This document shows, one piece after another, positions 1 through 64,000 of a stretch of DNA of 64,000 nucleotides. The position numbers and the translations under genes are program-made. The stretch spans positions 6,634,001-6,698,000 of the forward strand of contig NZ_CP118527.1 of the NCBI RefSeq assembly GCF_028885415.1, given 5' to 3'. This DNA comes from Streptomyces coeruleorubidus (GTDB lineage: Bacteria > Actinomycetota > Actinomycetes > Streptomycetales > Streptomycetaceae). A model generated the notes under the pieces. It had not been told where the DNA came from. It searched no databases and was given only the letters and a program-made list of their open reading frames with translations. Every line of letters begins with the position of its first letter. The first letter of the stretch is position 1.

Positions 1-2738
1 AGCTGCGGCAGCAGACGCGGGTGGACGGTGATGTGGTCGGGGATGTTGACCTGGGACTCGGCGATCCGCTTGACGACCTCCGTGGTCACCGCGGTGTTCA
101 CGGCGACCGGGAACTCGGCCTGCGGGTCGGTGGGCTCCACGGCGGCCGGCTGCGAGGTGGCCTCGCGGACCTCCGTGAAGACCTTCTCCAGCTGGCCCTG
201 GTAGTCCTGGAGCGCCTGCTCGGCCTCTTCCAGGGTGATGTCGCCGCGACCGATGAGGGACTCGGTGTAGAGCTTGCGCACCGAGCGCTTCTTGTCGATC
301 AGGTCGTACATCAGCGGCTGGGTGAAGGCCGGGTTGTCCGACTCGTTGTGACCGCGGCGGCGGTAGCAGATGAGGTCGATCACCACGTCCTTGTTGAACG
401 CCTGGCGGAACTCGAAGGCCAGCCGGGCCACGCGGACCACGGCCTCCGGGTCGTCGCCGTTCACGTGGAAGATCGGGGCCTCGATCATGCGGGCCACGTC
501 CGTCGCGTACATGGAGGAGCGCGAGGACTCGGGGGCCGCGGTGAAGCCGACCTGGTTGTTGATGACGATGTGGACCGTGCCGCCGGTGCGGTAGCCGCGC
601 AGCTGCGACATGTTCAGGGTCTCGGCCACCACGCCCTGGCCCGCGAAGGCCGCGTCGCCGTGGATCGCCACCGGCAGGACCGTGAAGTCCGTGCCGCCCT
701 TGCCGATGATGTCCTGCTTGGCGCGGGAGACGCCCTCCAGGACCGGGTCCACCGCCTCCAGGTGCGAGGGGTTCGCGACCAGGGAGACCTTGATCTGCTC
801 GCCGTCGAGGCCCGTGAAGGTGCCCTCGGCGCCCAGGTGGTACTTCACGTCGCCGGAGCCGTGCATCGACTTCGGGTCGAGGTTGCCCTCGAACTCGCGG
901 AAGATCTGCGCGTACGACTTGCCGACGATGTTGGCGAGGACGTTCAGGCGGCCGCGGTGGGCCATGCCGACGACGACCTCGTCCAGGCGGGACTCGGCGG
1001 CCGAGTCCAGCACCGCGTCCAGCAGCGGGATGACGGACTCGCCGCCCTCCAGGGAGAAACGCTTCTGGCCGACGTACTTCGTCTGCAGGAAGGTCTCGAA
1101 CGCCTCCGCGGCGTTCAGCCGGCGCAGGATGCGCAGCTGCTCCTCGCGCTCCGGCTTGGAGTGCGGGCGCTCCACGCGGTCCTGGATCCACTTGCGCTGC
1201 TTGGGGTCCTGGATGTGCATGAACTCGATGCCGGTGGTGCGGCAGTACGAGTCGCGCAGCACGCCGAGGATGTCGCGCAGCTTCATCATCGACTTGCCGG
1301 CGAAGCCGCCGACGGCGAACTCGCGCTCCAGGTCCCACAGGGTGAGCCCGTGCTCGGTGATGTCCAGGTCGGGGTGCTTGCGCTGCTGGTACTCCAGCGG
1401 GTCGGTGTCGGCCATGACGTGGCCGCGGACCCGGTAGGAGTGGATCAGCTCGAAGACGCGGGCGGCCTTCGTGACGTCGTCGTCGTGGCTGGCGTCGATG
1501 TCCTTGAGCCAGCGGACCGGCTCGTAGGGGATGCGCAGCGCCTCGAAGATCTCGTCGTAGAAGTTGTTCTCGCCGAGCAGGAGGTTCGCGACCTGGCGCA
1601 GGAACTCGCCGGAGGCGGCGCCCTGGATCACCCGGTGGTCGTAGGTCGACGTGAGCGTCATGACCTTCGAGATGCCGAGCTTGTTCAGGGTGTCCTGGGA
1701 GGTGCCCTGGAACTCCGCCGGGTAGTCCATGGAGCCGACGCCCATGATCACGGACTGGCCGGGCATCAGACGCGGCACCGAGTGGACCGTGCCGAGGCCG
1801 CCGGGGTTGGTCAGGGAGACCGTGACCCCGGAGAAGTCGTCCATCGTCAGCTTGCCGTCGCGGGCGCGGCGGACGATGTCCTCGTAGGCCTGCCAGAACT
1901 CGAAGAAGTTCAGCGTCTCGGCCTTCTTGATCGCCGCGACGACCAGCTGGCGGTCGCCGTTCGGCTTGACCAGGTCGATGGCGAGACCGAGGTTGACGTG
2001 CTCCGGCTTGACCAGGGTGGGCTTGCCGTCCACCTTGGCGAACGAGTAGTTCATCGCCGGCATCGCCTTGATGGCCTGGACCATCGCGTAGCCGATGAGG
2101 TGCGTGAAGGAGATCTTCCCGCCACGCGCCCGCTTGAGGTGGTTGTTGATGACGATGCGGTTGTCGAACAGCAGCTTCACCGGGACCGCGCGCACGGACG
2201 TGGCCGTGGGCAGCTCCAGGGAGGCGTCCATGTTCTTCGCGACCGCGGCGGCGGGACCGCGCAGCACGACCTGCTCGGGGCCCGAGGGGGCCTCGCCGGC
2301 CGGCTCGGCCTTCGGCTTCGCGGCGGCGGCCGGCTTGGCGGGGGCCGGGGCGGCCTTCGCCGGAGCGGCGGGCTGGGCCGGGGCCTGCGCGGCGGGCTTC
2401 GCCTGAGCGGGCGCCGGTGCGGCGGCCGCGGGCTTCGGGGCCGCCGGGGCGGGGGCCGCGGCCTGGGCGGGGGCGGCCTGGGCCGCCGGCTGAGCGGTGG
2501 TGGTCCCCGCGGCCCCCGCGGCCGCGGTACCCGCCGGAGCCGAGGCGGCAGCCGCCCCCGGCTTGTAGTCGGCGAAGAAGTCCCACCAGGCTCGGTCTAC
2601 CGAATTCGGGTCCTGGAGGTACTGCTGATAGATCTCGTCGACGAGCCACTCGTTGGCACCGAACGACGCGGCGGGGTTCTTACCCGCTTGGTCGGTGTCG
2701 GTCGAGATGCTCGAGTTACTGGGGGACTGTGGCGACAC
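1..2738 (-). CDS. kgd: Multifunctional 2-oxoglutarate dehydrogenase E1 / succinyltransferase (partial, C-terminus beyond window)
   Basis: Actinobacterial SucA/Kgd enzyme of the TCA cycle, which decarboxylates 2-oxoglutarate with thiamine diphosphate and carries a fused E2-like acyltransferase domain. The N-terminus shows the family's [16 protein letters not shown] segment (about residues 30-45). An Ala/Pro-rich linker follows, then the acyltransferase domain with [15 protein letters not shown], then the start of the E1 part. About 912 of an expected ~1,270 codons are visible, and the stop lies left of base 1. I chose the GTG at 2738 because it opens the conserved [10 protein letters not shown]-terminus. 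An in-frame GTG at 2765 is an alternative, and neither has a strong ribosome binding site. The gene runs in the same direction as the two-component pair upstream of it. The long plus-strand open frame here is a GC-driven mirror. Confidence 0.93.
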
Positions 2739-2923
2739 GGCGGCAACCGCCCTCTTCCGCTTCACAAGATGATGGACAGCGGGAATCAAGGCTACGCCTC
2801 CCGGACCGGGTAGGTCAGGTCGGGCCCGTTCAACGTCGTGCAAGTCACATCTTGGAGCGTGTTTCGGGGCTTGAAATGGCGGGAAACAAGCGTGGTTCCG
2901 CTTAAAGAGGGAAGGGCTCGGCA

Positions 2924-2950
2924 GGGCCTCGTGCGCCGAAGGCGCGGGCC
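2924..2950 (-). terminator. Possible hairpin between sensor kinase and kgd
   Basis: Arms GGCC-TCGT-GCGCC and GGCGC-G-GGCC surround a GAA loop, just downstream of the kinase stop on the minus strand. No T-run is needed in Streptomyces, but the stem has a bulge, so this is only a candidate. The rest of 2739-3019 must contain the kgd promoter; I cannot name its boxes. Confidence 0.3.
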
Positions 2951-3019
2951 TGTGCCTGATCACACGTGTCCGTCAGCGCGGACGCCCATGGATCTTGTGG
3001 CTCCGCTTCGAACTTTACG

Positions 3020-4132
3020 TCAACTTGGCACAGATGGAAGTCCCGGAAGAGTGACAAGAATCCGGCAACCCCGCTCGGATTCAGCCACTCCGATCCGCCC
3101 GCCGTGCAGATCCACCGCCCAGCGGGCGATCGCCAGGCCGAGCCCCGTACCGCCGTCGCTGCCCGGCCCCTGCGGCCGCTTGGCGCTGCCGCGGTTGAAC
3201 CGCTCGAAGACGCGGTGCCACTCGGACTTCGGAATGCCGGGGCCCTCGTCCAGAACCTCCAGCTCCAGCGACTCCGGCAGCGAGCCGCGGCGCGCCTTGA
3301 CCGTCACCCGGCCGTGCGGCGGGCTGTGCTTGACCGCGTTGTCGATGAGGTTGGCGACGACCTGGTGGATGCGCTCCGGGTCGGCGTGCGCGGTCAACTC
3401 CGGCGGGTGGACGTCGAGGTGCAGATGGACGTCCGTACGGGTGTGACTGCCCGAGCCGGTGGCGATGCCCGCGCGCACGGAGGCGACCATGTTGGCCTCC
3501 TTCAGCACGCCGGACAGATACGGCCACACCTCGAACCGCCGCTGCTTCAGCGGTACGACGCCGTTGTCCAGCCGGGACAGGTCCAGCAGCGTCTCCACCA
3601 GCCGGCCGAGCCGCTCGGTCTGCTTCAGCGCCGTGCGCATCGTCTCCGGGTCGGCCTGTGTGACGCCGTCGACGATGTTCTCCAGCACCGCGCGCAGTCC
3701 CGCGATGGGGGTGCGCAGCTCGTGCGAGACGTTCGCCACCAGCTCCTTGCGCTGGCGGTCCTGGGCCTCCAGCTCGTCGGCCATGGCGTTGATCGTCACG
3801 GCCAGGTCGCCCAGCTCGTCACGGCGGTTCTCCCGCACCCGGCGGGTGTAGTCGCCCTGCGAGATGGAACGGGCCACCGCGGTCATCTCGTCCAGCGGGG
3901 CGGTGAGGGAATGGGCCACGAACTGCGTGATGAGAAGCGTGGCGATCATCGAGAAGACCGTGATGAAGCGCAGCTCCGTCTTCGTGTGCACCGCGATCAC
4001 CGACAGGCCCGTGGTGATCAGCACCGAGATGACGACCAGCGCGCCCAGCTTGGTCTTGATCGAGAACGGGCTCACCCCGCCCCAGGGTTCCGGATCCCCG
4101 GGGCCTCTCCGTGCTCCCGGCCCGCCGCTCAT
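3020..4132 (-). CDS. Two-component sensor histidine kinase
   Basis: 370-residue membrane kinase. Two hydrophobic segments (about residues 30-48 and 57-74) are separated by a very short extracytoplasmic loop, so it may sense within the membrane. A HAMP-like linker follows (about 75-128). The phospho-acceptor is His137 in VSHELRTP. The ATPase domain has an N box (NLIDNAVKHSP), a G1 box (DEGPGIP) and a G2 box (GTGLGLAIARW). ATG 4132 overlaps the response regulator stop as ATGA, so the pair is translationally coupled; the longer upstream reading frame would run into the regulator. The pair sits just upstream of kgd in the same direction. Signal and regulon are not visible from the sequence. Confidence 0.92.
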   Translation of the reverse strand: MSGGPGARRGPGDPEPWGGVSPFSIKTKLGALVVISVLITTGLSVIAVHTKTELRFITVFSMIATLLITQFVAHSLTAPLDEMTAVARSISQGDYTRRVRENRRDELGDLAVTINAMADELEAQDRQRKELVANVSHELRTPIAGLRAVLENIVDGVTQADPETMRTALKQTERLGRLVETLLDLSRLDNGVVPLKQRRFEVWPYLSGVLKEANMVASVRAGIATGSGSHTRTDVHLHLDVHPPELTAHADPERIHQVVANLIDNAVKHSPPHGRVTVKARRGSLPESLELEVLDEGPGIPKSEWHRVFERFNRGSAKRPQGPGSDGGTGLGLAIARWAVDLHGGRIGVAESERGCRILVTLPGLPSVPS

Positions 4133-4869
4133 GGCGTCGGTGTCTCCAGGGCGTAGCCCACGCCGTGCACCGTACGGATCCGCTCGGCGCCGATCTTCCG
4201 GCGCAGCGCCTTGATGTGGCTGTCGACGGTCCGGGTGCCGGAGGCGTCCGCCCAGTCCCAGACCTCGGCGAGCAGCTGTTCGCGCGAGAGCACCGCGCGC
4301 GGGGTGTTCGCCAGGCACACCAGCAGGTCGAACTCGGTCGGCGTGAGGTGAACGTCCTCACTGCGCACCCGGACCCGGCGCTGCGCGTGGTCGATCTCCA
4401 GTTCGCCGAGGCGCAGGATGCCGCTGCGCGGCGTCGCGGCGGCCAGCGCGGCCCGCTCCACGCGGCGCAGCAGCACGTGGACGCGCGCCGCCAACTCCCG
4501 CATCGAGAACGGCTTCGTCATGTAGTCGTCGGCGCCGACGCCGAGCCCGACCAGCATGTCGGTCTCGTCGTCGCGCGCGGTGAGCATCAGCACCGGCACC
4601 GGCCGGGCGGCCTGCACGCGCCGGCAGACCTCCAGACCGTCGAAGCCGGGCAGCATGATGTCGAGGATCAGCAGGTCGGGCTGCCAGGCCTCGGCCGTGT
4701 CGACGGCGGCCGGGCCGTCGCCCGCTGTTTGCACGAGGAATCCCTCGGCTCGCAGGCGGGTCGCGATGGCGTCCACGATCGTCGCGTCGTCCTCGACCAC
4801 CAGGACCCGGCGCTGTGCGCCCGGAGTAGCCGTCGCCGAACCGTTGTGGGAGGTGTGTGTCTGCTCCAT
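4129..4869 (-). CDS. OmpR/PhoB-family response regulator
   Basis: 246 residues. A receiver domain (about 21-135) carries the phospho-acceptor Asp70 in LLILDIMLPGFDG, with acidic residues EDD at 26-28 and the conserved Lys in MTKPF. A C-terminal winged-helix DNA-binding domain follows (LTPTEFDLLVCLA, TVDSHIKALRRKIG, VHGVGYAL). It ends by overlapping the start of the partner kinase gene by four bases (ATGA). The ATG at 4869 is followed by a flexible Ser/Thr-rich stretch of about 20 residues before the receiver fold. This is a typical regulator with its cognate sensor; the targets are unknown. Confidence 0.93.
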   Translation of the reverse strand: MEQTHTSHNGSATATPGAQRRVLVVEDDATIVDAIATRLRAEGFLVQTAGDGPAAVDTAEAWQPDLLILDIMLPGFDGLEVCRRVQAARPVPVLMLTARDDETDMLVGLGVGADDYMTKPFSMRELAARVHVLLRRVERAALAAATPRSGILRLGELEIDHAQRRVRVRSEDVHLTPTEFDLLVCLANTPRAVLSREQLLAEVWDWADASGTRTVDSHIKALRRKIGAERIRTVHGVGYALETPTP

Positions 4870-4993
4870 CGCCCGCCCCTGGGGTGTGCTTTCCGGAATC
4901 AGTGGGGTGATCCCTCGGTCTGCGCATGGTTGCGATTGACGCTTGAATGATCGGCGTCAGAGGAGCAGCGTACGGGGAGTCAGCACACCTTTG

Positions 4994-5671
4994 CTATCCA
5001 GGGCGGATGCCGAGGTGTACGACGTCCGGAACGCCCCGGGCAACCGTGATCTCTTCGGTACGCACCTGTTGGAACCCGGCATTCCACAAGGTTTCTTCGA
5101 ATTCCGGAGAGGGCTGGGCGGACCAGACGGCGAGAACCCCGCCAGGTCTCAACACCCGTGCGCAGCTTGCCAGTCCGGCCTCCGAGTAGAGATTTCCGTT
5201 GCCTTCCGTGACGGTCCAGCCGGGTCCGTTGTCGATGTCGAGGCACAGGGCGTCGTACGTGGCGGATGTCTCATTGACGTAGGCCACGAGATCGGCTTCG
5301 ACGATGTGCGTACGAGGGTCGGCGAGGGCCTCGGCGGAGAACGCGCAGAGCGGGCCGTCGAGATGCCATTCGACGATCGCGTGCTCGCGTTCCACGACCG
5401 TGATCCCTGCCCAGCGCGGGTCCGCCGCCGCGTGGGCGAGGGAGAAGCCGACGCCGAGTCCGCCGATCAGCACGTCCGGCCGGTCCCGGCCGGCCAGGGC
5501 CTCCAGGGCCGCGTCGACCAGCCGCCGCTCCGAGCGGCCGTCGGAGGTGTCCATCAGGAAGCAGCCGTTCGCGATGATCTCCAGCCGGTCGCCGTGCCGT
5601 CGCAGCACGACCTCGCCGTGCGGGCCCTCGCGACGGTCCAGCACGCGGGGGATGTCGTTCGAGATGGGCAT
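4994..5671 (-). CDS. Spermidine synthase-like Rossmann-fold protein
   Basis: 225 residues resembling the catalytic domain of spermidine synthase-like (methyltransferase-fold) proteins. It has a nucleotide-binding glycine motif IGGLGVGFSLAHA, an acidic residue ending the next strand (VVEREHAIVEW) and an LDIDNGPGW motif where polyamine synthases keep a catalytic Asp. The N-terminal beta domain of true SpeE enzymes is shortened to about 40 residues, so aminopropyltransferase activity is uncertain. The start at ATG 5671 excludes a proline-rich non-conserved extension of the open frame. It diverges from the rhomboid-like gene with about 150 bp between them. Confidence 0.75.
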   Translation of the reverse strand: MPISNDIPRVLDRREGPHGEVVLRRHGDRLEIIANGCFLMDTSDGRSERRLVDAALEALAGRDRPDVLIGGLGVGFSLAHAAADPRWAGITVVEREHAIVEWHLDGPLCAFSAEALADPRTHIVEADLVAYVNETSATYDALCLDIDNGPGWTVTEGNGNLYSEAGLASCARVLRPGGVLAVWSAQPSPEFEETLWNAGFQQVRTEEITVARGVPDVVHLGIRPG

Positions 5672-5821
5672 CCGGGAATCCTGGCAGGTGGGAGGTGTCC
5701 GGCGCCAAGAATTAGGGAGCGGCCGTCGGGGGACGCGGTGGGCTGCTTTCAGGTTGCTGTGAATCGGCTCTCGCGTGGCGCCCGTCACAGACAGGGAGCG
5801 GAGCTGCGCGAAGTCTGGGGC

Positions 5822-6700
5822 ATGACGGAAGGAGCGCCCGCCGTGGAACGCACCGCGCCGGCCGACGAGACGGCCACGCCGACGCCGACGGGCGCGCCCG
5901 TTTCCGATATGCCGGGGCTGCTGGACGGGGTGCCGAGGCAGCGGGCCGGCGGCCGGGAGCCGTACGGGACCGCGGCCCCGGGCGTACCGGAGCCCACGGC
6001 AGTGGGAAAACCCCGGCCTCGACTCGGGGTGCTGCGGCCCTGGCGGCTGTTCCCCACTCCCACGGGTACGCCGTTCACGTTCGGGTACGCGGTCGTCCTC
6101 TGCGTCACCTCGCTGATCTCCGCCCACGCGGACCCCGCCCTGGTGCACGCCCTGCTCCAGGGCTCCAGTACGGATGTGGCGCACCTGGTGCGGACGCCGG
6201 AGCTGGTGCTGGTCGGCAGTGCGCTGTGGCTCGCGGGCGGGGTGACCTCGCCGTTCGCGATCGGGTTCGTGCTCGTGCTGACCGCGCTGGAACGGCGGAT
6301 CGGCGGCCTGCGCACGGCCGGTGTCTTCCTGCTCGGGCACGTCCTCGCCACCCTGGCGACCGAGGTCCCGGTCGGGCTCGCGGTGCTGGCCGGGCAGCTT
6401 CCCGAGAGCTCGCTGCACCGACTCGACTACGGCGTCAGCTTCGGCGTCGCCGCCGGCACCGGCGCCCTGGCCGGTCTGCTGCGGCCCTGGCTGCGCGTGC
6501 CGCTGCTGGCCGGCTTCGGCGGGATGCTGCTGCGGGACCTGCTCGCCCTCACCGACCCGATGACGAACTGGGGGCATCTGATCGCCCTGGCCATCGGCGT
6601 CGCGACCTGGCCGGTGGTCCGGCGGTGGCGGAAGAGGCGTGCCGGCTCGGAGCTGAGGGGGAGGCCGTTCAGGTCCGCGGGCAGTGCTTCGCGCTGGTGA
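5822..6700 (+). CDS. Rhomboid-like integral membrane protein
   Basis: 292 residues. The first ~75 are a disordered Thr/Pro/Gly-rich cytoplasmic tail. About six hydrophobic segments follow from ~residue 80 to ~275. A GVSFG motif in one helix and a NWGHLIALAIG motif in the last helix match the spacing of rhomboid Ser and His residues, so intramembrane proteolysis is possible but unproven. The C-terminus is basic (RRWRKRR). ATG 5822 is chosen because the open frame upstream runs antisense through the neighbouring gene. The 3' end overlaps the convergent GNAT gene by 32 bp. Confidence 0.72.
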   Translation: MTEGAPAVERTAPADETATPTPTGAPVSDMPGLLDGVPRQRAGGREPYGTAAPGVPEPTAVGKPRPRLGVLRPWRLFPTPTGTPFTFGYAVVLCVTSLISAHADPALVHALLQGSSTDVAHLVRTPELVLVGSALWLAGGVTSPFAIGFVLVLTALERRIGGLRTAGVFLLGHVLATLATEVPVGLAVLAGQLPESSLHRLDYGVSFGVAAGTGALAGLLRPWLRVPLLAGFGGMLLRDLLALTDPMTNWGHLIALAIGVATWPVVRRWRKRRAGSELRGRPFRSAGSASRW

Positions 6701-7322
6701 GCAGGGCCACTACTTCCCAGCCCAGCGCCTCGTAAAGCCCTCGCCCCGCGGGCGTACCGGCAAGGACACCGGTCCGCGCCCCCTGTCGTACGGCGGCGAT
6801 CTGCAACGTCCGCATGACGAGGCTGCCGAGTCCCTTGCGGCGATGCTCCGGGGCCGTCTCGATCTGGTCGGCGACGGCGGTGGCGCCGGTCGGGGCGATC
6901 TGGCCGCGCGCCGCCAGGGAACCGTCGGGCGCGGCGATCAGTACGCGCGTCACTCCGCCGCGCGACCAGCTGCGCAGCCGGTAGCCGTCGGGCACGTCCG
7001 GGGCGTTCGCCGGGGCCGGCTTCAGCGGGACCGTCATCAGACAGCCGGGCTCGGGGTCGATCCACCAGTTGCCGTCCAGCCAGCCTGCGACCACTGACGG
7101 GTCCCGGAACGCCTTCAGCCACACCCCGGCCCCGGTCACCGCGCCGGCCACCTTGCGGACGGCCGTCTCGTCGAGGTCGTCGCCGGTCGCGCCGAACACA
7201 TGCCGTGTGACGTGCCCGTTCGTCCCCACGTCGATCGTGCAGCCCCACGGCTCGGTCACGGGCGGAGCCGCCCCGCGCGACACGATCCACCCGTCCACCC
7301 ACGCCTGCACGGTGCTGTCCAC
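6669..7322 (-). CDS. GNAT-family N-acetyltransferase
   Basis: 217 residues with a C-terminal GNAT fold. The acetyl-CoA loop is seen in IETAPEHRRKGLGSLVMRT (about residues 155-173), preceded by the ARGQIAP strand and followed by the YEALGW segment typical of the last helix and strand. The N-terminal ~100 residues look like a second, degenerate half. The GTG start at 7322 has GGGAG about five bases upstream. It is convergent with, and overlaps, the rhomboid-like gene. The substrate is unknown. Confidence 0.82.
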   Translation of the reverse strand: MDSTVQAWVDGWIVSRGAAPPVTEPWGCTIDVGTNGHVTRHVFGATGDDLDETAVRKVAGAVTGAGVWLKAFRDPSVVAGWLDGNWWIDPEPGCLMTVPLKPAPANAPDVPDGYRLRSWSRGGVTRVLIAAPDGSLAARGQIAPTGATAVADQIETAPEHRRKGLGSLVMRTLQIAAVRQGARTGVLAGTPAGRGLYEALGWEVVALLTSAKHCPRT

Positions 7323-7455
7323 GCCACTCCCTGGTAATAGGCACCGGCCGCATTCATCTGTTACGTCGCTGACCCTACGGCCCCGATCGCGCCTGGCGTC
7401 ACGGCCGATCGCTCACAGCGAACGACCGGTGGGGAACATCCGGCGACCCTCGCGC

Positions 7456-7476
7456 ATTGAGTCGGCATAGCTCAAC
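7456..7476 (+). promoter_or_regulatory. HAIR operator (HspR-type) upstream of lon
   Basis: The inverted repeat TTGAGT-N7-GCTCAA lies 22 bases before the lon start. It closely matches the HspR-associated repeat CTTGAGT-N7-ACTCAAG known from the Streptomyces dnaK, clpB and lon promoters. It would let HspR repress lon until heat or unfolded-protein stress titrates the repressor. Confidence 0.82.
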
Positions 7477-7497
7477 TTGACTGCCTAAGGGGAGATC

Positions 7498-9912
7498 ATG
7501 GCTTCGACGTCCACACCGCTCACCCTGCCCGTGCTGCCGCTCGACGGTGAGGTCGTGCTGCCCGGGATGGTGGTCCCGCTGGACCTGAGCGACTCCGAGG
7601 TGCGTGCCGCGGTGGAGGCCGCCCAGGCCGCTGCCCGGTCAACGCCCGGAAAGCCCCGGGTACTCCTGGTGCCGCGCATCGACGGGACGTACGCGAACAC
7701 CGGTGTGCTCGGCACCGTCGAGCAGGTCGGCCGGCTGGCCGACGGCGACCCGGGCGCGCTGATCCGCGGCCGGGGGCGGGTGAGGATCGGTGCGGGGACC
7801 ACGGGTCCCGGCGCGGCCCTCTGGGTCGAGGGCACCCGCGTCGACGAATCCGTCCCGGAGCCGCTGCCCGGGCAGGTCGCCGAACTGGTCAAGGAGTACA
7901 AGGCCCTCGCCACCGCCTGGCTGCGCAAGCGCGGTGCCTGGCAGGTCGTCGACCGCGTCCAGGCCATCGACGACGTCTCGGCGCTCGCCGACAACTCCGG
8001 CTACTCGCCCTTCCTGACCGCCGATCAGAAGGTCGAGCTGCTGGAGACCGCCGACCCGGTGGCCCGGCTCAAGCTCGCCACCCAGCAGCTGCGTGACCAC
8101 CTCGCCGAGCAGGACGTGGCCGAGTCCATCGCCAAGGACGTCCAGGAGGGCGTCGACAAGCAGCAGCGCGAGTTCCTGCTGCGGCGTCAGCTGGAAGCGG
8201 TCCGCAAGGAGTTGCGCGAGCTGAACGGCGAGCAGGAGGGCGAGGAGTCCGACGACTACCGCGCCCGCGTGGAGGCCGCCGACCTGCCCGAGAAGGTCCG
8301 CGAGGCCGCGCTCAAGGAGGTCGACAAGCTGGAGCGGTCCTCCGACCAGTCGCCCGAGGGCTCGTGGATCCGCACCTGGCTCGACACGGTCCTGGAGATG
8401 CCGTGGAACGAGCGCACCGAGGACGCCTACGACATCCAGGGCGCCCAGACCGTCCTCGACGCCGAGCACTCCGGCCTCCAGGACGTGAAGGAGCGGATCA
8501 CCGAGTACCTGGCGGTGCGCAAGCGGCGTACCGACCGGGGGCTGGGCGTGGTCGGCGGGCGGCGCGGCGGTGCCGTGCTCGCGCTCGTCGGACCGCCCGG
8601 TGTCGGCAAGACCTCGCTCGGTGAGTCCGTCGCCCACGCGATGGGCCGCAAGTTCGTGCGCGTCGCCCTCGGCGGCGTCCGCGACGAGGCCGAGATCCGC
8701 GGTCACCGGCGTACCTACGTCGGCGCGCTGCCCGGCCGGGTCGTCCGGGCCATCAAGGAGGCCGGGTCCATGAACCCGGTCGTGCTGCTCGACGAGATCG
8801 ACAAGGTGGGCTCGGACTTCCGGGGCGACCCGGCCGCGGCCCTGCTCGAAGTGCTCGACCCGGCGCAGAACCACACCTTCCGGGACCACTACCTGGAGGT
8901 CGAGCTGGACCTGTCGGACGTGGTCTTCCTCGCGACCGCCAACGTCCTGGAGGCGATCCCGGAGGCGCTGGCCGACCGGATGGAGATCGTCCGCCTGGAC
9001 GGCTACACCGAGGACGAGAAGGTCGTCATCGCCCGTGACCACCTGCTGCCGCGCCAGCTGGAGCGGGCCGGGCTCGACAAGGACGAGGTCGCCGTCGACG
9101 AGGGCGCGCTGCGCAAGCTCGCCGGTGAGTACACGCGCGAGGCGGGCGTCCGCACCCTGGAGCGGTCGATCGCACGGCTGCTGCGCAAGGTCGCGGCCCA
9201 GCACGAACTGGGTGAGCGGGAGCTGCCGTTCACCGTCCGGGACGAGGACCTGCGCGCTCTGATCGGACGGCCGCACCACGTGCCCGAGTCCGCCCAGGAC
9301 CCGGCCGAGCGCCGGACGTCCGTGCCGGGCGTGGCGACGGGCCTCGCGGTGACGGGCGCCGGCGGTGACGTGCTGTACGTCGAGGCGTCGCTGGCCGACC
9401 CGGAGACGGGCGCGGCCGGGCTGACCCTGACCGGTCAGCTCGGGGACGTGATGAAGGAGTCCGCGCAGATCGCGCTGAGCTTCCTGCGCTCCCGCGGTGC
9501 CGAGCTGGAACTGCCGGTGGGCGATCTGAAGGACCGGGGTGTGCACATCCACTTCCCGGCGGGCGCGGTCCCCAAGGACGGCCCCAGCGCCGGCGTCACG
9601 ATGACCACGGCGCTCGCCTCGCTCCTGTCCGGCCGTCTGGTCCGCACGGACGTGGCGATGACCGGCGAGGTCTCGCTGACCGGGCGGGTCCTGCCGATCG
9701 GCGGCGTGAAGCAGAAGCTGCTCGCGGCGCACCGGGCGGGCGTCACCACGGTGATCATCCCCAAGCGCAACGAGCCCGACCTGGACGACGTCCCGGCCGA
9801 GGTGCTGGACAAGCTCGACGTCCACGCCGTCACCGACGTCCGCCAGGTCCTTCAGCTGGCGCTCGCGCCCGCCACCGCGGGCGCGGCGCCGGAGGTTCCG
9901 GTGGCCGCGTGA
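7498..9912 (+). CDS. lon: ATP-dependent Lon protease (LonA)
   Basis: 804 residues, standard LonA length. It has an N-terminal substrate-binding domain (about 1-210), a coiled segment, and an AAA+ module with Walker A GPPGVGKT (about 365-372) and Walker [12 protein letters not shown]. The C-terminal serine protease domain carries the catalytic dyad Ser697 ([10 protein letters not shown]) and Lys740 ([12 protein letters not shown]). It degrades misfolded and regulatory proteins in the cytoplasm. The ATG at 7498 has a clear site AAGGGGAG. An HspR-type operator lies directly upstream and a hairpin terminator directly downstream, so it is a single-gene heat-shock unit. Confidence 0.97.
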
Positions 9913-9931
9913 CGGAGGCCACCGGATGAGG

Positions 9932-9967
9932 GAAGGCCCGGGTCCCGTGAGGGAGGCCCGGGCCTTC
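9932..9967 (+). terminator. Rho-independent-like terminator after lon
   Basis: Perfect 11-bp inverted repeat GAAGGCCCGGG / CCCGGGCCTTC with a 14-base loop, beginning 20 bases after the lon stop. Confidence 0.75.
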
Positions 9968-10086
9968 ACCGTGTGGCGGCCCTGTGGACGCGCACCCCGT
10001 GACCTGCGGAATACTTGCCGAACTGCGGCGATGGCCGCGGATGGCGGAAAATGCAGGTAGCGGGCGACAACCGAGGCAGGACTCAC

Positions 10087-10578
10087 GTGCACCAGGACGG
10101 CAACGACGACGGACACCGGGACGCCTCTCTGGCCGGAACCGGCGTGGATCAGCCTGCCTTTCTGGCGCTGGAGCGGGAGCTGACCGTGCTGCTGCGGCGG
10201 GCCCGGGCCAGCCAGGGCGAGATGGCCCGGGAGGTCCACCCCGACCTGGAGTCCTCCGCGTACGGCCTGCTCGTACGGCTGGACGAGTGCGGCAAGCAGC
10301 GGGCCACGGAACTCGCCGCCTACATCGGCGTCGGCAAGGCCACCATGTCCCGCCAGCTGCGCGCCCTGGAGGAACTCGGCCTGGTCGCCCGCGAGCCCGA
10401 CCCCGCCGACGGACGCGCCTGGCTCGTCGCCCTCACCCAGGTGGGCCACGACCGGGTCCGCCGGGTGCGCGAGGCCCGCCGCGCCCGCTACGCCGGCCGC
10501 CTGGCCGACTGGGACACCCACGAGGTCACGGAACTGGCCCGGCTGCTGCACCAGCTCAACCGGGGCATGGAGAAGTAA
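10087..10578 (+). CDS. MarR-family transcriptional regulator
   Basis: 163 residues with a winged helix-turn-helix. The recognition region is in ATELAAYIGVGKATMSRQL (about residues 75-93), followed by the wing REPDPADGRAWLVALT, whose D-x-R motif is characteristic of MarR proteins. GTG 10087 has AGGA five bases upstream; the open frame before it is not conserved. It follows lon after the terminator and converges on the phosphatase gene with only 17 bp between them. The ligand and targets are unknown. Confidence 0.88.
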   Translation: MHQDGNDDGHRDASLAGTGVDQPAFLALERELTVLLRRARASQGEMAREVHPDLESSAYGLLVRLDECGKQRATELAAYIGVGKATMSRQLRALEELGLVAREPDPADGRAWLVALTQVGHDRVRRVREARRARYAGRLADWDTHEVTELARLLHQLNRGMEK

Positions 10579-10595
10579 CAGCCGGTTCCGGGTGT

Positions 10596-11381
10596 TCAGA
10601 ACTCGACGTACACGACCGTCGCGTCGTCGTGCGTCTTGCCCCGGCCCGGGAAGGATCTGGCCGGATCCGCTCGCTCCAGCGTCCGCACCCGGTCCACCAG
10701 CGCCTGGGGTCCCTCCTTGCGCATGAGATGGAAGCAGTCCGTCCAGTCGCCCTCCTCGAACCTCTCCACCCAGCGCGTCGCCCCGTCCGTCAGCGCGGCC
10801 AGGGCGCGTACGTCACGGCGGGGCAGGGTTCCGGTCACCGCCCGGCGGGACACCGAGGGGTCGGCCGCCGCCGTGAAGAAGCCGCCCTCCTTGTTGCGGA
10901 GCGTGGAGTCCACCAGCGCGACCGTGGCCAGGGCCGAGCGGGGGAGAAGGGCCAGCCGGTCGTCCAGGAAGGGCGTCACCACGCCGTCCGGGGACTCCAC
11001 GAGGAGAGCCGAGTCCGACAGGACCAGGTACTCCACCGCCGCCGGGGACCAGCGGGCCACCACCACCGTGGCCTGAGGTGTGCGGGGGTGAGAAAGGTCA
11101 CAGGTTGAGGCGTGTGCCTCGGCGGTACGCGCGATGGCACGGGACAAGGCGTCGACCAGGGGAACATCCGGGAGTGAAACGGTCAGTTCGGTCAGGGCTC
11201 CGCCGAGGCGCGCGGTGAACCAGGGGACGGAATGCAGACAACCCGTCCCGCCCTTCGGCGGCGTGACCCCGTCCAGGACGACGACCGAACCGCCCTGTCC
11301 GGAGGCCGGTAGTCCGACACTGACGAAGTCCTCGTTGGGGCGGTCCGCGTCTCCCGGTTCCGAGGCGAGTTCAGTACGCAT
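10596..11381 (-). CDS. PP2C-like protein phosphatase domain protein
   Basis: 261 residues related to PP2C-type serine/threonine phosphatases. It shows RPNEDFVSVG near the N-terminus, VVLDGVTPP in place of the usual metal-binding DGxG, ALTDGATRW, and a C-terminal KTHDDATVVYVEF that keeps the DD metal ligands. The variation at the DGxG site leaves activity uncertain. It was probably recruited to antagonise an unseen Ser/Thr kinase. Start ATG 11381 is chosen over the longer frame because the family homology begins there. Confidence 0.78.
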   Translation of the reverse strand: MRTELASEPGDADRPNEDFVSVGLPASGQGGSVVVLDGVTPPKGGTGCLHSVPWFTARLGGALTELTVSLPDVPLVDALSRAIARTAEAHASTCDLSHPRTPQATVVVARWSPAAVEYLVLSDSALLVESPDGVVTPFLDDRLALLPRSALATVALVDSTLRNKEGGFFTAAADPSVSRRAVTGTLPRRDVRALAALTDGATRWVERFEEGDWTDCFHLMRKEGPQALVDRVRTLERADPARSFPGRGKTHDDATVVYVEF

Positions 11382-11737
11382 CCAGCCAGTGTGCACGGGC
11401 CCTTCACAAGGTCCGCAAAAGGCTGGCAATGGTTGCCGGAGCGGTGCAGCCTTGCAGGTCAGACGCCCTGTTTGGGGTGGAATGCTTTGTTCCGGGAAAA
11501 CGTGGTGGCGAATATTGCCATCGCCTGCCCGCGGCGTCCAACCGGCGTGCCGCGCAAGGCCGCTGCATGGGCCGGCGGAACTTGCCCCTCAACTCTCCTC
11601 CGGGGTTCACTCCTTCGGGTGGCGGGTCAGGTGATGCGCGTGCGCTGCCCACCGGCGCTGGGAGGGTCGGGAGGTGTACCTGGAGTACGCGTCAGTTGAC
11701 GGAGCGTCATCCGGGCCCATGAGTTCACGAGTCAGGA
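11382..11737. other. Intergenic region, divergent promoters, no gene recognised
   Basis: About 356 bp between the phosphatase and the conservon, transcribed outward on both sides. Short open frames here lack codon bias and homology. It should hold both promoters; I see no recognisable operator or RNA. Confidence 0.5.
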
Positions 11738-14608
11738 ATGCGAGCACCGGTGCAGAAGTCGCGGCCTCGTCGCACAGGCAAGCAGACGGCCCCCGTTCAG
11801 GGCGCTGAGCCGACGCCCCCCACCGGCAAGGGCCGCCCCACCCATGTACGCAACCGGCTCATCGTGGCCGTGGCCGTGGTCGCCGCGGCCATCGCCGGTG
11901 CGGGCACCCCGTCCGTCATCGCCGCCTCCGGGCAACTCCACGACTCGCAGGAGCTGGTGACGCTCGCCGAGCAGACGCAGGACGCGCTCGCCCTCGCGCA
12001 CTCCCTCGCCGACGAGCGAGACGACGTCACCTCCTACATCGCGGCCGGCCGCCCCAAGTCCAAGGCGCCCTCCGAGCAGCGCAGCGCCCGCGTGGACCGG
12101 CAGGTCGAGGAGCTGCGCGCCGACACCGACACGCCCGCCTCGCTCCGCTCCGACCTCGACGCCATCGCGGCCGTACGCCGGGCGGCGCTCACCGGCAAGA
12201 GCAGCGCCCTGCAAGCGCACCAGGCGTACTCCACCGCCATCACCGAACTCCACCGGCTCGCCGAGCAGCTGGCGCAGCGGACGCCGCCCCGCGCGGGCTC
12301 CGGCGGCCAGGCCCTGGCCGAGCTGGACTCCGCCGTCCAGCAGGCCGCCGCGGCCCGGGGGCTGCTGCTGGCCGCCCTCAGCGTGCCGCGCGGCACCGAG
12401 ACGGTCATCGACCCCGTCACCGGCCTGCCGACCGAGACCTCCTCGGACGCCGACACCCGGCAGCGCGACGCCCTGAGCGCCGCCGCCCAGCAGGCCCGGC
12501 TGCGCTCCGACGCGGCCCTGGCCGACTTCCGCGACACCGCGCCCAAGCCGGCCCGTACCTCCTTCGACAACACGGTCACCGGCACCGAGGTCAACTCCGC
12601 CGAGAAGTACCTCGCCACGCTCACCGACCAGCCGGCCCTCTCCAGCAACGAACTCTCCACCAACGCCAGGAAGCTGGACGCGGCCCTGTCCGCACGCGTC
12701 GACCTGATGCGCGGCGTGGAGTCCGCCCTCTACGACCGCCGCACCAAGGACCTGGAGGCGCTGCGCGACGACGACGTCACCGCGCTGGAGATCCGCATCG
12801 CCGTCCTCGGCGCCCTGATGCTGCTCGCCGTCGGCGTCGCCACGGGCATGGCCCGCAGCCTCACGCGCCCCCTCGCGGTCCTGCGCCTGGGCTCCAAGCG
12901 CCTGGCCGAGGCGGAGGTTCCGACGGCCGAGGAACCCGTCAGGTTCACCGGCCGCAACGACGAGTTCGCCCAGGTCGTCCGCTCCGTCAACGCCCTGCAC
13001 GCGCACGCCGTCACGCTCACCGAGCGGATCGCCACGCTGGAGTCCGACCGCAAGCACCTGGTCGGCCAGCGCCAGAAGATGGCCGACGCGCGCGAGGAAC
13101 TGCGCGGCGAACTCGCCGAGTCCGCCGCCCAGCTGGAGCGGCTGCGCACGGCCATCGGCGGCACGTTCGTCAACCTCGCGCTGCGCACCCTCGGCCTGGT
13201 CGAGCGGCAACTGGCCGTCATCGAGAACCTGGAGGAGCGCGAGCAGGACCCGGACCGCCTCGCCACGCTGTTCAAGCTCGACCACTTCGCGACGGTCATG
13301 CGACGGCACAGCGAGAACCTCCTCGTCCTCGCCGGCACCGAGCACGTCCAGCACGCCGCCGGGCCCGTGCCGCTCGTGGACGTCGTGCGCGCCGCGGTGA
13401 GCGAGATCGAGCGGTACGAGCGGGTCCGGATCGCCGCGCTGCCGCCGCACGCGCACATCGCCGGGTTCGCCGCGGACGACCTGTCCCACCTGCTGGCCGA
13501 ACTCCTGGAGAACGCCACCTCGTTCTCGCCGCCCGACCTGCCCGTCGAGATCTCCGGCTGGCTGCTGGAGAACGGCGAGGTCATGCTCTCGGTGCAGGAC
13601 GAGGGCATCGGCATGACCGAGGACCGGCTGGAGCGTCTGAACGCCCGCCTCGCCGACTTCGACCCGGAGGCGCCGTACGACCAGGAGGGCGAGGACGGTC
13701 TCGGACTCGGCCTGTACGTCGTGGCCCGCCTCGCCCACCGGCACGGTGTGCGCGTGCAGTTGCGCGAGCAGAAGCAGGGCGGTGTCGCGGCGGTCGTCGT
13801 CCTGCCCCGCACGCTGCTGGCGGCGGCCCCGGCCGCGGCCGTCCCGGCCTCCGGCCCCCTCTCCGGCACCACCCACACCGTCGCGTTCCCCGGTGCCGAC
13901 GCCGAGGCCAACTCCAACGTCCTGCACGGCCGCGCGAGCAACGGCGACCCGCTGGTGGCGCTGGCGGAGAAGGCGGTACGGCGCGAGGAGGTGGCGGAGG
14001 AGTCCGCGGACCACACGGAGTCCGCGGACCACACGGAGGCCGCGGGGCGCACGGAGGCCGCGGAGCACCCCGAACCGGCACCGGCGGAAGCCCCCGCCGA
14101 GACCACGATGGAGCTGCTGGCCCCGATCCCGCAGGACGAGCCTGCCCCGGCGGAGCACGAGCCCGCGGCCGCCGACGGCGAAACGGCCCCACAGGGGCCA
14201 CCCGCACCCGACGACGAAACCCGCACGGGGGGTGCGGGCGGGAACGACACCGCCGGTGGGGGCCCCACCCGCTCGAGCGAAGCCGAGAGTGGGGGAGAAG
14301 CCGAGGCGGAACACGAACGCGCACCCGACGACGAAGAGGACCGCGTCACAGACAAGGGCCTCCCCAAGCGCACTCCCAAGATCACCGCCCCGGCCCAGGC
14401 CCCGCGCCAGCGGACCGGCTCCGTGGACGCCGAAGCCCTCCGCCGCCGCCTCGGCGGCTTCCGCCAGGGCGCCCAGGCCGGCTACCGCGAGGTGGAGGCG
14501 GAAATCGCCGAACGGACGGCCTCGCACCAGCGGCCGGACACCGGCACATCAGGACCAGCTGAATCCGAAGAAGCCACGGGGGGCACAGTCGAGGAGGCAA
14601 GCAGTTGA
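11738..14608 (+). CDS. cvnA: Conservon sensor kinase-like protein CvnA
   Basis: 956 residues. The N-terminus is basic with a transmembrane segment (about 38-65). An extracytoplasmic helical region resembling a nitrate/sulfonate-sensing domain follows (about 65-340), then a second membrane helix (about 350-370) and a HAMP linker. The helical dimerisation region has no clear phospho-acceptor His. The ATPase domain has LLENATSFSP, DEGIGM and LGLGLYVVARL. The last ~250 residues are a low-complexity acidic Ala/Pro/Glu tail with an ESADHTE duplication. It heads cvnABCD, whose products are thought to form a membrane complex analogous to a eukaryotic G-protein system. The ATG at 11738 has AGGA too close, so the start is provisional. 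Confidence 0.9.
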   Translation: MRAPVQKSRPRRTGKQTAPVQGAEPTPPTGKGRPTHVRNRLIVAVAVVAAAIAGAGTPSVIAASGQLHDSQELVTLAEQTQDALALAHSLADERDDVTSYIAAGRPKSKAPSEQRSARVDRQVEELRADTDTPASLRSDLDAIAAVRRAALTGKSSALQAHQAYSTAITELHRLAEQLAQRTPPRAGSGGQALAELDSAVQQAAAARGLLLAALSVPRGTETVIDPVTGLPTETSSDADTRQRDALSAAAQQARLRSDAALADFRDTAPKPARTSFDNTVTGTEVNSAEKYLATLTDQPALSSNELSTNARKLDAALSARVDLMRGVESALYDRRTKDLEALRDDDVTALEIRIAVLGALMLLAVGVATGMARSLTRPLAVLRLGSKRLAEAEVPTAEEPVRFTGRNDEFAQVVRSVNALHAHAVTLTERIATLESDRKHLVGQRQKMADAREELRGELAESAAQLERLRTAIGGTFVNLALRTLGLVERQLAVIENLEEREQDPDRLATLFKLDHFATVMRRHSENLLVLAGTEHVQHAAGPVPLVDVVRAAVSEIERYERVRIAALPPHAHIAGFAADDLSHLLAELLENATSFSPPDLPVEISGWLLENGEVMLSVQDEGIGMTEDRLERLNARLADFDPEAPYDQEGEDGLGLGLYVVARLAHRHGVRVQLREQKQGGVAAVVVLPRTLLAAAPAAAVPASGPLSGTTHTVAFPGADAEANSNVLHGRASNGDPLVALAEKAVRREEVAEESADHTESADHTEAAGRTEAAEHPEPAPAEAPAETTMELLAPIPQDEPAPAEHEPAAADGETAPQGPPAPDDETRTGGAGGNDTAGGGPTRSSEAESGGEAEAEHERAPDDEEDRVTDKGLPKRTPKITAPAQAPRQRTGSVDAEALRRRLGGFRQGAQAGYREVEAEIAERTASHQRPDTGTSGPAESEEATGGTVEEASS

Positions 14609-15129
14609 CCGCTCCCAGTACCTTCGGACTGATCGGACTGAGTAGTGAGGCCCGCAACCTGCACTGGCTGCTGACCAACCTCGTCGAGGAGGTGCCCGGC
14701 ATCCTCTCGGTCGCGGTCGTCTCGTCCGACGGACTGCTCCTGCTGTCCTCCGACGACCACCGCAACCAGCAGGCCCGGGAAGCCCTCCGGGCCCGCGGGA
14801 CCAAGCGGACCGGCCCGCGCGGCTCCGCCGCCGACCTGGCCACCATCGTCTCCGGCATCGGCAGCCTCACCGTCGGCGCCGCCAAGCTGATGGCCTTCGG
14901 CGGGGTCCGGCACACGATGGTCGCGATGGACGAGGGCAGCCTGTTCGTGATGTCCATCAGCGACGGCTCGCTGCTCGGAGTCCACGGCTCCGCGGACTGC
15001 GACATGAGCGTGCTGGCGTACCACATGGCGCTGTTCGTGGGCCGCGCCGGCCACGTCCTGACGCCCGAACTCCGCAGCGAACTCCGAAAATCCCTGGAGG
15101 ATTCCCAGACGACGGGGAGTGCCCGATGA
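14605..15129 (+). CDS. cvnB: Conservon roadblock/LC7 protein CvnB
   Basis: 174 residues with a roadblock/LC7 fold (LTNLVEEVPGILSVAVVSSDGLLLLSS near the N-terminus, cited in part, and later SDGSLLGVHG and DMSVLAYHMALF). Proteins of this type bind and modulate small GTPases of the MglA/CvnD kind. The start is TTG 14605, overlapping the cvnA stop as TTGA and preceded by GAGGAGG eight bases upstream, which settles an unusual start codon. Confidence 0.9.
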   Translation: MTAPSTFGLIGLSSEARNLHWLLTNLVEEVPGILSVAVVSSDGLLLLSSDDHRNQQAREALRARGTKRTGPRGSAADLATIVSGIGSLTVGAAKLMAFGGVRHTMVAMDEGSLFVMSISDGSLLGVHGSADCDMSVLAYHMALFVGRAGHVLTPELRSELRKSLEDSQTTGSAR

Positions 15130-15548
15130 GCAGTACGCCGAAGCAGCACCTCCCGGTCCGCGGCGGTGACCGCAAACCCGCCCGGGTCCGCCCCTACTCG
15201 CTCACCGGCGGCCGTACCCGCTTCGGCCACGTCCTGCTGGTCGAGACGTTCGTGGCGAGCACGGCCGCGCTGGACGCCCCGGAGGAGCGCAGGGAACTGA
15301 CGAACGGGTCCCTGTCCACCCGCGTGATGCCGGAGCTGCGGGCCATCGTCGAACTGTGCCGCCGGATGCGTACGGTGGCCGAAATCGCCGCGCTGCTGAA
15401 GATGCCGCTCGGCGTGGTCCGCGTGCTCCTCAGCGACCTCGCGGACCAGGGAAAGATCCGTGTGTACGGGACGGGAACCGGCCATGGCACGGGCCGCCCG
15501 GACCGAGCTCTGCTGGAAAGGGTGCTGAGTGGACTCCGTCGTCTCTGA
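15126..15548 (+). CDS. cvnC: Conservon DUF742 protein CvnC
   Basis: 140 residues. The DUF742 family is recognised by VRPYSLTGGRTR near residue 20 and the C-terminal winged-helix-like segment with TVAEIAALLKMPLGVVRVLL. It is the third component of the conservon complex and has no known enzymatic activity. ATG 15126 overlaps the cvnB stop (ATGA), and the 3' end overlaps cvnD by 20 bp, so all four genes are translationally coupled. Confidence 0.9.
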   Translation: MSSTPKQHLPVRGGDRKPARVRPYSLTGGRTRFGHVLLVETFVASTAALDAPEERRELTNGSLSTRVMPELRAIVELCRRMRTVAEIAALLKMPLGVVRVLLSDLADQGKIRVYGTGTGHGTGRPDRALLERVLSGLRRL

Positions 15549-16176
15549 CGCCGCTCGCGGCGTCTTCGGTACATCTCCGTTCGCCCAGTCCGACGAGAGC
15601 ATGCACGCCTGGGAGACGGACCGCACCCGCGCCCCCATCGCCACGAAGATCGTGGTGGCGGGCGGCTTCGGCGTGGGCAAGACCACGCTGGTCACCGCCG
15701 TTTCGGAGATCACGCCCCTGCAGACCGAGGCGCTGATGACCGAGGCGAGCGAGGCCACCGACGATCTCACCGCCACGCCGGGCAAGACCACCACCACCGT
15801 GGCCATGGACTTCGGGCGACTCACGCTCGACGACGACCTGGTGCTCTACCTGTTCGGCACGCCGGGCCAGCAGCGCTTCTGGTTCATGTGGGACGACATC
15901 GTGCGCGGCGCGATCGGCGCCGTCGTCATGGCCGACACGCGCCGTCTGAAGGACTGCTTCCCGGTACTGGACTACTTCGAGAGCTCCGGACTGCCGTACG
16001 TGGTCGCGGTCAACCACTTCGACGGCAGCGAGCTGTTCGAGCCGGAGGACGTCCGGGAGGCCTTGACCATCCCGAAACACATACCTGTCATGATCATGGA
16101 CGCGCGTCGCCGGATCTCCGTGATCGAGACCCTCCTGGCCCTGGTGGGCCACGCGCTCGACGAAACCCCCGAGTAG
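15529..16176 (+). CDS. cvnD: Conservon small GTPase CvnD
   Basis: 215 residues, Ras-like GTPase of the MglA/CvnD type. It has a P-loop GGFGVGKTT (about 45-53), switch region TTTVAMDFG, the G3-like strand YLFGTPGQQRFW (about 105-116) and the base-specificity motif VNHFDG. It should be switched by the roadblock protein CvnB. The GTG start at 15529 lies inside cvnC. The stop is 13 bp before the monooxygenase gene, suggesting co-transcription. Confidence 0.92.
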   Translation: MDSVVSDAARGVFGTSPFAQSDESMHAWETDRTRAPIATKIVVAGGFGVGKTTLVTAVSEITPLQTEALMTEASEATDDLTATPGKTTTTVAMDFGRLTLDDDLVLYLFGTPGQQRFWFMWDDIVRGAIGAVVMADTRRLKDCFPVLDYFESSGLPYVVAVNHFDGSELFEPEDVREALTIPKHIPVMIMDARRRISVIETLLALVGHALDETPE

Positions 16177-16189
16177 AGGACAACCCCGC

Positions 16190-17452
16190 ATGCGGAAGAT
16201 ACTCGTCGTCGGAGCCGGTCAGTCCGGGCTCCAGATCGCTCTCGGCCTCCAGTCGCAGGGGTACGAGGTCACCCTGATGTCCAACCGGACGGCGGACGAG
16301 ATCCGCACCGGCCGGGTCATGTCGACGCAGTGCATGTTCCACACGGCCCTGCAGCACGAGCGCGATCTCCAGCTGAACTTCTGGGAGTCCCAGGCCCCGA
16401 AGATCGAAGGACTCGGAGTCTCGGTCGCCGCCCCCGGCTCCTGGGCCGAGGGCCCCGCGGCCCGTGCGATCGACTGGCTGGGCAGGCTCGACGGGTACGC
16501 GCAGTCGGTCGACCAGCGCGTGAAGATGGCCGGCTGGATGGAGACGTTCGCCCAGCGCGGCGGGCAGCTCGTCATCCACGGCGCGGCCGTCGGCGACCTC
16601 GACTACTTCGCCCGCACGTACGACCTGGTGCTCGTCGCGGCCGGCAAGGGCGAGCTGGTGCAGATGTTCGCCCGCGACCCGGAGCGCTCCCCCTACAGCG
16701 AGCCGCAGCGCGCGCTGGCCGTGTCGTACGTCCACGGCCTGGGCCCGCGCCCGGAGCACCCGGACACCGAAGGGGTCCGCTGCAACCTCGTGCCGGGCGT
16801 CGGCGAACTGTTCGTCATGCCCTGCCTGACCACCTCCGGCCGCGCCGACATCCTGTTCTGGGAGGGCATACCCGGCGGCCCGCTCGACGTCTTCAACGGC
16901 GTCAAGGACCCGGCGGAGCACCTCTCCCTGACCCTGGAACTCATGGAGCGGTACGTCCCCTGGGAGTACGCGCGGGCCACCAAGGTCGAACTGACCGACG
17001 CGGGCGGCACGCTGGCCGGCCGCTACGCCCCCACCGTCCGCAACCCCGTCGGCCGCCTCCCCGGCGGCGGGCTCGTGCTGGGTGTGGCGGACGTCGTCGT
17101 GGCGAACGACCCGATCACCGGCCAGGGCTCCAACTCCGCGTCGAAGTGCGCGGCCGCCTACCTCTCCTCGATCGTCGAGCGCGGCGACAAGCCGTTCGAC
17201 GAGGAGTGGATGCGGGCCACCTTCGACCGCTACTGGACCACCGCGCAGCACGTCACCAAGTGGACCAACGCGATGCTCGCGCCGCCGCCGGAGCACATCC
17301 TGAACCTGATCGGCGCCGCCGGTGAGCTCCAGCCGGTCGCCGACCGGTTCGCCAACGGCTTCAACGACCCGGCCGACTTCGAGAACTTCTTCTACGACCC
17401 GGACAAGGCGCAGGCCTACCTGGTCGAGGTGTCGGGCGCGGGCGCCGCGTAG
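16190..17452 (+). CDS. StyA-like FAD-dependent monooxygenase
   Basis: 420 residues resembling the oxygenase component of styrene/indole monooxygenases. It has the dinucleotide-binding motif VVGAGQSGLQIALGL at the N-terminus, CMFHTALQHERDLQL, a middle substrate-binding domain and a C-terminal GQGSNSASKCAAAYL motif that contacts FAD. Such enzymes use FADH2 from a separate reductase, and none is nearby. It follows cvnD by 13 bp with AGAGGA upstream, so it belongs to the conservon operon. Other conservons carry cytochrome P450s or similar oxidoreductases, which suggests an effector role. The 3' end overlaps the convergent NlpC/P60 gene by 37 bp. Confidence 0.85.
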   Translation: MRKILVVGAGQSGLQIALGLQSQGYEVTLMSNRTADEIRTGRVMSTQCMFHTALQHERDLQLNFWESQAPKIEGLGVSVAAPGSWAEGPAARAIDWLGRLDGYAQSVDQRVKMAGWMETFAQRGGQLVIHGAAVGDLDYFARTYDLVLVAAGKGELVQMFARDPERSPYSEPQRALAVSYVHGLGPRPEHPDTEGVRCNLVPGVGELFVMPCLTTSGRADILFWEGIPGGPLDVFNGVKDPAEHLSLTLELMERYVPWEYARATKVELTDAGGTLAGRYAPTVRNPVGRLPGGGLVLGVADVVVANDPITGQGSNSASKCAAAYLSSIVERGDKPFDEEWMRATFDRYWTTAQHVTKWTNAMLAPPPEHILNLIGAAGELQPVADRFANGFNDPADFENFFYDPDKAQAYLVEVSGAGAA

Positions 17453-18660
17453 TCCGCGTAGGCCGCCTGGCTTTCGTATCCCTCGTATCCCTGGTGTCCC
17501 TCGTATCCCTCGTCCGACCCGTCCGTGGCCCCCTCGGGGAGCTCCGGTGGTTCGTAGCGCCGCAGGGGCTTCCCGTCCGGGTCCGGGCGGACGGCGCCCA
17601 GGACCGGGTTGGCCGCGATCGGTGACACCTTCACCTTCGCGCCCGGCCGGGGCGCCTGTACGACCATGCCGTCGCCGAGGTACAGCGCCACGTGCGTGGC
17701 CTCGGGGAAGTACACGACCAGGTCTCCCGGCCGCAGCTCGGTGAGCGGGACCCGCTTCAGCCGTTTCCACTGCTCCTGGCTGGTCCGGGGGATGGGCGTG
17801 CCGGCCTCCGCCCAGGCCTGCGAGGTCAGGCCCGAGCAGTCGTACGTCTTCGGGCCCTGCGCGCCCCACTCGTAGGGCTTGCCGAGCTGCCGTACGGCGT
17901 AGCGGACGGCCCGGCCGCCCTCGGCCGACGGTCTGCGGACGCTGCTGCTGCCGCCGGCGCCGCTGCTGCCGAGTGCGCCGGACGCCATGAACTTCTTCTG
18001 AGCCTTCTCGATGCCGTTCTTCTCGAACGCGGCCAGGGCGGTGAGCTGGTCGCGGCTGAGGGAGGAGAGCAGTTCCTCGACGTCGTGGAGCCGCTCGCGG
18101 ACCTCGTCCCGTTCCTTCTTCCGCCGCTCGGTGAGGGCGAGCTGCTGGTCGAGGGCCTTGCGGGCCTTGCGGGCCAGTTCGTGGGCCTTCCGCTCGCTGC
18201 CGGTCAGCCGGCCGACGGTCTCGGCCCGCTCCCGCGCCAGCCGGCCGATCACACGGCCCTGGTCGATCGCGTGCTGCGGGTCGCGGGCCAGGAGCAGGCG
18301 TACGTACGGGGAGATGTCGGTGCTGCTCTGGTACTGCTGCCGGGCCAGGCGGCCGGCCGCGCCCCGGCTGTCGTGCAGGGAGAGCCGGGTGCGGGCGAGA
18401 GCGCGGTCCAGGCGGTCGGTCTCGGCGCGCTGCTTCTTCAGCTTCTCCTCGGTGGCGTTGTAGGCCTCGGTGGCCTGTTCGGCCTTCCGGTACAGCTGCT
18501 GAAGATCCGTCAGGAGGCTTGAGAGGGACGCGAGGTCCTGGGCGGAGGCGGGGTCCTGGGCGGGGCCGGGCTCCGGGGCTGCCGTGGCGGGGGTGAGGGC
18601 GAGGACGGTTGTTGCCGCCGTCGCCGCGATGCAGACCAGCCGCACGAGTTTTCCTGACAT
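17416..18660 (-). CDS. Secreted NlpC/P60-family peptidoglycan hydrolase
   Basis: 414 residues. A Sec signal peptide (about 1-28, ending TPATAA) is followed by a long coiled-coil region (about 40-215) rich in Glu/Lys/Arg, as in RipA- and SwlA-type wall hydrolases. The NlpC/P60 domain has the catalytic Cys in TYDCSGLTSQAW and His in EATHVALYLGDG. The C-terminus carries a Tyr/Gly tail with repeated YEG. It would cleave stem peptides outside the membrane during growth or division. ATG 18660 has AGGTGA five bases upstream. Confidence 0.9.
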   Translation of the reverse strand: MSGKLVRLVCIAATAATTVLALTPATAAPEPGPAQDPASAQDLASLSSLLTDLQQLYRKAEQATEAYNATEEKLKKQRAETDRLDRALARTRLSLHDSRGAAGRLARQQYQSSTDISPYVRLLLARDPQHAIDQGRVIGRLARERAETVGRLTGSERKAHELARKARKALDQQLALTERRKKERDEVRERLHDVEELLSSLSRDQLTALAAFEKNGIEKAQKKFMASGALGSSGAGGSSSVRRPSAEGGRAVRYAVRQLGKPYEWGAQGPKTYDCSGLTSQAWAEAGTPIPRTSQEQWKRLKRVPLTELRPGDLVVYFPEATHVALYLGDGMVVQAPRPGAKVKVSPIAANPVLGAVRPDPDGKPLRRYEPPELPEGATDGSDEGYEGHQGYEGYESQAAYADYAAPAPDTSTR

Positions 18661-18768
18661 GCCATCACCTCCGATGTGAGGGCGGCCCTTCGGCCACCGG
18701 ACATTCGTGAGGATCAGGCGTGCGCGCGAGGTGCGCGCGGTGGGTGTGCGCGGTTCGGCGCAACGGGG

Positions 18769-19086
18769 TCACCCGTCGGCGTCGTCCCGCTTGCCGGGCG
18801 GCGTGGCGTCTGGCTTCGACCAGGGCCAGTTGAGCCGGCGGGTCGGTGCGCCCTCGGGGTCGTACTCGTACTTCCAGCGGTGGGTCAGTCCGACCCTGCC
18901 CTGTGCGCGGGGCACGCGGCGGTAGACCAGGACGGTGGCCGGGCCGCCGGCGGGGTCCGGGACGGGGATGCGGTACGTCTTGGGCGGGTGGCCGGTGATG
19001 CCGAGCAGGACGGGCAGGACCCTGCCGTCCATGGGGCCGCCCTCGAAGGGGGTGTCTTCGCTCTTCACGGGACCAGTGTCAGACAT
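18769..19086 (-). CDS. Conserved hypothetical protein, 105 residues
   Basis: Small soluble protein with a hydrophobic core (GRVLPVLLGITG) and a C-terminal RWKYEYDPEG segment. I do not recognise a family. The start overlaps the last 8 bases of the TetR gene upstream on the same strand, so the two are probably co-transcribed and coupled. Codon use fits a real Streptomyces gene. Confidence 0.65.
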   Translation of the reverse strand: MSDTGPVKSEDTPFEGGPMDGRVLPVLLGITGHPPKTYRIPVPDPAGGPATVLVYRRVPRAQGRVGLTHRWKYEYDPEGAPTRRLNWPWSKPDATPPGKRDDADG

Positions 19087-19732
19087 CCTCGGCGAGGGCC
19101 CGGACCAGGGCGTCGGTCTGCGGGTCGCGGCGGGCGGTCACCGACAGCATGGCCAGGAACTGCTCGACGAGCCAGTCGCGCAGCTCCTCGGCGGGGGGTT
19201 GCTTGTCCTCGTCGAGCCAGATGAGCGACGACGCCTCGACGGCGGTGATCCACATCCGGACGGTCATCCGCAGCCGCGGGCCGGGCTCGGTGACCTCCAG
19301 GTGCCGGAAGATGTGCTCGGCGGCGTCGCGGCGTACGCCGTCGACGATGGCGGTGGTACGCGAGGTCTCGACGACGCTGCCGCCCTGGAGGAGGGCGCTG
19401 AAGCCGGCGTCGTGCTCGTCGACGAAGGTGAGGTAGCGGTCGAGGGCGCGGGACAGGCGGGGGAGCAGGGCGCCGTCGCGGGGCTCGTCGAAGCAGTGCC
19501 GGAGCTCGTCGGCGGCGGAGCGGAGGGCGGCCTCGTACAGCTGCTGCTTGCCGCCCGGGAAGTACCGGTAGACCAGGGGCCGCGAGACCCCGGCCGCCTC
19601 CGCCACGTCGTCCAGGGACACGTCCTCCGGGGCCCGGTGCGCGAAGAGGTTCAGCGCGGAGGTGAGGAGCTGGCTGCGGCGTTCCTCGACGCTGAGTCGC
19701 CGGTAGGCGGGGGTGGGGGCGGCTGGTGTCAT
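19079..19732 (-). CDS. TetR-family transcriptional regulator
   Basis: 217 residues. The N-terminal helix-turn-helix is VSLDDVAEAAGVSRPLVYRYFPGGKQQLYEAAL (cited only as positions ~37-69), typical of TetR. The C-terminal ligand-binding domain is all-helical and ends ALVRALAEDV. Start ATG 19732 is the last Met before the conserved domain; the upstream open frame is low-complexity Pro/Arg. The ribosome site is weak. It is coupled to the small gene downstream and diverges from nothing close by; the ligand is unknown. Confidence 0.86.
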   Translation of the reverse strand: MTPAAPTPAYRRLSVEERRSQLLTSALNLFAHRAPEDVSLDDVAEAAGVSRPLVYRYFPGGKQQLYEAALRSAADELRHCFDEPRDGALLPRLSRALDRYLTFVDEHDAGFSALLQGGSVVETSRTTAIVDGVRRDAAEHIFRHLEVTEPGPRLRMTVRMWITAVEASSLIWLDEDKQPPAEELRDWLVEQFLAMLSVTARRDPQTDALVRALAEDV

Positions 19733-20012
19733 GACTGGCAGCGTAATCGGGGGCGGGGGCTGCGGGTGCCTCCGGCGGTTGGGCGGGGTGCCTGCGGCAG
19801 CCTGTGCGGGTGTGGTGGGGGTGCGCGCCTTCGCCTGCGCTGTGGTGGTGGGTCGGGGCCACGCCGGGGGGCCGTCCTCGGAACGGCGCGATGGGGTCGG
19901 ACGCCGACTGACTGTCCGTTGACGCGCCAACCGCTGCGGGCGGACACCCCCCGACACGTCCCCTTCCGTAGGCCGGCGGGTGCGGCTGCTGCGTGGGGGG
20001 CCGGGCCGTCCT

Positions 20013-21020
20013 CTAGCGGGCGTCGACGTGCTGGAAGTCCACGGCGGTGATCCGAGCCGTCTTGTCGGTCAGTTCGGCCAGGCCCTGGCCCTCGAACACG
20101 TCGGTGATGAGGGCGCCACTGGTGGCGCCGAGAGCGGACTGTTCGTCGTTGGGGACGAGATCGGCGATGGAGCGGTAGGACTCCTTCAGCAGGGATTCCT
20201 GCTTGTGGGCGGCCGGGAACAGGGCCAGGACGCCGCCGTCGGCGGTCCGCAGGGCGTACACGCTCGGGTCGGCCGGGGGCTTGGTGAAGAACTTCTCGGT
20301 GGCCTTGCCGTCGGCCGCGCCCTCGGTGCTGCTCCGCTGGTAGGTCTGCTTGGCGTTCTCGACCGGCTTCGTGGAGGCCAGGGCCTTGCCCTCCTTCTTG
20401 CCGCCGGTCTCGAGGAAGTCCTCGTAGGCGGCGCCGAGGTCGGAGGGGGCGAGCTTGCCGACCTTGGTGCCGGGGTCTACGGCCTCGGCGAGACCGTGAC
20501 GGTCGACGGCGATCTCTGGGAGGGGCTCGCCGCTGTCGGCCCAGAGGGACAGCACCATCTTGTAGGTCCCGCCGACCTTGTCGAAGACCAGCAGCACGCT
20601 GTTCTTGCGGTCCACGCTGGACTTGGCCCGGACGGCGAACCAGGTGGCGGTGCCCTTCTTGGGGATCACGTACTCGCGGTCCTGGTAGGAGAAGGGCTCG
20701 GCGTAGGACTTCTGCTCCTTCTTCGGCCAGGTCTCGAAGAGGGTGTAGACGGCCTTGTCCATCGCGTAGACCTGACCCGCCTCGACCGTCCCCAGGAGCT
20801 TCTCGTCCTGCGCGGCATTGGCCTTGTTGTTGACCTCCTCGTAGCGGTCGGCGATCTTCTTGGCGGCGGCCTGGGTGACCACGCCCTGCGGGGTGTCATC
20901 GGCGCCGGAGTCCGAGGCGGCCTGGCCGCCGCACGCGGTCAGGGCGAGAGCGGTCGTGACCCCGAGGGCGGCGACCTTGAGACGCGGCAGCGGTGCGAGA
21001 CGGGTGGTGTGGGGGGACAT
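20013..21020 (-). CDS. Putative lipoprotein, 335 residues
   Basis: A signal peptide with the lipobox LTAC (Cys about residue 30) follows a basic start and the hydrophobic segment VAALGVTTALA, so it should be lipid-anchored on the outer face of the membrane. The mature part is polar with no motif I recognise (KFFTKPPADPSVYALRTADG near the middle-to-end). ATG 21020 is preferred over the longer frame because the signal peptide then starts normally. No operon partner is visible. Confidence 0.8.
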   Translation of the reverse strand: MSPHTTRLAPLPRLKVAALGVTTALALTACGGQAASDSGADDTPQGVVTQAAAKKIADRYEEVNNKANAAQDEKLLGTVEAGQVYAMDKAVYTLFETWPKKEQKSYAEPFSYQDREYVIPKKGTATWFAVRAKSSVDRKNSVLLVFDKVGGTYKMVLSLWADSGEPLPEIAVDRHGLAEAVDPGTKVGKLAPSDLGAAYEDFLETGGKKEGKALASTKPVENAKQTYQRSSTEGAADGKATEKFFTKPPADPSVYALRTADGGVLALFPAAHKQESLLKESYRSIADLVPNDEQSALGATSGALITDVFEGQGLAELTDKTARITAVDFQHVDAR

Positions 21021-21145
21021 GCGGTGGTGATCTCCTTGAGGGCCACGGAGGGTGACGAGTTCAAGGAGGACAGTAGTCACCCTGCATGGACATGACCTGA
21101 CCCGGGTTCGCTTTCGTGATGCGGGGATGGCCGGATCGCGTTCTT

Positions 21146-21164
21146 GCCGGGGACTTGCCCCGGC
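21146..21164 (+). other. Short GC hairpin upstream of the 268-residue gene
   Basis: GCCGGGG-ACTTG-CCCCGGC forms a perfect 7-bp stem about 40 bases before the start at 21205. It could be a leader structure or an attenuator. It lies upstream of the divergent lipoprotein gene and cannot be its terminator. Confidence 0.35.
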
Positions 21165-21204
21165 TTCACCCTTTCAGGGTCAGTGGTGACCATAAGGGGG
21201 GAAC

Positions 21205-22011
21205 GTGCCATTCGGCCGAGATGACAGGGAGCTCCTTCGCCGGATCAGCGACCAGCTCAGTCACGTCACAGCCGAACTCACGGCCGTCAAACAGCAAGTG
21301 ACGGACCAGCAGCACACCATCGATCAGAATCGGCAGGACGCCACAGCCGCCATCACTACCGGACTCGCGGAGATCCGGGCCGTCGCACGTGAGGCCCTGA
21401 CCCGAACCAACGACATCGTCACCGGTCCCGTCGCGAACATCGGCGACGAACTCGTCGCCCTTCGCGGCTCCATCGCCCAGCTCGGAGATCAACTCCGCAC
21501 GGCGGCCTCCCCGGCGGCGGAGCCGGCCGCTCCGGAACCGGTGCCGCCCTCGATCGCGGAGGAGGACAAGCGGCCCGAGCCGGTCGCCCGGCCGGAGTCG
21601 CGGATGTCGGACGACGACTCGCTGAACCCCGAAACGCTTCGGGCGGCCGCCGGTATCTCCGCCGCCGTCCTTCACGCCCACCGCGATACCTGGGAGTTCC
21701 TGGTCAAACACGCCGGGGCGGATCAGCACTTCCACATCCCCGGCGCCGTCAGCGAGACCCATGGCATCGTCATGGCCGGCCTCTCCGGGCCCAGTCTTGT
21801 CGCCATTCTCACCAGCCTCGACGATGTGAGGCACGATGCCGAAGCCGGGCGTGGTACCCAGGCCATCGCCCACCATCTCCACCAGCGCATCGGCGACATC
21901 GTCGACGAGATCGCCCGAGACCCTCACGTCGGTGGCGACTGCGACCCCGTGACCATCCGCATCGACGACCGACTCAAGCCAGAGGGCGACGGGGAAGACG
22001 AGCGGCAGTGA
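21205..22011 (+). CDS. Hypothetical coiled-coil protein, 268 residues
   Basis: The N-terminal ~110 residues form a predicted coiled coil (repeated polar heptads around QVTDQQHTIDQNRQ). A Pro/Glu-rich linker (about 110-150) follows, then a mostly helical His-rich domain (HAHRDTWEFLVKHAGADQHF). I do not recognise the family. GTG 21205 has a very strong site, AAGGGGGGA. It is monocistronic and ends in a hairpin shared with the convergent diiron oxygenase gene. Confidence 0.72.
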   Translation: MPFGRDDRELLRRISDQLSHVTAELTAVKQQVTDQQHTIDQNRQDATAAITTGLAEIRAVAREALTRTNDIVTGPVANIGDELVALRGSIAQLGDQLRTAASPAAEPAAPEPVPPSIAEEDKRPEPVARPESRMSDDDSLNPETLRAAAGISAAVLHAHRDTWEFLVKHAGADQHFHIPGAVSETHGIVMAGLSGPSLVAILTSLDDVRHDAEAGRGTQAIAHHLHQRIGDIVDEIARDPHVGGDCDPVTIRIDDRLKPEGDGEDERQ

Positions 22012-22017
22012 CACCGC

Positions 22018-22050
22018 GACGCCCCGCCCGGACATACCGGGTGGGGCGTC
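22018..22050. terminator. Bidirectional terminator between convergent genes
   Basis: 14-bp inverted repeat GACGCCCCGCCCGG / CCGGGTGGGGCGTC with one G-T mismatch and a five-base loop, sitting exactly between two convergent stops. Confidence 0.8.
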
Positions 22051-22066
22051 CAGTCGGCCGTCCTTC

Positions 22067-23005
22067 TCAGGCCAGCAACCCCGACGACTTCCACAACCGC
22101 CGCCCGACCCCCCGCAACACCCCGATGTCGTCAAGGAAGTCCGTCAACCGCTTGGACCCGTTCTGCATGACCTCGCGGCGATGCCCGCTCGCCCGCACCT
22201 GCGCGAGAGCCTCCCGCTTGTCCAGGCCGACGTTCGTGTAGACCTCGGGGTTCACGAACGCCACCGAGAACACCCGGGCGAACTCCCCGGAGGTGATGCG
22301 GGTGAACTCCTGGGACCACTTGGGGGCCGTCACCATCTGGCGCCGCAGCTCCTCGCGGGCGTAGCGCACGTGGCGGGCCTCCTCCACGACATGGATGCGG
22401 GTGACGCCGCGGATGAGGGGCTGGACCCGCTCGTCGGGGAACGTCAGGCGCTGCATCCAGTCGAGGACCTCCTCGCCGAGCAGCGTGGCCGTGAAGGAGC
22501 CGGGCGTGGTGGAGATGGTCTTGAACAGGCGGCCCAGGTGCTGGTGCACGCGGCTGACCGGGTACCAGGGCGTGCCGCCGTGGGATATCAGACGGGCGAA
22601 CATCTTGGAGTGCCGGCACTCGTCCTCGATCTCGGTGAGTGCGTAGCGCACGTGCGCGCTCGTGGCGGCCTTGTCGTAGATGTGCCGGACCAGCAGCTGC
22701 ATGAGGATGATCTCGAACCAGATGCCGAGGGAGGCCAGCGCCGCCGCCTCGTGCTGGGAGAGGAGGATCCGCTGTTCCTCGCCCATCCGCTTCCAGAGCG
22801 GGGTGTCGTAGAGCGACACCAGCTCCGGCGGCCAGAACCACTTGCCCTCCTCGAAGGGCGCGTCCCAGTCCAGCTCCTCGTCCGGGTCGAAGGAGTGCTT
22901 GGCGGAGGAGTCGAGCAGCCGTTGGGCCACCTGTTCCCGGTCCTTGAGCAGGCCCAGGGCATCGCGCAGGCCGTCGAGCGCGTCGGCTTCCGTCAGGGTC
23001 GTCAT
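22067..23005 (-). CDS. AurF-like diiron oxygenase
   Basis: 312 residues of the AurF/p-aminobenzoate N-oxygenase-like ferritin-fold family. Candidate metal ligands are Glu in LSQHEAAAL, Glu/His in EIEDECRHSKMF, and Glu/His in IHVVEEARHVRYAREEL. This E...ExxxRH pattern is the family signature. Such enzymes oxidise arylamines to nitro groups, but most chromosomal homologues have no known substrate. ATG 23005 begins the conserved part. It is transcribed alone, with a terminator downstream, and no aromatic amine pathway lies beside it. Confidence 0.82.
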   Translation of the reverse strand: MTTLTEADALDGLRDALGLLKDREQVAQRLLDSSAKHSFDPDEELDWDAPFEEGKWFWPPELVSLYDTPLWKRMGEEQRILLSQHEAAALASLGIWFEIILMQLLVRHIYDKAATSAHVRYALTEIEDECRHSKMFARLISHGGTPWYPVSRVHQHLGRLFKTISTTPGSFTATLLGEEVLDWMQRLTFPDERVQPLIRGVTRIHVVEEARHVRYAREELRRQMVTAPKWSQEFTRITSGEFARVFSVAFVNPEVYTNVGLDKREALAQVRASGHRREVMQNGSKRLTDFLDDIGVLRGVGRRLWKSSGLLA

Positions 23006-23195
23006 GGCTGCCCACCTCGTTGTGCACACGTCACTGTTGCCCTTATGAGACTGCCTGTCAGCAAGGTCGTCAATCCCCTGCGCGCCACTTCTGGTCAACG
23101 ACCCGGCGGTTGATCACTCGTTCGACGGGGCGAATCGGCATATTCCCCTGGGTACGCTGGCTGTGCCAGGCAGACTCCGTCACATGGGAGCAACC

Positions 23196-23795
23196 ATGAG
23201 CGCCGCACGCGACTACGGGCTGGACGACGACTACCAGTGGCCTCGTCCGCCGCAGGGTGGCTGGACGGCGGACGACCTCGACGAGCTTCCCAACCTTCCT
23301 CCGCACACGGAGCTGATCGACGGGAGCCTTGTCTTCGTGAGTCCGCAGACCAATTTCCACTCGCGTGCCATCCGCTTGCTGGACAACGCCCTGCTGGACC
23401 AAGTGCCGGAGGAGCTCGACGTCATCCGGGAGATGACCATCAAGCTGAACGAGCGCAATCGGCCGGAACCCGATGTCCTGGTGTTCCGCGCGGGTGCCGA
23501 CACAGGGCCCAGGCAGACCTGGTACCGACCTGAAGACGTCGTCATCGCCGTCGAGGTCGTCTCGGAGGACTCGGAGGACCGGGACCGTGAGGTCAAGCCG
23601 CGGAAGTACGCGCAGGCAGGGATTCCGCACTACTGGCGCGTCGAGGAGAACGAGGGGCTTCCGGTGGTCTATGTCTACGAACTCGATCCCGCGACCCAGG
23701 CCTACGGCTTGACCGGCATCTTCCACGACAAGCTCGAGCTGACCGTCCCGTTCCCCGTCGACATCGACCTCACCGCCATCAACCGCCGCCGTTGA
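23196..23795 (+). CDS. Uma2-family (DUF820) restriction-endonuclease-like protein
   Basis: 199 residues with a PD-(D/E)XK-like core. The motifs are ELIDGSLVF, PEPDVLVFRAG, VVIAVEVVSEDSEDRDREVKP and KYAQAGIPHYWRVE, with Asp in PDV, Glu in VEV and the later Lys as plausible catalytic residues. The family is expanded in Streptomyces and its biological role is unresolved. ATG 23196 has GGAG five bases upstream. It converges on pbpA with 15 bp between stops. Confidence 0.87.
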   Translation: MSAARDYGLDDDYQWPRPPQGGWTADDLDELPNLPPHTELIDGSLVFVSPQTNFHSRAIRLLDNALLDQVPEELDVIREMTIKLNERNRPEPDVLVFRAGADTGPRQTWYRPEDVVIAVEVVSEDSEDRDREVKPRKYAQAGIPHYWRVEENEGLPVVYVYELDPATQAYGLTGIFHDKLELTVPFPVDIDLTAINRRR

Positions 23796-23810
23796 TCAAC
23801 TAGGCGTCCG

Positions 23811-25271
23811 TTAGCGGGACTTGAGCACCGCCTCCATCACCGCCCGCGCGATCGGCGCCGCGTCGCCGCCCCCGCTGATGTCCCCGCGCGCCGCCTCCGC
23901 GTCCTCCACGACCACCGCGACAGCCACCCGCGGCGCCAGGTCGCGGTCGCCCTGCGCCCAGGAGACGAACCAGGCGTACGGCATGCCCGAGTTGCCGAGG
24001 CCGTGCTGGGCGGTGCCGGTCTTGCCGCCCACCTTGGCGCCCCGGATCGCGGCCCGGCGACCGCCGCCGTTCTCGACCGCCTCCCGCATCAGCGCGCGCA
24101 GCCGGACCGCGGTCGAGGGGTACATCGCCTGGCGGACCGCGCGCGAGCCGGATGTCGCGAGAGTGCTGCCGCTCGGCCGCGTCGTGCGCTCCACCAGGTA
24201 CGGCTCCCGCAGCTGACCGCCGTTGGCGACGGCCGCCGCGACCATCGCCATCTGGAGCGGTGTGGCGCGGGTGTTGTACTGGCCGATCGACGACAGGGCG
24301 AGCTGGGCCTTGTCGAGCGAGGTGTCGAAGGTGGACCGTGCCACCGCGAAGGGGACCCTGAGCGCCGAGTCGTTGAAGCCGAAGGCCTGGGCCGTGGCCG
24401 TCATGTCCGTCACCCCCACCTCCACGCCGAGCTTGGCGAACACCGTGTTGCAGGAGAGGGTGAAGGCCTCGCGCACGGAGGCGTCCCGGCAGCCCCGGGA
24501 CGCGTTCGTCAGGCGGGTCCGCGTCCCGGGCAGGGTGTACGGGTCGGGGGAGTCGGTCGGCGCGCCGAGGTCCTTGACCACGCCGGCGTCCAGCGCGGCG
24601 GCCGCCGTGACGACCTTGAAGGTCGAGCCCGGCGGATACGTCTGCCGTACCGCCCGGTTGAGCATCGGTCGGTCCCGGTCGGCGTTCAGCCGCCGCCACG
24701 CCCTGGTCGCCGCGGCCCCGTTGCCGGACAGCGGCTGGGGGTCGTAGGACGGGGCGGACACCAGGGCCAGGATCCGGCCGGTCGACGGCTCCAGCGCCGC
24801 CACCGCACCCTTGCGCCCGGCGAGTCCCTTGTACGCCGCCCGTTGTGCGGCCGGGTCGAGGGTCGTCACGACGTCGCCGCCGCGGCTGCGTGCCCGCGTG
24901 AAGTCGTTCCACAGCGGGAACGGCGCGAGCATCGGGTGCGTGCCGGACAGGATGCCGTCCTCGGCCTGCTCCAGGAGCGTCGTTCCGTACAGCTGGGAGG
25001 CGAAACCGGTGACCGGCGCGTACAACGGGCCGTCGGTGTAGGTCCGTTCGTAGCGCAGGTGCTCGCGGGTGTCCTTCGAGCCGGTGACGGGCCGGCCGTC
25101 GACCAGGATGTCGCCGCGCGGCTCCTGGTAACGGGCGATGTCGGGGCGGCGGTTGGCGGGGCTGCGGTCGTACTCGGGGGCCTGGACGACCTGGACGCGG
25201 GCGGCGTTCAGCAGCAGCGCCACCAGCAGCAGGGCGCAGAAGACGCCGGCGTGCCGGATGTGCCGCGTCAC
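23811..25271 (-). CDS. pbpA: Class B penicillin-binding protein (PbpA-type transpeptidase)
   Basis: 486 residues. An N-terminal signal anchor (about 8-25), a short dimerisation domain and a transpeptidase domain with Ser216 in PPGSTFK (SxxK), Ser273 in LSCNT (SxN) and GGKTGTAQ (KTG). It crosslinks peptidoglycan at the outer face of the membrane. GTG 25271 overlaps the stop of the SEDS gene upstream (GTGA), so polymerase and transpeptidase are made in a coupled way. The longer open frame upstream is antisense-like noise. Streptomyces carries several such pairs for division and sporulation. Confidence 0.93.
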   Translation of the reverse strand: MTRHIRHAGVFCALLLVALLLNAARVQVVQAPEYDRSPANRRPDIARYQEPRGDILVDGRPVTGSKDTREHLRYERTYTDGPLYAPVTGFASQLYGTTLLEQAEDGILSGTHPMLAPFPLWNDFTRARSRGGDVVTTLDPAAQRAAYKGLAGRKGAVAALEPSTGRILALVSAPSYDPQPLSGNGAAATRAWRRLNADRDRPMLNRAVRQTYPPGSTFKVVTAAAALDAGVVKDLGAPTDSPDPYTLPGTRTRLTNASRGCRDASVREAFTLSCNTVFAKLGVEVGVTDMTATAQAFGFNDSALRVPFAVARSTFDTSLDKAQLALSSIGQYNTRATPLQMAMVAAAVANGGQLREPYLVERTTRPSGSTLATSGSRAVRQAMYPSTAVRLRALMREAVENGGGRRAAIRGAKVGGKTGTAQHGLGNSGMPYAWFVSWAQGDRDLAPRVAVAVVVEDAEAARGDISGGGDAAPIARAVMEAVLKSR

Positions 25272-26632
25272 GGGGTGCCCGGCCCGTCGTACTGACGGCG
25301 TGCCGAGTCGCTGACCCGGACCAGCAGCGCCACGATCGCCCAGTTGGTCACCACCGACGAGCCGCCCTGCGCGAGGAACGGCATCGCCATGCCGGTCAGC
25401 GGGATCAGGCCGGTCACCCCGCCCGCGATCACGAACACCTGGAGCGCCACGAGCGAGGCGAGGCCGACGGCGAGCAGTCGCCCGAAGGGCTCGCGCACGG
25501 CGAGAGCGGCCCGGTAGCCGCGCTCCACCAGCAGGCCGTAGAGGAGGAAGATCGCGGACAGGCCCGCCAGGCCGAGTTCCTCGCCGGCCGTGGCCAGGAT
25601 GAAGTCCGACTTCACGGCGAAGCCGATGAGGACCGAGTGACCGAGTCCGAGGCCGGTGCCGAGCATGCCGCCCTCCGCGAAGGCGAACAGGGACTGGGCG
25701 AGCTGGTTCGGGCCCTCGCCCGCATCGATGGAAGCGAACGGGTGCAGCCACGTCTCGATCCTGCTGTGCACATGCGGCTCCAGCCGGCCGACGGCGACCG
25801 CCCCCAGCGCGGCCAGCAGCAGACCGACCGCGATCCAGCCGGTGCGGCCGGTGGCGACGTAGAGGAGGACGACGAAGAGGCCGAAGAAGAGCAGGGAGGT
25901 GCCGAGGTCCCGCTCCAGGACCAGGACTCCGACGCTGACCAGCCAGACGGCGACGATCGGGCCGAGGACCCGGCCGGTGGGGAGCCGGAGCTTCCAGATG
26001 CGGCGGCCGGTGTAGGCGAGGGCGTTGCGGTTCGCGGCCAGGTACGCGGCGAAGAACACCGCCAGCAGCACTTTCGCGAACTCGCCCGGCTGGATGGAGA
26101 ACCCGGCGATCCGGATCCAGATGCGGGCGCCGTTCACCGCCGGGAACAGGATCGGCAGGGTGAGCAGCACGAGCGCGGCGACGACACAGACGTACGTGTA
26201 GCGCTGGAGCACCCGGTGGTCGCGCAGCAGCAGGACGACCAGGATGAACAGCGTCACGCCGAGAGTCGACCAGACCAGTTGCGCCGGTGCCGCCCGGTCG
26301 CCCGGGGTCTCCAGGTCGAGCCGGTAGATGAGCACCAGGCCGAGCCCGTTGAGCAGCACGCCGATGGGCAGGAGGAGCGGGTCGGCGTGCGGGGCCCGCA
26401 GGCGTACGGCCAGATGCGCCAGCAGCGCGAGCACGCCGAGCCCGGCGCCGTAGCCGGCGGCACCGGGCGGGAGGGTGCCGTGCTGGGCGAGGCCGACGGC
26501 GCAGTAGCCGTACACGGACAGCAGTACGGCCAGGACGATGAGGGCGAGTTCGATGCCCCGGCGCCGGGGGAGGCGGCGGACGGCGGGCGCGGGCGGGTCC
26601 GCCGTCGCCACGGTGATTCCGGCCTTGCTCAT
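25268..26632 (-). CDS. SEDS-family glycosyltransferase (FtsW/RodA/SpoVE)
   Basis: 454 residues with about 11-12 transmembrane segments. Family motifs include FSIQPGEFAKVLLAVFFAAY, RDLGTSLLFFGLF and the C-terminal LIPLTGMAMPFLAQGGSSVV. SEDS proteins polymerise lipid II glycan strands with a class B PBP, which here is the next gene. The N-terminal ~25 residues are cytoplasmic and Arg-rich. ATG 26632 is the first gene of the two-gene operon. Whether it acts in division or sporulation cannot be told from the sequence. Confidence 0.93.
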   Translation of the reverse strand: MSKAGITVATADPPAPAVRRLPRRRGIELALIVLAVLLSVYGYCAVGLAQHGTLPPGAAGYGAGLGVLALLAHLAVRLRAPHADPLLLPIGVLLNGLGLVLIYRLDLETPGDRAAPAQLVWSTLGVTLFILVVLLLRDHRVLQRYTYVCVVAALVLLTLPILFPAVNGARIWIRIAGFSIQPGEFAKVLLAVFFAAYLAANRNALAYTGRRIWKLRLPTGRVLGPIVAVWLVSVGVLVLERDLGTSLLFFGLFVVLLYVATGRTGWIAVGLLLAALGAVAVGRLEPHVHSRIETWLHPFASIDAGEGPNQLAQSLFAFAEGGMLGTGLGLGHSVLIGFAVKSDFILATAGEELGLAGLSAIFLLYGLLVERGYRAALAVREPFGRLLAVGLASLVALQVFVIAGGVTGLIPLTGMAMPFLAQGGSSVVTNWAIVALLVRVSDSARRQYDGPGTP

Positions 26633-26684
26633 GTCCGGAACTTACCCAAACAGTGAGTCTTGTGTGCCTTTGGGTGAGCGAAAG

Positions 26685-27089
26685 TCAGCACCAGCGTGGC
26701 GCGGGCCCGATGTTGTCGATGTAGCGGGCCGCGCCCCAGGCCCAGGTGCCGTCCGTGAGGAGGTACCAGAGGGGGTTGCCCTCGACGGTCTCGCCGCCGG
26801 TCTTGCAGAAGATGCTGACGATGTCGCCCTTGTGGGCGTGCCGGATGATCTGCGAGCCGCGGTTCGGGGCGCTGCGCAGCGCCAGCGTGTTCGCCGTGAC
26901 GACGCCCCTGTAGAGGCGCGGGTCGTGGTGGTTTCCGTTGCCACCGCTGGGGTCGTGGTGGCCGTGGTGGTTTCCGTTGCCGCCGCTCGGGTCCAAGTCG
27001 TCGTGCGCGGCTGCGGCGGGCGTGACGGCGGCCGCGGCGGCGAGGAGTCCGGCGGCGGTTGCTATGGAGAGGCGGGAGCGCAGAGACAC
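26685..27089 (-). CDS. Secreted SH3-like domain protein
   Basis: 134 residues. Signal peptide about 1-27 (LLAAAAAVTPAAAA), then a Gly/Asn/His-rich linker with a near-duplicate DPSGGNGNHH motif (a possible metal-binding stretch), then a bacterial SH3 domain (ANTLALRSAPNRGSQII, GDIVSIFCKT, WYLLTDGTWAWGAARYI) that usually binds cell wall. GTG 27089 is chosen because GGAGGT lies seven bases upstream; the in-frame ATG at 27104 would bury that site. It lies 52 bp downstream of the SEDS start and diverges from nothing. Confidence 0.8.
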   Translation of the reverse strand: MSLRSRLSIATAAGLLAAAAAVTPAAAAHDDLDPSGGNGNHHGHHDPSGGNGNHHDPRLYRGVVTANTLALRSAPNRGSQIIRHAHKGDIVSIFCKTGGETVEGNPLWYLLTDGTWAWGAARYIDNIGPAPRWC

Positions 27090-27212
27090 GGGGGTTACCT
27101 CCATGTGGGGGCGAAGGTGCCGAAGCTGACTATCCGCCACATTAGGAGCGCCCTCCTGCCGCCGCCCGTCACAGTGGGCCATAGGAGAACGCGCCCCGAC
27201 CTCCCCGAGCTC

Positions 27213-28466
27213 TCACTCCGCCGCCAGTCTCAGGGTCGCCACCGCTCCCCCGTCCTCGGCGTTGGCGAACTCCAGCCGCGCCCCCAACACCTCGGCCTGC
27301 CCCAGCGCGATGGTCAACCCCAGCCCATGCCCCTTGACCCCGCCTTCCGTACGGAACCGCTGCGGCCCGTGCGCCAGCAGATACTCCGGAAAACCGTCCC
27401 CGTTGTCCCGAACGGTGACCACCGGCCCGTCCACCGTCAGCACGACCGGCCCCCGCCCGTGCTTGTGCGCGTTCGTCACGAGATTCCCCAGCACCCGCTC
27501 CAGCCGCCGCCGGTCCGTCTCCACGGCCACATCCCGTACGACCCTGACCTGCGTGTCGTTCCCCGCGCCCCGCACCACCCGCTCGGCCAACGGCCCCACC
27601 AACTCGGTGTCCAGCTCCAGCCGCTCCCGGCCGGTGTCCAGCCGGGAGATCTCCAGCAGGTCCTCGGTGAGGGTGCGCAGGGCCGCCACCCGGTCCCGCA
27701 CCAGCTCGGTCGGGCGGCCGGGCGGCAGCAGTTCGGCCGCCGCGTGCAGCCCGGTCAGCGGCGTGCGCAGCTCATGCGCGACATCCGCGGTGAACCGCTG
27801 CTCCGCGAGCAGCTTGCCCTGCAAGGACGACGCCATGGAGTCCAGCGCGGCGGCGACCGCGGCCACCTCGTCCTGCGGGCGCGCCGGGGCCTTCGTACGC
27901 GGGCCCGTACGCGGGTCGTTCACCCGCGCGTCCAGGTCGCCCGCGCTGATCCGACGGGCCACCAGCGCCGTGGTGTGCAGCCGCCGCGTCACCCGCGTCA
28001 CCGCGAACGCGCCGACCAGCAGCGTCGCCCCGATCGCCAGCCCCGAAGACCACAGGATCGCCCGGTCCAGGCCCGCGATGGTGCGGGCCTGCTGCGAGTA
28101 GTCGACCGCCACGGCCAGGGCCCGGTCGCCGTCGGCGGGCCCGGCCGCCCACATCGTGGGGCGCCCCTGGAGCTCGGCGACCATCGTGCCGCGGTCCCCG
28201 GCGACCGCCAGGTTCCGCAGCGGCCGGGGCAGGCCCGGCGGATCCACGCCGGCGCCACGCTTGAGCGAGTCCCCGGCCTCGTACCGCTCCGTCGCCTGCG
28301 TCAGCCGCTGCAACGCCTGGTCGCGGGCCTGGCCGACGGTCTGGTTCGTCACCTGTACGTGCACCAGGACGCCGAGCAGGGCGGCCAGCGCGCAGCACAT
28401 CACGGTGATGAAGGCGGCGGCCTTCGCGGCGAGCGTCCCGGACCACCGGGGGAGCGTGGGTCTCAT
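27213..28466 (-). CDS. Sensor histidine kinase coupled to a lipoprotein gene
   Basis: 417 residues. Membrane segment about 14-38, extracytoplasmic domain about 39-137, second segment about 138-157, HAMP about 158-215. His231 lies in VAHELRTPLTG. The ATPase domain has NLVTNAHKHG, VRDNGDGFP and GHGLGLTIALG. ATG 28466 overlaps the upstream lipoprotein stop (ATGA), an arrangement reminiscent of CseA/CseC in the sigma-E cell envelope system, where a lipoprotein modulates its kinase. Unlike that system, no response regulator gene lies within several kilobases, so the partner must be encoded elsewhere. Confidence 0.9.
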   Translation of the reverse strand: MRPTLPRWSGTLAAKAAAFITVMCCALAALLGVLVHVQVTNQTVGQARDQALQRLTQATERYEAGDSLKRGAGVDPPGLPRPLRNLAVAGDRGTMVAELQGRPTMWAAGPADGDRALAVAVDYSQQARTIAGLDRAILWSSGLAIGATLLVGAFAVTRVTRRLHTTALVARRISAGDLDARVNDPRTGPRTKAPARPQDEVAAVAAALDSMASSLQGKLLAEQRFTADVAHELRTPLTGLHAAAELLPPGRPTELVRDRVAALRTLTEDLLEISRLDTGRERLELDTELVGPLAERVVRGAGNDTQVRVVRDVAVETDRRRLERVLGNLVTNAHKHGRGPVVLTVDGPVVTVRDNGDGFPEYLLAHGPQRFRTEGGVKGHGLGLTIALGQAEVLGARLEFANAEDGGAVATLRLAAE

Positions 28467-30211
28467 CCGGTGCTCGCCGAGGGGGAGACCGAGGGGGCGG
28501 GGGAGGGCGCGGCGGAGGGGTGCCGGGAGTGGCTCCGCGGGCCCGTGTGCACCATCTCGTCCTGCGTGAGGAGCATGGCCCGCTGGTCCCGGTCCCAGGT
28601 CCACTGGAGGCGGTACTCGTAGCCCGCGACCTCGGACGGCGAGCGGATGACGAGGGAACGCCCGGCCAGCTCGACGCCGCTCAGCGCGTCCTCCCAGGCC
28701 ATCACCTGCACGAGCCGGTGCTTCTCGACGGTGTAGACGCGCACGGCGGTGGTCTTGCCGGGCAGCAGCCGGAAGCCCAGCGCCAGGTCGTCGCGCCCGT
28801 CGCCGGTCAGGTCCCGGTAGTACGGCCTGAGGACCGGGCAGCGTCCGTGCTCCGGGCCCTTGCCGCAGTCGGCCATCCTGCGGCTCGTGTCGCGGTACGG
28901 CGCCTTGTCGCCGTCGTAGTCGCCCGGGCTCGCGGCCATCTCGGCCCGGACGACCCCGACCGGGTCCACCCGGCGGATGTCGTCGCCGGGGACCTTGACG
29001 CCCTTGACCACCTCGGTGTTCACCTCACCGATCTCGAAGGCCGGACTGGACGCCGGCGTCAGCTCCGGCCAGAGCCGGGCCGGCCCGACCGCCGTAGGCG
29101 TCGCACCGGCACCCTCCAGCCCACCGGCGTCCCCACACCCGACGGCGGTCGCCAAGAGGAGACCGATGACGGCGGCACGCCGGACGCCCTTCCCGGGCCT
29201 CCGGCGACGGCTTCCGTCGGTGCCGGGCGGGTTTCCGAGGCGGGCCGGCATGTTTCCGAGCTGGCCGGGCGGGTTTTCGGCGCGGGCCGGTGAGTCTCTG
29301 AGGTGGTCGGGGCTGGTTCCCGGTGGGGTCGGCAGGGTTCCGGGGTGCCTGGGGTGGTTTCCGGGGCGGCCGAGGCGGCTTCCGGGGTCGTCGGGTAGGT
29401 CTCCGATGCGGTCGAGGCTGGTTCCCGGTGGGTCCGGCAGTGTTCCTGGGGGGTCGGGGCGGCTTCCGGGGTGGTTGGGTGGGTTTCCGATGTGACCGGG
29501 CAGGTCTCCGATGCGGTCGAGGCTGGTTCCCGGTGGGTCCGGCAGTGTTCCTGGGGGGTCGGGGCGCCTTCCGAGGTGGTCGGGCAGGTCTCCGATGCGG
29601 TCGAGGCTGGTTCCCGGTGGGTCCGGCAGGCATCCCGGCTGCCCGAGGCGGCTTACGAGGTGGTCGGGCGGGTTTCCGATGCGGCCGAGTGAGTCTCCGA
29701 AGTGGCCGAGGCCGCTTTCCGGTCGGCCTGGCAGACTTCCCGGTTGCCTGGGGAGGTTTCCTCGTTGGGCCGGCACACTTTCCGGGCGACCCGGCTGGCT
29801 GCCCTGTCGGTCCGGCAGGCTTTCCTCGCGGTCGATGCGGCGTCCCGGTCGGCCCAACAGGTTTCCCAAGCGGCCCGGCTGGCTTTCCGGTCGGCCCGGC
29901 TGGTTTCCCGGCCCGCCCCGCAGGCTTCCCGGGCGCCCGAGGCGGCTTCCGAGGCGGCCGGAAAGTCTGTCAGAACGGCCGAGAAAGCCGTCGGGGCGGC
30001 CGACAGGGCCATCCGAACCTCCGGAAGGGCGGTCCGAACCTCCGGAAGGGCGGTCCGAACCTCCGGAAGGTCCACCCGAGCGGCCGGAAGGTCCACCCGA
30101 ACCCCCGGAAGGTCCACCCGAGCGGCCGGAAAAGCCATCCGAGCGCCCGGCAAGGTCATCGGGGCGGTCGGAAAAGCTGTCGACGCGGCTTCCGGGGCGG
30201 CTGACGGGCAC
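28463..30211 (-). CDS. Lipoprotein-like protein with 47 N-terminal heptapeptide repeats
   Basis: 582 residues if started at GTG 30211, which has AGGAG four bases upstream. Residues 7-335 are 47 consecutive seven-residue units of the type [LPS]-G-R-P-G-[SNT]-[LPQ]. A basic stretch and a hydrophobic segment (about 343-358) end in a lipobox-like AVGC with Cys359. The C-terminal ~220 residues contain YRDLTGDGRDDLALGFRLL, resembling CseA-type lipoproteins. A shorter protein could start at ATG 29251 inside repeat 45 and would have a conventional 39-residue lipoprotein signal. It is coupled to the kinase gene by ATGA. With the long start, the repeats would form a cytoplasmic or N-terminal extension. 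Confidence 0.72.
   Translation of the reverse strand: MPVSRPGSRVDSFSDRPDDLAGRSDGFSGRSGGPSGGSGGPSGRSGGPSGGSDRPSGGSDRPSGGSDGPVGRPDGFLGRSDRLSGRLGSRLGRPGSLRGGPGNQPGRPESQPGRLGNLLGRPGRRIDREESLPDRQGSQPGRPESVPAQRGNLPRQPGSLPGRPESGLGHFGDSLGRIGNPPDHLVSRLGQPGCLPDPPGTSLDRIGDLPDHLGRRPDPPGTLPDPPGTSLDRIGDLPGHIGNPPNHPGSRPDPPGTLPDPPGTSLDRIGDLPDDPGSRLGRPGNHPRHPGTLPTPPGTSPDHLRDSPARAENPPGQLGNMPARLGNPPGTDGSRRRRPGKGVRRAAVIGLLLATAVGCGDAGGLEGAGATPTAVGPARLWPELTPASSPAFEIGEVNTEVVKGVKVPGDDIRRVDPVGVVRAEMAASPGDYDGDKAPYRDTSRRMADCGKGPEHGRCPVLRPYYRDLTGDGRDDLALGFRLLPGKTTAVRVYTVEKHRLVQVMAWEDALSGVELAGRSLVIRSPSEVAGYEYRLQWTWDRDQRAMLLTQDEMVHTGPRSHSRHPSAAPSPAPSVSPSASTG
29207..30193 (-). repeat. 987-bp tandem array of 21-bp units (heptapeptide-coding)
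   Basis: 47 degenerate 21-bp units, each carrying a GGAA core on the minus strand (TTCC on the plus strand), stay in register without an indel. Higher-order copies are visible: one block starting near 29401 recurs at 29506 and 29590, offsets of five and four units. Near-identical units cluster around 30030-30100. The array also keeps plus-strand frames open, which I attribute to base composition. Confidence 0.9.
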
Positions 30212-30320
30212 TGCACTCCTGCGGTTCGAGGGTGATCACACGGCTCGGACCGACCGTCGGCCCCGTACACCTTATTCGTAGGGAAGTCCTATTTGCGCGC
30301 CAGGGAGTCCGTTTGCCGCC

Positions 30321-30824
30321 CTACTCGGTGAGCTCCTCCAGCAGCCGGGCCGTCACCAGCCCGGCCCGCAGGTATTCGACGAACAGCTCGTTGTGCAGCG
30401 CCCAGGGCGAACGGCGGTCCCGGATCAGCCGGATCGCCGCGTCGGCGGAGCTTCCCCGCCGTATCAGCGCGTGCGCGACGACGAGGCCGGAGCGGTTGTA
30501 CCCGTGGTAACAGCGGACAAGGATCTTGCGGCCCTCGTCCAGCGCCTCGCACGCGGCCTCGGCCAGCCGGATCACACCGGCGAGCTGCGTCCCGTCGAGC
30601 GGCCCGTCGGGGATGGGCCAGACGTGGTGCCGGACGTCCGGATCGGGCCCGTGTCCCGGCAGCCGCAGCAGCGTCTGCACGAGGTCGAACTCGTCCCGTA
30701 CGACGGCGAACTCCGGATGGCCCAAGGCGCCGGTGTACTCGTGGCCGCCCATCCACAACCCGGGGACGACCTCGCTCCAGGGACTCTCCGGAGCCGGCAC
30801 ATCGGGTTTCCTGCGGGTACGCAA
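30321..30824 (-). CDS. Dual-specificity/tyrosine-type protein phosphatase
   Basis: 167 residues from a TTG at 30824 (GGGGAGG five bases upstream); a TTG at 30851 would add nine residues but has its site too close. It has a cysteine phosphatase fold with general-acid loop VWPIPDGPLDG and P-loop VRCYHGYNRSG, where Cys105 and Arg111 form C-x5-R. The His normally before the Cys is Arg here. It would dephosphorylate proteins or small phosphorylated ligands in the cytoplasm. It is monocistronic, diverging from the NERD-like gene. Confidence 0.85.
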   Translation of the reverse strand: MRTRRKPDVPAPESPWSEVVPGLWMGGHEYTGALGHPEFAVVRDEFDLVQTLLRLPGHGPDPDVRHHVWPIPDGPLDGTQLAGVIRLAEAACEALDEGRKILVRCYHGYNRSGLVVAHALIRRGSSADAAIRLIRDRRSPWALHNELFVEYLRAGLVTARLLEELTE

Positions 30825-30923
30825 CGACGCCTCCCCAGCATCACCGCCCAACTCCTCTCAAAGGTAACCGGGTTCTTGCCCCCGCAGCACCCCGCCTGTT
30901 CCCATGGTCTGGGGTGATGGTGC

Positions 30924-31727
30924 ATGGACGGACTGCGCGTCATACCGACCTGGCGGCACGGTCAGGAGCGGCTGTACGTCTGCCTCCCGGACGGCAGGAA
31001 CATCGCCTGGTACGACCGTGAGGCGGGCCGGGTCAATCTGCTGGGCGAGGACCGTGAGGACGACGTCCTGCGAGCCCTCGGGCCCTTCATCACCGGCCCC
31101 GTGACGGTCGGGCCGCCCCCGGTGCCGACCCCCGCCGAGCTCGCCCGTCTGACCCTGCACCCCGACGACGACCTGGCCCCCAACCGCCCCGGCGAGGCCC
31201 TCATCGTCGCCCTCGACCGCGACCCCGGCCCGGCCCGCCGGCTGCGCCCCGACCCGCGCCGCCGGGCCCTGGAGGCGGAGCAGACGGTCGGGGACGCCCT
31301 GGACCGCATGGACGGTGCGGGCTGGCACGCCGTGCACTCCGTCCCGCTCCCCGGTGGCAGCCGCATCCACCACCTGCTGATCGGCCCCGGCGGTCTGTTC
31401 GCCCTGCACACCCTGTACGCGCGCAAGCAGCGGGTGACGGTCGCCGACCCCATGGTCACCCTGGGCCGCCGCGAACCGGCCGCCCTGCTCCGCCGCGTCC
31501 GCGCCGACGCCGACCGCGCCTCCTACGCCCTGACGGCGGAGGTCCGCCCCGTCCTCGCCCTGGTCGGCCCGACGGCCGTGTCGGTCCCGGCCGCACCCCG
31601 CGAGGTCCGCGTCCTCACGGACCTGGAGGTGCAGACCCTGACCCGCCAGGGCGGCGTCCTGAAACCGGCGGACGTGGAGGCCCTGCACGCGATGGCCCGG
31701 GACCGGAACACATGGACGCGGGTGTGA
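30924..31727 (+). CDS. Nuclease-related (NERD-like) domain protein
   Basis: 267 residues. The first ~110 form a variable N-terminal region. The C-terminal part has a NERD-like core: GWHAVHSVPLPGGSRIHHLLIGPGGLFALHT (positions about 134-164), followed by strands around VRPVLALVGPTA. In such domains an Asp usually precedes the H(L/I)L segment; here it is His (IHHLLIG), so nuclease activity is doubtful. ATG 30924 follows GGGTGAT. It converges on the LigD-polymerase gene with 52 bp between them. Confidence 0.68.
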   Translation: MDGLRVIPTWRHGQERLYVCLPDGRNIAWYDREAGRVNLLGEDREDDVLRALGPFITGPVTVGPPPVPTPAELARLTLHPDDDLAPNRPGEALIVALDRDPGPARRLRPDPRRRALEAEQTVGDALDRMDGAGWHAVHSVPLPGGSRIHHLLIGPGGLFALHTLYARKQRVTVADPMVTLGRREPAALLRRVRADADRASYALTAEVRPVLALVGPTAVSVPAAPREVRVLTDLEVQTLTRQGGVLKPADVEALHAMARDRNTWTRV

Positions 31728-31779
31728 GGGCGTGCCGCCAGGCCCCTGGCTCAGGGCGTCCTGCCAGGCCTCCGGTTAG

Positions 31780-32661
31780 CTAAGGCAGCCGCCCCGCGCT
31801 GCCCGCTTCGAGGAGCGGCGCGAGCAGATCGCCGTAGTCCTGCACCCGCGGTGCGATGTCGGTGGCGTGGAAGTCCAGGCGCCCGGGCGAGCCGCACTCC
31901 TCGACCTCCCCCCAGGTCACGGGCGCCGAGACGGTCGGCTCGGGGCGGGCCCGGAGGGTGTAGGGGGTCGCCGTGGTCTTGCGCGCGGCGTTCTGGCTCC
32001 AGTCGACGAAGACCTTCCCGGGCCGCAGGTTCCTGGTCATCCGGTGCAGCGCGAGCCGGGGCATGGCCTTCTCCGCCTCGACGGCCAGCTCCTTGGCGTA
32101 CTCGGACACCCGCTCGGAGGACGCCCCGCGCACGGCGGCGAGCAGATGCAGCCCCTTGGACCCGGAGGTCTTGGCGTAGGCCTCGAAGCCGTCCGCCGCG
32201 AGCCGTTCGCGCAGCCACAGCGCGACCTCGCAGCACTGCACGATGCTCGCGGGCGCTCCCGGGTCCAGGTCGAAGACGATGCGGTCGGCCTCGTCCGGCG
32301 AGTCGACGAGCCACTGGTGGGTGTGGAACTCCGTGACGAGGTTGGCCGCCCACATCAGGCTCGGCAGGTCCTGCACCAGGACCATCCGCGAGGGCCCCTC
32401 GACTCGCGGCACCTCGGCGGTGGTGACCCAGTCGGGCGTACCCGGCGGGACGTTCTTCGTGAAGAACACCTGCCCGTCCGGCCCGTCCGGATACCGCAGG
32501 AAGGACACCGCCCGATCGCGCAGATGGGGCAGCAGGACCTCGGCGACGGTCGCGTAGTAGTGCAGGACCTCGCCCTTGGTGAAGCCGGTGGCGGGATACA
32601 GCACCTTCTCCAGATTGCTGAGCGGGAGCCGTCGTCCCTCCACCTCTGTGATAGGCGCCAT
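31780..32661 (-). CDS. LigD-type polymerase/primase domain protein (NHEJ)
   Basis: 293 residues corresponding to the stand-alone polymerase domain of bacterial DNA ligase D. It shows LSNLEKVLYPATGFTKGEVLHYY, VFFTKNVPPG, RIVFDLDPGAP with the two metal-binding Asp residues, TSGSKGLHLLAAVRG, KVFVDWSQNAARKTT and the third acidic site near the C-terminus. It fills gaps with NTPs or dNTPs during Ku-dependent end joining. No ligase or phosphoesterase domain is attached. It diverges from ku across a 63-bp promoter region. Start ATG 32661. Confidence 0.93.
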   Translation of the reverse strand: MAPITEVEGRRLPLSNLEKVLYPATGFTKGEVLHYYATVAEVLLPHLRDRAVSFLRYPDGPDGQVFFTKNVPPGTPDWVTTAEVPRVEGPSRMVLVQDLPSLMWAANLVTEFHTHQWLVDSPDEADRIVFDLDPGAPASIVQCCEVALWLRERLAADGFEAYAKTSGSKGLHLLAAVRGASSERVSEYAKELAVEAEKAMPRLALHRMTRNLRPGKVFVDWSQNAARKTTATPYTLRARPEPTVSAPVTWGEVEECGSPGRLDFHATDIAPRVQDYGDLLAPLLEAGSAGRLP

Positions 32662-32724
32662 ACGATAAGAATCCCACGCGAACTGTGACAAACACTCCCG
32701 AGAGTGACCGGAAGGGTGCTGCAC

Positions 32725-33759
32725 GTGAGATCCATATGGAACGGCGCCATCTCCTTCGGCCTGGTCAGCATTCCGATCAAGCTGGTGAACGCCACCGAGA
32801 GCCACTCGATCTCCTTCCGCCAGATCCACACCGAGGACGGCGGCCGCATCCGCTATCGCAAGTTCTGTGAGCTGGAGGACCGGGAGGTCACCCAGGGGGA
32901 GATCGGCAAGGGCTACGAGGACGCGGACGGCTCGATCATCCCGATCACCGACGAGGACCTGTCCAGCCTGCCGATCCCGACGGCCAAGACGATCGAGATC
33001 GTCGCCTTCGTCCCGGGCGACCGGATCGATCCGCTCCAGATGGACGCCGCGTACTACCTCCAGGCGAGCGGCGCCCCGGCGGCGAAGCCGTACACCCTGC
33101 TGCGAGAGGCGCTGAAGCGCAGCAACAAGGTGGCGATCGCCAAGTTCGCCCTGCGGGGCCGGGAACGCCTGGGCATGCTCCGGGTGGTCGGAGACGCCAT
33201 CGCCATGCACGGCCTGCTGTGGCCGGACGAGGTGCGCGCCCCCGAGGGCGTGGCCCCCGACACCGACGTCACGGTCCGGGACAAGGAGCTGGACCTGGCC
33301 GACGCCCTGATGGACACCCTGGGCGAGGTCGACCTGGAGGACCTGCACGACGAGTACCGCGAGGCGGTGGAGGAGGTCATCGCCGCGAAGGCCGCCGGCG
33401 AGGCCCTGCCGCAGGCCCCCGAGCCGGCCGCGGGCGGCAAGGTCCTCGACCTGATGGCGGCCCTGGAGAACAGCGTCCGCGCGGCACGGGAGTCCCGGGG
33501 CGAGGAGGCCGGCGAGCACACCGAGGTCAAGTCGCTCCCGCAGCGCAAGACGGCCCGCGCGGCGCCCAAGCAGACCGGCGGCAAGAAGTCGGCGTCCACC
33601 GCGAAGAAGACGGCGGCCAAGAAGACCACGGCATCCGCGAGGAAGTCGACCGCCAAGTCCGGCCAGGGCACGAAGAAGACCGCGTCGAAGAGCACCGCGA
33701 AGAGCACCGCGAAGAAGACGCCCGCGAAGAAGTCGGCCTCGCGCAAGCACCCGGCCTGA
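32725..33759 (+). CDS. ku: Ku DNA end-binding protein (NHEJ)
   Basis: 344 residues. The canonical bacterial Ku N-terminus (RSIWNGAISFGLVSIPIKL) begins at GTG 32725; an in-frame GTG at 32704 would add seven residues. The core beta-barrel runs to about residue 255. A long Lys/Ala/Ser-rich histone-like tail (about 270-344) follows, as in Streptomyces Ku proteins, and probably binds DNA non-specifically and recruits the ligase. It forms a homodimeric ring on double-strand ends. Divergent from the LigD-polymerase gene, indicating joint control. Confidence 0.95.
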   Translation: MRSIWNGAISFGLVSIPIKLVNATESHSISFRQIHTEDGGRIRYRKFCELEDREVTQGEIGKGYEDADGSIIPITDEDLSSLPIPTAKTIEIVAFVPGDRIDPLQMDAAYYLQASGAPAAKPYTLLREALKRSNKVAIAKFALRGRERLGMLRVVGDAIAMHGLLWPDEVRAPEGVAPDTDVTVRDKELDLADALMDTLGEVDLEDLHDEYREAVEEVIAAKAAGEALPQAPEPAAGGKVLDLMAALENSVRAARESRGEEAGEHTEVKSLPQRKTARAAPKQTGGKKSASTAKKTAAKKTTASARKSTAKSGQGTKKTASKSTAKSTAKKTPAKKSASRKHPA

Positions 33760-33792
33760 CCCGCGGCCTTCCTCGTCCGGCCGCCGCACCTC

Positions 33793-35601
33793 TCACGGCG
33801 CGTAGACGATGTCCGGCCGCGGCGGCCTGGCCATCCCCGCTCCGAGGAAGTAGTCGACGTGGTGGGACTGCATGTAGCCCTTGAACGTCATGGCGTTCCG
33901 GTAGGCGGGGTTGTGGGCCAGGGTGTACAGCCGGTGGGTCGTCGGCTGGTTGGTGGTGAAGACGATCAGCTCGTCGTAGGACGCGTTCGTGTACACGGCC
34001 TCCTCGCGCCAGTCGCCGAAGAGGTCGCCGACGAGGGTGGGACCGCCCTGGGCGGCCTTGACCGCGCCGTGGTTCCAGGTGCTGACCAGCCGGGGCAGGC
34101 TGCCGCTCGGCGTCGGACGGGCCGGGTCCCACTTCTCGATCTTGCCGTCGTTGAGCAGCTCCATGGTGAGGTCGCCGTCCCACCACAGGCCCAGCTGCGG
34201 CCAGGGGCGCAGCGAGGTGTCCGGCTCGGCGAGCCGGTTGGTTGCCGCGTTGTAGAGGCCCGAGAAGGACCAGACCTCCATGCCGGTCGAGCGCGGGTCG
34301 ACGTCACCCGCCATGCCGCGTCCGACGTCGGCGGGACCGCCGCCGTGCCGCCAGATCACGTTGCCGTTCGCGGCGTCGTAGTAGTACTCGAGCAGGCCGC
34401 TCGGGTTGTTCTGCTGCACACCGTAGCCCTCCAGGCCCGGGCGGCTCGGATCCATGTCGGCGATGTGGAAGCGGTCGCCGTGGACGATGCCCTTCGGCCC
34501 CATCGAGTAGCGCAGCGAACCGTTGCCGCCCAGCACGAACCCGATCTCGGCGACCTCGTCCGTCCCGTCGCCGTCGACGTCGACGGCGCGCGTGTTGTGC
34601 CCGTCGGGTGCGTCCTGGCCGCCGCGCTGCCACGTCCACTGGCGGTCCAGCGAGTCGCCGTCGAACTTCCAGGCGCCCATCATCAGGTTGAAGGCCCCGT
34701 CGTCCCGACGGTTCTTCATGTAGGCGACCAGGCTCGGCGTGGTGCCGTTGAGATACGCCACCCCCAGGCGCGCGGCCATCGGGCCGTCCGCCAGATACGT
34801 CGTGGGGACGGCGGACCAGTTGCGCAGCGCTCCGGTCCGGCCGTCGAGTACGGCCATGAACTGCCGCGCGTCGTTCTCGTGCGTCCAGGTCGTCCCGTCG
34901 CCGAACCTGACCCCGTCTGCGATCCGCAGGGCGACCTCGGCACGGCCGTCGCTGTCGAAGTCGTAGACCGTGACGCCGTCCCAGTGGCCCAGGTCGATCG
35001 CGGACGACCCCGGCTCGATGTTGTCCTGGTTCCGGCTGTTCGGACCCAGGTCGACCTCCCAGAGGAAGTCGCCGTCCCCGCTGTACGCCTCCAGCTTCTG
35101 CGGGGAGGTCTGCCGGTCGACGACGTAGTCGTACTCGCCGTCGCCGTCGAGGTCGCCGACCCAGACGAACTTCACCGCCCCGCCGGGCCGTAACGGCACG
35201 CGCACCACGGGCTCCACGGCATGGCCGGCCGACAGCGTGAAGGCAGTGCTGGGTGCCTGCTCCCGACCGCCGACGACCGGGGTCACGCGGTAGCTGTTGG
35301 TGCGTGTGAGATCGGCCGTGGAGTCGGTGTAGTTCGTCCCGCCGGTCAGTACACCGGAGTTGAGCTTCACGTACGCGCCGCCGGCCGTGGACCGGTACAC
35401 GTTGAACCCGATGCCCTCCGGGTCGAGCCCCAGCAGCCGCCAGGAGACCAGCACCTGGGTGCTGCTGGAGCGCACGGCCACGACGCCGCGGCCGAGGTTC
35501 TCCATCACGCGCGCGGCCTTCACCGTCGGGGCGGGGCTCGCGGCGGCGACGGTGAGTGTGGCGCAGACGGCCAGGAATGCCGCGGTAATCCTCATGCGCA
35601 T
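33793..35601 (-). CDS. Secreted rhamnogalacturonan lyase, polysaccharide lyase family 11
   Basis: 602 residues. A signal peptide (about 1-24, LTVAAASPA) is followed by a fibronectin-like N-terminal beta domain (VMENLGRGVVAVRS, VSWRLLGLDPEGIGFNVYR). An eight-bladed propeller comes next with repeated calcium-binding D-x-D-x-D-G loops (DLDGDGEYDYVVDRQ, DFDSDGRAEVALR, DVDGDGTDEVAEIG). The C-terminal TFKGYMQSHHVDYFLG is diagnostic of the family. It cleaves the pectin rhamnogalacturonan-I backbone outside the cell. LacI-type operators lie upstream, fitting induction by plant polysaccharide. No cellulose-binding module is attached. Confidence 0.93.
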   Translation of the reverse strand: MRMRITAAFLAVCATLTVAAASPAPTVKAARVMENLGRGVVAVRSSSTQVLVSWRLLGLDPEGIGFNVYRSTAGGAYVKLNSGVLTGGTNYTDSTADLTRTNSYRVTPVVGGREQAPSTAFTLSAGHAVEPVVRVPLRPGGAVKFVWVGDLDGDGEYDYVVDRQTSPQKLEAYSGDGDFLWEVDLGPNSRNQDNIEPGSSAIDLGHWDGVTVYDFDSDGRAEVALRIADGVRFGDGTTWTHENDARQFMAVLDGRTGALRNWSAVPTTYLADGPMAARLGVAYLNGTTPSLVAYMKNRRDDGAFNLMMGAWKFDGDSLDRQWTWQRGGQDAPDGHNTRAVDVDGDGTDEVAEIGFVLGGNGSLRYSMGPKGIVHGDRFHIADMDPSRPGLEGYGVQQNNPSGLLEYYYDAANGNVIWRHGGGPADVGRGMAGDVDPRSTGMEVWSFSGLYNAATNRLAEPDTSLRPWPQLGLWWDGDLTMELLNDGKIEKWDPARPTPSGSLPRLVSTWNHGAVKAAQGGPTLVGDLFGDWREEAVYTNASYDELIVFTTNQPTTHRLYTLAHNPAYRNAMTFKGYMQSHHVDYFLGAGMARPPRPDIVYAP

Positions 35602-35658
35602 GACAACTCCGTCTCCTTCGGGCTGACCGCGTCGACCGGTGGCCGGAAGCCTCGGCGG

Positions 35659-35750
35659 TTAAAGCGTTTTCACAGCTGCGATGGAAGCACCGAGCTGAGT
35701 ACCCGTCAATACTGGCGGAACGGCAAGACGTTCGACCGGAAACGCTTACA
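35659..35750. promoter_or_regulatory. Two LacI-family-type operators upstream of the lyase gene
   Basis: Two near-palindromic boxes, TTAAAGCGTTTTCAC at 35659-35673 and CGGAAACGCTTACA at 35737-35750, carry the AAACGCTT core typical of LacI-type sugar repressors. The first sits about 60 bases before the lyase start, where it would overlap the promoter. The second lies closer to the 3' end of the XRE-cupin gene. Confidence 0.6.
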
Positions 35751-35772
35751 GGGGGCGGGGGGTCGTGGATGC

Positions 35773-36342
35773 TCAGTGGTGCTCGGAGACGAGTACCGCG
35801 CGAGTGCCGGGCTCCAGCGCCTGGAAGACGTGCGGGACATCGGCCGGATAGCAGATGTAGTCGCCCGGGCGGAGTTCCACCGGCTCGTCGGCGATGCCCA
35901 CCAGGGCCCGGCCCGCGCTGATCACGACGTGTTCGACGACTCCGGGCGGGTGCGGCGCCGAGGAGCGCTGCGGCCCGGGCTCGGCGGCGATGTTGTAGAC
36001 GTCCCGCCGGACTCCGGGCGGGGACGCGGCGAGGAGCGTGGCCCGGTAGTCGCTCTGCTCGGACCCGACGGCCGGTCCTTCCCCCGCCCGGATCACCTGC
36101 ACCCGCGGCCGCTCCACGGCCACAAGCCGCGAGAAGGGGATCTCCAGGGTCACGCAGAGCGCCCACAGCGTCTCCAGACTCGGATTCCCGGTGCCCGACT
36201 CCAGCTGGGAGAGCGTGGACTTGGCGAGCCCGGCCCGGCGGGCGACCTCGGTGAGGGACAGCCCCGCCCGGACGCGTTCCGCCCGTAGCGACGCGGCGAT
36301 CACCTCGATCGGTGGCTTGGGGGCGGGGGCGGCGTCGGACAT
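35773..36342 (-). CDS. XRE-family regulator with C-terminal cupin domain
   Basis: 189 residues. The helix-turn-helix is in LSLTEVARRAGLAKSTLSQLESG (about residues 29-51). The cupin domain occupies about 100-189, with HPPGVVEHVVISAGRALVGI and RPGDYICYPADVPHVFQAL. This architecture senses a small ligand, often an amino acid or amine, and controls a neighbouring transporter. The gene is divergent from azlCD, a branched-chain amino acid exporter, with GTGTTC/GAACAC boxes between, so it is the likely regulator. Start ATG 36342. Confidence 0.9.
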   Translation of the reverse strand: MSDAAPAPKPPIEVIAASLRAERVRAGLSLTEVARRAGLAKSTLSQLESGTGNPSLETLWALCVTLEIPFSRLVAVERPRVQVIRAGEGPAVGSEQSDYRATLLAASPPGVRRDVYNIAAEPGPQRSSAPHPPGVVEHVVISAGRALVGIADEPVELRPGDYICYPADVPHVFQALEPGTRAVLVSEHH

Positions 36343-36345
36343 GGC

Positions 36346-36434
36346 GTGTTCGCTCCGGGTGTTCGCTCGTTCGTCTTGACGAACACCATAACGCTGTTCA
36401 GTATAAAAATCATGCGTTCGTTTTGGAGAACACC
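36346..36434. promoter_or_regulatory. Divergent control region of XRE-cupin gene and azlCD
   Basis: Four copies of GTGTTC or its complement GAACAC lie at 36346, 36359, 36381 and 36428. The middle two form a perfect 8-bp inverted repeat (GGTGTTCG / CGAACACC) with a 14-base spacer. A -35-like TTGACG at 36376-36381 and a -10-like AGTATA at 36400-36405 are 18 bp apart. The -10 box ends seven bases before the azlC ATG, so azlC may be transcribed without a leader. Confidence 0.65.
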
Positions 36435-37155
36435 GAATGGCCCACCGGATGGCCCACCGAATGGCCCACCGGATGGCCCACCGGATGGCCCACCGGATGG
36501 TTCCCTGTTCCGCGACATCGCGCTGGTCTGCCTGGCGGTAGGGGTGGTCGGCCTGTCGTACGGCGCCGTCGCGGTCACATCCGGGTTCGCCTGGTGGTTC
36601 CCGGTCCTGATGGGGGTGCTCGTCCTCGCCGCCTCGTCCGAGTTCCTGTTCGTCGGGATCATCGCCGCAGGGGGCAGCCCGTTCGCCGCGCTGCTGGCCG
36701 GGCTGCTCGTCAACGCGCGCCATCTGCCGTTCGGCCTGGCCGTACCCGACGTCCTCGGGCAGGGCTGGCGCCGAGCGCTGGGCGCGCATCTCATGAACGA
36801 CGAGACGGTCGTCTTCGCCCTCGCCCAGGACGAGCCGGAGCGCAAGCGGGCGGCGTACTGGCTCTGCGGCGTGGGCATCCTGATCTGCTGGCCCGTCGGC
36901 GCCGCGCTGGGCGCACTGCTCGGCGGCGTCGTGCGGGACACCGACGCCCTCGGCCTGGACGCCATGTTCCCCGCGGTGATCCTGGCGCTGATCCTGCCCG
37001 CGCTGAAGGACAGGCCTCTGCGGCGCACGGCACTGGCCGGCGCGGCCCTCGCCCTGACCGTCACCCCGTTCCTGCCGGCGGGCCTGCCGGTCCTGCTGGC
37101 GCTGGCCGCCCTGCCCCTGTTCGCCGCCAGGACGAAAAAAGAGGCGATGCGATGA
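36412..37155 (+). CDS. azlC: AzlC-family amino acid export permease large subunit
   Basis: 247 residues with about seven membrane segments after residue 35. AzlC motifs include ASSEFLFVGIIAAGGSP, NARHLPFGLAV and LMNDETVVFAL. With AzlD it exports branched-chain amino acids or analogues. The N-terminus carries an unusual (N/D)GPP tandem repeat (about residues 9-30) before the first helix, encoded by a 12-bp DNA repeat. ATG 36412 lies directly after the putative -10 box, suggesting a leaderless message. It overlaps azlD by ATGA. Confidence 0.9.
   Translation: MRSFWRTPNGPPDGPPNGPPDGPPDGPPDGSLFRDIALVCLAVGVVGLSYGAVAVTSGFAWWFPVLMGVLVLAASSEFLFVGIIAAGGSPFAALLAGLLVNARHLPFGLAVPDVLGQGWRRALGAHLMNDETVVFALAQDEPERKRAAYWLCGVGILICWPVGAALGALLGGVVRDTDALGLDAMFPAVILALILPALKDRPLRRTALAGAALALTVTPFLPAGLPVLLALAALPLFAARTKKEAMR
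36437..36496 (+). repeat. Five 12-bp tandem repeats at the start of azlC
   Basis: Units ATGGCCCACCGG/A at 36437, 36449, 36461, 36473 and 36485, with a partial sixth. Each unit encodes GPP-(D/N) in the azlC frame, so copy number can change without a frameshift. Each unit also holds an out-of-frame ATG. Confidence 0.9.
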
Positions 37156-37499
37156 GCGATGCGACGAGCGTCGCCGCCATACCGCCGCTGCCGACGCTGG
37201 CGGCGATGCTCGCCCTGGCGGCCGGCACCTTCCTGCTCCGCCTCTCCGGGCCGGCCCTGCGCGCGAGATTCACGCTCCCGGAGCGCGCCGGGAAACTGCT
37301 GGAGGTCTCGGCGGTCCTCCTGCTCGCCGCCCTGGCCGCCACGTCCGCCCTCACCGAGGACCACGCCTTCACAGGCCCCGCCCGACCGCTCGGGATCCTG
37401 ACCGGCGGAGTGCTCGCCTGGCGCGGGGCCCCGTTCCTCGTCGTCGTACTGGCGTCGGCGGGCACGACGGCACTACTGCGACTGGCGGGGGTCCCGTGA
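37152..37499 (+). CDS. azlD: AzlD-family small subunit of the amino acid exporter
   Basis: 115 residues with four hydrophobic segments (LAAMLALAAGTFLLRL, LLEVSAVLLLAALAATSA, ILTGGVLAWRG, PFLVVVLASAGTTALL). AzlD proteins pair with AzlC. ATG 37152 overlaps the azlC stop (ATGA), guaranteeing coupled synthesis. The pair is probably controlled by the divergent XRE-cupin regulator. Confidence 0.9.
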   Translation: MSDATSVAAIPPLPTLAAMLALAAGTFLLRLSGPALRARFTLPERAGKLLEVSAVLLLAALAATSALTEDHAFTGPARPLGILTGGVLAWRGAPFLVVVLASAGTTALLRLAGVP

Positions 37500-37524
37500 C
37501 ACTCCCTTCGGGGGACCTGGATCC

Positions 37525-37962
37525 TCAGGCCACGCGCCGCCCCTCCTGCTCGGACTCTCCCTCTTCCTCCTCCTCGTCCGGCAAATGGACGTCGTCGACG
37601 GCGATGTTGACCTCGACGACCTCCAGCCCGGTCATCCGCTCCACCGCGTTGACGACGTTGGTCCGGATGTCCGCGGCGGTGTCGGCGATGGCGGCGCCGT
37701 ACTCGACGACCACGTCGAGGTCGACGGCGGCCTGGCGCTCACCGACCTCCACCTTCACCCCCTGGGTGACTCCACCGCCCCCACCGGGCACGCGCTGACG
37801 CACGGCCCCGAAGGCCCTGGTCATCCCTCCGCCGAGGTTGTGCACCTCGGGGATCTCCCGGGCAGCCATGCCCGCGATCTTCGCCACGACCGTGTCCGCG
37901 ATCGTGGTGCTTCCCCGGGCCTCAGGGGGAGCGGTGTCTCTGCGCTGTGTGGTCTCCGTCAT
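37525..37962 (-). CDS. Asp23/Gls24-family envelope stress protein
   Basis: 145 residues. The family core spans about residues 20-125, including TTIADTVVAKIAGMAAREIPEVHNLGGG (cited by position 20-47), VGERQAAVDLDVVVEYG and RTNVVNAVERMTGLEVVEVNI. An acidic tail (DEEEEEGESE) follows. Gls24-type proteins associate with the membrane and respond to envelope or alkaline stress. ATG 37962 is the start of the conserved part. It converges on azlD with 25 bp between stops. Confidence 0.9.
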   Translation of the reverse strand: MTETTQRRDTAPPEARGSTTIADTVVAKIAGMAAREIPEVHNLGGGMTRAFGAVRQRVPGGGGGVTQGVKVEVGERQAAVDLDVVVEYGAAIADTAADIRTNVVNAVERMTGLEVVEVNIAVDDVHLPDEEEEEGESEQEGRRVA

Positions 37963-38077
37963 GGCCGTCACCTCGATGATCGGTGCGGGTATGAGCAGCG
38001 TCGTTCTTTCCACCCGTATCCACCGTAGAACAATGGTGCCTATGGGGCGAAAGTGCCGAAATCCCCCGGACGGCAGC

Positions 38078-38674
38078 TCACCGCAACAGCGACTCGACGT
38101 GACGCTGAAGGACGGCCGACGCCGTCTCCGCGGAGTGATGCCCCGCGAGAACGTGAACGGTGAGACCGTCGGCTACGGCGAGGAGCGTATCGGCCTCCTG
38201 GGCGGCGTCGAGATGCTGCGGGATCTCCCGGCTGTCCTGGCCGTAGCGGATGAGCCACACGACGAGGTCATGGAGCTTGCCGTACGTCTCGTGCAGGACG
38301 GCGGCGAGCCTCTCACTGGCGGGAGCATGACTGACGAAGGCCAGCCACACATGCGCCTGGGCCCTCGACTCCTCGTCCAGCAGGGCGAGTTCGGCCAGCG
38401 TGTGCGACAGCAGGGTGGACGCGGCCTGTGGGGTGGAGGTCGCGGCGATGCGCTGGTTGGCGCGCTCGCTGACGCGCTGTGAGATGTGCTCCAGAGCGAA
38501 CAGCAGCATGTCCTCCTTGCTCCGGAAGCACCGCTGCACGGCCCCCATGGACACGTCCGCCTCGGCGGCGACGTCCCGAAGACTGACGGCCTCCATCCCG
38601 GAACGCGCGATCAGAGCGCACACCGCCTCCGCGATCCGCAGCCGCCGCTCCTCGTAGTCGACCTGCTTGGGCAC
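38078..38674 (-). CDS. TetR-family regulator with a matched pair of operators
   Basis: 198 residues. The helix-turn-helix is in VSLRDVAAEADVSMGAVQRCFRSKEDML (cited by position about 30-57), and the C-terminal domain resembles the BetI/TetR ligand-binding fold. It is divergent from a small membrane protein gene. The 106-bp intergenic region holds two identical-architecture palindromes (GATGC-N4-GCATC), so it very probably represses both genes. ATG 38674. Confidence 0.9.
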   Translation of the reverse strand: MPKQVDYEERRLRIAEAVCALIARSGMEAVSLRDVAAEADVSMGAVQRCFRSKEDMLLFALEHISQRVSERANQRIAATSTPQAASTLLSHTLAELALLDEESRAQAHVWLAFVSHAPASERLAAVLHETYGKLHDLVVWLIRYGQDSREIPQHLDAAQEADTLLAVADGLTVHVLAGHHSAETASAVLQRHVESLLR

Positions 38675-38701
38675 GGGCCGCTCCTCTCCGAACCTTTTTC
38701 C

Positions 38702-38753
38702 GATGCGCTTGCATCATATCCGCCGACCCTGCACTATGTGATGCGCCCGCATC
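38702..38753. promoter_or_regulatory. Twin GATGC-N4-GCATC operators for the adjacent TetR regulator
   Basis: GATGCGCTTGCATC at 38702-38715 and GATGCGCCCGCATC at 38740-38753 are perfect 5-bp inverted repeats with four-base spacers. Their centres are 38 bp apart. One lies near each divergent gene. Confidence 0.82.
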
Positions 38754-38780
38754 GAAAAGAACTCCCGGAGGGGTCCCGTC

Positions 38781-39044
38781 ATGCCAAAGCGGCAGCTCAA
38801 CACCACGAACACCAGCTCGCGTCAAGGCCTGCTCTGGCTGTTCGGCGCCATCCTGGCCATCCAGGGCTTCGGCTCGGCCATCACAGAGGCCGGCTGGAAC
38901 ACGAGCTTCGGCGTCGCAGGCCTCCTACGGGCAGCCCACGTCCCTGAATGGGGAACGCTCCTGGTCGGCTGCGCGGGTGCGGCCTTGCTGGCGACGGCGG
39001 CACGCCGCCACTTCGCCAAGAGCCGGGGTCGTGGCCGGCCTTGA
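38781..39044 (+). CDS. Small membrane protein, 87 residues
   Basis: Two hydrophobic segments (LLWLFGAILAIQGFG and WGTLLVGCAGAALLATAA) and a basic C-terminus (RRHFAKSRGRGRP). No family recognised. GGAGGGG lies upstream of ATG 38781. Divergent from, and presumably repressed by, the TetR regulator, so it may act in efflux or stress at the membrane. Short but with good codon bias. Confidence 0.72.
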   Translation: MPKRQLNTTNTSSRQGLLWLFGAILAIQGFGSAITEAGWNTSFGVAGLLRAAHVPEWGTLLVGCAGAALLATAARRHFAKSRGRGRP

Positions 39045-39084
39045 GCGGCTCGGCAGGAATGGTTGGTGCCGCGACAATGGATCG

Positions 39085-39498
39085 TCAGATCTTGATCACT
39101 GTGACGCGCCGGCCGCACAGCGCAGTGAGGTTCTCGGGACCCGAGGTGAGGATCGTGACAGGTCCCGGGGCGGCGAGGGCGGTGGCGCCGAGCATGGCGT
39201 CGATGGCGTACGTGTGGCCGTGCAGCCCGGCGTCGGCGAGGAGTGCGGCGGCGTGGCGGGCGATGGGCTCTGTGATCGGTTCGATGACAAGGCGGGACAG
39301 TGTCCACTCCAGGGCCGGCCGGTTGATCCGCGGGTGGACCACCTCAACGAGGGTTGCCGCAGAGGTGATCACTCGCAGGTCGTCGGCGCGTGCGAGGGCG
39401 AGCCAGCCGGTGACTGTGCGATCGCGTAGCACGGCCTTGGCCAGCCCTTCGCTGTCCAGGACCAGGGTGCCACCGGGGGTGGCGGCAGGGCGGGTCAC
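39085..39498 (-). CDS. PIN-domain toxin-like protein (VapC type)
   Basis: 137 residues. Conserved acidic sites are Asp15 in LVLDSEGLAKAVL, Glu in TLVEVVHPRI and Asp in TYAIDAMLGATAL. The last acidic site of the family, usually in TSDPxD, reads TSGPEN, so catalysis may be weakened. VapC proteins are Mg-dependent RNases neutralised by a cognate antitoxin. GTG 39498 overlaps the antitoxin stop (GTGA). It lies at the left border of the anthracycline cluster. Confidence 0.82.
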   Translation of the reverse strand: MTRPAATPGGTLVLDSEGLAKAVLRDRTVTGWLALARADDLRVITSAATLVEVVHPRINRPALEWTLSRLVIEPITEPIARHAAALLADAGLHGHTYAIDAMLGATALAAPGPVTILTSGPENLTALCGRRVTVIKI

Positions 39499-39758
39499 GC
39501 GGCGTTCGTCCCGTCCTGTGTCTGTTCCTGCCGGGCCTGGTGGAGCTGATCGCGGAGAGTCTGGATCTCCTCGTCCGTGACGGGCCCGTGCTCGGCCTCG
39601 GCGACCTGGATGAGCTCGTTGAGACTGTCGCGTTCGATCTGACGGGCCACGGCGGCGGCCACGTAGGCGGACAGCCCGGAGGGGCCGCTGCGGGCCTTGG
39701 CGGCTTCGGCGATGTCGCGCGGCATAGTGATCGAATACTTGCCGGTAGGCTCGCTCAT
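39495..39758 (-). CDS. Ribbon-helix-helix antitoxin partner
   Basis: 87 residues. The N-terminal KYSITMPRDIAEAAKARSGP is a ribbon-helix-helix-type DNA-binding start, followed by ARQIERDSLNELI and an acidic C-terminus likely to wrap the toxin. It precedes and overlaps the toxin gene, the usual order for autoregulated VapBC modules. ATG 39758 is preferred; an ATG at 39767 is possible. Confidence 0.8.
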   Translation of the reverse strand: MSEPTGKYSITMPRDIAEAAKARSGPSGLSAYVAAAVARQIERDSLNELIQVAEAEHGPVTDEEIQTLRDQLHQARQEQTQDGTNAA

Positions 39759-40147
39759 GCTACTCATCCTACCCCTCATCCTCCCCTGGGCGCCGGAGTC
39801 CACCTGGCAGAGAGACCCCCTATGGCTCGCTTCTGTTGCGTGCAGCCTGGGCCTGAAGCGTTCATCTGGTCAGAGAGGTGGCGCGGGCCGGCAGAAACGT
39901 CTCCGCGGGAAGCGCGACGGACGCGAGGGCGCCAGCGGACGAGCTCGGCGCCGCGCTGGTCGGGCCGTCCGGCGGGGCGTCGCTGACGAGTCTGGCGGGT
40001 CGGCGTACATCGAGGCAGGCATGCAGACAGCGGGTGAGTCCCTGCCGAAACCGAAACCCGCAGGTTCTTCCACCGCCGCCAACGCCAGCTGCACATCATC
40101 TGCGGCTACTTCGGCGGCCCGCATGTTCGCTACATCCTCGAATAGAA
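39759..40147. other. Non-coding region before the transposase remnant
   Basis: About 390 bp without a convincing gene. Open frames on both strands lack coherent codon bias, and frame-shifted pieces suggest decayed sequence. It probably holds the antitoxin promoter on its left. No tRNA or att site is visible. Confidence 0.5.
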
Positions 40148-40548
40148 CCCATTGAGTGCCATCTGGGCGAGTTGACGCAGATCATCTGTCCCGAGCTGGT
40201 CGATGCAGTACTCGAGGACACCGGTGCGCGTCGTGGTGTACTTCGTGCTCGCCTTCGCCTTCTTCGAGCGGTCCTCCTGCCAGGCGGTACGGGCCAAGCT
40301 CACGGCCGGGCTCGGCGTCGTGCCGGTAGCGCGCCCGTGCGCCTCGTTGCTGTCGCGGGCGAGGTGCCGTGTGGGCAGCGCACCGCTGCGCCGCCTGTTC
40401 GCGATTCTTTCCGGCCCGGTCGCCGACGAGGCCAGTCCCGCACCTTCTGCCGGGGCTTGCGCCTGGTCGCCGTGGACGGCATGACGCTGCACACCGCCGC
40501 CGAGCTCGAACAGGGGTGGCCGTCGTCCTCAACGGAGTTCGGAAGTGA
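40148..40548 (+). pseudogene. Remnant of an IS4-type transposase N-terminus
   Basis: Pieces of a transposase N-terminal domain lie in two frames. HLGELTQIICPELVDAVLED is in one, then TPVRVVVYFVLAFAFFE, AVRAKLTAGLG and APLRRLFAILSGPVA in the next, then GLRLVAVDGMTLHTA back in the first. At least two frameshifts separate them. The catalytic DDE part is missing entirely. It lies about 250 bp from drrC, at the left edge of the biosynthetic cluster. Family assignment rests on recall of the Streptomyces IS4-like consensus. Confidence 0.72.
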
Positions 40549-40796
40549 TCACCGCTGAGCAAACCTCGGTGTCCCGCAGCGGCTTGCGGGGGGTACGTCA
40601 ATCGGCGCTCGAGTCCTGGCCAGGAGCGCGCCGCGAGCTCTGGTGACATCCCTGGCCTTGCTCGGCGGAAACACAGCCGGCCGTCAGACCGGTGCCGTCA
40701 TCTGACGACGGGGGCTCGTCGATATTGCGGCCGGGATCTGTCCGCAATCGCCGGTAGCGTGAGATGTGGCCCTCTTCCGTCAATGTGAGGATGCTC

Positions 40797-43091
40797 ATGC
40801 AGCAGCAGGCTATTCAGATCATCGGTGCCCGTGAGAACAACCTCAAGGGCATCTCCGTGGAGGTGCCGAAACACAAGGTCACCGTGTTCACGGGGGTATC
40901 GGGATCGGGAAAGTCGTCCTTGGTATTCGACACAATCGCGGCGGAATCCCAACGGCAGCTCAATGAGACGTTCACTGCGTTCGTGCGCAATCGCCTGCCC
41001 AAATACGGTCAGCCCGACGTGGACGACATCGCTAACCTCTCCGCTGCGGTGATCATCGATCAGAAGCGGATCGGGGGGAACGCGCGGTCCACCGTCGGGA
41101 CGATCACCGACATCTACGCCTTGCTCCGGCTGCTCTATTCCCGGGTGGGCAAGCCCTGGATTGGTTATTCGAACGCCTTCTCGTTCAACGACCCCTCGGG
41201 AATGTGCCCCGATTGCGAGGGCCTCGGCCACCGGGTGCAGGTCGACCTCGACAAGCTGCTCGACAGGTCCAAGTCCCTCAATGAAGGCGCCATCCGGCAT
41301 CCCGCCTTCAATGTCGGTGGCTGGTTCTGGAAGCTGTACGCCAATTCCGGCCTCTTCGACAACGACAAGAAGCTCCGCGACTACACCGAGAGCGAGTGGC
41401 AGGCGTTCCTGTACGGGGCCCAGGGGTCGATCGCTCTGGAGTGGCAGGGCGGCAAGATCAACTCCAAGTACGAAGGGCTGATGGACAAGTTCAACCGGCT
41501 CTACCTGCGCAAGGAGCCGGACGAGATGAGCGCCAAGAACCGGGTGGCGCTGGAGCAGGTCGTCACCCGGGGGCCCTGCGACACCTGCAAGGGGCAACGG
41601 CTCAGCCAGCAGGCGCTCGGCTGCCGCATCAACGGCCGGAACATCGCCGAACTAGCCTCCCTGGAGATCGCCGACCTGATGGAGGCGGTCAAGAAGGTCG
41701 ACACGTCCTCCGTCTCCACCCTGACGGCCAGTCTGATCGAGCGGCTCCAGCACCTCATCGAACTGGGGCTGGGATACCTCAGCCTCAACCGTGAGACCTC
41801 CACGCTCTCCGGCGGCGAGTCGCAGCGCATCAAGATGGTGCGTCACCTGAACAGTTCGCTCGTCGACATGGTGTACATCTTCGACGAGCCCACGATCGGC
41901 CTGCACCCCAGCGACGTCCAGCGGCTCAGCCGGCTCCTGATGGAACTGGCCGAGAAGGGCAACACCGTGCTGGTGGTCGAGCACGACCGCGACATCATCG
42001 AGATGGCCGAGCACGTCATCGACATCGGGCCCGGGGCCGGGCGGCACGGAGGCGAGATCGTCTACCAGGGCGACGTCCGGGGCCTCACCGAGGCGGACAC
42101 GCCGACCGGACGGTTCCTCCGCAGGATCATCCCGATCAAGGAGCGATTCCGCGAGCCCAGGGGACACCTGGAGGTGACGGGAGCCCGGATCCACAACCTC
42201 AAGGACATCAGCGTACGGATTCCGCTCGGCGTACTGACCGCCGTCACCGGACCGGCTGGCTCCGGCAAGAGCACGCTCATCCACGACGTACTGCTGCGGC
42301 AGCACCCCTCGGCGGTCGTCATCGACCAGTCCGCGGTCACCACCAACCGGCGTTCGAACCCGGCGACCTACACCGGCATCATGGACGAGATCCGCAGGCT
42401 GTTCGCCCGCGAGAACCAGGTCAGCCCCTCACTGTTCAGCTTCAACTCCGAGGGCGCCTGCCCCACCTGCCAGGGACACGGCATCATCTACACCGACCTC
42501 GCCTTCATGGATCCGATGATCACGACCTGCGAGGTCTGTGCGGGGATGCGTTTCACCGATGACGTCCTGCGCCTGACCCTGCGCGGGCAGAACATCCACG
42601 ACGTGCTGTCGATGAGCGCCGCTGAGGCGGCCGAGTTCTTCACCGAACCCAAGGTCGCCAAGACCCTCCGTTCCATCAACCAGGTCGGCCTCGGCTATCT
42701 CCAGCTCGGGCAGCCGCTCAACACCCTCTCCGGCGGCGAGTGCCAGCGCATCAAGCTCGCCACGGAGCTCGGGAAGAGGGGCAGCGTCTACGTCATGGAC
42801 GAGCCCACCACCGGACTCCACATGTCCGACGTCGACAGCCTCGTACACCTGGTCGACGGCCTAGTCGAGAAGGGGAACTCGGTCATCGTCATCGAGCACA
42901 ATCTCGACGTCGTCAAGCACGCGGACTGGGTCGTCGACCTCGGCCCCGGAGGCGGCAGCGAGGGCGGCCGGGTGATCTTTGAGGGCACCCCCGCCGACCT
43001 GGCGGAGGCCGAGCACTCCGTCACTGGGCGGTTCCTCGCCGCGTCCCTGGCGGGCGCCGGTTCCGAGGCCGACCACCGGGCCCGGCGCTGA
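40797..43091 (+). CDS. drrC: UvrA-like anthracycline self-resistance ATPase DrrC
   Basis: 764 residues, shorter than true UvrA (about 950). There are two ABC ATPase modules: Walker [10 protein letters not shown] near residue 28 and GPAGSGKST near 485, with signatures [11 protein letters not shown] and [11 protein letters not shown] and Walker B/D-loops [10 protein letters not shown] and [10 protein letters not shown]. Zinc-finger Cys pairs CPDC/CDTC and CPTC/CEVC are present. DrrC-type proteins bind drug-intercalated DNA and free it in an ATP-dependent way, complementing efflux. ATG 40797 has GAGG six bases upstream. It is the leftmost gene of the cluster. Confidence 0.92.
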
Positions 43092-43131
43092 TCCTTGACC
43101 CCGGGTGCTGAGCGGCGTCCCGTACGTGCGC

Positions 43132-43164
43132 GTCCGGCCGGGAACGCCGCGGCCCCGGCCGGAC
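43132..43164. terminator. Terminator between convergent drrC and dnrS
   Basis: Perfect 11-bp inverted repeat GTCCGGCCGGG / CCCGGCCGGAC with an 11-base loop, between two convergent genes. Confidence 0.78.
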
Positions 43165-43253
43165 CCTGAGAGCGGCATGCGGATCCCTTCGAGAGGGACG
43201 CGTGCACACCCGCCATGGTTCGTACCGGGACCCTGTGGTCGTCGAGGCGGGAC

Positions 43254-44549
43254 CTAGTGCCGGACGCCCTGCCCGGCCGGCGCACGGTGCCGGGCCGTCA
43301 GCTGTTCCAGCGTCGGCACCACCGCACCGGGTGCCGGGGTCCGCAGCATCTCCGCGCGGATCCGCGCCGCGCCCTGCCGGAAGGACGGCTCGGCCAGTAC
43401 CTGAGCCAGCCTGTCCCTGACCCGGCCGGCCGAGGCGCCCTCGCCGTGCGGCGGGAGGAAGATCCCCGCGCCCAGCTTCTCCAGCTGCCCGGCCCGGAAG
43501 ACGTCGTCCCACTGCCAGGCGAGGGCAAGCTGAGGCACCCCGTGCAGCGCCGCCGTCGCCCAGGTGCCGGCGCCGCCGTGGTGCACGACGGCCGCGCAGC
43601 TCGGCAGGACGACGTGCAGGGACAGGCTGTCCACCACCCGCACGTTCCCGGGCAGAGGCGGCAGGCCCTCGCGCTCCTCGGCCTTGACCGTGGCGACCAC
43701 CTCGGCGTCCAGCTCCGCGATCGAGGCCAGCAGCTCACCGGCCCGGGGCAGCCCGGTGAAGCCCGTCGAGCGCTCCGTGATGCCCTGGGTGAGCAGGACC
43801 CTCGGGCGCCCCGGATCCGCCCGCAGCCACGGCGGCACCACCGCCGGGACCGGGCCGTTGTACGGGACGAACCGCATCGGCACCGTCGGGCGGGCCGTGG
43901 CGAACCGCACGCTCGGTGGCATCTGGTCGATCGTCCAGTGGCCGCTGATCACCTCGGGCCCGAAGGCCGCACCGTGCCGCTCCAGCGTCCACGTCAGCCA
44001 CTCCTCCAGGGCGTCGTCCCGGCGCTCGGCCGGCACCTCGTGCAGCACCTGCTGGAACCGGTCGTGCACCCGCAGGAAGAGGTCCGGGCCCCACAGCAGG
44101 CGGGCCTGCGCCGCGCCGGTCACCTGGGCCGCCACCGCGCCGGCGAAGGTGAAGGGCTCCCAGACGACCAGGTCGGGCCGCCACCAGGCGGCGAAGTCCA
44201 CCATCTCGTCGATCATGGAGTCGTTGTTGATCTGGGCGTAGAACGCCGCCGTCAGCATGGACGTGGACGCTTCGAGGAACTCCAGGTCGAGCAGCTCCGG
44301 CCGGTTCTCCAGGTAGTCCGGGTTCCGGTGCAGCGCGAACACGCCGGGCGCCATGGCCCCCATCGCCGCCTGCACCTGGTGGTCCGTACCCACCGGTACA
44401 GCCGTGAGTCCAGCGCGGGTGATGCTGTCGGTGAGAGCGGGCTGGCTCGCCACCCGGACGTCGTGCCCGGCCGCCCGCAGCGCCCAGGCGAGCGGCACCA
44501 CACCGTTGAAGTGCGCGTCCATGGCGAACGCCGTCACGAGCACCTTCAT
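43254..44549 (-). CDS. dnrS: Daunosaminyl glycosyltransferase DnrS
   Basis: 431 residues, GT-B fold of the activator-dependent antibiotic glycosyltransferases. It has the N-terminal acceptor-binding domain (MKVLVTAFAMDAHFNGVVPLAWAL, cited by position 1-24) and the C-terminal nucleotide-sugar motif SCAAVVHHGGAGTWATAA. It should transfer TDP-L-daunosamine to the C-7 hydroxyl of rhodomycinone-type aglycones. Such enzymes need a P450-like partner, and dnrQ lies just 18 bp upstream in the same operon. ATG 44549 follows GGAGGGTGA. It is the last gene of the dnrD-K-P-Q-S operon. Confidence 0.9.
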   Translation of the reverse strand: MKVLVTAFAMDAHFNGVVPLAWALRAAGHDVRVASQPALTDSITRAGLTAVPVGTDHQVQAAMGAMAPGVFALHRNPDYLENRPELLDLEFLEASTSMLTAAFYAQINNDSMIDEMVDFAAWWRPDLVVWEPFTFAGAVAAQVTGAAQARLLWGPDLFLRVHDRFQQVLHEVPAERRDDALEEWLTWTLERHGAAFGPEVISGHWTIDQMPPSVRFATARPTVPMRFVPYNGPVPAVVPPWLRADPGRPRVLLTQGITERSTGFTGLPRAGELLASIAELDAEVVATVKAEEREGLPPLPGNVRVVDSLSLHVVLPSCAAVVHHGGAGTWATAALHGVPQLALAWQWDDVFRAGQLEKLGAGIFLPPHGEGASAGRVRDRLAQVLAEPSFRQGAARIRAEMLRTPAPGAVVPTLEQLTARHRAPAGQGVRH

Positions 44550-44567
44550 GGGGTCACCCTCCCTGGG

Positions 44568-45884
44568 TCACTTCTGGGCCAGCCGCAGCGAGAGCGGGGC
44601 GCGGACCACAGGGGAGCGCCCGCGCCGCAGCGGATCGCCCTCGGCCCGCAGCCCGGGCAGCCGTTCGGCCACCGCCCGCAGGACGGCGGTGCACTGCACG
44701 CGGACGAGCGGGGCGACCAGCCCCAGATGGTCCCGGCCCGCCAGGGCCATGTGCGTGAAACCGGGGCTACGGGGGCGGTCTAGACGGAATCGGTCCGGGT
44801 CCTCGTACAGCGCCGGGTCCCGCTGGGCGGCGTCGACCAGCACCACCACGTGCTGGTCCGCCTCCAGCGTCTCGCCACCGATCTGAACCTCTCCCTGGGT
44901 GATCAGGCTGCGCAGCGTCACAGGCGGTGCCCAGCGGAGGGTCTCCTCGACCGCGTCCGCCGCCCTGCCGGGATCGGCCCGCAGCAGCGACCACTGCTCG
45001 TCGTGCTTCAGCAGAGCCATGACGGCGTTCGCCACGGTGGCGATCGCTGTCTCGGCCCCGACCACCGTGCTCAGCACTGCGGCCGTGACGGTGTCCCCGG
45101 GATCGCGTCCGCCGTCGGGGTCCACGGCCAGCAGGGCGCTCACCGCACCGTCGGCCGGTGCGGTGGGGTGGTTGGCCACGGCCGCCGCCATCAGCTCCCG
45201 GACGCGGCGCAGCGCCCGCGTCATCGCCCGGGCCACCGGGAGGCGCGGCGGGCAGAGGGCGGAGTCGAGCACCGGGCCGCAGGCGGCCAGCAGGTCCGGC
45301 AGTTCCGCCCGTGCTTCGTCCGGGAGACCCAGGACGGCGGCGAGCGAGCCCGCGATCGCAGGCCGGGCCAGATCCGATACCACGTCGAAGTGCGGCGGCA
45401 GGCCGTCCAGCACCCGGTGCACCGCACGCTCCGCGTCGACCTGCCACGCGGTGCACGTACGGGGCCCGAGGACCGGACCGAGCAGGGCTGCGAGACGGTC
45501 GTAGTCGGCGGCGGCCGGCGTCAGCAGGTCCTCGCCGAGCGGAGTGACGTGACAGGTCCGCCAGGTCTCCCAGACGTTCTCGAGAACGTGCTCCTGCGGG
45601 CCCTCTGAGGCGGGGTGCCGGGGACCCAGCAGCGGATCGTCCAGCAGGCGGGCCGATATTCCGCCGTCCGCCGTCACCCACGTGCCCAGCGCACTGCGGT
45701 GGAGCGGGCCCCGGTCGCGGACCTGCTCACCGAGGGACAGATGATCGGCCTCGCCGCGCAGTCGCCGGGCATAGGGGTCGCCCAGCGCGCCGAAGACGAA
45801 GTGGAAGCCGCGCACGGTCAGCAGATGGCGCCCCAGCTCGCTGTCGGTCGGGGCGGCCGGCGGCGCGGACGTGGGTGTGGGCAT
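44568..45884 (-). CDS. dnrQ: P450-like activator DnrQ lacking the heme cysteine
   Basis: 438 residues with a cytochrome P450 fold (EETLR helix K motif at 313-317). At the heme-binding loop (about 376-395) the family F-G-x-G-x-H-x-C-x-G is degenerate: the residue aligned with Cys is Leu in DHLGLVAPL, so no heme thiolate is possible. The I-helix motif is also altered ([13 protein letters not shown]). This matches DnrQ/AknT/DesVIII proteins, which activate and stabilise the cognate glycosyltransferase. It lies 18 bp before dnrS. ATG 45884 is chosen as the first residue of the conserved region. Confidence 0.92.
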
Positions 45885-45895
45885 CGTCGTGCTCC

Positions 45896-46792
45896 TCACA
45901 CTGTCGCGGCCCGGGTGTGGGCGCAGATGGCGGCGGCCAGCGGCTCGTGGACCGCGAGGGGCAGGGCGTGCCCCATGTTCTCGATCTCCACGACCCGGGC
46001 GCCGGGAATCCGGTCGGCGAGGTGCCGGGCGTGCGGCGGTGGGGCCGCGGGGTCGCACATCGCCTGGATCGCCAGTACCGGTGTGGTGACGCGGGACAAC
46101 TCCGCCCCCCGCGACACCGGCGGTTGCGGGATCATGTGGTGCACGATCGGCTCGTCGAACGTTCCCGCGTGCCCGGCGGCCAGGAGTTCACGACGCCGGA
46201 ACTCGTCGGCGTCGAAGGGCACTCCCTCCCCGTTGAGCAGGCGCCACTTCTCCACCCGGCGCTCCAGCAGTTCCTCGCCCGTCTCGGCCGGTTGCTGAAG
46301 CAGCGTCATCATGTCGAGGAACCGCCGGCTGGGCACCGGCAGTCCGCTGACGGAAGGCTCACCCTTGAGAGCCGCCTCCAGGTCGGCGTCGAAGTCGACG
46401 TCGAGCGCGCCCCCCAGCATCACGGTGAGTGTGAGGAGCCGCTCCGGAGCGTCCAGGGCGAGCAGCTGGCCGATGGTGTGGCCCAGCGACATGCCGACCA
46501 CATGGGCGGCGCGGACCTGCCAGCCGTCCAGGACGGCCAGCGCGTCGGTGGCCAGCTCGTCGAAGCCGTAGGGGTGGAGCGCGAAGTCGCACCGGGAGGA
46601 GCGCCCGGTGTCCCGGTGGTCGTAGCGGATGACGAAGTGCCCGGCCGCGACCAGGCGTTCGACGAACTCGTCCGGCCACGACCTGGCCGAGAGGTTGCCC
46701 CCGGCGATCAGGAGCAACGGGGCGTCGGCCGGATCGCCGAGCCCTTCGCTCCACAGGGTCACCTCATCGTTGGTGATCATGCGTGTCGGCAT
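45896..46792 (-). CDS. dnrP: Anthracycline 15-methylesterase DnrP
   Basis: 298 residues, alpha/beta hydrolase strongly resembling RdmC and DnrP. The nucleophile is Ser102 in [11 protein letters not shown], with an oxyanion region [11 protein letters not shown] and catalytic His in NMGHALP. It removes the methyl ester from the C-15 carbomethoxy group of glycosylated rhodomycin, after which decarboxylation at C-10 follows. It lies 11 bp from dnrQ and 30 bp from dnrK in one operon. The sequence appears almost identical to the S. peucetius protein as I recall it. Confidence 0.93.
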
Positions 46793-46822
46793 TGCTGATG
46801 AACCCTTCCCGTACCTCGTGTG

Positions 46823-47938
<1,116 letters not shown>

Positions 47939-48376
47939 TCAGGGGCGCCAGCCCTCGGGGGTGGGCCAGGGCTCGCCGAGCTGGCGGTAGGTGCCGAGGT
48001 AGTCGGGCCAGTCGCGGTGATCGCGGATCTTGCCGTCGACGATGCGGATGAGGTGGATCTGCTCACCGGAGAACCGGCGCCCGGTTGCCGGCATGCCGAC
48101 GAGGTTGCCGACGTGCCGCCCGTAGAGGGCGAGCTTCGCCCGGACCCACGGGCCGTTCTCCTCGTACCCGATCTCCTCCAGGTGCGCCTCCTCGGAGAAG
48201 GCGTACTTGAGCCAGGTGACGGCGGCCGCGAAAGCCTCCGGGCCGCGCAGCTCCGGGTTGTGCTCCAGCGCGCCGGGGTTCAGGTACTCGAGGTGAATGA
48301 ACTCCGCGACATCGTCGGTTTTTCCCGTGTTGTATGCCTCCACCATGCGGCGGACCAGATCGATCTGTGTGCTCAT
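47939..48376 (-). CDS. dnrD: Aklanonic acid methyl ester cyclase DnrD (SnoaL-like)
   Basis: 145 residues, SnoaL fold, closely resembling AknH/SnoaL/DnrD. It has [18 protein letters not shown], the catalytic-region His/Asp in [20 protein letters not shown] (cited by position) and the C-terminal [20 protein letters not shown] motif. It closes the fourth ring of aklanonic acid methyl ester by an intramolecular aldol reaction, yielding aklaviketone. ATG 48376 has GGGAGGG upstream. First gene of the minus-strand operon, with a SARP-type control region upstream. Confidence 0.94.
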
Positions 48377-48474
48377 GGTTTTCCCTCCCGTACCGGAAAC
48401 GGTGACACCAGCGGCGACCGCGTCAACAATTGTTGTTTCTCCCTGCGGCGGCGTACAAGTGATTCCGGGGCGCC

Positions 48475-48514
48475 TCGAACGGCACTCCACCGCCCTTCAA
48501 GTACGGGTCGAACA
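48475..48514 (+). promoter_or_regulatory. SARP-type direct repeats in the dnrD/dnrC divergent promoter
   Basis: Four heptamers start exactly 11 bp apart: TCGAACG (48475), TCCACCG (48486), TCAAGTA (48497) and TCGAACA (48508). This fits DnrI-type SARP activators, whose reported core is TCGAGC. The last repeat ends 45 bases before the dnrC start. Confidence 0.75.
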
Positions 48515-48559
48515 CTGGTAAGCGGGGAAGGGCCCGAATCGCAGAGGCAGGAGCCGACG

Positions 48560-49420
48560 GTGCAGGATTCGTCCTACAAAGAGCAGGTAACTCAGGCCTT
48601 CGACCAGTCGTCGTCGACCTACGACCGACTGGGAGTGGAATTCTTCACGCCCATGGGTCGCCGCCTGGTGGAAATCTCGGAGCCGGTCACCGGTGAACGA
48701 GTGCTCGACATCGGCTGCGGGCGCGGCGCATGCCTTTTTCCGGCTGCGGAAAAGGTCGGTCCTCAGGGGCGCGTCCACGGAATCGACATTGCTCCCGGAA
48801 TGATCGAGGAAGCTCGCAAGGAAGCCGCCGAACGCGGTCTGCGGAATATCGCCCTCGATGTGATGGACGCGGAGACGCCCGAACTCCCGGCGCGCTCCTT
48901 CGACCTGGTCATGGGGAGCTACAGCGTCATCTTCCTGCCGGACGCGGTGGGGGCGCTGGCGCGCTACGCCGGAATCCTGGACCATGGCGGCAGGATCGCG
49001 TTCACCAGCCCGGTCTTCCGCGCCGGCACGTTCCCGTTCCTGCCACCGGAGTTCACCCCGCTCATCCCGCAGGCGCTGCTGGAGCACCTGCCCGAGCAGT
49101 GGCGGCCCGAGGCGCTGGTCCGGCGGTTCAACAGCTGGCTGGAGCGGGCCGAGGATCTCGCCCGCACCCTGGAACGCTGCGGCTACACCTCGGTCGCCGT
49201 CACCGACGAGCCGGTGCGGATGACGGCCCTGTCCAGCGAGGCGTGGGTGGAGTGGTCCCACACCCAGGGCATGCGTCTGCTGTGGCAGAACCTCCCGCAG
49301 GCCCAGCGAACGGAACTGCGCGCACGGCTCGTCGAGGGACTCGACGAGCTGAGCGACGCCACCGGGGCCCTCGCCATCGACGTGCCGGTCCGCTTCGTCA
49401 CCGCCCGGGTCGCCCACTGA
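48560..49420 (+). CDS. dnrC: Aklanonic acid methyltransferase DnrC
   Basis: 286 residues, class I SAM-dependent methyltransferase. It has [20 protein letters not shown] (motif I) and [15 protein letters not shown] (motif II), with the family N-terminal [20 protein letters not shown]. It methylates the carboxyl of aklanonic acid to its methyl ester, the substrate for DnrD encoded on the opposite strand. GTG 48560 has GGAG seven bases upstream. The 3' end overlaps the convergent dpsD by 23 bp, an arrangement that could allow antisense effects. Confidence 0.92.
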
Positions 49421-50414
49421 GCACGGTGCCCTGCTCGCGCACCGCGGCCAGCGCCGCCGCCGCGGACGTCCGGTCCACCTCGGCGGTGCCGGCCCGCGGC
49501 GGCAGCAGCGGCACCACCGAGTTCTTCCCGGACCGCACCGTCGGATGGCGGCGGGCGATGGTGCTCAGCCCCTGCCCCGGCCCCGTCTCCAGGCAGACAA
49601 CGCCCGTGCGGGAGCCGAGCATCGCGTCCAGTGCCGGCCAGAAGCGGACCGTCTCCACGGGATGCCCGGCCCAGTACGACGGGTCGGCGGCCAGTTGCCC
49701 GGTCACCGCACCCGACCGGTACCCGGAGCGGAGGGGGATGGAGGGCGCCGCCACGCGCGTGGATGCGAACCGCTCGGCCGCCCCCGCCGCGTATGGGGCC
49801 AGCATCGGACTGTGGAAGGCGGTCAGCGAGGGCACCTCACGGCACGTAAGCCCAGCCTCCCGCAGCGCGCGGGCGACCCCGGCGAGCGATGCGACGGGCC
49901 CGGCGAGGATGGTCTGGCGGGGCGAGTTGACGGCCGCGACCACCACCTCCCCATCCCCGAGATACGGGCCCAGCACGTCCTCGCCCGCGGCGACCGCCAG
50001 CATTCCCCCGGGCGGTGCCTGGGCCAGCCGTCGCACCCGGTCCAGCAGGAGGCCGGCCGCGTCGCGCAGCGTGAACACCCCGGCGAGCGCGGCCGCCGCC
50101 ATTTCGCCGACGCTGTGCCCGAGCAGGGCCCACGGCCGGCCCGTCGTGGCCATCACCATCCGGCCGAGGGCGTAGTCCACCGCGAACAGCAACGGCTGGG
50201 AACGGGTGACGTGGTCCAGTGGCACGGCCGGATGGTCGCTCAGCCAGTCGGCACGCAGCCGCCCGCCCTCACTGTCGCCGGCGGCGTCGTACGCGTCGAA
50301 GACCTCGTCCATGGCGGCCGTGAAGGCCGGTTCGGATCCGTACAGGCCGACGGCCATCCGCGCGTGCTGGGACCCCTGCCCGGGGAACATCAGGAGAATC
50401 GCGGGCGCATCCAT
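49398..50414 (-). CDS. dpsD: Acyltransferase homologue DpsD
   Basis: 338 residues of the malonyl-CoA:ACP transacylase family. GQGSQ begins at about residue 12, catalytic Ser101 is in [12 protein letters not shown], and His about 198 in TAFHSPM. In the daunorubicin pathway DpsD and DpsC together bias the synthase towards a propionyl starter, although the acyltransferase role of DpsD is not strictly required. GAGGAG precedes ATG 50414. It ends the dpsA-B-C-D group and overlaps convergent dnrC. Confidence 0.92.
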
Positions 50415-50424
50415 GACGGGCTCC

Positions 50425-54021
<3,597 letters not shown>

Positions 54022-54025
<4 letters not shown>

Positions 54026-54411
54026 GTCGTCCGCCCTCCGGGCCCGCTCACGGCCGGGACGTCCGGCGCGACACGGATCTGACGGTGCCGGTACAGGGTC
54101 GGTTCGCTGGTGCTCAGGGCCCGGAGGGCGGCCGCGTGGGCCGGGAACTCCGGGTGCGCCACGGCGGCGCGGAAGGAGGCCTCGTCGTCCCAGACCGCGA
54201 TGTTCACGTACTGCGGGCGGGCGTGAGCCGAGCCGGGACCGGTGTCGGTCGGCACCAGCAGGGTGTGCCAGCGGAAGCCGGGCCGGCGACACAGGAACTC
54301 GGCCGTTTCGGCGAACGCCGCCTCGAAGTCCTCGGCGGATCCGCTCAGGGTGAATCGGTTGACGAACGTCACCGACCCGGAGCCGGCGTCGTTCGGTTCT
54401 GGCAGAGGCAT
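54022..54411 (-). CDS. dnrG: Anthrone oxygenase DnrG
   Basis: 129 residues, antibiotic-biosynthesis monooxygenase (ABM) fold similar to AknX and DnrG. It shows SVTFVNRFTLSGSAEDFEAAF, CRRPGFRWHTLLVP and YVNIAVWDDEASFRAAVAHP. It oxidises the C-12 methylene of the anthrone to make 12-keto aklanonic acid, without metal or cofactor in this family. First gene of the minus-strand operon; it is divergent from dpsE, with SARP-type repeats between. ATG 54411. Confidence 0.93.
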
Positions 54412-54546
54412 CGCTGCTCCACGGGTCCGTTGGTCCAGGTGTGGGGTGGACGTCGGTGAGACGGTGCGGCCGAGTCCGCACAGGTGCGGTCACGCCGGAC
54501 TCCGAGGCTCTGCGGCGCCGCTCGACCCCCTCTGGAAGCCGGGTCG

Positions 54547-54564
54547 TCAAGCGCGGCTCGAGCG
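54547..54564 (+). promoter_or_regulatory. SARP-type heptamer pair in the dnrG/dpsE divergent promoter
   Basis: TCAAGCG (54547-54553) and TCGAGCG (54558-54564) start 11 bp apart. The second matches the published DnrI core TCGAGC(G/C). They end 38 bases before the dpsE ATG. Confidence 0.7.
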
Positions 54565-54602
54565 CGAGGTGTGAGGGTGGGCCCTCCGTCGAAGGGAGGA
54601 CC

Positions 54603-55388
54603 ATGTCCGACGCAGCCGACCGGGTCGCACTCGTCACCGGGGGAACCAGCGGCATCGGTCTCGCGGTGGTGCGCAAGCTCGCCCGGGACGGGACCCGGGT
54701 GTTCCTGTGCGCTCGCGACGAGAGCGCCGTCACCGGCACCGTGAAGGAACTTCAGGCATCGGGACTGGAGGTGGACGGCGCGCCCTGCGACGTGCGGAGC
54801 ACCGCCGACGTCGACCGGCTGGTCCAAACGGCCCGGAACCGCTTCGGGCCGATCGACATCGTCGTCAACAACGCCGGCCGCGGCGGTGGAGGCGTGACCG
54901 CCGAGATCACGGACGACCTGTGGCTCGACGTCGTCGACACCAACCTCAGCGGGGCCTTCCGGGTCACCCGCGCCGTCCTCACCGGCGGCGGCATGCAGGA
55001 GCACGGCTGGGGCCGGATCATCAACATCGCCTCCACCGGCGGCAAGCAGGGAGTGGCCCTCGGCGCCCCCTACTCCGCCTCCAAGAGCGGCCTGATCGGC
55101 TTCACGAAGGCCGTCGCGCTGGAGCTGGCCAAGACGGGCATCACCGTCAACGCCGTCTGCCCCGGGTACGTCGAGACGCCCATGGCACAGGGCGTGCGGC
55201 AGCGCTACGCAGCCTTCTGGGGGATCACCGAGGACGACGTCCTGGAGAAGTTCCAGGCGAAGATCCCCCTCGGACGCTACTCGACGCCCGAGGAGGTGGC
55301 CGGGATGGTGCACTACCTGGTCTCCGACAGCGCCGACTCGATCACGGCCCAGGCCATCAACGTCTGTGGTGGCCTCGGCAGTTACTGA
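54603..55388 (+). CDS. dpsE: C-9 ketoreductase DpsE
   Basis: 261 residues, short-chain dehydrogenase of the ActIII type. The NADPH motif is TGGTSGIGLAVVRKL, followed by VNNAGRGGGG, catalytic Ser in NIASTGGKQG, Tyr/Lys in YSASKSG, and PGYVETPMAQGVRQ. It reduces the C-9 carbonyl of the nascent decaketide, setting the fold of the first ring. GGGAGGACC precedes ATG 54603. It is followed by dpsF after 29 bp, making a dpsE-dpsF operon. Confidence 0.95.
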   Translation: MSDAADRVALVTGGTSGIGLAVVRKLARDGTRVFLCARDESAVTGTVKELQASGLEVDGAPCDVRSTADVDRLVQTARNRFGPIDIVVNNAGRGGGGVTAEITDDLWLDVVDTNLSGAFRVTRAVLTGGGMQEHGWGRIINIASTGGKQGVALGAPYSASKSGLIGFTKAVALELAKTGITVNAVCPGYVETPMAQGVRQRYAAFWGITEDDVLEKFQAKIPLGRYSTPEEVAGMVHYLVSDSADSITAQAINVCGGLGSY

Positions 55389-55417
55389 CCGTCCGCGACC
55401 CGAGCTCAGGAGGGCAG

Positions 55418-56365
55418 ATGTCCGAGTCGCCGCTTCAGCAGACCGAGCACGAGATCCACACCTCCGCCGCGCCGGACGCCGTGTTCGCCGTGCTGGCCGA
55501 CGCACGGGCCTGGCCCGCCGTGTTCCCGCCCAGTGTCCACGTCGAACAGGTCGAGCGCACCGGCTCCAGCGAGCGCATCCGCATCTGGGCCACCGCCAAC
55601 GGCTCGCTGCGCACCTGGACGTCGCGGCGCGAGCTCGACGAGCGGGCCCGGCGCATCCGTTTCCGGCAGGAGGTGTCCGCCCATCCCGTCGCCGCCATGG
55701 GCGGCGAATGGATCGTCGAGGAAGCCGGCGACGGCGGCACCCGGGTGCGGCTGACGCACGACTTCCGGGCCGTGGACGACGACCCGGAGACGATCGGCTG
55801 GATCCACCGGGCCGTGGACCGCAACAGCGAAGCGGAACTGGCGTCCCTGCGCACCGCGCTGGAACGACCCGACGGCACCGCGCCGACGACCTTCGAGGAC
55901 ACCGTCGTCGTCCGCGGCCGTGCCGAGGACGTCTACGACTTCCTCCACCGCAGCGACCTCTGGGAGAAGCGGCTCTCCCACGTCGCGCGGATCGCGGTCA
56001 AGGAGGAGGAACCGGGGCTCCAGCACATGGAGATGGACACCCTCACCGCGGACGGCTCGGTGCACACCACCGCGTCGGTGCGCGTGTGCTTCCCCGAACG
56101 CCGCGTCATCGTCTACAAGCAGCTGCGCACGCCGCCGCTGCTCGCGCTCCATCTCGGCCGTTGGTCGGTCCGTCCCGCCGACGACGGGGACGGGATCGCC
56201 GTCACGTCGGCCCACACCGTGTCCGTGGCCCGCTCGGCGATCCCCGGCGTCCTCGGTGCGGGGGCGAGTGAGACGGACGCCGTGGACTTCGTCCGCCGGG
56301 CCCTGGGCCGCAACAGTCTGCTGACCCTGGAAGCGGCCAGGCAGTACGCCGAGTCCAGCGCCTGA
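55418..56365 (+). CDS. dpsF: Aromatase/cyclase DpsF
   Basis: 315 residues with two START/Bet v 1-like polyketide cyclase halves (about 8-150 and 155-315), each with a WEKRLSH- or VFPPSVHVEQVE-type core. The didomain arrangement is that of ActVII/AknE1-type aromatases, which aromatise the first ring after C-9 reduction. AGGAGGGCAG precedes ATG 55418. It ends 65 bp before a perfect 28-bp hairpin and converges on dnrE. Confidence 0.94.
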   Translation: MSESPLQQTEHEIHTSAAPDAVFAVLADARAWPAVFPPSVHVEQVERTGSSERIRIWATANGSLRTWTSRRELDERARRIRFRQEVSAHPVAAMGGEWIVEEAGDGGTRVRLTHDFRAVDDDPETIGWIHRAVDRNSEAELASLRTALERPDGTAPTTFEDTVVVRGRAEDVYDFLHRSDLWEKRLSHVARIAVKEEEPGLQHMEMDTLTADGSVHTTASVRVCFPERRVIVYKQLRTPPLLALHLGRWSVRPADDGDGIAVTSAHTVSVARSAIPGVLGAGASETDAVDFVRRALGRNSLLTLEAARQYAESSA

Positions 56366-56430
56366 GGCGAGCGCCCCGAGCCCGCACGGGCCCTGTCCCG
56401 ACTCCCTCGGGGCGGGGCCCGCCGCGTCCC

Positions 56431-56491
56431 TGGCCGGACACCCGCAGGTCGCCCTCCGGCGAGCGGAGGGCGACCTGCGGGTGTCCGGCCA
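56431..56491. terminator. Perfect 28-bp inverted repeat between convergent dpsF and dnrE
   Basis: Left arm 56431-56458 (TGGCCGGACACC...) and right arm 56464-56491 are exact complements over 28 bp with a GCGAG loop. It ends 8 bases before the dnrE stop. An efficient bidirectional terminator is the simplest reading. Confidence 0.9.
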
Positions 56492-56499
56492 GGCGAGCC

Positions 56500-57255
56500 T
56501 CACGTCACCGAGAGACCCCCGTCCACGGCCAGCACGGCACCGCTGGCGTACGCGGCTTCGGGATCGGCGAGCCGCACCACCCACCACGCGACGTCCTCGG
56601 GCCGGCCCACACGGCCGAGCGGGACGCGCTGCCCCATGGCTTCCAGGAACCCGTCGTACGCCTCCTGGGACATCCCCGCCCGGACCCCCGCGCCCGTCTC
56701 GATCACTCCCGGGGCGACACCGACCACGCGAATGCCGCGGGGACCGAGTTCCACGGCCCAGGACCGCGTCAGCAGGTCCAGGCCGGCCTTGGCCGCCCCG
56801 TACACCGCGTTCCCCGGCCAGGCCCGCCGGCCGAGTGCGCCCGCCGAACCGATGTTCACCACCAGGCCGGAAGCGGTCTCCAGGGGGCCGAGCAGGGCCT
56901 GGGTGAGCAGCACGGGGGCCACGAGGTTCGTGGCCACCTGTGCTTCCACCGCGGTGCGGTCCAGCTCTCCCAGGTGCCCGAAGGCGGCCGTGGCGGCATT
57001 GTTCACGAGCACGTCGACCTCGCCGCCGAGCCGCTCGCGCACCTCCCGGACGACCGCCTCCGGCGCCGCGGGGTCGGTGATGTCCACGGCCAGCGTGTGG
57101 GCGTCCTTGTGCCCGTCCACCGTCTCGGCCAGCGGACCGGCAGTCCTGCCCACGACGAGGACGCGGTCGCCCCGGGCGGCGAAGGCGCGGGCGACGGCTC
57201 GTCCGATGCCGGAGCCGCCGCCGGTCACGATCACGGATCGCTGTGTGTTCTCCAT
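56500..57255 (-). CDS. dnrE: Aklaviketone reductase DnrE
   Basis: 251 residues, short-chain dehydrogenase. [15 protein letters not shown] (NADPH), [10 protein letters not shown], catalytic Ser in NIGSAGALG, Tyr/Lys in [20 protein letters not shown]. In this cluster position the expected reaction is reduction of the C-7 ketone of aklaviketone to aklavinone; sequence alone cannot fix the ketone reduced. ATG 57255. It is followed upstream by dnrH (9 bp), dnmT and dpsH in one operon, and downstream by the strong hairpin. Confidence 0.88.
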
Positions 57256-57264
57256 GCGGCGAGG

Positions 57265-58596
57265 CTAGGCACCGCCGGTGGAAGGCGACTTGAGCGCCGG
57301 GCCCCCCTCCGCCCCGCCGGCCCGGTGCTCGGCGGTCAGCCGCTCCAGCACGGGCACGATGTCGTTCGGGCTCGGCGTCCCGACGATCTCGGCGCGCACC
57401 CGGCGTGCCCCGGCGGCGTAGGACGGATCGTCGAGCAGGGCGAGGACGCGCTCGCGCAGCAGTTCCGGCGAGACGTCCCGCGCGTCCACGTAACTGCCCG
57501 CACCGCTGCGGGCCAGGCCGTGCGCCTTCTCCATGGCGTCCCACATCATGTCGGGCACGATCAGCTGCGGTATCGCGTGCACCAGGGCCGTCATGAACGT
57601 GCCGGACCCGCCGTGATGGATGATGCCCGAGCAGGACGGCAGCAGGGCGTTCAGCGGGACGAAGTCCACGGCCCGCACGTTCGCCGGCAGGGTGCCGAGC
57701 TCCTCGCGCAGTTCCCGCGGCAGGGTGGCGACGACCTCCACGTCCAGGCCGTCCACGGCCGCCAGGACGTCGGAGGCGGCGACCGTGCCGGCGCCCGTCG
57801 CCTCGCCGAGGGACACACCGAGCGTCAGGCACAGGCGCCGCGGGTGGCGGGGCGGCTCGCGCAGCCAGTCGGGGAGCAGGGAGGGCCCGTTGTACGGCAC
57901 GTAGCGCACCGGCACGCAGGGCAGGTCCAGGGGGATGCGCATCGACGGCGGTGTGGGGTCGATCGTCCACTGCCCGAGGACCAGCTCCTCGCTCATGTCC
58001 CCGGCGCTGCCGCCGCACCGCTCCAGTGTCCAGGTGAGCCACTCGGCCAGCGGGTCGTCGCGCAGCTCGGGCGGTTGCCGGTCGAGCAGGGCGCGGAACG
58101 CCGTCCTGTTCCGGCCCATCTGGTCCGGGCCGAACAGCAGCCGGGCGTGCGCCGCCCCGCTGAGCCGGGCGGCCACCGGCCCGGCCAGGGTCAGCGGATC
58201 CCAGACCACGAGGTCCGGCCGCCAGTCGCGGGCGAGGCCGACGAGGTCGTCGACCATGGGCTCGGGGCACACGTTCTGGAAGACCATGGCGGTCATCGCG
58301 GTGAACATGCCGAGCGCGTGGTCCCACGGGAAGGGGTCGTCACGGGTGTTGCTCATGGCGAGGCCGCCGAGGTTGCGGTCGTCCTCGAAGCTGGCGTTGG
58401 CCTCCCGGGTCTCCTCCTCGATGTTGAGGTCCTCCCCGATCCGCACGGCGGTGAGACCGGCCCGGACGATGTCGTCGAGGACGTCGGGCTGGCTGGCCAC
58501 GAGCACTTCGTGCCCCGCGGTCCGCAGTGCCGACGCCAGGGTGACCTGGGCGTAGACATGGGACCGCGCGGCCATGGTGGCGAACAGGACGCGCAC
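57265..58596 (-). CDS. dnrH: Second glycosyltransferase DnrH
   Basis: 443 residues, same GT-B family as DnrS. N-terminal VLFATMAARSHVYAQVTLAS; C-terminal nucleotide-sugar motif SCSGIIHHGGSGTFMTAL. In S. peucetius DnrH is linked to conversion of daunorubicin to baumycin-like higher glycosides rather than to the first sugar. GTG 58596 has GGAGGTGAG six bases upstream, a very strong site. Gaps are 9 bp to dnrE and 7 bp to dnmT. An extra residue of difference from DnrS is the longer middle loop around residues 65-95. Confidence 0.88.
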   Translation of the reverse strand: MRVLFATMAARSHVYAQVTLASALRTAGHEVLVASQPDVLDDIVRAGLTAVRIGEDLNIEEETREANASFEDDRNLGGLAMSNTRDDPFPWDHALGMFTAMTAMVFQNVCPEPMVDDLVGLARDWRPDLVVWDPLTLAGPVAARLSGAAHARLLFGPDQMGRNRTAFRALLDRQPPELRDDPLAEWLTWTLERCGGSAGDMSEELVLGQWTIDPTPPSMRIPLDLPCVPVRYVPYNGPSLLPDWLREPPRHPRRLCLTLGVSLGEATGAGTVAASDVLAAVDGLDVEVVATLPRELREELGTLPANVRAVDFVPLNALLPSCSGIIHHGGSGTFMTALVHAIPQLIVPDMMWDAMEKAHGLARSGAGSYVDARDVSPELLRERVLALLDDPSYAAGARRVRAEIVGTPSPNDIVPVLERLTAEHRAGGAEGGPALKSPSTGGA

Positions 58597-58603
58597 GGGG
58601 AAC

Positions 58604-60169
58604 TCACCTCCGGGGCGGGGCGGACGGCACGGCCGAGCGGGTGACGGGCGAGCCCACGGACAGGCTGTGCAGACAGGCGACCAGGGTGCGGGCCTGGACG
58701 TTGACGTAGTGGGAGTGACGCAGCAGCCCGACCAGTTGGTGGAGCGTCAGCCAGCGGTATTCGCCACCGTCCGGGATGTCACGGTCGGCTTCGACGATCA
58801 TGTAGGTGTTCACCGCGTGGTAGAAGCGCCCTCCCTCCTCCGCGAGGGCGGTCGCGTAGCGCACGCGCTCGGGTGGAGCCTCCAGCACGGCGTCGAGGAA
58901 GCGGGGCCTGGCCTCGGCGGGCAGGGCGTGCAGACTGCCGGGGGTGCACTGCACGGTGGGCGCGATCTCCACCACGTCGACGTAGCCGGGCTCCACGCGC
59001 GCGTGCGCCAGGACGTGGAGAACCCCGTCGATCCGGCGGACCAGGAAGGCCGCGACCCCTTGGTCCTTGGGTTCGATCATCGGCTGGCTCCAGCCGGGCA
59101 CCTCCCGCGAGGCGGCCGTCACGTCGACGGCCATCACCTCCAGGAAGCGCCCGCTCTCGTGGGCGATCGCGCCGTCCCGCTCGTACCAGTGCGGCAGCGC
59201 GTTCAGCGCGGCCGGGCGGGTGACCACGTCGGTACGGCTGCGCAGGTCGGCGATCCAGCTGACGATGTCCACGGTGCTGTGCAGGCTGCCCTCGGCCGCC
59301 GCGCACGACCGCACGAGGGAGCGGTGGAAACCGGCGTCCACCCGGCCCTCGCCGCCGTCGGGTCGAGCGGGGACCACCGGGTGGCCACCCCCGGGGCCGT
59401 CGGCTCCGGCCGGCTCCGCGTCGGCCAGCGGGTGCGCTCCCTCACTCGCGAACGGCAGGCAGGCCAGCACCGTCCTGGCGTCCATGTTCACGAGGTTCTC
59501 GACCCCCAGCAGCCGGTGCAGCTGACCCAGCGTCAGCCAGTGGAAGTCCTCGTGCAGCGGGACCTCGTCGAACACCTGGACGATCATGTTGCGGTTGCGC
59601 TTGCGGTAGAACCAGGAGCCCTGTTCGGACTGGAGCACATCGGCGACCACCTGCCGTTCGGCGGTGTCGCGGAAGTGCTCCAGGTACGGGATGGCCTTGC
59701 CGCCGTGCACCCGCGTGTAGTTGCTGCGGGTGGCCTGGACCGTAGGGGAGAGCTGAAGTCCGCCGGGGTTGCCCGGCTCGAACTTGGCCTGGACGAGGCA
59801 GTGCAGGACCCCGTGGCGCTCCTTCACCAGGAAGCCGAGGATGCCCACCTCGGGCTGGTTCACGATCGGCTGGGACCAGCGCGGCACGGGGGCGCCCGGG
59901 ATGTGCACGTCCAGTCCCTCGATGCTGAAGAACCTCCCGGTGTGATGGGAGACGGTCCCGGTGACCGGGTGGCGGCTCCACCCCTTGAGGGCGTCCAGCG
60001 GAATCCGCTCGGTGCGGTGCACGACCTGCGCCGAGCGGTCGGCGTACCACGCCCAGAAACGGTCCATGCCGCCGCCCAGGCCGTCCCGGGCGAGGACGGA
60101 CCGGGCGATCTGGGCGGTCATCGCGGCGCCGCTGTGCCGGCGCACCGAGAGGGCCGGGAGAGCACGCAT
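58604..60169 (-). CDS. dnmT: TDP-4-keto-6-deoxyhexose 2,3-dehydratase DnmT
   Basis: 521 residues made of two homologous halves (about 30-240 and 290-500). Each has paired motifs such as WSQPIVNQPEVGILGFLVK and WSQPMIEPKDQGVAAFLVR, then H-(A/C)-x-V-x-x-EPG and a W-x-T-L-x-Q-L segment. This duplicated architecture defines NDP-hexose 2,3-dehydratases, which start C-2 deoxygenation on the way to TDP-L-daunosamine. It is the only daunosamine gene visible. ATG 60169 begins two bases after the dpsH stop. Confidence 0.92.
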   Translation of the reverse strand: MRALPALSVRRHSGAAMTAQIARSVLARDGLGGGMDRFWAWYADRSAQVVHRTERIPLDALKGWSRHPVTGTVSHHTGRFFSIEGLDVHIPGAPVPRWSQPIVNQPEVGILGFLVKERHGVLHCLVQAKFEPGNPGGLQLSPTVQATRSNYTRVHGGKAIPYLEHFRDTAERQVVADVLQSEQGSWFYRKRNRNMIVQVFDEVPLHEDFHWLTLGQLHRLLGVENLVNMDARTVLACLPFASEGAHPLADAEPAGADGPGGGHPVVPARPDGGEGRVDAGFHRSLVRSCAAAEGSLHSTVDIVSWIADLRSRTDVVTRPAALNALPHWYERDGAIAHESGRFLEVMAVDVTAASREVPGWSQPMIEPKDQGVAAFLVRRIDGVLHVLAHARVEPGYVDVVEIAPTVQCTPGSLHALPAEARPRFLDAVLEAPPERVRYATALAEEGGRFYHAVNTYMIVEADRDIPDGGEYRWLTLHQLVGLLRHSHYVNVQARTLVACLHSLSVGSPVTRSAVPSAPPRR

Positions 60170-60171
60170 GG

Positions 60172-60627
60172 TCAGTCCAGCCCGTCCCGGGTGACGGTGC
60201 GGTGCTTGACGCGCCACTCGCCCGCCTCCCGCACCAGGATGTCCGTGCACACCGTGCTGCGGCGCAACACCGGGTCGCCGTCGCGCGGCGTCTCCAGCAC
60301 CACCGCGTAGCTGCGGGCCGTGACCTCGTCGGGCTTGCCGTCGACGGTCAGCATGCCGATCCAGTGCCGCCGGGTGATCCCTTCGGCGGCGAACCGGTCC
60401 GTGGTCCGCCGTGCCGCACGCGCGATGTCCGCGGCCCCGCGGACGGCCTCGCCGCCCACCTCGAAGACGCCGTCGCGCGCGAACGTGCGCGCCCAGTCCT
60501 CGGCCCTGCCGTCATCCAGGAGTTGCATCTGCCGGGCGTAGAACCGCTGTACCTGGAGGTAGATGCCGGGGTCCGCAGAATCCGCCGACTCGGTCGTCGG
60601 CGCGTCGTCCGCCGGGAGCGCGTCCAT
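60172..60627 (-). CDS. dpsH: SnoaL-like protein DpsH
   Basis: 151 residues with an NTF2/SnoaL-like fold (YLQVQRFYARQMQLLDDGRAEDW, RRHWIGMLTVDG, LVREAGEWRVKHRTVTRDGL). In the S. peucetius map this position is, as I remember it, dpsH, proposed to assist cyclisation. A role as partner of a reductase in ring hydroxylation, as for SnoaL2 with SnoaW, is a competing idea. AAGGGG precedes ATG 60627. It heads the dpsH-dnmT-dnrH-dnrE operon and diverges from dpsG. Confidence 0.8.
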   Translation of the reverse strand: MDALPADDAPTTESADSADPGIYLQVQRFYARQMQLLDDGRAEDWARTFARDGVFEVGGEAVRGAADIARAARRTTDRFAAEGITRRHWIGMLTVDGKPDEVTARSYAVVLETPRDGDPVLRRSTVCTDILVREAGEWRVKHRTVTRDGLD

Positions 60628-60740
60628 GGTTACCCCTTGGGTCGTGTGATGGCCTCGGGTGGCCCGGTCCTGGCCCGGCCGCGTGCGCCTGCCGGCCGGC
60701 GCCGTGCCCAACCTGTTCCGCGCGTCTCGAGGCAGAGCGG

Positions 60741-60780
60741 ACAACCGCCGGTCCACCGCCGCTCCAGTACGACTGGACGT
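60741..60780 (+). promoter_or_regulatory. Candidate SARP repeats in the dpsH/dpsG divergent promoter
   Basis: ACAACCG (60741), TCCACCG (60752), TCCAGTA (60763) and TGGACGT (60774) start 11 bp apart. The two middle units match, in phase, the middle units at the dnrC promoter (TCCACCG, TCAAGTA). The match to the heptamer core is weaker than at the other two sites. Confidence 0.55.
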
Positions 60781-60855
60781 GCGGAACCGAGGGTGGTCGC
60801 CGCGGTCCCGACCGGGCCGTACACGTCGTGCAGCAACCGGTACGGAGGAGCAGGG

Positions 60856-61110
60856 ATGGCTGAGCTCGGCCTGGCGGAACTGCGGGAGATCATGCGGCAG
60901 AGCCTGGGGGAGGACGAGGTCCCCGACCTTGCGGACGCGGACACCGTGACCTTCGAGGACCTCGGGCTCGACTCCCTGGCCGTCCTGGAAACGGTCAACC
61001 ACATCGAGCGGACCTATGGCGTGAAGCTGCCCGAGGAGGAACTGGCGGAGATCAGGACGCCGCATGGCATGCTGATCTTCGTCAACGAGAGGCTGCGAGC
61101 GGCGGCATGA
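60856..61110 (+). CDS. dpsG: Acyl carrier protein DpsG
   Basis: 84 residues. The phosphopantetheine attachment site is Ser40 in [15 protein letters not shown], and the four-helix ACP pattern is complete. It carries the growing decaketide for DpsA/DpsB. It lies about 6.8 kb from dpsA, the unusual separation reported for the daunorubicin minimal PKS. GGAGGAG precedes ATG 60856, and its stop overlaps the dnrU start as ATGA. Confidence 0.96.
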
Positions 61111-61970
61111 CGGCCTCCACCCCGCACCACGGGACGCCACGCGGCGGCCTGTCGGGCCGGACGGTGCTGGTCACCGGGGCCACGTCCGGCATCGGCCGGG
61201 CGGCGGCCCTCGCGGTCGCCCGCCAGGGGGCCCGCGTCGTGCTCGTCGGCCGGGACCCCGAGCGTCTGCGGACCGTCACGAACGAGGTGGCCCGGACCGC
61301 CGGCCCGGCCCCGGACGCCTTCCGCGCGGACTTCGCCGAGCTGCGCCAGGTACGCGACCTGGGGGAGCGGCTGCGGGACCGGTACCCGCGCATCGATGTC
61401 ATGGCCAGCAACGCCGGCGGCATGTTCTGGTCGCGCACCACGACCCAGGACGGGTTCGAGGCCACCATCCAGGTCAATCATCTCGCGGGCTTCCTGCTGG
61501 CACGGCTGCTGCGGGAGCGGCTCGCGGGCGGGCGGCTGATCCTCACCTCGTCCGACGCGTACACCCAGGGCCGGATCGACCCGGACGACCTCAACGGCGA
61601 CCGTCACCGCTACAGCGCCGGCCAGGCGTACGGCACGTCCAAACAGGCCAACATCATGACCGCGGCGGAGGCCGCCCGGCGCTGGCCGGACGTGCTGGCG
61701 GTCAGCTATCACCCCGGCGAGGTCCGCACCCGCATCGGACGGGGCACGGTCGCCTCGTCCTACTTCCGGTTCAACCCCTTCCTGCGCTCCGCGGCGAAGG
61801 GCGCCGACACCCTCGTGTGGCTGGCGGCCGCGCCGGCCGAGGAGTTGACCACGGGCGGCTACTACAGCGACCGGCGGCCGTCCCCGGTGAGCGGCCCGAC
61901 CGCCGACGCCGGCCTCGCGGCGAAGCTCTGGGAGGCCAGCGCGGCCGCCGTCGGCGACACCGCGCACTGA
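61107..61970 (+). CDS. dnrU: Retinol-dehydrogenase-type SDR DnrU
   Basis: 287 residues. [19 protein letters not shown] (NADPH), [11 protein letters not shown], catalytic Ser in LTSSDAYTQ, Tyr/Lys in YGTSKQAN, and a C-terminal [11 protein letters not shown] extension typical of retinol-dehydrogenase-like SDRs. Its position between dpsG and dnrV matches dnrU, associated with carbonyl reduction of daunorubicin-type compounds. Similarity to SnoaW-type proteins cannot be excluded. ATG 61107 is coupled to dpsG. Confidence 0.87.
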
Positions 61971-62053
61971 CGGCGGCGGCCCGCCCCGCCCGCATGTCCG
62001 TCTCATCCGCGAGCGCAGACGCTCGTGTGCCGATCCATCGAAAGGAACGATTC

Positions 62054-62881
62054 GTGACCAGGTTCGCGCCCGGCGCCCCCGCATGGTTCGACCTCGGTTC
62101 GCCCGATGTCGCCGCCTCGGCCGACTTCTACACCGGCCTGTTCGGCTGGACCGCCACCGTGGTCAGCGACCCGGGCGCCGGGGGATACACGACGTTCAGC
62201 TCCGACGGGAAGCTGGTCGCCGCGGTCGCCCGCCACCAGATCGACACCCCCTACCACCGGCCGTACGGGCCCGGGAACGACCAGCACGGCATGCCGGCCA
62301 TCTGGACCGTGTACTTCGCCACCGACGACGCCGACGCACTGACCAAGCGGGTCGAGACGGCGGGCGGCGAGGTCATCATGACCCCGATGGACGTCCTCGG
62401 CCTCGGCCGGATGGCGGTCTTCGCCGACCCCTCCGGGGCCGCGTTCGCGGTCTGGCGCAAGGGAGTCATGGAGGGCGCGGAGGTGACGGGCGTGCCCGGC
62501 TCGGTCGGCTGGGTCGAGCTGGTGACCGACGGCATCGGGGCCGCCCGGGACTTCTACCCGGCGACCCTCGGCCTGGCTCCGGCCGACACCGGCCTGAAGG
62601 GCGTCACCGACCCGGTCTGGCACATCGGTGACACACCGGTCGCCGGCACCCAGGAGCTGGGCGTCACCGGCGCGGTACGGCCGCACTGGGCCGTGCTGTT
62701 CGCCGTGCGCGACTGCGACGCGACGGTCCGGCGCGCCGTTGAACTCGGCGGCTCCGTCGAGAACGAGCCCGCCGACACGCCCAGGGGGCGGCGGGCGGAC
62801 CTGCTCGACCCGCACGGGGCCGGCTTCTCGGTGGTCGAACTGCGGGAGGGGTACCCCGCGGCGGCGGGCGGTGCCTCGTGA
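62054..62881 (+). CDS. dnrV: VOC-family accessory protein DnrV
   Basis: 275 residues with two vicinal-oxygen-chelate (glyoxalase-like) halves (about 5-125 and 140-265): [24 protein letters not shown] and [18 protein letters not shown], each cited in part. In S. peucetius, DnrV is needed for efficient DoxA activity and may bind product or substrate. GTG 62054 has AAAGGAACG upstream; its stop overlaps the doxA start as GTGA, so the two are made together. Confidence 0.94.
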
Positions 62882-64000
62882 GCGGCGAGGCGCCCCGGGT
62901 GGCCGCCGACCCGTTCGCGTGTCCCATGATGACCATGCAGCGCAAGCCCGAGGTGCACGACGCCTTCCGGGAGGCGGGCCCGGTCGTCGAGGTGAACGCC
63001 CCCGCGGGCGGACCCGCCTGGGTCATCACCGATGACGCCCTCGCCCGCGAGGTGCTGGCCGATCCCCGGTTCGTGAAGGACCCCGACCTCGCCCCCGCCG
63101 CCTGGCGGGGGGTGGACGACGGTCTCGACATCCCCGTTCCGGAGCTGCGACCGTTCACGCTCATCGCCGTGGACGGCGAGGCCCACCGGCGCCTGCGCCG
63201 CATCCACGCACCTGCGTTCAACCCGCGCCGGCTGGCCGAGCGGACGGATCGCATCGCCGCCATCGCCGGCCGGCTGCTCACCGAACTCGCCGACGCCTCC
63301 GGCCGGTCGGGCAAACCGGCCGAGCTGATCGGCGGCTTCGCGTACCACTTCCCGCTGCTGGTCATCTGCGAGCTGCTCGGCGTGCCGGTCACCGATCCGG
63401 CGATGGCCCGCGAGGCCGTCAGCGTTCTCAAGGCACTCGGCCTCGGCGGCCCGCAGAGCGGCGGGGGTGACGGCACGGACCCTGCCGGGGGCGTGCCGGA
63501 CACCTCGGCCCTGGAGAGCCTGCTCCTCGAAGCCGTGCACTCAGCCCGGCGGAACGACACCCGGACCATGACCCGCGTGCTGTACGAACGCGCGCAAGCC
63601 GAGTTCGGCTCGGTCTCCGACGACCAGCTCGTCTACATGATCACCGGGCTCATCTTCGCCGGCCACGACACCACCGGCTCCTTCCTGGGCTTCCTGCTCG
63701 CGGAGGTCCTGGCGGGCCGCCTCGCGGCGGACGCCGACGAGGACGCCGTCTCCCGGTTCGTGGAGGAGGCGCTGCGCTACCACCCGCCGGTGCCCTACAC
63801 GTTGTGGAGGTTCGCTGCCACGGAGGTGACCATCGGCGGCGTCCGGCTGCCCCGCGGAGCGCCGGTGCTGGTGGACATCGAGGGCACCAACACCGACGGC
63901 CGCCATCACGACGCCCCGCACGCCTTCCACCCGGACCGTCCCTCGTGGCGGCGGCTCACCTTCGGCGACGGGCCGCACTACTGCATCGGGGAGCAGCTCG
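62878..64000 (+). CDS. doxA: Daunorubicin C-14/C-13 hydroxylase cytochrome P450 DoxA (partial)
   Basis: 374 codons are visible before the right edge. I-helix [13 protein letters not shown] (about 260-272), ExxR as EEALR (Glu297, Arg300) and the heme loop [13 protein letters not shown] with Cys369, so only the last ~50 residues are missing. DoxA hydroxylates C-13 of deoxycarminomycin or deoxydaunorubicin twice and finally C-14 of daunorubicin to doxorubicin. The sequence differs from my recollection of S. peucetius DoxA at scattered positions, for example EAH after VDG, which points to a close relative or strain variant. GTG 62878 overlaps dnrV. Confidence 0.95.

Follow-up and report, generated by a model that had tools for sequence, protein, structure and literature searches.

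The pathway to the anticancer drugs daunorubicin and doxorubicin is among the best studied in Streptomyces, and its established description comes from S. peucetius. For this reason, an extra copy of the cluster adds little chemistry; the pathway is already known, and what our analysis adds is the evidence for transfer of the cluster as a block. According to excerpts of two publications, daunorubicin is a low-abundance intermediate en route to baumycin in most producers (PMC5750220) and dnrV is located directly upstream of doxA (PMC12979805), an arrangement that the S. peucetius cluster shares with the locus presented here.

The window analysed comprises 64,000 nt of NZ_CP118527.1 (assembly GCF_028885415.1, forward strand, 6,634,001 to 6,698,000). 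We studied positions 40797 to 64000, the left 23 kb of the cluster: 40797 is the ATG of drrC, and 64000 is merely the window edge, the doxA stop codon being located at 64146. In the surrounding genome the cluster continues past doxA to 80914 (extended coordinates), giving 37 called genes in approximately 40.5 kb. Genes were called with a home-made codon-score caller, and the starts of dnrC and dpsC were revised afterwards. The region was confirmed as a complete, apparently intact daunorubicin/doxorubicin-type cluster with a predicted product, and we are highly confident of this assignment, together with a recent arrival of the block through horizontal transfer and its location at different places in the window strain and S. 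coeruleorubidus.

Gene content and order

A preliminary description had taken the stretch from drrC to doxA for the left portion of a daunorubicin/doxorubicin-type cluster with the gene content and order of that pathway. This reading was borne out, since all named genes are open frames in the stated order and the remaining genes were found rightward of doxA. Gene set, order and near-identity to known clusters are read from the DNA itself, and the catalytic steps are carried over from the established S. peucetius pathway. The names dnrC, dnrE, dpsH, dnrU, dpsY, dnrX and drrD/dnrW follow family matches and what we take to be the gene order of the S. peucetius map.

The first gene, drrC (40797-43091, plus strand), encodes a UvrA-like self-resistance protein of 764 amino acids (TIGR00630, 768.6 bits, above cut-off; 99% to S. 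coeruleorubidus). It is followed on the minus strand by dnrS (43254-44549) for an activator-dependent glycosyltransferase (daunosamine) and dnrQ (44568-45884) for its P450-derived activator, which score above the cut-offs of TIGR04516 and TIGR04515, respectively, by the methylesterase gene dnrP (45896-46792), by dnrK (46823-47893) for carminomycin 4-O-methyltransferase and by dnrD (47939-48376) for a SnoaL/DnrD-family methyl ester cyclase (NF033407, above cut-off). The plus-strand gene dnrC (48560-49420) has a GTG start after AGGAG and encodes a presumed aklanonate methyltransferase of 286 amino acids that matches methyltransferase families. Five minus-strand genes come next: dpsD (49398-50414; acyltransferase-like, AT families), dpsC (50425-51486; ketosynthase III-like starter enzyme), dpsB (51483-52679; chain-length factor) and dpsA (52766-54025; ketosynthase alpha), both of the KS family, and dnrG (54022-54411; anthrone oxygenase, PF03992 ABM). 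On the plus strand are dpsE (54603-55388; ketoreductase, SDR/FabG family) and dpsF (55418-56365; aromatase/cyclase, two PF10604 matches), and on the minus strand a dnrE-like SDR reductase gene (56500-57234; SDR families), dnrH (57265-58596; second activator-dependent glycosyltransferase, TIGR04516 above cut-off), dnmT (58604-60169; NDP-hexose 2,3-dehydratase, PF03559) and a gene for a SnoaL-like protein (60172-60627; PF13577), presumably dpsH. The stretch ends with four plus-strand genes: dpsG (60856-61110; acyl carrier protein, ACP families), dnrU (61107-61970; SDR families, by order the presumed 13-ketoreductase), dnrV (62054-62881; two-domain VOC protein, PF00903/PF18029) and the P450 gene doxA (62899-64000), which is cut by the window edge. 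DoxA-type P450s are rare, being found in two of 392 Streptomyces genomes including the strain's own (E<=1e-120).

Alignment of DnrK, DnrP, DnrV and DoxA with pathway proteins had been suggested as a check. For DnrK and DoxA this could be done directly (354 of 356 residues identical to 5eeg and 411 of 414 to 9o35), whereas DnrP was compared with a homologue, the aclacinomycin methylesterase RdmC (1q0r, E 1.4e-105), and for DnrV the comparison was limited to 3oxh, a distantly related VOC protein. DpsC (336 of 341 to 4xs7) and DnmZ (397 of 400 to 4zxv) are also close, mismatches being counted in the alignment in all four cases. Identities to the solved pathway proteins are thus 98.5-99.4%, not the moderate level that had been named as speaking against the assignment; the solved chains 5eeg, 9o35, 4xs7 and 4zxv are, we assume, S. 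peucetius proteins. With identities this high, a different anthracycline class was dropped. The Ser-type assignment of DpsC also stands: the serine lies in a QVSNGG motif and is the same residue in solved DpsC. It is Ser106 in the 341-amino-acid call and Ser118 if the GTG at 51486 is the start.

To the right of doxA the order is dnrI, dnmJ, dnmV, dnmU, dnmZ, dpsY, dnrX, a flavoprotein gene, drrB, drrA, dnrF, dnrO, dnrN, dnmM and dnmL. The remaining daunosamine genes, whose absence next to doxA had been named as speaking against the assignment, do lie there, as do dnrI and drrAB. The TDP-daunosamine set (dnmL, M, T, U, V, J and Z) is present in full, and so are dnrS and dnrQ. DnmU remains below the rmlC cut-off (133 versus 155.75) and DnmV has weak family matches only, so that both were assigned because they are collinear with the clusters of the relatives. 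DnmM is an open frame of 324 amino acids above its family cut-off. The C-11 hydroxylase gene dnrF (75191-76801) exceeds the cut-offs of NF046069 and NF046068. Self-resistance genes drrA, drrB and drrC and regulators dnrI, dnrN and dnrO are all present as family matches; DrrA is above the TIGR01188 cut-off and DrrB matches TIGR01247 and TIGR00025, both below cut-off. The three regulators match a SARP, a response regulator and a WYL/HTH protein.

Predicted pathway and product

The starter polyketide synthase set, dpsA, dpsB and dpsG together with the Ser-type dpsC and dpsD, is completely present and predicts propionyl priming. A propionyl-primed type II synthase (dpsABCDEFG) would accordingly yield a decaketide, which DnrG, DnrC, DnrD, DnrE and DnrF may convert to epsilon-rhodomycinone. 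TDP-daunosamine would be supplied by dnmL, M, T, U, V, J and Z, and DnrS, helped by the activator DnrQ, would attach it; the glycoside would then be processed to daunorubicin and some doxorubicin by DnrP, DnrK and DoxA with DnrV. The products of dnrU, dnrH and dnrX probably divert a part to 13-dihydro and baumycin-type products, and DrrA, DrrB, DrrC and DnrV may protect the host.

It is quite possible, if in our judgement slightly less probable than the contrary, that the cluster, although complete, is silent or feeds mainly into a branch product, be it 13-dihydrodaunorubicin or glycosides of the baumycin type. The presence of dnrH, dnrX, dnrU and the AknOx-like flavoprotein gene is consistent with a branch product, as is the low abundance of daunorubicin described for most producers in the excerpt of PMC5750220 mentioned above. 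On the other side, the regulator genes dnrI, dnrN and dnrO are open frames.

Divergence, borders and the question of a vehicle

In S. coeruleorubidus ATCC 13740 (NZ_CP023694.1), all 37 genes are found in the same order and orientation, and the nucleotide identity of 98.98% across the central 34.7 kb excludes a chance similarity. The cluster is located at a different chromosomal place, and the empty sites are reciprocal, each strain having no cluster at the other's place.

At fourfold sites the cluster differs from that of S. coeruleorubidus at 170 of 7883 positions (2.16%, 37 genes), compared with 697 of 6540 in the left flank (10.66%, 33 genes), 116 of 901 in the core (12.87%, 4 genes) and 48 of 645 in rpoB (7.44%), the core sample being limited to four genes plus rpoB. 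Genes without a match or with less than 70% coverage were omitted, which retained all 37 cluster genes (35 of them for S. prasinopilosus), 33 of the 35 genes called in the left flank and, of five core ORFs, four (three for the relative G349). The most divergent cluster gene (4.8%) lies below the least divergent left-flank gene (5.1%; Mann-Whitney P 3.6e-13, a value that overstates the independent evidence since the cluster genes are linked). This non-overlap is limited to the left flank: addition of 14 right-flank genes gives 974 of 8683 (11.2%) for 47 flank genes, but three of the 14 are at 3.7-9.2% and two of these (3.7% and 4.3%) are below the top cluster gene.

The two strains are close relatives (98.2% nucleotide identity in the rpoB region) and both carry the full cluster, as would be expected if it had been inherited vertically and later moved within one chromosome. 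Vertical inheritance predicts chromosome-like divergence, however, and the cluster, at 2.16% against 7.4-12.9%, is too similar for that; we consider this explanation very improbable and dropped it. Thus, there is good evidence that the block seems to have been acquired recently by horizontal transfer in the history of the window strain and S. coeruleorubidus. Similarity in excess of the core was also found with S. prasinopilosus but does not show clearly with S. ruber or G349. The claim does not extend to each lineage, because the cluster of S. ruber (25.2%) lies between core (31.4%) and rpoB (19.4%) and that of G349 (36.5%) is no closer than its core (34.7%).

The left border that the preliminary description had seen does exist, but it is not a border against conserved chromosome. 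Chromosome common with S. coeruleorubidus stops at approximately 37936-38057, and from there to approximately 40518 the DNA has no match in the corresponding S. coeruleorubidus region; it contains a TetR regulator, a PIN-domain protein and a weak IS4-transposase match. In the window strain's genome, neither an integrase nor a bracketing repeat nor an intact transposon was found at the cluster ends, and the features expected of a self-contained mobile element, a recombinase and a cluster framed by att or other terminal repeats, are absent. A neighbouring pSAM2-like integrative element or an insertion-sequence composite might have carried the cluster in, as the weak IS4 match on the left and, on the right side only, an IS481 transposase (90027-90914) and pSAM2-like RepSA and FtsK-type genes (102074-106355; all extended coordinates) could suggest. 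Yet S. coeruleorubidus, at the same place and without the cluster, has a 93% match to the stretch 99053-111581, in which RepSA and FtsK lie, and exact repeats linking the two borders in the window strain's genome reach no more than 14 bases in direct and 16 in inverted orientation. Carriage by such an element is therefore very unlikely, and the pSAM2-like element was dropped as carrier. Plasmid carriage was also dropped; a tblastn search with DnrK (E<=1e-60) against a plasmid collection gave no match.

The window strain and S. coeruleorubidus form a pair in which both chromosomal places are known. The dnr cluster may move between Streptomyces as a discrete unit of approximately 40.5 kb, with ends just upstream of drrC and dnmL. 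Having no element of its own, it would repeatedly, and in the recent past, have entered chromosomes at unrelated places; daunorubicin production would then be a property of the unit and not of the species lineage. We regard the arguments for and against this generalisation as evenly balanced. The strain pair lends itself to studying how antibiotic clusters of 40 kb move when they have no element of their own, and whether it is the cluster or the host that accounts for differences in production.

Comparison with related clusters

Compared with the window strain, S. coeruleorubidus ATCC 13740 lacks approximately 124 bp between dnrO and dnrN and shows small indels upstream of drrC. In three of the four relatives (ATCC 13740, S. 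ruber and G349), each of the 37 genes has a collinear match spanning 96% or more of its length; S. prasinopilosus NRRL B-2711 has 35 of the 37 in order, whereas dnmL and dnmM survive there merely as pieces. Mean gene nucleotide identity is 94.9% for S. prasinopilosus (35 genes), 88.6% for S. ruber JCM 3131 and 82.9% for G349 (37 genes each); the alignments of S. ruber drrC and G349 dnrS each contain one stop symbol. For the S. prasinopilosus, S. ruber and G349 clusters, no shared flank was found in the stretches compared, which extended over 3.4 kb per side for S. prasinopilosus and, for the other three relatives, over 8-13 kb leftward and 11-29 kb rightward. Border repeats are just 13-17 bases long in the window strain, S. 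coeruleorubidus, S. ruber and G349. In S. prasinopilosus, a 256-bp direct repeat (94% alike) flanks the cluster on both sides.

The value of the new copy is that a close relative of S. coeruleorubidus carries it complete on the chromosome, with dnmM open. The open dnmM sets it apart from S. peucetius, in which dnrM reportedly carries a natural frameshift (Gallo 1996, as listed in PMC11676270).

Gene content and characterised proteins

The left portion of a daunorubicin/doxorubicin-type cluster had been recognised in the window by the preliminary description, and this is borne out by 37 genes from drrC (40797) to dnmL (80914), called with a codon-score caller and named by NCBIfam and Pfam searches, and by four proteins near-identical to solved ones. 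The Streptomyces genome is a single contig of 9.41 Mb with the window at 6634001-6698000; positions past 64000 are extended coordinates (genome position minus 6634000). Within the window the order is drrC, dnrS, dnrQ, dnrP, dnrK, dnrD, dnrC, dpsD, dpsC, dpsB, dpsA, dnrG, dpsE, dpsF, dnrE, dnrH, dnmT, a SnoaL-like gene, dpsG, dnrU, dnrV and doxA. The remaining daunosamine genes are indeed present to the right of doxA: the SARP regulator gene dnrI (64543-65244) is followed by dnmJ (aminotransferase, 65267-66379), dnmV (66381-67304), dnmU (67312-67938) and dnmZ (67985-69187), and dnmM (78876-79850) and dnmL (79847-80914) form the right end. Between them lie the cyclase gene dpsY (69368-70147), dnrX (70200-71429; C-methyltransferase-like, 409 aa, named by position and size), a berberine-bridge-type flavoprotein gene (71422-72993), presumably drrD/dnrW from its position, drrB (73117-73968), drrA (73965-74957), dnrF (75191-76801), dnrO (76779-77801) and dnrN (78234-78842).

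Counting mismatches in pairwise alignments to the solved proteins revealed far more than moderate identity: 354/356 residues for DnrK (5eeg), 411/414 for DoxA (9o35), 336/341 for DpsC (4xs7) and 397/400 for DnmZ (4zxv), with one mismatch in each of the latter two being residue 1, the called start codon. DpsC carries a serine at the nucleophile position, residue 118 if the start is GTG at 51486, which we take to be Ser118 of the literature. DnrV is a two-domain VOC protein encoded immediately upstream of doxA; passages of PMC12979805 describe this arrangement and a drug-binding role for DnrV.

In passages of PMC11043234, dnrU, dnrH and dnrX are presented as branch genes. DnrX falls into a C-methyltransferase family, and the adjoining flavoprotein has the aclacinomycin oxidoreductase AknOx, a sugar oxidase, as best solved relative (L006:10200-12993 in the stretch right of the window, 70200-72993). 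Considered with the second glycosyltransferase gene dnrH, these relationships point to oxidation of an added sugar as a possible origin of the baumycin acetal.

Occurrence in relatives and cluster ends

A DoxA scan with one genome per species, which may leave out records very close to the window's own, identified three loci, in S. coeruleorubidus ATCC 13740 (99%), S. prasinopilosus (94%) and S. ruber (88%). Among 392 sampled Streptomyces genomes, two had a match at E<=1e-120: the genome of the window itself and G349 (82%). Collinearity extends to all 37 genes in S. coeruleorubidus, S. ruber and G349. In S. prasinopilosus it covers 35 of the 37, with only pieces of dnmM and dnmL at the right end (contig G001:C427:41842-42361) and a complete dTDP-glucose 4,6-dehydratase at another place in the genome; the pieces can be compared with dnrM of S. 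peucetius, for which a natural frameshift has reportedly been observed. S. coeruleorubidus lacks some 124 bp of the intergenic DNA between dnrO and dnrN (77990-78109), a stretch that includes a short tandem repeat here.

Homology stops 73-278 bp upstream of drrC in four relatives and 50-74 bp upstream of the dnmL start in three, dnmL being broken in S. prasinopilosus. Cross-comparison of flank stretches from all five genomes at E<=1e-10 found none common between genomes; the sole match was between both sides of the S. prasinopilosus cluster. A 256-bp direct repeat, 94% alike, flanks that cluster (G001:C427:2991-3246 and 42611-42866). Neither an integrase nor a bracketing repeat was detected at the borders in the window's genome. 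Common ends could also mark the limits of what selection retains, and thus are on their own no proof of a mobile unit.

The left border described previously is confirmed, but conserved chromosome does not abut it, since the match to S. coeruleorubidus ends at ~37936 and drrC lies at 40797. The G+C content of the cluster equals that of the left chromosome (71.3% each), whereas the DNA beside the cluster is lower (68.2% left, 62.3% right). A 107-bp stretch at the left border (40051-40157) has 81-87% matches in other Streptomyces, several in some genomes, and lies inside an ORF with a weak IS4 transposase N-terminal match; it is perhaps an insertion-sequence remnant. Right of the cluster, a second open rpoA (L007:6026-7048, minus strand; 85025-86047) encodes a protein 97% identical to canonical RpoA, with nine substitutions, start codon aside, all confined to the C-terminal part (residues 269-330); 51 of 196 fourfold sites differ. 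At least two RpoA matches at E<=1e-100 were present in 22 of 150 Streptomyces genomes examined, including this one.

Chromosomal places and transfer

The chromosome up to ~37936 and from 99053 on corresponds to S. coeruleorubidus 6239381-6275342 and 6315338-6327895, and the ~40 kb between these stretches contain no match to the dnr cluster, which is located near 7104306-7144816 in that strain. Reciprocally, the window's genome has no cluster at that site, whose flanks lie ~4.5 kb apart there (7472226 and 7476769), and the whole genome contains a single doxA match at E<=1e-120. Fourfold-site divergence between both strains is 2.16% for the cluster, compared to 10.66% for the left flank, 12.87% for four distant core genes and 7.44% for rpoB, with no overlap between per-gene values of cluster and left flank. 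With 14 right-flank genes included, flank divergence is 11.2% (47 genes), two right-flank genes showing 3.7 and 4.3%. The low divergence of the cluster and its different, reciprocally empty places indicate horizontal acquisition by one or both of these close species, recent on the scale of their separation; the donor would be either of them or a third strain.

Against S. prasinopilosus the cluster is likewise closer (10.9%) than core genes (29.3%) and rpoB (15.4%). No clear similarity excess was found at fourfold sites relative to S. ruber (25.2% for the cluster, 31.4% for core genes, 19.4% for rpoB) or G349 (36.5, 34.7 and 24.9%).

The system itself is known; what is added here is good evidence for a recent transfer of the entire cluster, with both chromosomal places known.
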